Source: a virus
Length of the DNA stretch: 27,475 nucleotides
IMG/VR virus record: IMGVR_UViG_3300048835_000190
Coordinates: 1-27,475 of that record
Reading direction: 5' to 3' (one strand)
Translations under genes and position numbers: made by a program
Shown here: piece by piece, positions 1 to 27,475 of the stretch
Layout of the letters: each line of letters starts with the position of its first letter
Numbering within the stretch: the stretch's first letter is position 1
Notes under the pieces: model-generated
Seen by the model: the letters and a program-made list of their open reading frames with translations, nothing else
What the model was told of the DNA's origin: nothing
Databases searched by the model: none

Positions 1-55
1 CGCAAATCCACAAATGAAACGCGCGAAACACCTTTCCTAAAACCCGAACACAGGG

Positions 56-61
56 TATACA
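56..61 (+). promoter_or_regulatory. possible -10 box of the tRNA-Ser promoter
   Basis: TATACA lies 21 bases upstream of the tRNA 5' end. No convincing -35 box is seen 17 bases further up (TTTCCT at 33-38). The assignment rests on position and the AT-rich hexamer only. Confidence 0.25.
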
Positions 62-82
62 ATGAATTGAATCGACCGCTGA

Positions 83-164
83 GGAGGGTATCCGAATGGT
101 GAGGAGACTGATTCGAAATCAGTTGCCCCGCAAGGGGTTGAGGGTTCGAGTCCCTTGCCCTCCG
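83..164 (+). tRNA. tRNA-Ser (anticodon CGA), integration target of element 1
   Basis: The acceptor stem GGAGGGT (83-89) pairs with GCCCTCC (157-163), with one G-T pair, followed by discriminator G164. The anticodon arm is ACTGA / TTCGAAA / TCAGT (107-123), giving anticodon CGA at 114-116, which reads UCG serine codons. The long variable arm with a CCCC/GGGG stem (about 126-137) is typical of tRNA-Ser, and the T arm is GAGGG-TTCGAGT-CCCTT. CCA is not encoded. Everything from base 110 onward is the copy supplied by the integrated element, which restores an intact gene; the displaced 3' part lies at 21645. Confidence 0.95.
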
Positions 165-167
165 CTT
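110..167 (+). repeat. attL core, left copy of a 58-bp direct repeat
   Basis: These 58 bases are identical to 21645-21702. The preceding base differs (T109 against G21644), as does the following one (T168 against C21703). The repeat covers the anticodon stem-loop through the 3' end of tRNA-Ser plus three bases, the usual core for a tyrosine integrase that crosses over in the anticodon region of a tRNA gene. Confidence 0.93.
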
Positions 168-241
168 TGTAAGTCTTGATAGCACGCCAAGTTAGAGAGA
201 AAACGCACTAGACACCTTTGATATCGCCAGTTGCCACTTGT

Positions 242-1378
242 TCAGGTAGTGCCAATAGAAGTGCCAATACCTTCGATTTCCCGTAATTCTCGGGCAATGT
301 CGTCGGAATCAATTCGGACGTAATACTTCATCGTCGTGGTGATCGACGCATGACGCATCAGCTTCTGTAACAGCGCTGGCTTCACCTTCATGGCCCAGCG
401 ACTACCGAACGAGCGCCGCATGTCGTGAGCGCTGGCGTACTTCTTTTTCTCTCCATCGTCACCGACGACGACATCGGCCTTCTTGCCAATGGCAGAGAAA
501 ATCTTGCTCACCCTGGATAGCGTAAACGGCTTGCCACCCTCAGCAGGGACAGGAAATACCAGCCCGTACCTATCTATTGGATCGGTGGCTAGCATCCACT
601 CGGCAAAGTCTGGCGTCAGTGGCAAGAACTCACTCTTCCGAGACTTTTGAGCGCTGGCCAGAATCCGCAGGCGGGGGAACTCGCCAGTCAGATCAACAGA
701 CATGGGTGCGGAACGATCCCACGAAAGGGACATCGCTTCGCCCAGCCTCAAACCGCTGTACCACAGTCCCCACAGCATCTTTGGCCAGCACGCCTCAGGA
801 CGAACCGATTCGCAGGCGTCAATCATGCGCTGAAACTCAGCCAGACTGATTGGCGAACCCTTTACCCCATCGTCATTGGAAATCTTGGGGAACGTGATAT
901 CAGGAACTTTGTTGAGCAACTTCTGTTTGACTGCCCAAGAGAGCGCCCAACGAATATGCCTCAAGTGGCAAGCGATGGACGTTTCCTTTAGCCCGTCCTT
1001 ACGCAACAAGTTCTGTAGCCTGGATAGCATCGGTGCGTCAATGCTGGCCAGCCTCAGGCGTCCCACGTCTTCACCTGGCGCAATCTTGGGTAAGTGCCCG
1101 AATGCCGACAGCAACGCCCCCTGCGTCTTCACAGCAAGCGTAGGAAACATCTCTTGTTCTACCCGAACCTGGAACGCTTCCCACGATAGCTTGCTCTTGG
1201 GTTGGTACAGCCCTTCGAGTAGCTCACGTTCCCAGTTACCTGCGAACCGCTCAGCATCGCGCATGCTCGTACATTTAGTTGAACGCTCGACGCGCTTACC
1301 CGATACCGGATCGTCGTAGTAGGCGAAAATGAACTTGCGTCCAGAACGTCTGGACACTTTCACGGAAATCTCACTCAT
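242..1378 (-). CDS. int: tyrosine integrase
   Basis: Site-specific recombinase of the phage integrase family, expected to integrate and excise the element through the 58-bp core. The N-terminal part (about 1-170) fits arm- and core-binding domains. The catalytic domain shows R211 (in SGLRLGEAM), K245 or K248 (SAQKSRK), H318-x-x-R321 (HDMRR), H343 (MRHASITTT) and nucleophile Y352 in MKYY. At 378 aa it has normal length. The ATG has a strong GGGAGG site upstream. It is the last gene of a leftward operon with the two small genes at 1444 and 1665. The Gly-Thr tail GIGTSIGTT is encoded by the paired GTGCCAAT repeats that may be arm-binding sites, so the 3' end of the gene and the att arm appear to overlap. 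Confidence 0.96.
   Translation of the reverse strand: MSEISVKVSRRSGRKFIFAYYDDPVSGKRVERSTKCTSMRDAERFAGNWERELLEGLYQPKSKLSWEAFQVRVEQEMFPTLAVKTQGALLSAFGHLPKIAPGEDVGRLRLASIDAPMLSRLQNLLRKDGLKETSIACHLRHIRWALSWAVKQKLLNKVPDITFPKISNDDGVKGSPISLAEFQRMIDACESVRPEACWPKMLWGLWYSGLRLGEAMSLSWDRSAPMSVDLTGEFPRLRILASAQKSRKSEFLPLTPDFAEWMLATDPIDRYGLVFPVPAEGGKPFTLSRVSKIFSAIGKKADVVVGDDGEKKKYASAHDMRRSFGSRWAMKVKPALLQKLMRHASITTTMKYYVRIDSDDIARELREIEGIGTSIGTT
249..268 (+). repeat. putative left arm-type integrase sites (paired GTGCCAAT)
   Basis: GTGCCAAT occurs at 249-256 and again at 261-268, a 12-bp period. A matching pair with the same period and orientation lies at the other element end (21522-21541), identical at 16 of 20 positions. 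Position near the cores and symmetry suggest integrase arm sites. Part of the signal is also coding for the integrase tail. Confidence 0.5.
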
Positions 1379-1443
1379 AGCAAACCTCCCTTGAAAAAGG
1401 AAACTAACGACTTGGCGGTTGACACCCCGCCTTATTGGCCCAT

Positions 1444-1650
1444 TCAGCCCACGTGGCTTTCCTCGTCAGAGACAGGACGTTCTTCGTCTTCACCGTCATC
1501 CGATTGCGACTCGCCACACTGGGGACAATCCCAATCGTGACGCGAAGGATCGAAGCCCAGTCCATCGAATTCCTGTTCTGAGTCATCATGTTCCCAGCCA
1601 AGTTCCGCAGAACGAAACTCAGCGCCACAACAGTTGCACACGTACATCAT
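1444..1650 (-). CDS. small acidic zinc-ribbon protein
   Basis: A 68-aa protein with two CxxC knuckles, CNCC at residues 5-8 and CPQC at about 42-45, separated by an acidic, Trp-containing stretch, then a very acidic tail rich in Asp and Glu. The spacing fits a single zinc ribbon. Such proteins often mediate DNA or protein contacts in phages, but no function can be assigned. There are two possible ATG starts (1650 and 1647), with GGAGA about 9 bases upstream. It lies 15 bases after the 1665-2045 gene and 65 bases before int in the same direction, so it is probably co-transcribed. An overlapping ORF in another frame (1404-1628) lacks the cysteines and is judged a shadow. Confidence 0.7.
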   Translation of the reverse strand: MMYVCNCCGAEFRSAELGWEHDDSEQEFDGLGFDPSRHDWDCPQCGESQSDDGEDEERPVSDEESHVG

Positions 1651-1664
1651 TCTTCTGTCTCCCG

Positions 1665-2045
1665 TTAACGTGAATACTCGGACACTTCTACAGCCAGCCG
1701 ATGCTTCTCACCGTTTACGAACGTCTCGTCATCGACTGTTACATCACAGATTTTCAACGCCCTCGCGAGTGCTTCAGCGCGGCGCTTGGATGCTGCGCCC
1801 GCAATCTGCACTACTACCACATATCCGCCTTTTAGTGTCGGTTCAGGGGCAGGTGTGGCGCGTTCCATCTTGGCCCGTTCATCCGAACCAGCCTTTTCGG
1901 CATCCTTGTTGAACCGCTGGACGAAATACTCGCCCATCCTCTGTCCTAAATCTTTGTCGAACACTCTGACGCGCTTGCGCCCCTTGTAAACGACGACATT
2001 CACCCGGGCCTCTGGCTTGAAGTAGCTAACAAGCTTCACGGACAT
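1665..2045 (-). CDS. hypothetical protein, first gene of the int operon
   Basis: A 126-aa basic protein of unknown function. The start MSVKLVSYF is chosen because AAGGAG lies 8 bases upstream of this ATG and a good promoter (2095-2123) sits immediately before it; the open frame extends further up but through non-coding DNA. The sequence alternates beta-like segments (VNVVVYKGRKRVRVF and GGYVVVVQIAG) with a helical Lys/Arg/Glu region, consistent with a small alpha/beta fold. Being promoter-proximal and ahead of int, it could be a regulator, but no helix-turn-helix is evident. Confidence 0.75.
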   Translation of the reverse strand: MSVKLVSYFKPEARVNVVVYKGRKRVRVFDKDLGQRMGEYFVQRFNKDAEKAGSDERAKMERATPAPEPTLKGGYVVVVQIAGAASKRRAEALARALKICDVTVDDETFVNGEKHRLAVEVSEYSR

Positions 2046-2094
2046 GACTGACTCCTTGTGGAAAACAGGCTGGGACATCCAGCCAACGTGCGAG

Positions 2095-2123
2095 AGTCTA
2101 GCGAGTGCCCTAAATCTTGTCAA
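2095..2123 (-). promoter_or_regulatory. sigma70-type promoter of the int operon
   Basis: Read leftward, a perfect -35 box TTGACA (2118-2123) is separated by 17 bases from TAGACT (2095-2100). It would give a leader of about 45 nt before the ATG at 2045. GTCAAT/ATTGAC half-sites overlap and flank the -35 box (2119-2124 and just upstream), so it may be repressor-controlled. Confidence 0.6.
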
Positions 2124-2190
2124 TATGTTTTTCTTAATTGACTTATAACTTCTGACAACTATTGACACCGACTGATATTCCACGAAAAAA

Positions 2191-2317
2191 GCCGCAGGCC
2201 CGATCAAGTGGTAGAAAGTGCTGAACCAGCACCGCGCAGCCTCACGACTGCGCACACTTAATCGGGCTTGCGGCCCTTTGCTTCAAGTTGTTGGTTCAGT
2301 GGGTTTCTACGCCCGAT
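2191..2317 (+). ncRNA. candidate structured RNA or cruciform with alternative pairings
   Basis: A 14-bp stem (2191-2204 with 2261-2274, one G-T pair) encloses two perfect hairpins: GTGCTG-AAC-CAGCAC (2218-2232) and GCGCAG-N8-CTGCGC (2234-2253), a three-way junction. Competing complements lie downstream: GTAGAAA (2211-2217) and CTGAACC (2221-2227) match TTTCTAC (2304-2310) and GGTTCAG (2293-2299), and GCCCGAT recurs at 2311-2317 and can also pair with ATCGGGC (2261-2267). It could be a switching RNA, or a hairpin acting as DNA, for example in replication. The pairing is directly visible; the function is unknown. Confidence 0.45.
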
Positions 2318-2616
2318 CCTTAATTAAAAACCATGTCCACCCCTCGTGTCCAGTTGATTCGCGTTCCCCCGAAAAAAACGCAGAAATTTCAGAAGTACCA
2401 AAATCAATGTGTCTCACGTCTCTGGTTTCACGCAAAACGGCCATCAGTTTGCCAAAATCTCGTGGCGTGCGTACTCTGAGGCGTCCCAGAAATCTGGACT
2501 ATTGACAGCAACCGATAGTCACTCATGGCCCTCTGGCCAGCCCGCTGGACACTCCTATCGTTTCGGTGGCCGCACGTTTTGCGGCGAATCGAAACCCTTT
2601 TGTGAGTGAGTGAATC

Positions 2617-2889
2617 ATGGAAAGTCAGATTGAGCAGGCGGAACGTCTCAAGACGCTGTTGCTGGAGATCGAAGCCATTGCCTTGAGGGCGAACGCGGAG
2701 ATCGAGAAGCTTCCAACAGCGGATGATCTAAGCGAACTGGAAGGATGCTTGAGAGGGATCGAACACAGCGCCAAGAACGCTGATACGGAGATCGAACGCC
2801 TTCCTTGTGCCGACGAACTGGACGAGTTGGCCGACAAGCTCGAAGAGATGGCAGGCAATGCCTACTCGGCCAAAGAAGCGATTAGCTAA
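2617..2889 (+). CDS. small coiled-coil repeat protein
   Basis: A 90-aa acidic, almost entirely helical protein. It contains two copies of a unit of about 30 residues: the first runs from IEAIALRAN to LEGCLRG and the second from IEHSAKNAD to LADKLEE, each carrying an EIE(K/R)LP element followed by an Asp/Glu/Leu helix. Heptad spacing of Leu and Ile suggests a coiled coil. The ATG is preceded only by a weak purine stretch. It is the first of three rightward genes that interrupt the leftward element. Function is not recognised. Confidence 0.65.
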   Translation: MESQIEQAERLKTLLLEIEAIALRANAEIEKLPTADDLSELEGCLRGIEHSAKNADTEIERLPCADELDELADKLEEMAGNAYSAKEAIS

Positions 2890-2904
2890 GGTTCGTCCCA
2901 ATCG

Positions 2905-2928
2905 CCCCGCCGAATTGTTCGCGCGGGG
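2905..2928 (+). terminator. weak hairpin between 2889 and 2954
   Basis: CCCCGC (2905-2910) pairs with GCGGGG (2923-2928) across a 12-base loop, followed by the T-rich TATCTTTATCC. It lies between two rightward genes and could attenuate read-through. The stem is short. Confidence 0.3.
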
Positions 2929-2953
2929 TATCTTTATCCTTTGGAGTTCAGAT

Positions 2954-3211
2954 ATGAATATTGTTCCGGTTGTGCTCAAAAAGCTTGGGAAAGAGCACGA
3001 AACTTTTGAGTTGGTTGAATGTGTCGCGATTCCCAGTACGGGCGACAAAATATTCGACGAAGTATCGGACACGCTGTATCAAGTTGAGAGCGTTGGTTTT
3101 CAGTTAATGAATCACAGCAAAAGCGAGGCAGGAAATCGAATGTGCTCGCCTGTGGTGTACCTGGAAGCTGTCGCCAGAAAGCGGGAAAAGAAAGGCCCTA
3201 ATCCAGAGTAG
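2954..3211 (+). CDS. hypothetical protein (85 aa)
   Basis: The start is the ATG of MNIVPVVLKK, with TGGAG 8 bases upstream; the longer open frame that starts at 2807 would overlap the coiled-coil gene out of frame and is rejected. The sequence reads like a small beta-rich domain (ELVECVAIPSTGDKIFD, DTLYQVESVGFQL, SPVVYLEAVAR) with a charged C-terminus. It resembles small phage or plasmid proteins with a beta-barrel pattern, but I recognise no family. It is probably co-transcribed with the gene at 2617. Confidence 0.65.
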   Translation: MNIVPVVLKKLGKEHETFELVECVAIPSTGDKIFDEVSDTLYQVESVGFQLMNHSKSEAGNRMCSPVVYLEAVARKREKKGPNPE

Positions 3212-3268
3212 AAGTGCGGCGGAGACCAGAACCGAGTACACTGGGCAGGCAAAGGAGGGCTCTTTGCC

Positions 3269-3973
3269 ATGCTCAAGTATATTGTCTTCGCAACTCTCGG
3301 CTTAGCCAGTGCCACCGTATGCGGCGCACCAATCGTTGTAGACCCCGATTCTTATGCGGCTGGGACCGACATCAGCAATGGATTTGCTGGTGTGTCCCTG
3401 TCGCTTTACGATCCACCCGGCGCGTCCGGCTTGCCGCCTGTCGGCTCGTCCATCTTTTCGCGGGAGACTTCGATTCCCGTTGCAGGCAACCGCACGTTCA
3501 GCTTCCGCACCAATGACGGAGACTTGCGACCAATCTTTGTGCTGTTCCTGGAGGGACTGAGGGCCGACTTCTCAACTGCTGTTGGGTTTGTCTCCATCGA
3601 CTTCATTACGGATGACTCGTTTGACCCCGGAACGCTTCAAGCATTCGACCTAAGCGGAAACCTGCTTGAAGAGGCATTCACGCCCGGCGCAGTTCCCTTT
3701 GGTGGCGTTGAGACTGCCACGATTAGCCGATCCCAGAACGATATCGCTTACATTCTGGCTGGCGGAAGTGGAACCCAGGGAGTCTATTTGGACAACCTAC
3801 AGTTTGAGGTTCTTGAATTGCCAACAGCGGTTCCTGAGTCTTCGTCGGCGTTGATTTGGTCGCTCGTGATCTTTGTCGCAGTTAGTCGTTCGCCGCAGCG
3901 TCTATCACGGCAATTAGCCAGACTATTGGGGCGAGAAGCAGGCCGATACAAAAGACAAATATCAGCGCGATAG
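3269..3973 (+). CDS. secreted protein with PEP-CTERM-like C-terminus
   Basis: A 234-aa exported protein. Residues 1-19 form a signal peptide (MLKYIVFATLGLASATVCGA) with an A-x-A-like cleavage region. The body is beta-rich, with Gly, Asp and Asn and the motifs FSFRTNDGD, FVSIDFITDD and YLDNLQFEVLEL, like carbohydrate-binding-type surface domains. The C-terminus has VPESSS, a hydrophobic stretch (ALIWSLVIFVAV) and a basic tail, the three-part layout of PEP-CTERM sorting signals, with S in place of the second P. The tail runs on about 30 residues further than usual and overlaps the convergent gene at 3882 by 92 bp, so the 3' end may have been rearranged. GGAGGG lies upstream of the ATG. It is a likely cargo gene altering the host surface. 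Confidence 0.8.
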   Translation: MLKYIVFATLGLASATVCGAPIVVDPDSYAAGTDISNGFAGVSLSLYDPPGASGLPPVGSSIFSRETSIPVAGNRTFSFRTNDGDLRPIFVLFLEGLRADFSTAVGFVSIDFITDDSFDPGTLQAFDLSGNLLEEAFTPGAVPFGGVETATISRSQNDIAYILAGGSGTQGVYLDNLQFEVLELPTAVPESSSALIWSLVIFVAVSRSPQRLSRQLARLLGREAGRYKRQISAR

Positions 3974-4583
3974 AGACGACCCAGCTAATCATCAAGACGA
4001 TGCCAAGCGCGGTCTTTCCTTGCACAAGTTGGCCGACGCCGGGAAAGAGAAAGATGTTCAACAGGACAGCAAGCCCGCGATTTGACGAACGTTGCTGGTG
4101 AACGATCACGTTAGTCTGAACAATCATTTGTGGCGCAGATTGTTGCGGCTGGCTTAGCATCAGCGCCTGATGTCGTTCAGTCATCAACTGTTGATGTCGT
4201 CTAGCCTGCAACTCTTCGTGATCGGCACGGGCTTGCTCCTGTTGTCGTAGCTGCCTTTGCTCCTCGACTCGGATCAATTCCTCTTGCTGCTTGCGTTCAG
4301 CCTTTTCTTGCAATGCCAGTTCGCGAGTTTGCCGCTTCGCTTCGGCTTCGTTTTTCTTCTGAGATTCGCGCTCGTTCCGGCCCTTCTCCACAATTTCAAG
4401 GCAAGTAGGAATCTGCCGAACCTCCAACCACTTACTCTTGGTTCTTGTTTCGCTCATCACTTTAGACTTGGCGGTTACAGTTCCGTCTCGCAACAATCGC
4501 GCAAAGTCAGGTTCGGCGATTGGTCCAATAACTTGATCTTCGGACCAGCCGGACTGTACGTAGTGCCAGAAATGAGCGTTCAT
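3882..4583 (-). CDS. GYF_2-like domain, coiled coil and TM2-like membrane protein
   Basis: A 233-aa membrane protein. Residues 1-60 match the GYF_2 pattern (WHYVQSGWSEDQVIGPI, then KSKWLEVRQIP). Residues 65-145 are a Gln/Glu/Arg-rich coiled coil. Residues 165-233 carry two hydrophobic segments with NIFLFPGVGQLVQGK between them, as in TM2-type domains. GYF_2 domains in bacteria are often found in membrane-linked proteins of unknown role. It stands at the end of the leftward late block, 79 bases after the Mu-F-like gene, with its own promoter candidate, and might be a host-derived cargo gene. No clear ribosome-binding site is seen. Confidence 0.75.
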   Translation of the reverse strand: MNAHFWHYVQSGWSEDQVIGPIAEPDFARLLRDGTVTAKSKVMSETRTKSKWLEVRQIPTCLEIVEKGRNERESQKKNEAEAKRQTRELALQEKAERKQQEELIRVEEQRQLRQQEQARADHEELQARRHQQLMTERHQALMLSQPQQSAPQMIVQTNVIVHQQRSSNRGLAVLLNIFLFPGVGQLVQGKTALGIVLMISWVVSIALIFVFCIGLLLAPIVWLIAVIDAAAND

Positions 4584-4620
4584 ATCGCGCCAGTATTAGG
4601 GGTACGTCAAATGCTCCCCA

Positions 4621-4649
4621 ATCATACTAGACGCGCCTTGGAAATGCAA
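4621..4649 (-). promoter_or_regulatory. possible promoter of the GYF/TM2 gene
   Basis: Read leftward, TTGCAT (4644-4649) is followed after 17 bases by TATGAT (4621-4626), a 5/6 match to the -10 consensus. A start around 4614 would leave a leader of about 30 nt before the ATG at 4583. Confidence 0.4.
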
Positions 4650-4662
4650 CTAGATTTTTGCA

Positions 4663-5361
4663 TTAACCCAACGAGCACCGACACCCGGCCCGCTCGGAAG
4701 CCGGTAGCGAAGGATCGCCTGGATACTTGGCGGGGTGTCCCCCAACATCGAACGTCCCGCCAACTGGAATGACCGAACCTGCTAGCGCTTGGTGGGAGGG
4801 GCGGACTCGATCATCTCCACGGGTCTGCCACGTTACCGATTCGCCGCGCTCTTCCGCACTGGCAAGCGCCCCGACATTCAGCGCCATGGTTGTTTCGGCT
4901 GTGGCAATCGTCTGTGCGCGTGTCTTGGTCGCTTTCAGTTTCTCTTTGATCGAGGCGACGATTTCTGCAACGGACTTGCCATCGGCTACCCCTTGGGTGA
5001 TTTCCTTTTGCGCCGCGTCTACTCCCTGCGCCGCAATGTCTGCCCAATACCCTAGCGCCTTAATCGTGTCCCAAACGGTTTTCAGTGTGGCTTTGAGCGC
5101 ACTGGACAGCGCGCCGAGAATGCGCTTGCCAACCTTGAATATCTTCTTGCTCGAAGCCTGATACGCGCCAGCGGCCATGATTCCCAGAATGGATTCTTCC
5201 ACTGCGTCAATCAGCAGTTTGGTTTCGGTCGCTATGTCTAGTTGCTCGCCAGACTGGTAAGCCTTGAGAATGCGTCTATTCTGTTTGCGCAAGTAGACTC
5301 TCAGCACCTTCGCCAATTCTCGCTCGGCGCGTGCGTGCAACTTTAGCCAGGCGTCAGCCAT
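4663..5361 (-). CDS. Mu gpF-like minor head / head morphogenesis protein
   Basis: A 232-aa protein ending in the typical Mu-F/SPP1 gp7 C-terminal signature: TRGDDRVRPSHQALAG, then YPGDPSLP and ERAGCRCSLG. The N-terminal two-thirds is helical, with an Ala-rich region. The family is a minor head component present in few copies near the portal, needed for head assembly. Its ATG overlaps the portal stop by 8 bases (ATGGCTGA), and head morphogenesis genes commonly follow portal genes. Length is at the short end for the family but the domain is complete. Confidence 0.9.
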   Translation of the reverse strand: MADAWLKLHARAERELAKVLRVYLRKQNRRILKAYQSGEQLDIATETKLLIDAVEESILGIMAAGAYQASSKKIFKVGKRILGALSSALKATLKTVWDTIKALGYWADIAAQGVDAAQKEITQGVADGKSVAEIVASIKEKLKATKTRAQTIATAETTMALNVGALASAEERGESVTWQTRGDDRVRPSHQALAGSVIPVGGTFDVGGHPAKYPGDPSLPASERAGCRCSLG

Positions 5362-6685
5362 TCTTTATCGCTCGACCTAACGACTTGAACCGCTTCTCAG
5401 TCGAGAACGTGTCACCACCCTTAACTGGTGGCAAGCCTAGAAATGCTCGGCGCTCGTTGCGTGTCGTGTCAGTCTTACAGAGCGCCCACTTCTTGAGCGT
5501 CATCTCTTCATCGTCTGGAATCGCTTCCTCAAAGTAGATGACGAGTTTTTCGCCATTCTTGGCAAACATCGGCCCAAGGAATGCCGTTAGCGCTTGGCTC
5601 ACCAATTCCAGAACTGGGTTAACCGTGTTGTCGTAGAAGATGCGGCGTGCTTCGTAACTCGATGCGCGGTTGGCGTCCTTCGCCCCCAGCAGGATTTCGC
5701 TTACCGAGTAAGCGTAAAGAATCTGCTCTTTCGTCAATGACTTGGATTCGAGAAATGCAAGTTCCTTCGGCGATAGCGAAAGTTGTTTAACGTCTTCGAT
5801 CATCCCGTCCAGCAGAAGCGGCGTGCCCATCTGGCTGACGCCGGTCCAATACCGCTGGATATCGTCCGTAAACTGCTTGCGCTGCTTCTTGGTGGCGATT
5901 GGTATCGTGCCCGGCCCACCGCTGGGGTCTGGGATTCTGCCGATCTTGAACGCGAGTCCTGGAAACTGGCCTTGCTTAAAGGTGCGCCAGTGCGCCTCCG
6001 AAATCGCTTGATCGGCTACAACCGCGTCTGCGATAGCGGAAACGGTAGACTTGAAGCCCCACGGGTCGGATGGATCGGGGAGGTAACTGTAGACAACCTC
6101 ATCGCCTGGAATATCGAACGTAGAAGCCTTGCCAGGAATGCGAATCGTCCAAGAGGCTCGGTCTCTGTCGGCGTCGTCGATCCAGTGTGACGGGATCGGG
6201 AATATCTGGAGTTTGTCCGACTTACCGTCTGTCGTGATCCACAACAAGGAACGCCCGGTGAGTTCAAGCGATGAGACAATAAAGTATTTGAGCGTAAAAG
6301 CTGTGCCCAGCGCCCAAGGGTCTTCGAGCAACTCCAAGATTGGGTGATTAGGCAGTGGCTCTAGGTTCTCACCAACACCCTTGAGGTGAGTTGGAACATA
6401 GGATTTCGTGCGAAACTTAGTTGGCTTGTCTTGAACGCGGGCCACTCGGAGCGGTTGACGGGCGCAGCGAGTGGCGATTCGATTGACTGCCGTATAGACG
6501 TAGCCACGAAATGCGGCCAACTGATCGCGAGCGCTGTCACAACTGGCACGTTTTCCCGTAATCGCTTCGGTTGCCGCATCAGTCAACGACGAGGGGAGCG
6601 CCGAAGGTTGAGACGCTTTAGTGCGCGCAACTTCCATCATCTTGCAGGTGTCTTCATGTTCCCTGCGTAATGCATCCCGCAACAT
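5354..6685 (-). CDS. HK97-family portal protein
   Basis: A 443-aa portal, forming the dodecameric ring at the capsid vertex for DNA entry. Family features visible are the N-terminal FRGYVYTAVNRIA helix, HPILELLEDP at about residue 120, the FTLKYFIVSSLELTGRSLLW region, QLSLSPKELAFLESKSL, and ILYAYSVSEILLGAKDANRAS near 330, followed by the clip and crown helices. Length is normal. The ATG begins 2 bases after the stop of the coiled-coil gene, and the end overlaps the Mu-F-like gene, so head genes are tightly coupled. Confidence 0.93.
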   Translation of the reverse strand: MLRDALRREHEDTCKMMEVARTKASQPSALPSSLTDAATEAITGKRASCDSARDQLAAFRGYVYTAVNRIATRCARQPLRVARVQDKPTKFRTKSYVPTHLKGVGENLEPLPNHPILELLEDPWALGTAFTLKYFIVSSLELTGRSLLWITTDGKSDKLQIFPIPSHWIDDADRDRASWTIRIPGKASTFDIPGDEVVYSYLPDPSDPWGFKSTVSAIADAVVADQAISEAHWRTFKQGQFPGLAFKIGRIPDPSGGPGTIPIATKKQRKQFTDDIQRYWTGVSQMGTPLLLDGMIEDVKQLSLSPKELAFLESKSLTKEQILYAYSVSEILLGAKDANRASSYEARRIFYDNTVNPVLELVSQALTAFLGPMFAKNGEKLVIYFEEAIPDDEEMTLKKWALCKTDTTRNERRAFLGLPPVKGGDTFSTEKRFKSLGRAIKNG

Positions 6686-6687
6686 GG

Positions 6688-6903
6688 TTAGCCTTTCGCA
6701 GTCTTGCGCACGGCAATCGCCTTTTCGGCCTGGACGCGCGCATAATCCCGCTCAATCACCGCAGTCAGGTTTCTCACCTGTAGTTCCATCGCTGCGATGG
6801 TATCGTCTCGAATGCGCAGTTCCTGCCTCAAGTCGAACAACAGCGATTCCAAACGTTTGTTCTCGCGCTGGGTGTCGTACTCAGCATATTTGGCAAGCCA
6901 CAT
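6688..6903 (-). CDS. small coiled-coil protein
   Basis: A 71-aa, highly charged, all-helical protein with heptad-like Leu, Ile and Met spacing (KRLESLLFDLRQELRIRDD). Its ATG overlaps the stop of the upstream gene by one base (TAATG), which suggests translational coupling. It sits between the 6903-7454 gene and the portal and may help head assembly, but the family is not recognised. Confidence 0.7.
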   Translation of the reverse strand: MWLAKYAEYDTQRENKRLESLLFDLRQELRIRDDTIAAMELQVRNLTAVIERDYARVQAEKAIAVRKTAKG

Positions 6904-7454
6904 TACTTGCCCTTCTCAACGAGTTTGGTCAGAAGTTCAAGCAGTTTTTCATTTACAGCGGTGCTACGCTCTAGCACTTCGGCCAGCGAAATACCTTTTT
7001 CAGGTTCCGGCAGGATGAAGTTCTTGCGCGGCTTGCCGTCATCGACCGGTTTAGGCTTCTCGCCTTCGAAGCTGGCTAGTGTTGGGAGTTCGCCCTTCAA
7101 GAGAACCGCATCCCCGTTGTCCACGGCGCGGCGCATCCAATAAAACCAAGTAGATTGAGTCTCGCCGTTGTAGACTTCCTTTTCCGGTGGAAGAGAATTG
7201 CTTTTCTCGATCTTGGCTCTGGTTTCACGGTGCTCGGGCTCGTGCAACGGTTCGCGGATATATCGCTCGCCAGTGGATAGGTTGACGCCAATGACCTTTC
7301 CGGGCACTGGCTTGGTCCACTTGTCGCCCTTCGCGCGAATCGCCTTGGAATCAATCTCGCGAAAGTTGATATGACCACGCAATGGTTTGCCAACTGGATG
7401 AAAAAACAGGCGCGAACCGCGCTTGCCGTGAACTTCGATTTCGACTACTGACAT
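6903..7454 (-). CDS. hypothetical protein of the head gene cluster
   Basis: A 183-aa protein directly downstream of the capsid gene. The N-terminal half looks beta-rich (VVEIEVHGKRGSRLFF, KVIGVNLSTGERYIREP), the middle contains STWFYWMRRAVDNGDAVLL, and the last 40 residues form an amphipathic helix (LAEVLERSTAVNEKLLELLTKLVEK). Position just after the capsid gene would suit a decoration, head-completion or tail-adaptor role, but no family is recognised. It does not carry the catalytic patterns of prohead proteases. ATG at 7454 with CAGGGA upstream. Confidence 0.75.
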   Translation of the reverse strand: MSVVEIEVHGKRGSRLFFHPVGKPLRGHINFREIDSKAIRAKGDKWTKPVPGKVIGVNLSTGERYIREPLHEPEHRETRAKIEKSNSLPPEKEVYNGETQSTWFYWMRRAVDNGDAVLLKGELPTLASFEGEKPKPVDDGKPRKNFILPEPEKGISLAEVLERSTAVNEKLLELLTKLVEKGK

Positions 7455-7475
7455 AAAGATTCCCTGTTAGACCAA

Positions 7476-7511
7476 CCCGGCCCAAGGTGAAAGGACAAGC
7501 CTTGGGCCGGG
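7476..7511 (-). terminator. strong hairpin after the capsid gene
   Basis: A perfect 12-bp stem, CCCGGCCCAAGG (7476-7487) with CCTTGGGCCGGG (7500-7511), closes a 12-base loop 15 bases after the capsid stop. No T-run follows leftward, so it may be an mRNA 3'-stabilising or partial-termination hairpin that raises capsid expression relative to downstream genes. Confidence 0.55.
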
Positions 7512-7526
7512 AAAGAAGTTGAAAGG

Positions 7527-9122
7527 TTACGACTTGGCGTCAGGCATAATTGCCGCTGCGTTGGGGTCGATGAGTAGACCGCCATAGCGCCCAATCATCG
7601 CCATGCCCTTGGTGTTGTGCGTCAAGAAGTGCTTGCCTTGATCGCTGATGCGGAATTCGAATCCGGCGCGACGATACAGGCGATAGCGCTTCAGGCACAC
7701 AAAGCCTAAAGTGGAGTTGCCGAGATTCTGGTTGATCTTGTGCGGATAACCAGCGGTGCGGTACGACTGATAAGACTCGACGCCACCAAGTACGGGACGC
7801 TGATCGGTTGTCGATACCTGTGGGTCGATTCGGATCAAGCGGCTGCGCTGGTACGACGTGTCATTCGTGATGTATGTTGGGAACCAATTTTGCTCTCGGT
7901 ACTCTTTGGCAATTCCGAACTGCAAGGCAACCCAGTCTGCGAGCGTGTTTACTGCGCCGGTTCCACCAACGCTGTTGACGGTAACTGTGCCAGACGCGTT
8001 GAAAATGCCCTCTGGCTGGCTGGTGCCATCGCCTACGCACACAACCTTGTCTAGCGAGTGCAACAAGGATTGTCCGAACTCTTCAACCAGTTTTTGGCCA
8101 AGTTCCGAAACGGGGGTGTCCATTTCCAAGTTCTTGCCCCATTCGATGTAGGCGCGAACTTCGTGGATTGGGATTTCGAGTTCGCCAATCAGATCATCCG
8201 TGTCAAACTCGGCAATAGCCGTGCCCTCGTCGATGCCCCAGATAACGGACACTTGACCAAGGGTGGACGTCTTAACTTCACTGCTGCTCGCAGTCCGCAA
8301 GTCCACAAACGGGAGGATTTGCGAATGGAGGTACGGATAGGAGATAATGGCGCTATCGTACTGGAAAGGTACTAGACTCTGCCCTCCCGATGTTGCATCT
8401 TCCAGCAGCGTTTTGCGGTTGAGTTTGAGTTCGTCGATGGTTGCACGATCCACCCACGCGTTGTTCTTCATCGACCCACAAAAATACTCTTCTGCGTAGA
8501 GTTCTTCCACGAGTTGGCGCTCGTGCTCGTTGACGGAGGGAATCGAAAGTCCCATGTCTTTTAGCGCCGTCGAATTGCCTGGAGAATTCACGTAGTGCTT
8601 CATCCAAGCGCCGATCATGGCGAAATCCTTTTCGCTTGGAGTGCGAACCATTTCGCCGAAGGTACACAGGGGATCGCGAGTGCCCGGTTTCGTTACAACC
8701 CTAGATTCATTGTTGTAACGCTCGGACGCCTTCTTGACGCGAATCTGCGCCCCAGCGCCGCCGGTGTCTTTGCCCATTTCTTTGTTCAAGTCTGCAAGGG
8801 TAGCCATATCAAATTCCGTAATTTCTAAGAGTTGTTCTTTGGTAAGCTGCCCATGCGCAAAGGCCAAGGCAGTTTTTGAGAGGTAGTATTCGTCAGCCCC
8901 GTCAGCATCAGCCAACTGGTTTTCAACGAGATAGCGCTTGAGGCGCTCGATAGTCGGCTTGTCGGTAGACGCAACGATAGTTGCAACGGCCCGATCAAGC
9001 GTTTGGGTTGCGAATCCATTGGTGAGGACTTCGGCCACCGTATCAAGTGACGCGTTCGCAGGCATTCCGCACTTTATGTTGAGTAAGGCGCGAACTGCCG
9101 AGTTGATCTTATATGTGCCCAT
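7527..9122 (-). CDS. HK97-fold major capsid protein with long N-terminal region
   Basis: A 531-aa capsid protein. The ATG of MGTYKINSAVRALLN is preferred to an upstream TTG. The C-terminal 300 residues show the HK97 gp5 pattern: SGGQSLVPFQYDSAI entering the N-arm, E-loop-like QVSVIWGIDEGT, CVGDGTSQPEGIF, and LYRRAGFEFRISDQGKHF in the P-domain region near the end. About 220 residues precede the fold, probably an internal scaffold (delta domain) with helical segments such as TKEQLLEITEF and LADLNKEMG. That is longer than the roughly 100-residue delta domain of HK97. No separate scaffold or protease gene is visible. It lies between terminase and the portal block, an uncommon order. Confidence 0.93.
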   Translation of the reverse strand: MGTYKINSAVRALLNIKCGMPANASLDTVAEVLTNGFATQTLDRAVATIVASTDKPTIERLKRYLVENQLADADGADEYYLSKTALAFAHGQLTKEQLLEITEFDMATLADLNKEMGKDTGGAGAQIRVKKASERYNNESRVVTKPGTRDPLCTFGEMVRTPSEKDFAMIGAWMKHYVNSPGNSTALKDMGLSIPSVNEHERQLVEELYAEEYFCGSMKNNAWVDRATIDELKLNRKTLLEDATSGGQSLVPFQYDSAIISYPYLHSQILPFVDLRTASSSEVKTSTLGQVSVIWGIDEGTAIAEFDTDDLIGELEIPIHEVRAYIEWGKNLEMDTPVSELGQKLVEEFGQSLLHSLDKVVCVGDGTSQPEGIFNASGTVTVNSVGGTGAVNTLADWVALQFGIAKEYREQNWFPTYITNDTSYQRSRLIRIDPQVSTTDQRPVLGGVESYQSYRTAGYPHKINQNLGNSTLGFVCLKRYRLYRRAGFEFRISDQGKHFLTHNTKGMAMIGRYGGLLIDPNAAAIMPDAKS

Positions 9123-9179
9123 TTGGGATATTTTCTTATGCCCAGCCAACTCCGAAGAATTGGCCAGGCGCGGGAAGCG

Positions 9180-10724
9180 TTAATTCAAAATCAGCGGTCT
9201 CGACAAAGGAGATTCTTGCGCCAGGAAGAACCGTTTGGCCGCGAATACTGCATTGAGTAGTCCGGCCAGGGTGTCGCCGTGGTGCGTGCCTTCGCCTTTG
9301 TTGTTCTTGGGGCTAATCAACCGATACCTGTTGCCCGATTCCACCAATTGGCAGTTGGCTAAATCGGCAATTAGTTCGGACTGCTCGTAGAGATCGAGAA
9401 GGTCATTTTGAAATGCCGAGAACAGCGCCTCTGCCATCAGTTCTTGACGCTGGCTGGTCTGTGCAATCGCTTCAGCTTCGAGCCCGCTCTTTCGCAATCC
9501 TTGCGCTAGCTGCTCTGTTTGCGAAGAATCACAGTCCAGCGCGGCCAATCCTAGCCGCTGGTGGATTTCCAGAATTTCCCGCTCTACATTTTCAATCTGG
9601 ACTCTGCCCGTTGGTGAGTCCCCTGGTTTCCAGACTGCCACGTGTACTAAACGTAGTTTTCCGGTCCCTGTATGAATTATCTGCTTGGACTCTGCCTCGG
9701 GGCAATCGTCTAACCACCAATACCGGTCTTTATCCGATTCGTCTTCCTCAACAACTTCTTCGACGTAGCCAACGTGCTTGCCGACAATGACGAGCGCTGT
9801 ATCGTCACGACGAACGCCAACGTCCAAGCCGCCGACATAGACCCAACCTTGCTCGCGAACGAATTGCTTTGGTTCCTCGATGCGCACAATACGTTTGATT
9901 TGGTCGGGGTCGAACGCATCGCCCATCCCAGAGGTTGGCCAGACACCCCAGAACAATCGTAGAAAGCGAGACCTGGTTCTACATCGTCGTTCTGCTTCAG
10001 CTAGTTCGGCTGCCGATATCCATGGCGCGGGTTGGGCGTATTGGAGAAATGTCCAACGCTCGGACGTTCTCGCAATCTCTCGCCAGCGCCACGCGTCAGT
10101 GTCTTGGAATCCTGCGTTCGTCAGAACCACCACAAGCCCATCAGGGACTTTTGAGGCATTATCCAGCAAATTCTCGCAGAATTCCCACTTTGTAATGGCG
10201 TGAACCTCGTTCAATATGAGCAGGTCCGGTTTAGCCCCATGGCTGGATGCTACATCGGTTGCGATAATCTCGATGTCAACCAGTGGACCAACGATCTTGT
10301 GGTTGTTGATTGCGACAACATCTTTGCCAGCGTGAGCGAACAACTTGGGGTTGAAGTGGACCCAGACTTTAGCGGATTTCACTAATTCGTTGGCTTGATC
10401 TTGGTCGGCAGCCCCCACCTGGACCGTTAGCGGACGACGTGAGAATCTTGCAAGCCAGAGAACTAGCGCGGCAGTAAGATCGTCCTTCGCACTCCCTTTC
10501 GTGCCCTCAACCCAGACTCTTTGCGCCGTCGGAATCTCGCCCTTGGCAAGGGAAAGGAACGCTGGACAAAGAACGTCTAGCCACTCTTTTTGGTGCGGCG
10601 CAAGCACTTCCCCAAATCGCTCTTTACCTTCTGGGGTGCGGAAAATTAAATTTTCGACGAAGCAGCGTGGGTCGGTGGACAGTTTGGTAAATGTGGCTCT
10701 CGCCCGTTCCCGCTTACTTGTCAA
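9180..10724 (-). CDS. terL: terminase large subunit
   Basis: A 514-aa packaging ATPase-nuclease. The Walker A-like motif is EGTKGSAKDD (residues 73-82), a deviant form seen in phage terminases; Walker B is DLLILNEVH (167-175). The nuclease domain has acidic positions in GGLDVGVRRDD (about 300-312), LAALDCDSSQ, and HGDTLAGLLNAVF near the C-terminus, as expected for an RNase H-like fold. The start is TTG at 10724 with GAGGGA about 10 bases upstream; no ATG occurs before the ATPase motifs. It lies between the connector and capsid genes in the leftward block. Confidence 0.94.
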   Translation of the reverse strand: MTSKRERARATFTKLSTDPRCFVENLIFRTPEGKERFGEVLAPHQKEWLDVLCPAFLSLAKGEIPTAQRVWVEGTKGSAKDDLTAALVLWLARFSRRPLTVQVGAADQDQANELVKSAKVWVHFNPKLFAHAGKDVVAINNHKIVGPLVDIEIIATDVASSHGAKPDLLILNEVHAITKWEFCENLLDNASKVPDGLVVVLTNAGFQDTDAWRWREIARTSERWTFLQYAQPAPWISAAELAEAERRCRTRSRFLRLFWGVWPTSGMGDAFDPDQIKRIVRIEEPKQFVREQGWVYVGGLDVGVRRDDTALVIVGKHVGYVEEVVEEDESDKDRYWWLDDCPEAESKQIIHTGTGKLRLVHVAVWKPGDSPTGRVQIENVEREILEIHQRLGLAALDCDSSQTEQLAQGLRKSGLEAEAIAQTSQRQELMAEALFSAFQNDLLDLYEQSELIADLANCQLVESGNRYRLISPKNNKGEGTHHGDTLAGLLNAVFAAKRFFLAQESPLSRPLILN

Positions 10725-10739
10725 AACTACAATTCCCTC

Positions 10740-11468
10740 TTAGAGAAGCGAATAGGTGCGATAACTTTGCAGCAATTGCATTGCCTCAGCAGGCAGAGCG
10801 CCACCGCCAAGGTATGCATCCAACTGCTTTTCGCCGGTGGTGTATTGGTACTTACCAAGTTTCTCAGATAGTTTGGGTGCGCCCGATATCTTAGCGGATT
10901 CAAACGCCTTTTTGATCGTGATGAGGGTTGCGAGGGTGAGAGCGCCGCCTTCATCGCCCACTAGCTGTTCTGCTGACATACCCCCGTAGTATTGGACTCG
11001 CACCGAACGCGGGACGTCTGGCCATGCGGTAGTGCGGTAGATAATGCCAGTGTGAGACAGGCCGCTTTCGTCGCAGTCCAACCAATAATTGGTTCCCAGC
11101 GTTAAAGTGGTGTCAAACGCTGTTGATGCTTGGCCAGCTTTGGCGGACGAATCGACACTAACAGTCAGGCCGACGACGCTTACTGGAGTGTTCTGGAGTT
11201 GTAGCGCTTGGTAGCCGCCCCACGAGAACTGAACCCTGTCGTTTACAACGTCGATATCAGCGTCCACTAGGTTTCGGTCGTAGATTAGGCGCTCGCGGCT
11301 AGGAAGTAGCTCCGTAATCAACTTGATTTCGCAAGCCTGCTCTAGCCAGCGTTTCACGGCGCTTTCAGCCAAGGGGTGAACAAGATCTAATAGCGCGTCA
11401 TCGGCGCTAGAAATGTTCTTGTGTGCCAGTCGTAGGTAGACGAGGATTTCAGCGCGAGAACAGATCAT
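10740..11468 (-). CDS. head-tail connector (gp6-like) protein
   Basis: A 242-aa protein with the features of phage gp6/gp15-like connectors: an N-terminal helical bundle (EILVYLRLAHKNISSADDALLDLVHPLAESAVKRWL), GRNLVDAD-like loop sequence, a beta insertion (QLQNTPVSVVGLTVSVDSSA and LGTNYWLDCDESGLSHTG), VRVQYYGG, and a C-terminal helix. The family forms the ring beneath the portal. The ATG overlaps the gp10-like stop (ATGA). The beta insertion makes it longer than minimal connectors. Confidence 0.8.
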   Translation of the reverse strand: MICSRAEILVYLRLAHKNISSADDALLDLVHPLAESAVKRWLEQACEIKLITELLPSRERLIYDRNLVDADIDVVNDRVQFSWGGYQALQLQNTPVSVVGLTVSVDSSAKAGQASTAFDTTLTLGTNYWLDCDESGLSHTGIIYRTTAWPDVPRSVRVQYYGGMSAEQLVGDEGGALTLATLITIKKAFESAKISGAPKLSEKLGKYQYTTGEKQLDAYLGGGALPAEAMQLLQSYRTYSLL

Positions 11469-11857
11469 AGATAACGCCCGATAGCTGGTTTGATGTGATC
11501 TTGGACGATCTGGGAAAGAGTGGCCTTTTCTTCTTCCATTGTGCGCCGTGCAAAGGGACGCGGTGCCATGTTGACCGTTCCGAACTCAAGATGAATTGCG
11601 TGCTGTGCCCTCATTACGACGCGCCACGAGAGGCGTTTGAGATCGGCAACCGCTGTTGTGGTGTCATGGAGTTCGCCTGTGTCCATGTGGGGGAAGTTTC
11701 CAGGCAATGAACGCGGTGGGCCTTGCGTGCCTAGATTCTCTTGCAACTTCGCTTTGAGATGGAGCGCAGCGGCCTTTACGCCACTTTCAGCGCCTTCGCG
11801 CATCCCACGCTCGATCTTGTCACCATTCCAGGTGACTCTGGCCACTGTTCTTGCCAT
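11465..11857 (-). CDS. HK97 gp10-like head-tail joining protein
   Basis: A 130-aa protein with the typical gp10 layout: an N-terminal helix (MREGAESGVKAAALHLKAKLQENL), PPRSLPGNFPHMDTGELHDT, a beta region (SWRVVMRAQHAIHLEFGT), then APRPFARRTMEEEKATL and a C-terminal helix. The LEFGT...RPF pattern is diagnostic for this group of tail-completion proteins. It is translationally coupled to the connector gene. It shows that the element prepares heads for joining a siphovirus-like tail. Confidence 0.88.
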   Translation of the reverse strand: MARTVARVTWNGDKIERGMREGAESGVKAAALHLKAKLQENLGTQGPPRSLPGNFPHMDTGELHDTTTAVADLKRLSWRVVMRAQHAIHLEFGTVNMAPRPFARRTMEEEKATLSQIVQDHIKPAIGRYL

Positions 11858-11876
11858 ATCTTAATTATTCGCAAAC

Positions 11877-12224
11877 TTAATCGGATTCGACGTAACTTAG
11901 GTCTGTCTCCGAGTACATCGGCAATTGATATTCGCGCGATGCTTGCCACTCTGCCATGCCCTTTCGGTGCTCGTGGCGCTGACCATAGGTGTGTTCTATT
12001 CGTTGATTGTCGGTCCAGACGGACTGGTAGATGTCGCAGCAAGCCTTGATGCGTCTGTCCCACCTTGCCTCTTGTTCCGGCGTGATGTCGTCGTCTAACT
12101 CTTTGGCGTCTAACCCATCGTCCGGTAGCGCTATTCCTAACTCGATTAGGCGAAGCGCCGTCCAGTTGTGATAACGCTGGTGGTAGGCAACTGTGCCCGG
12201 TTCGTCCTTGAACTTTCTTACCAT
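11877..12224 (-). CDS. hypothetical protein (115 aa)
   Basis: The start MVRKFKDEPG is chosen because its ATG overlaps the stop of the upstream zinc-ribbon gene (ATGGTAA); the longer open frame runs antiparallel to sense through that gene. The product is helical and charged (YHQRYHNWTALRLIELGIALPDD, ITPEQEARWDRRIKACCDIYQSVW). No family is recognised. Its place between structural genes suggests a virion or assembly role. Confidence 0.65.
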   Translation of the reverse strand: MVRKFKDEPGTVAYHQRYHNWTALRLIELGIALPDDGLDAKELDDDITPEQEARWDRRIKACCDIYQSVWTDNQRIEHTYGQRHEHRKGMAEWQASREYQLPMYSETDLSYVESD

Positions 12225-12559
12225 TTGCTCTCGGGGCAATGTTCGGTGCTCATCTTGGTTTTCTGGCGCAGGTGGCAACCGCACTTGGAACAACGGTTCT
12301 TGTCTGTGAGGTACTCGGGGCACTCTCGGCAGATTGCTAGAATCGCTACTTGTTCTTCTTTGCTTCTGATCGGACGCCCAGCGGCAACCCAGCGGATTGT
12401 TGATAGGGTGGCGCTTTTCGCCTGCTTGGCCAGGGATGGGAGTTCGCTATCACATTGGCGCACTAAAGTAGGCGTGGTGGTTACTCGGACTGCCTTACAG
12501 CGCTTGCAGGTGTGCTGATACTTCCCGGCGGTTTCCACGGTTTCGAAGTCGCAAGTCAT
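12218..12559 (-). CDS. zinc-ribbon protein of the structural operon
   Basis: A 113-aa protein with two cysteine clusters: CKRC at about residues 18-21, and near the C-terminus CRECPEYL followed by CSKCGCHL, resembling a small rubredoxin-like or zinc-ribbon finger. The ATG lies in an ATGA overlap with the end of the serine-rich gene and the gene ends in an overlap with the next one, a clear operon signature. Many phages carry such a protein among tail or head genes, but no function is assigned. Confidence 0.72.
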   Translation of the reverse strand: MTCDFETVETAGKYQHTCKRCKAVRVTTTPTLVRQCDSELPSLAKQAKSATLSTIRWVAAGRPIRSKEEQVAILAICRECPEYLTDKNRCSKCGCHLRQKTKMSTEHCPESKW

Positions 12560-14154
12560 GTTGATAACTCGCAGGTAGCCCCAGTCCAGTCGCACGAATC
12601 CCCAAACGGTTGCGACGTAAACGGAATGTTCCTTGTGGCTGTGCAATCAATCGGCGCAGCGCCCAAGCCAGACGTACTGAACTGGACTTCGCTCAAATCA
12701 TCCTTGATTGCAAGAATCTGAATCCCGGTATCGCCCGGCCCTTCTTCCGATTCGCAACCGATGTTGACTCTTAGTTCTTGGAATCCGCAGGGAAGTCCCT
12801 CAAACAAACTGAACGTACACTGCCCAGCGAACACGCTCTCGTCTCTTGGAACCTCAAACGTCTGATTCCAACCGTTGCACGTCCCGCAAGAGTCATTCAC
12901 TACGCCATCGAAAGTTACAAGGATGTAACTGCGAAGCGGCAAGCAGCAATCACACTCGCCAACTTCTTCGCAGCAGCAACCCGGTGGGATTCGGCCTTCA
13001 CTGTCTAGGATCGCTGATTTTATCGCTCCATCGTCGCCTTTTAATATGTTGCCGTTGATCGAGAGGACTACCGATTCGCCCGGCTCACCAACCGGCCCAT
13101 CGTCATCGCAGTCAACAATCGTGCGCCAAGTTGGACACCCGCCAACCAAAGACAGCGATCGATGCTTGCTCGCGTCGAAGTTGTCGATGTCGTCAACGCG
13201 CTGTGGGAATCTGCCATCACACTCAGGCGGTGAAATGCTAGCGCTTTGACTGGATTCACTCAGGCTGCTATCGCTCGAACTTGTCGAACTGGAACCGCTT
13301 GAATCTGATGAACTGTTGGAACTCGAACTGCTCGAACTGTCGGAACTGCTCTCGGACGATCCAGAGGATTCGGAACTTGGGGACGAACTGCTATCGCTCG
13401 ATTCTGACGAACTGCTCGAACTTGAACTACGGGAACTGCTAGACGAACTCGAATCGCTGGAATTGCTGCTGCTGCTACCCGATACGCTACTGAGACTGCT
13501 GCTAGACGATGAACACAGCCCTTCCGCCCAGGCCATACAAGTGAACCATTGGCCTGTAAGGTGATAGCACCACCCAACCGCACCTTCTGGGATGTAGCTC
13601 TCTTCGCCCTCAAACAGATTGAGAACGCAATCGTCTGGCCCTTCACTCTCGTCTAGGTAACTGATTTCTGGTGTTTGCGAACCAGCTTCTTCTAGGTACT
13701 CAATCCGAACAAACTTGATTGGGTAGACGTTGGGACACGTTCCAGGGATGGGATAGCTACCATCATCGACTGTTACAAAGTGGCGAACTGTTCTAGCCCA
13801 CAACGGCAGGACATGGCCAGATTGCCACACACAGGGGACGAGATCATCGTCGTCGTAGGGCAGATCGTAGAACAGAGACGCAGTTATCTGGACTTCGTGC
13901 GCGTCTTGAGGCTCGCCAGTGCTAGGATCGTAGAACGTTACCACAGCAGCGCGATTGCGATAGTCTGAGGAACTCTGGACGCCTACAACTTCGCCCAAGC
14001 GAACCCAAACGACTTTTGAAAAGTGCTGGCGGTACGATCCATGAAAGTCGGTGGCGTGGTAGCAACCAGCGTGGCGACTTTTGGCTTCAATTGCACGGCG
14101 CATCTCGTCCAGGCGTTCTGCCGTTATTTCATCGCCTGCTTTCCAGCGGTGCAT
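12556..14154 (-). CDS. large structural protein with poly-serine linker
   Basis: A 532-aa protein starting at MHRWKAGDEITAERL (AAAGGA 6 bases upstream). Three parts are visible. Residues about 1-210 are a beta-rich N-terminal region that begins with a helix and recurs in phage structural proteins. Residues about 215-307 are a linker of almost pure Ser with scattered Asp, Glu, Gly and Asn. Residues about 310-532 are a Cys-rich, Gly/Asp-rich C-terminal region (CCCEEVGECDCCLPL). An extended flexible linker separating two folded parts would suit a virion fibre or host-attachment protein. It is the best candidate for an adhesin in the element. Low complexity limits homology inference. Confidence 0.75.
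   Translation of the reverse strand: MHRWKAGDEITAERLDEMRRAIEAKSRHAGCYHATDFHGSYRQHFSKVVWVRLGEVVGVQSSSDYRNRAAVVTFYDPSTGEPQDAHEVQITASLFYDLPYDDDDLVPCVWQSGHVLPLWARTVRHFVTVDDGSYPIPGTCPNVYPIKFVRIEYLEEAGSQTPEISYLDESEGPDDCVLNLFEGEESYIPEGAVGWCYHLTGQWFTCMAWAEGLCSSSSSSLSSVSGSSSSNSSDSSSSSSSRSSSSSSSSESSDSSSSPSSESSGSSESSSDSSSSSSSNSSSDSSGSSSTSSSDSSLSESSQSASISPPECDGRFPQRVDDIDNFDASKHRSLSLVGGCPTWRTIVDCDDDGPVGEPGESVVLSINGNILKGDDGAIKSAILDSEGRIPPGCCCEEVGECDCCLPLRSYILVTFDGVVNDSCGTCNGWNQTFEVPRDESVFAGQCTFSLFEGLPCGFQELRVNIGCESEEGPGDTGIQILAIKDDLSEVQFSTSGLGAAPIDCTATRNIPFTSQPFGDSCDWTGATCELST
13234..13512 (-). repeat. low-complexity serine-codon repeat
   Basis: About 93 codons, mostly serine (AGC, AGT, TCG and TCC mixed) with interspersed acidic and Asn codons. 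The mixed serine codon use suggests selection on the protein rather than recent slippage expansion. Confidence 0.8.
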
Positions 14155-14165
14155 CAGGCGTCCTT

Positions 14166-14573
14166 TCAACTTAACTCGGAGTCATGTTGGAGACGTGATA
14201 GGACGACAGGTTTCAGTCGATACCACGCTGATGTAATTCCGTGAATGAACGCACGAGCGAACACAGGCGTAAACTCTTTGGGAACGCCAAAGCGGGCCAT
14301 GTGCTCGTGCATTTCCACGGGATTCAACTCATTGAGGATCAACTCACCGCTGGCAGATGAGATGTGCTCAAGTTGCTCAGCCGTGGCGCAGGCAAGCGCC
14401 CACTCTCGACCGGCTTGGTTGCCGAACTTCTCAGATAGCGTGATAGCTTCGTCGTAGTAGGCGATAGCTTCTCGCTTTTCAGGCGTAAGAAAGGACTTGT
14501 GGCCACTGTCGTCGTACACAACGGGATTCGCGGCCAACAGTCGCTCGATAGCGTACTCTTGCAGGTCTTCCAT
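14166..14573 (-). CDS. hypothetical protein upstream of the serine-rich gene
   Basis: A 135-aa protein starting at MEDLQEYAIERLLA, with GAAAGGA upstream; the longer frame runs through the palindrome region and the recombinase end. It is mostly helical (EKREAIAYYDEAITLSEKFG, REWALACATAEQLEHISS) with no membrane segment. It lies between the serine recombinase and the serine-rich protein, and palindromes of the same family stand just before its start and over its stop codon. No family is recognised. Confidence 0.7.
   Translation of the reverse strand: MEDLQEYAIERLLAANPVVYDDSGHKSFLTPEKREAIAYYDEAITLSEKFGNQAGREWALACATAEQLEHISSASGELILNELNPVEMHEHMARFGVPKEFTPVFARAFIHGITSAWYRLKPVVLSRLQHDSELS
14167..14189. 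promoter_or_regulatory. operator-like palindrome, copy 2
   Basis: Half-sites CAACTTAACT and AGTCATGTTG flank a central CGG, 8 of 10 positions symmetric. The site lies 12 bases upstream of the start of the serine-rich gene and overlaps the end of the previous gene. Confidence 0.4.
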
Positions 14574-14599
14574 GACTTTCCTTTCGGCGCTTCCTGCGC

Positions 14600-14622
14600 C
14601 AACATGACTCGGAGTTATGTTG
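14600..14622. promoter_or_regulatory. operator-like palindrome, copy 1
   Basis: Half-sites CAACATGACT and AGTTATGTTG flank a central CGG, 9 of 10 positions symmetric. The site stands 26 bases upstream of the ATG at 14573, between it and the recombinase stop. Confidence 0.5.
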
Positions 14623-15351
14623 TTAGCGGGACAGAACTCGTTGGACTTGAACGTGATTCCACTGCTTGCCACGACGGGTGGTGTGGCCCTCGTCATTCAA
14701 GCGCTGTGCGATGCTGGCCAGCGGTAAGCCCTCATTTCGCCACTCTTCGATCATGGGCCGGATATCTTCATAGGCTTGGTCAGCGCGCTGACGGATAACC
14801 TCTGCCGAACGCTTTGCCCCACGCTTACGACCGGCAACAGTGAGATTGCGACACTCGGGACGGGATGCACCCAACTTTGTGCCTCTGGCTTTGGCGGCTT
14901 GGAGCGCGGCCTTGGTACGCTCGGAGATTGCTTTAGCTTCGGCTTCGGCGACAGCGGCAAGGATATGGACAGTTAGTCTGTTGGCGTGGGGATTGTCGCA
15001 CGCAATGAACTCAGCGCCTGATTCCATGATCGTCGTGAGAAAGTGCAGGTTACGCGCCAGCCGATCCAGCTTGGCAACCAGCAGCACTGCCTTGCTCCGC
15101 CTAGCATGGCTTAGCGCCTTCGCCAGTTCGGGACGATCCGACAGTTTGCCCGATTCGACTTCTCGGTATGTGGCCAGCAGCTTAGCGCCGGTTTGCGCCA
15201 GATAGGCCCTTATCGCTTCTTGCTGTCCTTCGAGCCCCAGGCCAGACTTGCCTTGTTTCTGGGTGCTGACGCGAATGTAGGCGATGACACGTTGCGGGAC
15301 GTTGGCAACCACTTTGCGTCTCCTTTTGCTTGGTGCTTTCTTGTTCGGCAT
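14623..15351 (-). CDS. serine recombinase (resolvase/invertase family)
   Basis: A 242-aa site-specific recombinase. The catalytic domain has YIRVSTQKQ with nucleophile S29 and the arginine motif KLDRLAR, followed by the long helix ESGAEFIACDNPHANRLT...AEAEAKAISERTKAAL. The C-terminal domain (about 190-242) is a helix-turn-helix: LPLASIAQRLNDEGHTTRRGKQW. Length fits small resolvase-type enzymes, not large serine integrases. It sits inside the leftward structural block with a 36-bp dyad (15368-15403) in front. Possible jobs are multimer resolution of the replicated element or inversion of a nearby segment; the tyrosine integrase already accounts for integration. Confidence 0.93.
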   Translation of the reverse strand: MPNKKAPSKRRRKVVANVPQRVIAYIRVSTQKQGKSGLGLEGQQEAIRAYLAQTGAKLLATYREVESGKLSDRPELAKALSHARRSKAVLLVAKLDRLARNLHFLTTIMESGAEFIACDNPHANRLTVHILAAVAEAEAKAISERTKAALQAAKARGTKLGASRPECRNLTVAGRKRGAKRSAEVIRQRADQAYEDIRPMIEEWRNEGLPLASIAQRLNDEGHTTRRGKQWNHVQVQRVLSR

Positions 15352-15367
15352 AACTCACCCTAGCATT

Positions 15368-15403
15368 GTACAAATACTTGAACGTCCAATCAAGCATTTG
15401 TAC
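15368..15403. promoter_or_regulatory. 36-bp dyad upstream of the serine recombinase
   Basis: GTACAAATACTTGA (15368-15381) is the inverted complement of TCAAGCATTTGTAC (15390-15403) with one mismatch, around an 8-base centre ACGTCCAA. No T-run follows, so it is not a standard terminator. Its place 17 bases upstream of the recombinase start suggests a recombinase crossover site or an autoregulatory operator. Confidence 0.5.
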
Positions 15404-15834
15404 TATTGAGACTCGTGGATTTCGTCAAGAAAATCTGATGGTTCGGCGCTCAAGTCGAGCGCCTTTATCGCTTTATCTCTAGCATCGCAAGCTTTCGCAA
15501 CCCACGCGCTGTGTTCGACCCGCTCGGACGGCTTGAATGTGTCATAGGACTCTTCCAGCCAGTAGGCGCAACGCATACCGTGGCGAGCCCACTCAACCGC
15601 TGTATTGACGAGAGCAGCGTCCAGCACCCCAATTTGGCCCTTGGTGTTCAACACTTCGTCTTCGAGTGCGCGACGAAAAAGATTGAGTTGCTTGGATATG
15701 TACCCTTGGCCGGGAAGGTTGTTGCCGGGCAGGAACAATCCGTGGCGAAACCGCTCGCGTCTCTCTTTGTTGGTGGGAGAGTCTGCGGTGTCGGCGGCGT
15801 CAATCGGGAATTCGTCGTCTAGTGGTTCGTCCAT
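15403..15834 (-). CDS. possible terminase small subunit
   Basis: A 143-aa helical protein that opens the leftward packaging block. An acidic N-terminus is followed by FRHGLFLPGNNLPGQGYISKQLNLFRRALEDEVL, a phrase that resembles DNA-binding N-termini of phage small terminases, then several amphipathic helices. Position first in the operon, before the other packaging genes, supports the assignment, though it is separated from the large subunit by about 4.7 kb. A TATAAT box lies 67 bases upstream. Alternatively it is an unrelated early structural protein. Confidence 0.5.
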   Translation of the reverse strand: MDEPLDDEFPIDAADTADSPTNKERRERFRHGLFLPGNNLPGQGYISKQLNLFRRALEDEVLNTKGQIGVLDAALVNTAVEWARHGMRCAYWLEESYDTFKPSERVEHSAWVAKACDARDKAIKALDLSAEPSDFLDEIHESQ

Positions 15835-15900
15835 GAACGCAACTCGTTATGTGGCAAGGAGTGTCTTGCGGGGCGCGTCAGCAGCAACACCCCTAAAGGA

Positions 15901-15906
15901 ATTATA
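15901..15906 (-). promoter_or_regulatory. -10 box of the leftward structural operon
   Basis: Read leftward, a perfect TATAAT stands 67 bases upstream of the ATG at 15834. The -35 region is poor (around CGCTTT), so activation by a regulator is possible. It is the only promoter candidate I see for the block from 15834 to 4663. Confidence 0.45.
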
Positions 15907-15944
15907 CGCGCGGTCGAGACGCGAAAGCGGTCGGAAGTGCATGC

Positions 15945-15973
15945 TTGATTGAGCACTAATCGGTGTGTAGCAT
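15945..15973 (+). promoter_or_regulatory. promoter of the SHD1-domain gene
   Basis: TTGATT (15945-15950) and TAGCAT (15968-15973) are spaced by exactly 17 bases and lie about 30 bases upstream of the ATG at 16003. The promoter is divergent from the leftward structural promoter in the same 168-base gap. Confidence 0.5.
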
Positions 15974-16002
15974 GGGACAACCCCACCCTTTGGAGAGTCG
16001 TT

Positions 16003-16815
16003 ATGTTCAGCCTGCTCATTGCTCTGTCACTTGTCGGTCAAATATCTGGCCTTGGGCGTTCGATTCAAAGCGGCATCAACAATGCTGACTATTCGCCCGA
16101 AAAGCGCCTTCCGTGTGACATTCCGATTCCTGCAATTGACGTGTCTAAGCTAGAGGGAACCAAGGAAACCGAGCCCTATTTGGCGGCATGTGCCAAGGAA
16201 CGTGAACTGCAAATCCAGACGGAGCAGAACAACCTTACAAGGATGCTAAACAACAGAAGAAGTGATCGCGGAAGTATTCAAAGGCTAAGAGAGAGGCTGC
16301 TGCAACTGGAAAGCTCGCCCCCTTTAGCGTTTGTTCCTAAACTACGAGCGCCGTTAGAGGTCGGAAAAGTGGGTGCGCCGATGCGAATAGATGTAGCTCA
16401 AGTCATCGACGACAAGAATATGCATGCAGAGTTGCTCTTGGACACAGGTGCTGCGCCCATCACGGTGCGCGTGAACTTAGAGGCAAACGGCGCGATCGAC
16501 GGGGAAAGAGTTCGCCCGTTCCCAATGGAGATTACCGGCACCAAGAAATACATCACGACAAATGGTGCGGTGGCCACGATCTATACCGCCAAGCCCGTCA
16601 ATTTAGCGCCGATCAAAGAGTTGACAGACAAGGCGATTGTGGCCGCAAGAACTCGGGAATGGAAATCTGGCAAGTACAGCGTTGTTGCGGAGTTTGTGAA
16701 GCTGGAAAAGTTCACTGTCACCCTGAAAAAGGAAGATGGGAGCGAGATTGATGTGCCCCTGAACAAGCTCTCAAGGGAGTGCCAATCAGCCGCGAGAGAA
16801 TTTGCGGGGAAGTGA
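16003..16815 (+). CDS. exported SHD1-domain protein
   Basis: A 270-aa protein starting at MFSLLIALSLVGQ, with TGGAGAG upstream; the longer frame is not supported. Residues 1-16 are a short signal peptide or signal anchor. A helical region with QTEQNNLTRMLNNRR and RLRERLLQLES follows, then a beta-rich middle region. The C-terminal 50 residues (REWKSGKYSVVAEFVKLE, then VTLKKEDGSEIDVPLNKLS) form an SHD1 (SLA1 homology) domain, a fold frequent in planctomycete secreted proteins and thought to bind peptides. It is the only rightward gene in its neighbourhood, with its own promoter, and looks like a lysogeny-expressed cargo gene. It ends 6 bases before the convergent topoisomerase stop. Confidence 0.85.
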   Translation: MFSLLIALSLVGQISGLGRSIQSGINNADYSPEKRLPCDIPIPAIDVSKLEGTKETEPYLAACAKERELQIQTEQNNLTRMLNNRRSDRGSIQRLRERLLQLESSPPLAFVPKLRAPLEVGKVGAPMRIDVAQVIDDKNMHAELLLDTGAAPITVRVNLEANGAIDGERVRPFPMEITGTKKYITTNGAVATIYTAKPVNLAPIKELTDKAIVAARTREWKSGKYSVVAEFVKLEKFTVTLKKEDGSEIDVPLNKLSRECQSAAREFAGK

Positions 16816-16821
16816 CCCAAC

Positions 16822-19314
16822 TTACCTCCCAATCGCCTTTCTGACTTGCTCAATTATTTCATGGTGGTGATCGTCGATAGCACCTCTCGTTGTCCGGTCG
16901 ATGTAGTGCGTCCAGTGTTCTGGAGGCGTGTTCTTGGCCCATTGTTTCAGGTCTAAGTTTGGGGCTTCGATCTTCAAGGACTCAGCCGCCTTCAGCGTCA
17001 GACCGTCTAGGTCTAACTCCTGCTCGATCTGCTCTCGGATGGTGGCGTAAAGTTCGGTCTCAAGCGTGTCCTCGGCTCGCTCTTGGATTGTCTCGGCTGG
17101 CGGGATCAGTTTCTTGGCCACGCCAAAGTGGTTCAGTTTGTCCTCAATCCACTGTAGGAATGCCATCGGGTCGGCTGAGAGGGCGTTGAGTTCGATCCGC
17201 TGACATTTGGTGTAGATCGTTTTGTACTTGCCGTTTTTGGTTACGACTTGCTGCTTCTCGCCTGTCCAGTATTTGCGCTCTACTTCGCCCATTGGGACAT
17301 GGATTCTCTTTTTCCGAGGGAAGTATTCCGTCTCTAGCCCCATATCCAAAGCCTCTTGGACGGACATTCCGGCGTCGATGATCTCGATGTTAAAGTGGTG
17401 CGCTCCGGTGTTTTTGCTGAGTGTGCGGGCTATGCTGTAGCCGTCAGGGTCGGCGTCGTGGAAACAGAGGACTTTCATTTTGTGGCCTTCTTGTGCGGCG
17501 TCGATCAGTGCTTTGGCGGCGCGGACTGCGTACCCTTCGCTTGCCATGATGGCGCAGTCATATCTTTCGGCGATGCGACCCAACTCAAACTTTGTCAGCA
17601 GTCCCTTCTTTTCCACGTACAGGATTGTCTCATAGAGGTGTAGCGGGATTCGGTATTCCGATACGGCCTTGGTTCCGAGTTCGATCTTCTTGCCGGTGTG
17701 CGGCTCCAATAGGTAGCCACGAGCGTCTAGCAGTCGGCCCTCAATGATTCCGTACTCTTCCTCCCACTTATCCACGATCTTGTCGAAATAGCCCTGTTTC
17801 AATTCGGCGCTCGTGTACGCCTGGACCAATTCACGTGCAGCATAGTACAGGTCTCGGTTGGAGAATTCGCATCGGCCACCACCAGACGCCTTCTGGATCG
17901 CATCTAACATGACGGCGTAAACAGCCAGATTGAGTGGTGTTTTCGCAAGTCGTTCCTCTTTTTTTAGCTGTTGGTATTGCTTGTACCCTTCTGAAATCTC
18001 GCGCTCGGCTCGGCGCTGACGCGCGGCGTATTCGTCCGTCACCGACTTGACGCATTTATCTATGGCCACGCGGAGTTCGGCGCTGGGCTCGACCACTGTT
18101 TTTCCGTGATCGGTGTAGGTTGGGTTAACCGTCGAAAAGTGCAGCAGAAAGCTAACAGCGCTGTCTTCTAGGCATATCCGCTGCTCCGGCAACAGCCAGT
18201 CCAGGCTTCGCACAATCGTGCCGTGGATCGCAGGCGAGAAGTTGCACCCGGTCAGTCGCGGCCCATCGTCCTCTGAGAATGCGGCCTCGACCACGAACGG
18301 CAATCCGCGATCATCGACGCCGGAGATACGCTTGTATTTTGTATCCTCGCCAAATACGCGGGTAATGTGCTCGCGTCCGATCATCCCCAGTTGCTCGGGC
18401 TTTGGCTGCTTGCCGTGCTTTCGCATCGACGCCAACAGACACTTGGTTTTTTCCCGGTCGAACTTATCGTGGCAGGCCAGTGATGAGAGGCAGGCCCGCT
18501 TGAGTCCGGTTTCGTCGGCGACGGACTTGAGCGCGCTGGATCGGGTCAGACCGGCGAACTCCTTCACGAACTCTCGCAAAGGACGATCTTCGCCGCTCTC
18601 ACGATCTTTGCTGATGCACCTTCCGGCCAGTCGCTCGAATGATTCGATATCGTGCCACGCCGGGGGATCGGGATTGGCTGCTGACCATTTGGGACATTCG
18701 TTGGCGGTGCGTTCCCAAGTCTGGCCGTCGAGTGATATCGTCAAGTGTGGATTCAGGGCGGCGTAGCAGTTGCAAATAGTACAAAACGATTCCCTAACTC
18801 TGCTTCCTAACTCGCCGGTCACGATCTCGACCGAAGTGCCGATTTGTACTTTTTCGTTTGTCGCCTCATATTCGATTCGCTCCTTTTGCGCGAGTGAGTC
18901 CATTCCAACGGCCACCTCGTGCCGGACACCCTGCGCGGTAATGATCGCCTTACCGTTGCTTCCGGCCAGAACGTAGGGAACCGCAATCAAACACTTGCCG
19001 GCGTTCCCTTGAGCGCCACGAGTGGGACAGCGGTAGGCTTCGCGGCTGCTGGTCCGTGTCCCGAAATCCAGCATGGCCTTGACGACTTCTGGCGGGATTC
19101 CGTCGCCGTTGTCGCGCACGATCAATCCGGTATCGGTGATTTCGACGACGATCTCCGGCAGTCGTCCGATCTCCTCGCAGTGGTCGAGCGCATTGTCGAT
19201 CAACTCTTTCAGTACGGCGGCGTGAAAGTAATTCCGCGAATAGCCGATCTTCTTGGCCAACTCGTTTTCGCTAAGGAATTCGAGCGCTCTACTGGTGGTG
19301 AATGTCTCTCTCAT
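16822..19314 (-). CDS. single-chain topoisomerase VI-like protein (B and A parts fused)
   Basis: An 830-aa type IIB topoisomerase-like protein. The N-terminal half is TopoVI-B-like: GHKL N-box with E37 and N41 (KELIDNALDH), DNGDG (68-72), and GAQGNAGK (100-107). An H2TH-like helical region follows (about 255-325, ending PEQLGMIGREHI), then a transducer-like segment with PFVVEAAFS. The C-terminal half is TopoVI-A/Spo11-like: CAP motif NRDLYY, with Y491 the expected DNA-cleaving tyrosine, and a Toprim domain with E568 (LYVEKKGL) and the D620/D622/D624 cluster (HDADPDG). All key residues are present, so it should bind ATP and cleave DNA. Fusion in B-A order recalls topoisomerase VIII of plasmids. 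AAAAGGA precedes the ATG. It is next to the Prim-Pol gene, suggesting a role in element replication. Confidence 0.88.
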   Translation of the reverse strand: MRETFTTSRALEFLSENELAKKIGYSRNYFHAAVLKELIDNALDHCEEIGRLPEIVVEITDTGLIVRDNGDGIPPEVVKAMLDFGTRTSSREAYRCPTRGAQGNAGKCLIAVPYVLAGSNGKAIITAQGVRHEVAVGMDSLAQKERIEYEATNEKVQIGTSVEIVTGELGSRVRESFCTICNCYAALNPHLTISLDGQTWERTANECPKWSAANPDPPAWHDIESFERLAGRCISKDRESGEDRPLREFVKEFAGLTRSSALKSVADETGLKRACLSSLACHDKFDREKTKCLLASMRKHGKQPKPEQLGMIGREHITRVFGEDTKYKRISGVDDRGLPFVVEAAFSEDDGPRLTGCNFSPAIHGTIVRSLDWLLPEQRICLEDSAVSFLLHFSTVNPTYTDHGKTVVEPSAELRVAIDKCVKSVTDEYAARQRRAEREISEGYKQYQQLKKEERLAKTPLNLAVYAVMLDAIQKASGGGRCEFSNRDLYYAARELVQAYTSAELKQGYFDKIVDKWEEEYGIIEGRLLDARGYLLEPHTGKKIELGTKAVSEYRIPLHLYETILYVEKKGLLTKFELGRIAERYDCAIMASEGYAVRAAKALIDAAQEGHKMKVLCFHDADPDGYSIARTLSKNTGAHHFNIEIIDAGMSVQEALDMGLETEYFPRKKRIHVPMGEVERKYWTGEKQQVVTKNGKYKTIYTKCQRIELNALSADPMAFLQWIEDKLNHFGVAKKLIPPAETIQERAEDTLETELYATIREQIEQELDLDGLTLKAAESLKIEAPNLDLKQWAKNTPPEHWTHYIDRTTRGAIDDHHHEIIEQVRKAIGR

Positions 19315-19335
19315 TTTGTCCTTTTCAAACGTTAA

Positions 19336-19358
19336 TGACTAAACTCGGAGTTATGTTG
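19336..19358. promoter_or_regulatory. operator-like palindrome, copy 3 (one good half)
   Basis: CGG followed by AGTTATGTTG matches copy 1 exactly over 13 bases plus the preceding AACT; the left half-site is only 6 of 10 symmetric. It lies 21 bases upstream of the topoisomerase ATG and overlaps the stop of the Prim-Pol gene. Confidence 0.35.
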
Positions 19359-20640
19359 CAGGTTCCCAGGCATCGCCCAATTCGGGGAAATCCCCCAGAT
19401 ATCGCCACTCGGATGCCTCATGCTTTCCAAAGTCGTGTTCCTTTGCCAATCTGATGATGCCCATTTCCTTCAGCGCCTTCAGGACGAAGTTCGCTTGGCT
19501 ATGGGAGACACCCAGCAGCCTGCCAGCGGTGCGGTTACACAAGTAGAAATTGCCCTTACCAGCGCGGCGCTGTAGTTCGGCACAGAGTTTTACTAGCCAG
19601 CGGGCTTGGGCGCTTCGGCAGCGGGACGCACACTCGGGATCGTCGCCTTCCATTGCAGCGCGCCAGGCGTCTTGGATCGGCTCGCAATCCTTGGGAAACT
19701 TCACCTTTTCAAGCGCGTCAGAGAATCGGCCATACGCTTCCTCGTAAGGCATCGGTTTGGCAACGGCAGACATCACAGGTAAGGCCCTTTCGTAGAACAA
19801 GTCGAAGATCGGGGACAACTCAGATGCGCTCATTGTAGCTAGCGGCGGAAAACTCTTGAGTTCTCTCGCCAGATCGAAGATTTGCCTGTGACGATGCCCA
19901 ACCCCACTCGGCAAACAACGATCAACAGCGCAATGTAACCGCCCCACATCCACACAAGTCTTACGCAGCAACAGCAGCAAAGAATCTTCGCAGAACCAAT
20001 TACCTCCTGAGAACCCTGTGGCTCTTGTGGCGTCTGCGTGTCTGTGTAAAGTTGCAGAACTATTTTGCGGATACAGTCCAGCCGCAACAGGATCAATCTC
20101 GGGCAAATCCTTGATATCACTGGGCAATGGCCGTAGCCACTGATAGTTGCCCTCTGGGTGCGGACTTGGGGCCACTAAGCAAAAGCAGCCCACGTCTACC
20201 CGCAGTTCGCCAAGATGGTGTCCCTCGAAATCGACAGGCAGCGCCCCGTTACCAAACCTACGATTCTTGGCCCGCAACTCAGTGACGTAACCCGGTGCGG
20301 TTCGGAACCAGACTTGGCCACCACGCCTAGACTTCGATACAGGTAGTTCATTGGCCAGTGGACTGGCTTTAAGCCACTCGTCAAAAGCGCTCTTATCGTC
20401 GAAATCTCGGCACCCGAGATTGCCGGACACTTCGCCCATCAACAACCCGACTCGATAGTCTCGTTTGAACCAGTTGCGAATACTCGATTCGCTGGGGCGT
20501 TTGGATTGATATCGCTGCCATTTGACAGCAGGCGTCTTTTCGGTTGGATGGCCAGGGATTACGCACAAACCTTTGTCGTGATAATCCATTGCCGCCGAAA
20601 GAATCTTTTCACAAGCATCCTTGCTTTGCCTATAATACAA
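19351..20640 (-). CDS. bifunctional primase-polymerase (Prim-Pol) with winged-helix C-terminus
   Basis: A 429-aa replication initiation protein of the archaeo-eukaryotic primase superfamily. The N-terminal domain (1-180) has GLLMGEVSGNLGCRDFDD with D79 and D81 as metal ligands, then SRRGGQVWF, and LRVDVGCFCLVAPSPHPEGNYQW. The usual His of the GGxH motif is Gln109 here. A helical middle region contains CLPSGVGHRHRQIFDLARELKSFP, typical of planctomycete Prim-Pols, and the C-terminus (about 360-415) resembles a winged helix (GRLLGVSHSQANFVLKALKEMGIIRLA). No helicase domain is attached. The start is TTG at 20640 with AAAGGAA 9 bases upstream; ATG at 20589 is the alternative. It probably primes or initiates element replication together with the topoisomerase. 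Confidence 0.88.
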   Translation of the reverse strand: MYYRQSKDACEKILSAAMDYHDKGLCVIPGHPTEKTPAVKWQRYQSKRPSESSIRNWFKRDYRVGLLMGEVSGNLGCRDFDDKSAFDEWLKASPLANELPVSKSRRGGQVWFRTAPGYVTELRAKNRRFGNGALPVDFEGHHLGELRVDVGCFCLVAPSPHPEGNYQWLRPLPSDIKDLPEIDPVAAGLYPQNSSATLHRHADATRATGFSGGNWFCEDSLLLLLRKTCVDVGRLHCAVDRCLPSGVGHRHRQIFDLARELKSFPPLATMSASELSPIFDLFYERALPVMSAVAKPMPYEEAYGRFSDALEKVKFPKDCEPIQDAWRAAMEGDDPECASRCRSAQARWLVKLCAELQRRAGKGNFYLCNRTAGRLLGVSHSQANFVLKALKEMGIIRLAKEHDFGKHEASEWRYLGDFPELGDAWEPAT

Positions 20641-20683
20641 CTGTCAGGTTCCTTTAATAAATGCTCTGGGACAGGACACACTC

Positions 20684-20721
20684 GCCCGCAGCGCTCGTCA
20701 CGCTAGCGGGCATTTTTTATT
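20684..20721 (+). terminator. intrinsic terminator pointing rightward
   Basis: GCCCGCAGCG (20684-20693) pairs with CGCT-A-GCGGGC (20701-20711, one bulged A) and is followed by ATTTTTTATT. The T-run is only on the + strand, so it stops rightward transcription although the genes on both sides run leftward. Confidence 0.7.
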
Positions 20722-20726
20722 GCTTG

Positions 20727-21050
20727 TCACATGCATTTCCAGACAGATCGGGTGAGCGCTTGCCACGCCGACTCTGTCATGTCCGGTGATGGGGATACCG
20801 CGCCGCGAAAAACACCGTCTGAATACAAGTACGCAAGTTGCGTCTCATGCGGCCTGTAAGGTGTGACTCTTGGATCGAAATCAAAGCTGTCGCCAGAATC
20901 GTCCAAGAAGATAATCCAGCCGACTTGGCTACCCAGGACGGGCTTCAGCGCGCGACAAATCGTCTCTCCCACGGTGGTCAGCGGGCCATCGCTAATCAAT
21001 TCAACCTCGTGCGCGTCGTCCAGTTTCACCTTCTTCACCTTCTCTTGCAT
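20727..21050 (-). CDS. hypothetical protein between excisionase and Prim-Pol
   Basis: A 107-aa acidic protein. The ATG of MQEKVKKVKL is chosen because AAGGAAG lies 6 bases upstream; a GTG two codons earlier is too close to that site. Notable parts are VGWIIFLDDSGDSFDFDPRVTPYRP and AWQALTRSVWKCM. It is alpha/beta in character with no recognised family. The position between the excisionase-like gene and Prim-Pol suggests an early or regulatory role. Confidence 0.65.
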   Translation of the reverse strand: MQEKVKKVKLDDAHEVELISDGPLTTVGETICRALKPVLGSQVGWIIFLDDSGDSFDFDPRVTPYRPHETQLAYLYSDGVFRGAVSPSPDMTESAWQALTRSVWKCM

Positions 21051-21085
21051 TTCCACTTCCTTTTGCTGGGGGGATTAAGACAGTG

Positions 21086-21316
21086 CTAATTCTTCAACGA
21101 ATCGAGAAAGGCCAACCAATCCGCGCCTTTGACGAATCGCTTCCGGCCTATTTCGATAACTTGGATATGCTCACGGACGTTGCGCCAGGCATGCTGGCCT
21201 AGCCCACAGCGTTTGCGGAACTCTTGAAGCGAATAAGCCTCGTGAGCATTGATGACAGAGGCTGGTTTGGCTGGCCCCTTCACGGCTGGTTTCTTTGGCT
21301 GGTTAACAGCTTCCAT
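21086..21316 (-). CDS. excisionase / AlpA-like DNA-binding protein
   Basis: A 76-aa basic protein, start at MEAVNQPKKP (GGAG 6 bases upstream). After a Lys/Pro/Ala-rich N-terminus, residues about 25-76 form a winged-helix-like reader: AYSLQEFRKRCGLGQHAW, then VIEIGRKRFVKGADWLAFLDSL, the pattern of small MerR/Xis-type proteins common in planctomycete mobile elements. Its place at the right end, opposite int, fits an excision factor or an AlpA-type activator. It is the first gene of the leftward early block. Confidence 0.75.
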   Translation of the reverse strand: MEAVNQPKKPAVKGPAKPASVINAHEAYSLQEFRKRCGLGQHAWRNVREHIQVIEIGRKRFVKGADWLAFLDSLKN

Positions 21317-21422
21317 TTCAGGCTCCGATAACAAAAAAGCTAAGTGGACTCCCCACACACTTAATAGTATGCAATTCGCACCATCTTGTGGTGAGTGCCT
21401 ACACAAGTCTTGTATTGTTCGT

Positions 21423-21428
21423 TGTCAA
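21423..21428 (-). promoter_or_regulatory. -35-like TTGACA upstream of the excisionase gene
   Basis: Read leftward, TATTGACAA matches the -35 region of the int-operon promoter. The hexamer 17 bases on (TGTGTA) is a poor -10 box, so activity may need an activator, or the motif may be an operator. Confidence 0.3.
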
Positions 21429-21483
21429 TAGCTAAGCTACCGCACCCCCCAATGGTGAGATTAATTCAAGTTATGTTGAAACG

Positions 21484-21516
21484 AAAAAGGACTGGCCAGC
21501 CGAAGCCAACCAGTCC
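21484..21516 (-). terminator. intrinsic terminator near attR pointing into the element
   Basis: Read leftward, GGACTGG (21516-21510) pairs with CCAGTCC (21495-21489). Three G-T pairs and two more G-C pairs extend the stem to a TTCG tetraloop closed by C-G, and TTTTTC follows. It would stop transcription entering from the flanking DNA before the excisionase gene. Confidence 0.75.
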
Positions 21517-21521
21517 CACAA

Positions 21522-21541
21522 GTGCCAATGAAAACGCCAAT
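21522..21541 (+). repeat. putative right arm-type integrase sites
   Basis: GTGCCAAT (21522-21529) and ACGCCAAT (21534-21541) have the same 12-bp period and orientation as the pair at 249-268 and lie about 100 bases inside attR. Confidence 0.5.
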
Positions 21542-21644
21542 GGAATGGCGCGCTTCTAGGATTTTACTTGAGAAACATGCGGTGTTTTTCCAGGGAATAA
21601 TGCATATCCGCAACCTAACGCAAATCTAACAGCAGTCTTAAAAG

Positions 21645-21702
21645 GATTCGAAATCAGTTGCCCCGCAAGGGGTTGAGGGTTCGAGTCCCTTGCCCTCCGC
21701 TT
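21645..21702 (+). repeat. attR core, displaced 3' part of tRNA-Ser
   Basis: Exact copy of 110-167. It lacks the tRNA 5' half and the upstream sequence is unrelated, so it is not a functional tRNA gene. Confidence 0.93.
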
Positions 21703-21728
21703 CATAAGTCCAAATGACACAACGATTT

Positions 21729-21755
21729 AAGCCGCCTTCCGTGGGCGGCTTTCTT
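21729..21755 (+). terminator. terminator downstream of the displaced tRNA 3' end
   Basis: AAGCCGCC (21729-21736) pairs with GGCGGCTT (21744-21751) across a 7-base loop, then TCTT. It lies 30 bases after the tRNA-Ser end at attR and may be the tRNA gene's original terminator. No such hairpin follows the intact tRNA at 164. Confidence 0.65.
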
Positions 21756-21780
21756 CGTGTCTGGACAAGGCGTTTTGGTT

Positions 21781-21822
21781 CGGTGCTATGCCGGTGCTAG
21801 GTGGTCCGTCAAACCTAGCACC
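21781..21822. repeat. paired CGGTGCTA repeats with inverted partner
   Basis: CGGTGCTA occurs at 21781-21788 and 21792-21799. GGTGCTAGGT (21793-21802) is perfectly complementary to ACCTAGCACC (21813-21822). The pair lies 78 bases beyond the att core, almost the same offset as the arm-like repeats of element 1 (81 bases), so it may be an arm region of a second element, or an operator for the gene at 21843. Confidence 0.45.
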
Positions 21823-21842
21823 GCATGAGGAAGGACCCGGCC

Positions 21843-22769
21843 ATGCATTTCCACGAATACCGCACCCTTCGCAACCAATCACTTGGGGCGGACTCTGCAA
21901 AGTATCCGGTGGCCAATGCCATCAAGCCCGCCATGAAGCGGATTAGCTCCGCGGAATGGCGAAGACATTGGATTGATGGCTTCACCAAGAAAGGCAACGC
22001 AACGGAACTAGATTGGGGAACCGGGACCGCGGCCTTGGCCGAAGACATTTGGGTTGATGAGCAACGGCCCTATTACAACGTGTGGCCCATCGCGGTTGAC
22101 CTTGCATCCAAAGTGACGTTGGACTTGCATTTTTCCAGCGTGGGCATTGCGTCTTATACGATGTTGCTTCGCTTTCCCAAGGGGCATGAACCGTTTGGTG
22201 TCCGCGTGGCGATGATTTTTTGGCCCAAGGATCAACCGTTCATTGTCGTCTTTGCCTATCTCGGAACGGGGGACCGCCTTTGCGTGCGGTACAAGTACAC
22301 GAAGGACCAAACCGTCCAAGCATGGCTTGACGCCATCTTGAATGAGAAGACGGACGCGGGAGAAGACCAAGCGAAGATTGGCGAAATGGTGGTAAGGCTT
22401 GGCGTGTTCATAAGCCTTCTTGCCCGCGATGAAGATTTGATAACGCCTATCGTGCTGGCGAAGGATCGGGCCAAGTATGACGCGGCCACGGACGAAGCCA
22501 CCAAGCGGACGATTGAAGAACGGGCCGCAAGGCGAGCGGGACGCGGCTTTGACCTTGGCAAGCAGCTTCAACTTGAACGGGACACTTCACCGCATTGGCG
22601 GAACCCGCATCCTTGCTTGTTCTGGACGGGGAAAGGCGGGTCCACACCACTTATCAAGATGCGAAGCGGGGCGGTCATTCAAAGGACGAAGATGGCGGAA
22701 GTCCCCACGGGCTACCTTGGTCCCGAATTGCCGGACGAAGATGAACCTTCGCCACCCATCGCGGATTGA
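21843..22769 (+). CDS. uncharacterised protein next to attR
   Basis: A 308-aa protein. The start MHFHEYRTL is preferred because GAGGAAGGA lies 7 bases upstream; an ATG at 21825 would put that site inside the gene. An N-terminal helical part with SAEWRRHWIDGFTKK is followed by a central beta region (PIAVDLASKVTLDLHFSS, MLLRFPKGHEPFGVRVAMIF, FIVVFAYLGTGDRL), a helical part (MVVRLGVFISLLARDEDLI) and a C-terminal segment with SPHWRNPHPCLFWTGKGG. The last motif resembles phage and plasmid proteins of unknown role, some perhaps distantly like AcrVA2-type anti-CRISPR proteins, a very tentative link. Its end overlaps the convergent nuclease gene by 58 bp. Confidence 0.75.
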   Translation: MHFHEYRTLRNQSLGADSAKYPVANAIKPAMKRISSAEWRRHWIDGFTKKGNATELDWGTGTAALAEDIWVDEQRPYYNVWPIAVDLASKVTLDLHFSSVGIASYTMLLRFPKGHEPFGVRVAMIFWPKDQPFIVVFAYLGTGDRLCVRYKYTKDQTVQAWLDAILNEKTDAGEDQAKIGEMVVRLGVFISLLARDEDLITPIVLAKDRAKYDAATDEATKRTIEERAARRAGRGFDLGKQLQLERDTSPHWRNPHPCLFWTGKGGSTPLIKMRSGAVIQRTKMAEVPTGYLGPELPDEDEPSPPIAD

Positions 22770-23599
22770 ACCCGCTTTTCCATTTCGCTTCGGTTGGGGC
22801 TAGGTGGCAAGCGTTCCAATAGATAGTTGGCCAAGTCCTTCGCTACTTGGATGGGGTCCGCGTAGATTTCTGATCCTGAATACCGCAACACGTCAAACCC
22901 ATTGGAACGCAAAAGGCGGTCCCGCTTGCGGTCATTGACGAAGGCTTCCTTCGTGTTGTGGAATTGGAACCCGTCAAACTCCACGGCCACGCGGTAGGAA
23001 GGATAGGCCGGGACGAAGGCAAGTAGGTCCACGCGGATGGACTTGCCATTGACGCGGATTTCAGGGAAGGCCGCTTGAACGAAGGCGAAGATGGAATAGC
23101 GAATATCGAAGTGTTCCACGGCTAAGCAAGTGGACGGGAAGCCTTCGTCAACTTCGCCAATCCGGACGCCTTCTTCCGCGTAGTCCATGAATTCCGCGAA
23201 GGCGGCTTGGCGGTCAACGCCTTTCACTTCCATAACCGCGGACATGTACATGTCCATGATTTCCTTCGCCTCTTGGAAGTTGTCCCGCATCCCTTGAATG
23301 TCCTTCGGGGCATCTTCACTTGGGCTTTGAAGGATCAACCTACCGGGTGACATGGAAGCAAAACATGTCACCAAAGTATTCAGGAACATGACTTCAATTT
23401 CGGATTCGGCATGGCCAAAGACAACGTCAATACTTTGACGTTGAACCGTACCGATGATTTCGGCCAACACGTCATTGAAGTTATCGTGGCCGGTTGGGTT
23501 CGGTACGTCACCCGCCACGGAACGGGCAAGCCCGTCCGCGAAAATATACATGGCTTCGCGGTTCAAAAGCGTTTCACGGAACATTTCCATTTCATTCAT
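22712..23599 (-). CDS. protein with C-terminal Vsr/DUF559-type nuclease domain
   Basis: A 295-aa protein. Residues about 185-265 show the PD-(D/E)xK-like pattern of the Vsr/DUF559 group: KSIRVDLLAFVP (D), VAVEFDGFQFH (E-x-D), DRKRDRLLRSNGFDVLRYSGSEIY. All expected acidic residues are present, so it is probably an active endonuclease. The N-terminal 180 residues are helical with no known domain (GHAESEIEVMFLNTLVTCFASM resembles the helix before such domains). The C-terminus is Ser/Gly-rich. GAAGGGA stands upstream of the ATG. Possible roles are defence or DNA repair within the accessory region. Confidence 0.82.
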   Translation of the reverse strand: MNEMEMFRETLLNREAMYIFADGLARSVAGDVPNPTGHDNFNDVLAEIIGTVQRQSIDVVFGHAESEIEVMFLNTLVTCFASMSPGRLILQSPSEDAPKDIQGMRDNFQEAKEIMDMYMSAVMEVKGVDRQAAFAEFMDYAEEGVRIGEVDEGFPSTCLAVEHFDIRYSIFAFVQAAFPEIRVNGKSIRVDLLAFVPAYPSYRVAVEFDGFQFHNTKEAFVNDRKRDRLLRSNGFDVLRYSGSEIYADPIQVAKDLANYLLERLPPSPNRSEMEKRVQSAMGGEGSSSSGNSGPR

Positions 23600-23703
23600 C
23601 GTGGTTTCCCTTCGTCCGCATCATACGGGTTGAAGGGACCGCTTTGAACCTAGGACATACCTTTGCCAATCCGTGAATTTTATTGGGGAGAACAGGAACG
23701 CGA

Positions 23704-23763
23704 TTTGGACACCCTTGGTTGGACACCCCCTTCCCGTTTTTTGGGGAAAGAAGGGTGTCCAAA
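23704..23763. repeat. nested repeats of TTGGACACCC
   Basis: TTTGGACACCCTT (23704-23716) is a perfect inverted complement of 23751-23763. A further direct copy TTGGACACCC lies at 23719-23728, and an inner hairpin TTCCC/GGGAA is in the centre. Between the zinc-ribbon stop and the nuclease gene start, it could be an operator cluster or a processing hairpin. Confidence 0.5.
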
Positions 23764-23772
23764 CGGAAGAGG

Positions 23773-24237
23773 TCAATCAAGGGTTCCAAGGTCTTCCCGC
23801 TTCAACAAGCGGACCGCCCAACGAACATCGGTAACGGTGGACCTTCGCCTTCGCTCCGCGGGGGACCATCCCCTTTGGATTTCTTCACAAGCGGCCCGTA
23901 TCTCTTCCTTGGTGGGCCGGTAGATCGGGGTGGCCACCTTCACCTTCTTCTTCACGCGGGGTGGGGCCGGTGGTGGCGTTGGTTGATCCTTCGGACCTTC
24001 ACTTACCACGCGGGTCCATGACCGTTTGCAATGGTTGCAAATGCGAACCACGCTAATCGTCACCCACGCTTTACCACGGAAGACGAAGTCATTGGTGTCC
24101 GTTCTTGTTTCGCGGTACGCGGCACAACTACACCACGGGCAACGCGGGGGTTCCGCCGCGGCCACAAGAGAAGGTGAAGCCTTCGCCACGCGGCGGGCTT
24201 TGAATTTGGCTTTGATGCGGGCTAGGTCTTCGTTCAT
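23773..24237 (-). CDS. zinc-ribbon protein with helical C-terminus
   Basis: A 154-aa basic protein. One zinc ribbon is evident: CPWC at residues 33-36 (followed by SC) and CNHC at about 67-70, joined by a beta-hairpin (FVFRGKAWVTISVVRIC). A Pro/Lys linker (PTPPPAPPRVKKKVKV) leads to a helical domain (TKEEIRAACEEIQRGWSPAERRRR, then VRWAVRLL) of DNA-binding style. The ATG follows ACGGGA. A strong terminator lies just upstream, leaving little room for a promoter. Function unknown. Confidence 0.75.
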   Translation of the reverse strand: MNEDLARIKAKFKARRVAKASPSLVAAAEPPRCPWCSCAAYRETRTDTNDFVFRGKAWVTISVVRICNHCKRSWTRVVSEGPKDQPTPPPAPPRVKKKVKVATPIYRPTKEEIRAACEEIQRGWSPAERRRRSTVTDVRWAVRLLKREDLGTLD

Positions 24238-24266
24238 GCGGTTCCCGTTCGTGGACTATCGAAACG

Positions 24267-24305
24267 GAAAAACCACCTTGGGTAGTTGCGGATACCCAAG
24301 GTGGT
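24267..24305 (-). terminator. intrinsic terminator upstream of the zinc-ribbon gene
   Basis: ACCACCTTGGGTA (24272-24284) and TACCCAAGGTGGT (24293-24305) form a perfect 13-bp stem. Read leftward, TTTTTCC follows. It ends 30 bases before the ATG at 24237. Confidence 0.8.
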
Positions 24306-24330
24306 CCGAAGGAAGGAACCGTGGCTAGTG

Positions 24331-24564
24331 CTAGTAACCGCGGAACCCTTTGAAGATGATTAGGCCCCCGCGGAACGGACGGCCCCGCGGTGGTCGATTT
24401 GGCAGACACCGAAGTCCAGATAGCCACGCATGGCCACGCCTAGGACGTTGAAGGCCCAAGGCGTCATCACGTTCAAGGTCCACAACACCAATGACTTCCC
24501 AACCGGTGGCCGGTGGCATCATGCGGACGGGCTTGGGCGGTTTGTGTTTGGTCTTGGTCTTCAT
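24331..24564 (-). CDS. small basic hypothetical protein
   Basis: A 77-aa protein, rich in Lys, Arg, Pro and Gly, with MKTKTKHKPPKPVRMMPP at the start and GWEVIGVVDLERDDAL after it. AAGGTG precedes the ATG. It begins 3 bases after the stop of the gene at 24568, indicating an operon. No family is recognised; the C-terminal third is low in structure, so a shorter product is possible. Confidence 0.55.
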   Translation of the reverse strand: MKTKTKHKPPKPVRMMPPATGWEVIGVVDLERDDALGLQRPRRGHAWLSGLRCLPNRPPRGRPFRGGLIIFKGFRGY

Positions 24565-24567
24565 GGT

Positions 24568-24846
24568 TCACCTTGTTCCCAAAACGTGATTTTTATTGTG
24601 CGGCGAAAGCCGTGATGCGTCTTCGCTTGATAGGCGGTCTTGGATCAACCCTTGAAGCTGCTTGGCGGTAAGGCCGTGGGGCCTAGACTTCGCCACTTCT
24701 TCCGCCAAGGCGTAAATACGGTTCATGGCTTCCGATATTTCGGAAGGGGCATTCCAACCGATTTGGGTTCCTAGTTCCGATAGTCCGAATTGATAACCCT
24801 TCAAGAACAAGGCCGCTTCACGGATGGTCATTGGTTCGGTGGTCAT
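24568..24846 (-). CDS. small helical hypothetical protein
   Basis: A 92-aa protein, mostly helical (IREAALFLKGYQFGLSEL, ISEAMNRIYALAEEVAK, LTAKQLQGLIQDRL), with AAAGGAC upstream of the ATG. The N-terminus could form a helix-turn-helix-like pair. It lies 71 bases downstream of the primase/helicase gene on the same strand and is followed at once by the 24331 gene. Confidence 0.65.
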   Translation of the reverse strand: MTTEPMTIREAALFLKGYQFGLSELGTQIGWNAPSEISEAMNRIYALAEEVAKSRPHGLTAKQLQGLIQDRLSSEDASRLSPHNKNHVLGTR

Positions 24847-24917
24847 GGTTGTCCTTTCAACTTAGTTCGCTTAGTTCGCATAATTCGCAATGCTAGGAAG
24901 TGGCAAACATAATTCGC

Positions 24918-26922
24918 TTACTTAGCTTCTTTCGCAACGCATGACCAAAGGAACGCGGAACGGCCCTTCGTCTTCTTCTTGGTGGCGGTGATACGGTTCA
25001 TGCCTTCAAGCAACTTCAATGCGGACTTGATACTTTCGCTTGATTCGTGATTACCAAGTTGGTGGTGAAGGTCCGTTTGTGTCTTGGGGCCTTCTTCAAG
25101 CAACCGATAGATGCGGTCCGCCAAGTCATCCCCCGTGGATTCACCGAAGATGGCCGTGGCGGATTGGTCGCAATATCCCCAAATGCCAAGGGCAGCTTCC
25201 AAATGCTGTTTGCCGATGGTCTTGGACCGATCCACCAACGCATAGATAAGACTAAGGCGAAGGACCAACACTTCCGCACGGGAAAGAACCGCACCGGTTA
25301 GACCGGGCTTCCCTTCGCTTAACGCTTCATAGACGTTGTGCCACAAGCGCGTGGCGTCTTCGTCACGCTTGAATTGCCGCGGGAACGAATACGTCAACAT
25401 CTTCTTCAACGCGGTGGCCAAGCGGACCATTTCCGCGTCCGGTGGCGTGGCCCCATCGGGCAAGGTCTTGGACCGTTCCACCAAGAAGTAAAGAAAGCGG
25501 TTGGCAAAGCCATTTGCCATTTGCGTTTGGTTCAATTGCCGGTGTAACTCTTCTTGCGTGATATGGCCGATGATGCCGATATGGGCATTGCTGGCGGTCA
25601 ACGGGTCATTCCGCGTGAGAACCGATAGTTCCCCATCATCGAAGGCTTGGCGGATGACGCATGACAACGTGTTGCGGTCACGGTTGGCTTGGATCAAGAC
25701 GTTGGCGAATTCCGGTTCAATGACCATCAACCGCTTATCCACCGCGGGCTTGTCGTCATCTTCGTCTTCGTCATCAATGTCACGGTCACGGACGCGGTTG
25801 ATTAAGCCTTCCCCACTTGAAAGACCGGACACCACTTGGCTATCCAACCAATCGGGAACCGCCAGCTTAAATAGATGTTTGATCGAACCCCAACTTGTAC
25901 CCTTACGGCCCTTGGACGTTTTGCCCACCAACAACGCATTCACGCGGGGACAATGGCGGTCATGTTGGACAAGGAAATGCGGGGCCGATCCCGCGATAAT
26001 GCCTACGCCAACCAGTAGGTGGGCAAGGACCGCCGCGGGGCTTGCTTCGGTGTATGGGTCAAGCGTGTGAAGAATGTCACCAACTAGGCCGTGGTAGGCT
26101 GCATCGGGAAGTTGGGGTATGTCATGCGAATTAAGCGAAGTTAGCGAATTAAGTTGGGGGTCCGATGGTTCATACTTCACCACGCTTTGAGCGATGCCGC
26201 GTAGCTCGGATTCGGCAAGCGGTGGTATGCATCGCTTGGCGTTGTCTTCCTTCAACGCGGCATAGATGGCTTCTTCCGTTGATCCCTTTCGCCGCATGGC
26301 CCCGGCCATACTTGTCAACATTGCGTTGCGTGAACCATCGGGGATGGCGTGGCCGTTGACAGTCTTCAAAGGCTTGGGTGGCTTCTTCCGCGGCGGGGAC
26401 CATTCACCGGTGGCCTTCACCAATGCTTTCAACTTGGCCGCGGTTCCACCTTTGTCAAACCAATCGGATACGTCACCTTTATCCGGAAGGCCGGGAAGGT
26501 TTAGAACCTTCACGGACGCGGCCACGGAATGAAGGGACGTGGCCACTTGTTCCGCGTGGTGTTGGCCGGGGTCATCATTGTCCGGAAGGATGACGACGCA
26601 ACGGCCTTCAAGGTGTTGGTTGTATTCGTCTTTCCACTTTCCGGCCCCGCCTACGTTGCAAGTGGCAATGAAGCCTTCATCCGCCATGCGGTCCGCGTCC
26701 TTCTCGCCTTCCACTACGAAGACGGGCTTGGATGCGTCCGCTTCGATCAATTCAGGAAGGCGATACGGAACACGTTGAACCCCGTCCATGTTGTTCGCCC
26801 AACCTTCACCATCGGGGCGACGTTGGCGGAAGGTCTTGGGTTCATAGCGTAACGCTTGGTAAATTACTTCCCCGTCTTCGTCACGATAGTCATAAGTGGC
26901 GACTAGACGCGGGGCATGATTG
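24918..26922 (-). pseudogene. Toprim primase/helicase (DUF3987-like), 5' truncated
   Basis: The coding part starts abruptly around HAPRLVATYDYRDEDGE and runs about 665 residues. A Toprim domain comes first (PVFVVEGEKDADRMADEG, then VVILPDNDDPGQ). A linker is followed by a RecA-like ATPase with Walker A GKTSKGRKGTS and Walker B LMVIEPEF, and a C-terminal winged helix (DLADRIYRLLEEGPKTQTDLHHQL). Upstream of about 26922 the same frame continues only through unrelated DNA that encodes another protein in a different frame (26890-27084). The N-terminal zinc-finger domain expected in such phage/plasmid primase-helicases is absent. The ATPase may still be expressed by internal initiation, but the gene as a whole is judged broken at the junction. 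Confidence 0.8.
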
Positions 26923-27084
26923 CTTGTCCCAGTCGAGCACCATCGCCGGCGTGTCATCCGGCTCGCTGTCAAACTGCTGCTCGTTGAGATCAACGATGGA
27001 AAACCCTCGGCGACGGATCGTGCGGAGGGATTCGCCTGTGGCGCGAGCCACTTCACGGTCGAGATCGTGTTGAAAAACGGGCAT
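26890..27084 (-). CDS. small planctomycete-type protein, C-terminus replaced at the junction
   Basis: A 64-aa product: MPVFQHDLDREVARATGESL, then IRRRGFSIVDLNEQQFDSEPDD and MVLDWDK, after which about 10 residues (SCPASSRHL) are read from the primase DNA in another frame. The first part resembles short proteins I associate with planctomycete genomes; this is recollection, not a search. TTTGGAG stands 8 bases before the ATG. The native C-terminus is probably lost. Confidence 0.6.
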   Translation of the reverse strand: MPVFQHDLDREVARATGESLRTIRRRGFSIVDLNEQQFDSEPDDTPAMVLDWDKQSCPASSRHL

Positions 27085-27302
27085 AGTAAGTACTCCAAAG
27101 GAAACAGGGTCAAGAAACGAAAACAGCCCCCGGTGCGCAGCGAGTGCGCACTGGGGGCCTGGAAAAACAATTCACAAGAATCAAAGAGGCTGAGAACAGG
27201 CTCACTTACGTTTGAGTTCTGACGCCACCTCGTCGTGGACGCACGTCATCCAGCTTGCCGGTGACGTGATTGTTCGACGCGCCACTGCCAGGACATCGGT
27301 TC
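27085..27302. other. intergenic region at the right end
   Basis: It holds the terminator at 27122-27158 and the ribosome site of the gene at 27084. Two very short leftward frames (a 16-residue one starting at about 27290, and a 15-residue one at 27202-27249 linked by an ATGA overlap) are possible, but too short to call. Confidence 0.4.
27122..27158 (-). terminator. intrinsic terminator upstream of the small planctomycete gene
   Basis: GCCCCCGGTGCGCA (27126-27139) pairs with 27145-27158 over 14 bp with one G-T pair and a 5-base loop. Read leftward, TGTTTTCGTTT follows. It ends about 40 bases before the ATG at 27084, so it either closes the upstream operon or acts as an attenuator. Confidence 0.7.
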
Positions 27303-27475
27303 TTAGACCAGCCGATTCACCATCAGCCAGGACTCCTCCGCGGAAAGTGCCTCGCTGCGCGACACAAACGGCCCGAGCGTGGGACCGTTGACGGGCGACA
27401 GATCGGCGTGCCAACAGCCATCCGCATCCGGCTCCACATGCGAAGCACGGTGGATGGTCAGCGGACCTAAGTTGC
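27303..27475 (-). CDS. 3' part of a small gene running off the window
   Basis: The frame ending at the TAA of 27303-27305 reads LGPLTIHRASHVEPDADGCW, then HADLSPVNGPTLGPFVSRSEAL and WLMVNRLV, and the start lies beyond base 27475. The Trp/Asp/Pro composition is protein-like and unlike the competing frames. It resembles short conserved proteins of planctomycete accessory regions, but no function is known. Confidence 0.6.
   Translation of the reverse strand, partial: NLGPLTIHRASHVEPDADGCWHADLSPVNGPTLGPFVSRSEALSAEESWLMVNRLV

Follow-up and report, generated by a model that had tools for sequence, protein, structure and literature searches.

A probable capsid-forming, tail-dependent satellite element from an apparent planctomycete

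Introduction

Satellites that form their own capsids and steal tails have been described chiefly from Proteobacteria and Firmicutes, plus a single actinobacterial example. The closest described systems are the capsid-forming PICIs (cf-PICIs; Alqurainy et al. 2023, as described in PMC10690885 and PMC10803314), which by these accounts average ~14 kb and share with the element reported here an integrated state, an integrase, a primase, a large terminase (TerL) and probable small terminase (TerS), capsid, portal and head-tail connectors, as well as the absence of tail genes. The Streptomyces satellites MulchRoom and MiniFlayer (PMC10690885) likewise encode a terminase, portal, capsid and head-tail adapter. 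MulchRoom particles have tails of helper length, though no tail genes were found (PMC10690885). These two satellites have terminal repeats, encode scaffolding and HNH proteins and lack an obvious replicase (PMC10690885), whereas our element carries att sites and its own replication genes. A search of the open-access literature returned no relevant paper on planctomycete satellites.

The stretch of DNA analyzed here (the window) comprises 27,475 nt, positions 1 to 27,475 of IMG/VR record IMGVR_UViG_3300048835_000190. A preliminary description, made from the sequence alone, had suggested a capsid-forming satellite. Our analysis supports this reading, since tail genes are absent and the nearest kin, including the elements L132 and L136, are tail-less. 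We conclude that the window probably contains an intact capsid-forming, tail-dependent satellite-type element, whose host is likely to be a planctomycete.

Results and Discussion

Overall organization of the element

The element spans 21.5 kb between two 58-bp repeats that correspond to the 3' part of tRNA-Ser(CGA). The tRNA gene (83..165, plus strand, identified with ARAGORN) is the integration target; its 3' part constitutes attL (58 nt, 110..167), and attR (21645..21702) is an exact direct repeat of it. A complete set of head, packaging and neck genes lies between the two sites; the exact 58-nt repeat and the family matches bear out the preliminary description, which had placed a head and packaging set between intact att sites. 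The genes of the window are open and overlap tightly. Two contigs from the same sample are almost identical, with 9 substitutions and one 27-bp in-frame indel between them.

Head, packaging and neck genes

The head and packaging genes are all on the minus strand. They encode a Mu-F-like head morphogenesis protein (MuF, 4663..5361; PF04233, 1e-15), a portal (5354..6685; PF04860, 2e-37), a 71-residue coiled-coil-like protein (w6688, 6688..6903), a conserved head-module protein (w6903, 6903..7454), an HK97-type major capsid protein (MCP, 7527..9149; PF05065, 1e-19) and TerL (9180..10724; PF03354, 2.8e-6; phrog_9, 3e-28). Upstream of TerL are a head-tail adaptor (10740..11468; phrog_442, 1e-8) and a neck or tail-completion protein resembling HK97 gp10 (gp10/Neck1, 11465..11857; phrog_5, 6.5e-13), for which a PDB sequence search gave nothing useful. 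The w6903 protein has ~65 homologues adjoining MCP, in tailed and tail-less relatives alike, and its AlphaFold model (pLDDT 91) has no significant fold match in the PDB or BFVD.

A further minus-strand protein, w15403 (15403..15834), is a candidate small terminase, judging from its position and from homologues located upstream of TerL in L050 (4e-7) and L132 (1.6e-12). Its helical model (pLDDT 73) yielded no significant fold match and no PDB match.

Compared with cf-PICIs, the window has MCP and portal, head-tail connectors and no tail genes. Of the two terminases, TerL is identified by family match, and the TerS candidate by position and by its L050 and L132 homologues only. The integrase and primase of cf-PICIs are represented by an integrase and a Prim-Pol; an HTH_17/AlpA-type regulator is present in the related L050 (PF12728, 3e-11) but was not found in the window. 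The sizes are similar, the tail-less lineage described below ranging from 12.7 to 21.5 kb. Differences include the gene order TerL-MCP-w6903-w6688-portal-MuF with its lineage-specific proteins, and a replication module consisting of Topo VIII and Prim-Pol. A head-maturation protease profile that matched 82 other records had no match in any of the 12 tail-less elements, and no HNH family was found among the scanned ORFs of the window. Thus, compared by gene content, the element would work like a cf-PICI, but because protease and HNH nuclease are absent we do not classify it as one.

Absence of tail and lysis genes

Profiles built from tailed relatives were searched against all frames of at least 30 residues in the window, and those for tail tube, tape measure, tail completion, distal tail and fibre gave no matches. 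Lysis families were likewise absent from the scanned ORFs. The earlier statement that no tail tube, tape measure or lysis gene is recognisable in the element therefore holds; the preliminary description had also named the unassigned proteins as a place to look for tail genes, and none was found there.

These proteins include, on the minus strand, w11877 (11877..12323), which has neither a family nor a relative; a Zn-ribbon protein, w12218 (12218..12646; phrog_13558); the serine-rich w12556 (12556..14169); and w14166 (14166..14696), which has no family match. By position and composition, w12556 is a candidate virion appendage. It was earlier given as 532 residues long and extends to 537 when started at an upstream TTG. 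Its N-terminal 22 residues match a post-tail protein of tailed phages in a single comparison (E 0.001); comparisons with that protein by hhalign and BLASTP gave too weak a signal for homology to be claimed. A PDB sequence search with w12556 gave nothing useful. Five window proteins (at 1665, 3882, 11877, 12556 and 14166) have no assigned role, which weighs against the satellite interpretation.

Such proteins could in principle build a short or novel-type tail, in which case the element would be an autonomous virus using w12556, w12218, w11877 and w14166 in the window, and w6903 in all members of the lineage. The positions of w12556 and w12218 resemble those of a module following the tape measure in L114, and podovirus-like satellites with short fibres are known (MiniFlayer, PMC10690885). 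We nevertheless find this very unlikely: w12556, w12218 and w11877 are missing from both L132, with its att repeats, and the circular L136, neither of which has space for a tail module; phages that are already fully tailed have w6903 as well; and the tail profiles found nothing.

A lineage of tail-less elements

The window and eleven relatives have a common core order, TerL-MCP-w6903-w6688-portal(-MuF). MCP-w6903-(w6688 or tape measure)-portal is found in all 12 elements, with TerL upstream in the 8 of 8 that extend far enough. The other members with this layout are ~37% identical to the window. In a tree of MCP plus portal, the 12 tail-less elements form one clade against 29 others with support of 100/100; the placement of the window is resolved by the two proteins together and unresolved by MCP alone. 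The w6688 protein is characteristic of this clade, occurring in 11 of its 12 members; outside it we found one weak match, in L054 (E 0.0024), and a single-sequence match in L131 (E 5e-4). Together these elements define a lineage, not recognised before, with twelve or more members.

Most members are contig fragments. L132 lies between 38-nt tRNA-Arg repeats that are 12.7 kb apart and enclose all its genes from the integrase to MuF, and L136 is a complete circle of 13,377 bp (127-nt end overlap). Tail-lessness is therefore not an artefact of contig ends, and these two elements exclude a contig-fragment explanation for the lineage as a whole. Some members keep single tail genes, which, like the fragmentary state of most contigs, counts against the satellite reading: L125 has a gene for a 637-residue tape-measure protein (TMP_3, 4e-25), and L136 one for a distal-tail-family protein. 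Thus, the claim that there is no tail gene at all stands for the window and fails for every-member use, since L125 and L136 carry one each. Head-tail connectors are found in the window only, among the 12 elements.

Single-protein scans of viral sequences with MCP, TerL and the topoisomerase recovered same-sample copies only, and TerL had no match in phage records. Profile searches of genome contigs with the portal alignment found no relatives, and no host genome or isolate was identified.

Relationship to tailed phages

The 29 tailed-type relatives have homologous head genes in another order, another TerL and a head protease, and, if the contig extends far enough, they usually encode a tube and tape measure. 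Phages such as G007 (93 kb, assembled as a circle with tube and tape measure), G010 (86 kb), L060, L081 and others encode homologues of MCP, w6903, portal, MuF, adaptor and gp10; they differ from the window in possessing the protease and in TerL, gene order and clade. The preliminary description had foreseen that longer, tailed relatives would point to a deleted prophage. They exist, as G007 and G010 show, but in a separate clade with another gene order and TerL, and the nearest kin of the window are tail-less.

A defective remnant of a tailed prophage, its tail module deleted, would explain why tailed relatives have homologues of the head, neck, MuF and w6903 proteins, and why w12218 has homologues located downstream of the tape measure in tailed phages. 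Two further observations fit a remnant: an in-frame TAA interrupts the L136 portal, which suggests possible decay of some copies, and the MuF region at the end of L011 appears truncated and adjoins host-like genes. Overall, we judge a remnant rather improbable. The twelve lineages, though only ~37% identical to the window, are monophyletic and have the same tail-less layout, and the window's genes are open and tightly overlapping, as described above. The tailed relatives have a TerL of a different family. In the window gp10 and the adaptor are upstream of TerL, unlike in tailed phages, and because one deletion does not yield this order we reject a simple deletion of the tail module. The separation of the 12-member clade from the 29 tailed-type relatives thus argues against recent prophage deletion and for an old lineage of tail-dependent satellites.

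Proposed life cycle

Members of this lineage most likely borrow tails from other viruses to spread. In the proposed cycle, the element would excise from tRNA-Ser by means of its own integrase and replicate with its own Prim-Pol, perhaps assisted by Topo VIII. Its HK97-type heads would be filled through its own portal by its own TerL and probable TerS. The adaptor and the gp10-like neck, which have homologues in tailed relatives including G007, would form the site where tails from a co-infecting siphovirus of that related tailed clade could dock. This helper would supply tail, host recognition and lysis, and may also supply the head protease, because the element encodes none.

The neck proteins also bear on the idea of a capsid-bearing island whose heads serve a non-phage-like transfer, for example as a domesticated transfer agent or as particles that have no tail and leave the cell by lysis. 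The lack of both tail and lysis genes and the plasmid-like replication genes (Topo VIII and Prim-Pol) would fit such an island, which we regard as extremely improbable: a neck would serve no purpose if there were no tail to join, and the intact att sites, the integrase and the element's own packaging enzymes point to self-packaging and mobility.

A more elaborate form of the satellite interpretation, unlikely in our estimation, is an independent lineage that outsources both tail and head-maturation protease, with members carrying single tail-morphogenesis genes that modify the borrowed tail. The L125 tape measure, the L136 distal-tail protein and the neck pair of the window could then alter its length, tip or joint, respectively, rather than being remnants.

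If the apparent planctomycete host is correct, a separate clade of tail-stealing satellites there would imply that the life style evolved anew, starting from a different head module, and would add such satellites to a phylum about whose phages very little is known. The TerL-MCP-w6903-w6688-portal-MuF set provides a defined means of finding further members. It also raises the questions of how an HK97 head matures with no encoded protease, and whether a lone tape-measure gene resets the length of a borrowed tail.

Replication, integration and accessory genes

The Prim-Pol (19351..20640, minus strand; PF09250, 6e-16) is adjacent to a Topo VIII-like type IIB topoisomerase (16822..19314, minus strand). 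A topoisomerase had been noted in the preliminary description; it is present, with the correction that the B and A parts are fused in one polypeptide. TopoVIA Toprim (2e-10) and GHKL ATPase (8e-7) domains are detectable, and the catalytic motifs are intact (ELIDNALDH at 37, DNGDGI at 68, SNRDLYY at 485 and HDADPDG at 619). Topo VIII enzymes likewise combine GHKL ATPase and Toprim/TopoVIA in a single polypeptide (PMC8185306, PMC8084294), and the window protein matches the plasmid proteins of Paenibacillus polymyxa M1 and Halalkalicoccus jeotgali over 95–97% of the length (tblastn). It differs in being carried by a capsid-encoding element; a search of 50,697 phage records at E 1e-3 returned no match. 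A Topo VIII, whose role is unknown, is thus placed on a packageable element.

The tyrosine integrase (242..1378, minus strand; PF00589, 3.6e-13) is related to that of L125 (2.5e-8). A serine recombinase of the invertase/resolvase type also lies within the element (14623..15351, minus strand; PF00239, 1.6e-30), as does an SHD1-domain protein (15949..16815, plus strand; PF03983, 1e-8) that is probably cargo. A small protein near attR (21086..21406, minus strand) is, by eye, a possible HTH regulator or excisionase. It has no family match in Pfam or NCBIfam, nor does the ORF at 1404–1628 have a family match, leaving the "excisionase-like" protein of the preliminary description without family backing. 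To the right of attR, the flank contains a replication-type gene (24918–27170) and may therefore represent a second mobile element.

Organization of the element

The record (27,475 bases in IMG/VR) carries a tRNA-Ser(CGA) gene at 83–165, which holds the left copy (110–167) of an exact 58-nt repeat whose right copy lies at 21645–21702. Nearly all genes between the repeats are on the minus strand and tightly packed, with frequent overlaps of a few bases. Family searches identified an integrase, a serine recombinase, a Prim-Pol, a GHKL/Toprim type IIB topoisomerase, a Mu-F-like protein (MuF), a portal, an HK97-type major capsid protein (MCP) and a large terminase (TerL). The neck genes encode a head-tail adaptor (phrog_442) and a gp10/Neck1 protein (phrog_5). 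The head and packaging set that the preliminary description placed between the att copies is thus backed by family matches for capsid, portal, Mu-F, TerL, adaptor and gp10; the proposed excisionase-like protein has no such backing at either 1404–1628 or 21086–21406.

A small serine recombinase (14623–15351, minus strand) sits between the small terminase (TerS) candidate and the serine-rich module; in the related record L129, a 584-aa serine recombinase is encoded downstream of MuF. A small coiled-coil ORF (2617–2889, plus strand, opposite to most genes) has a DUF2730 match above the cut-off.

Absence of tail genes

Tailed relatives supplied profiles of tail proteins (tube, tape measure, completion, distal tail and fibre), none of which matched a window frame of at least 30 aa, in agreement with the earlier reading that the element has no recognizable tail gene. 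The identical procedure retrieved gp10, adaptor, w6903, w6688, MuF, portal, MCP and TerL (window proteins without a name are denoted by w and start coordinate).

Homologues of the Zn-ribbon protein w12218 lie downstream of the tape measure in two related records, L114 and G007. The adjoining serine-rich w12556 shares with the L114 neighbour no more than its position, a similar composition and a motif of 22 residues; assigning it a fibre role would be guesswork. Protein w6903 (6903–7454) is conserved beside MCP, with about 65 homologues; its confidently predicted structure had no match in PDB or BFVD.

A lineage of small elements

The core MCP-w6903-w6688-portal is common to the window and 11 other records, so that relatives with the tail-less layout, a search for which had been suggested, do exist. 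TerL is upstream of the core in 8/8 members reaching that far, the window counted. A head protease family match was found in none of the twelve, versus 82 other records. Protein w6688 is present in 11 of them; beyond the lineage, its matches are limited to a weak one with the profile in L054 (E 0.0024) and one with a single sequence in L131 (E 5e-4). The exception, L125, has instead a 637-aa tape-measure protein (TMP_3, 4e-25). L136, the full record behind L127, encodes a member of a family whose genes, in tailed relatives, come after the tape measure (profile 2e-72, BLASTP 2e-32). A tail tube was found in neither.

The lineage includes at least two relatives that are small and complete, so contig ends do not explain the absence of tails. 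In L132, integrase through MuF is enclosed by 38-nt repeats (35–72 and 12735–12772), which were recognized by eye as the first half of a tRNA-Arg(CCT) gene, not tRNA-Ser as in the window (ARAGORN called no tRNA). L136, with identical 127-nt ends, represents a full circular molecule of 13,377 bp. Its portal gene contains an in-frame TAA, so this copy may be decaying; the N-terminal part of its capsid protein is encoded in a separate overlapping ORF. L050 (12.0 kb) has the order integrase, HTH_17 regulator, D5-type primase/helicase, TerS candidate, ParB-like, TerL, MCP, w6903, w6688, portal and MuF.

Tailed relatives and the origin of the lineage

Scans of viral contigs for portal and capsid recovered many relatives, two of which were read over their full length. 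In G007 (92,947 bases, 127-nt end repeat), the adaptor and gp10 genes are accompanied by those for a tail tube and a tape measure of 733 aa (phrog tape measure, 1e-94); G010 (86,345 bases) has a tape measure of 806 aa (6e-26). The usual tailed order is portal-MuF-protease-MCP-w6903-(adaptor)-gp10-tube-tape measure; a tube or tape measure was seen in 23 of the 30 loci whose sequence continues for 8 kb or more downstream of MCP.

Longer tailed relatives, which if close would by the earlier criterion have made the element a deleted prophage, thus exist, but they lie across a well-supported branch and differ in gene order and TerL. A concatenated MCP and portal tree separates the 12 tail-less from 29 tailed-type records with 100/100 support; another such tree comprised 7 versus 33 records, and a tree of MCP only was not decisive. 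The lineage TerL has its kin in other phages (L029, L126) rather than among the tailed relatives with which the lineage shares its capsid protein. Furthermore, gp10 and adaptor precede TerL in the window, whereas gp10 follows MCP in the tailed relatives; removing one segment from a tailed phage does not produce the window order.

Serine-rich stretches are frequent on virion-type proteins of these phages, and proteins in which such stretches are long abound (e.g. L081 12915–13631, L110 2796–4982). By eye, the fused portal-MuF of the tailed-type L012 (9833–12985) contains an apparent intein within the MuF domain, inserted at its conserved C-x-C motif and not seen in its close relative L013. Three tailed-type records, L006 (4978–7515), L012 (14526–17450) and L013 (5138–8293), appear, also by eye, to carry the head-maturation protease as a fusion with an AAA+ ATPase domain.

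Replication modules

Unlike the constant packaging-head cassette, replication modules vary among members: Prim-Pol with topoisomerase VIII (Topo VIII), a D5-type helicase, a 532-aa putative initiator or, by eye, a RecA-like ATPase. The window topoisomerase (830 aa) has GHKL motifs at 37, 68 and 100, the catalytic-tyrosine motif SNRDLYY at 485 and the Toprim motif HDADPDG at 619. It is most similar to plasmid-encoded proteins from Paenibacillus polymyxa and Halalkalicoccus jeotgali, known as Topo VIII enzymes; phage records gave no match. Topo VIII occurs on plasmids and integrated elements, its role being unknown according to reviews (PMC8185306, PMC8084294). A 27-bp in-frame segment of the gene (17749–17775) is deleted in the near-identical same-sample contig L005.

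Host and proposed way of life

An SHD1-domain protein, probably cargo, is encoded on the opposite strand within the element (15949–16815, plus), a similar gene lies near the MuF end of L132, and J-domain genes of planctomycete style adjoin L011. From these genes, the host is likely a member of the Planctomycetes.

The element would most likely excise, replicate, and build and fill its own head; head building and packaging are deduced from its gene set. We infer reliance on a helper: a co-infecting siphovirus would supply the tail, lysis and perhaps the head protease. Tailed relatives co-occur with lineage members under three sample codes (3300035698, 3300017987, 3300031227), which is no more than a circumstantial pointer.

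Capsid-forming PICIs (cf-PICIs) have genes for a capsid, a protease, a portal and connectors, for the two terminase subunits and for HNH, but none for tails (PMC10690885). They average 14 kb, and most reports of them come from Enterobacteriaceae and Firmicutes groups (PMC10803314); their capsids fall into three clades (PMC11389934). Judged by its genes, the present lineage would work like them, as the proposed planctomycete counterpart implied, but it lacks the protease and HNH. For this reason we regard it as a novel form of capsid-forming satellite and do not class it with the cf-PICIs.

To the right of attR, a Toprim/PriCT-1 primase-type protein is encoded at 24918–27170 (minus strand); a homologue of it is found downstream of MuF in L007, and this flank may be a second mobile element. 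Closer to attR, a short way to its right, is an MTES_1575/DUF559 nuclease-type protein (22712–23599, minus strand).
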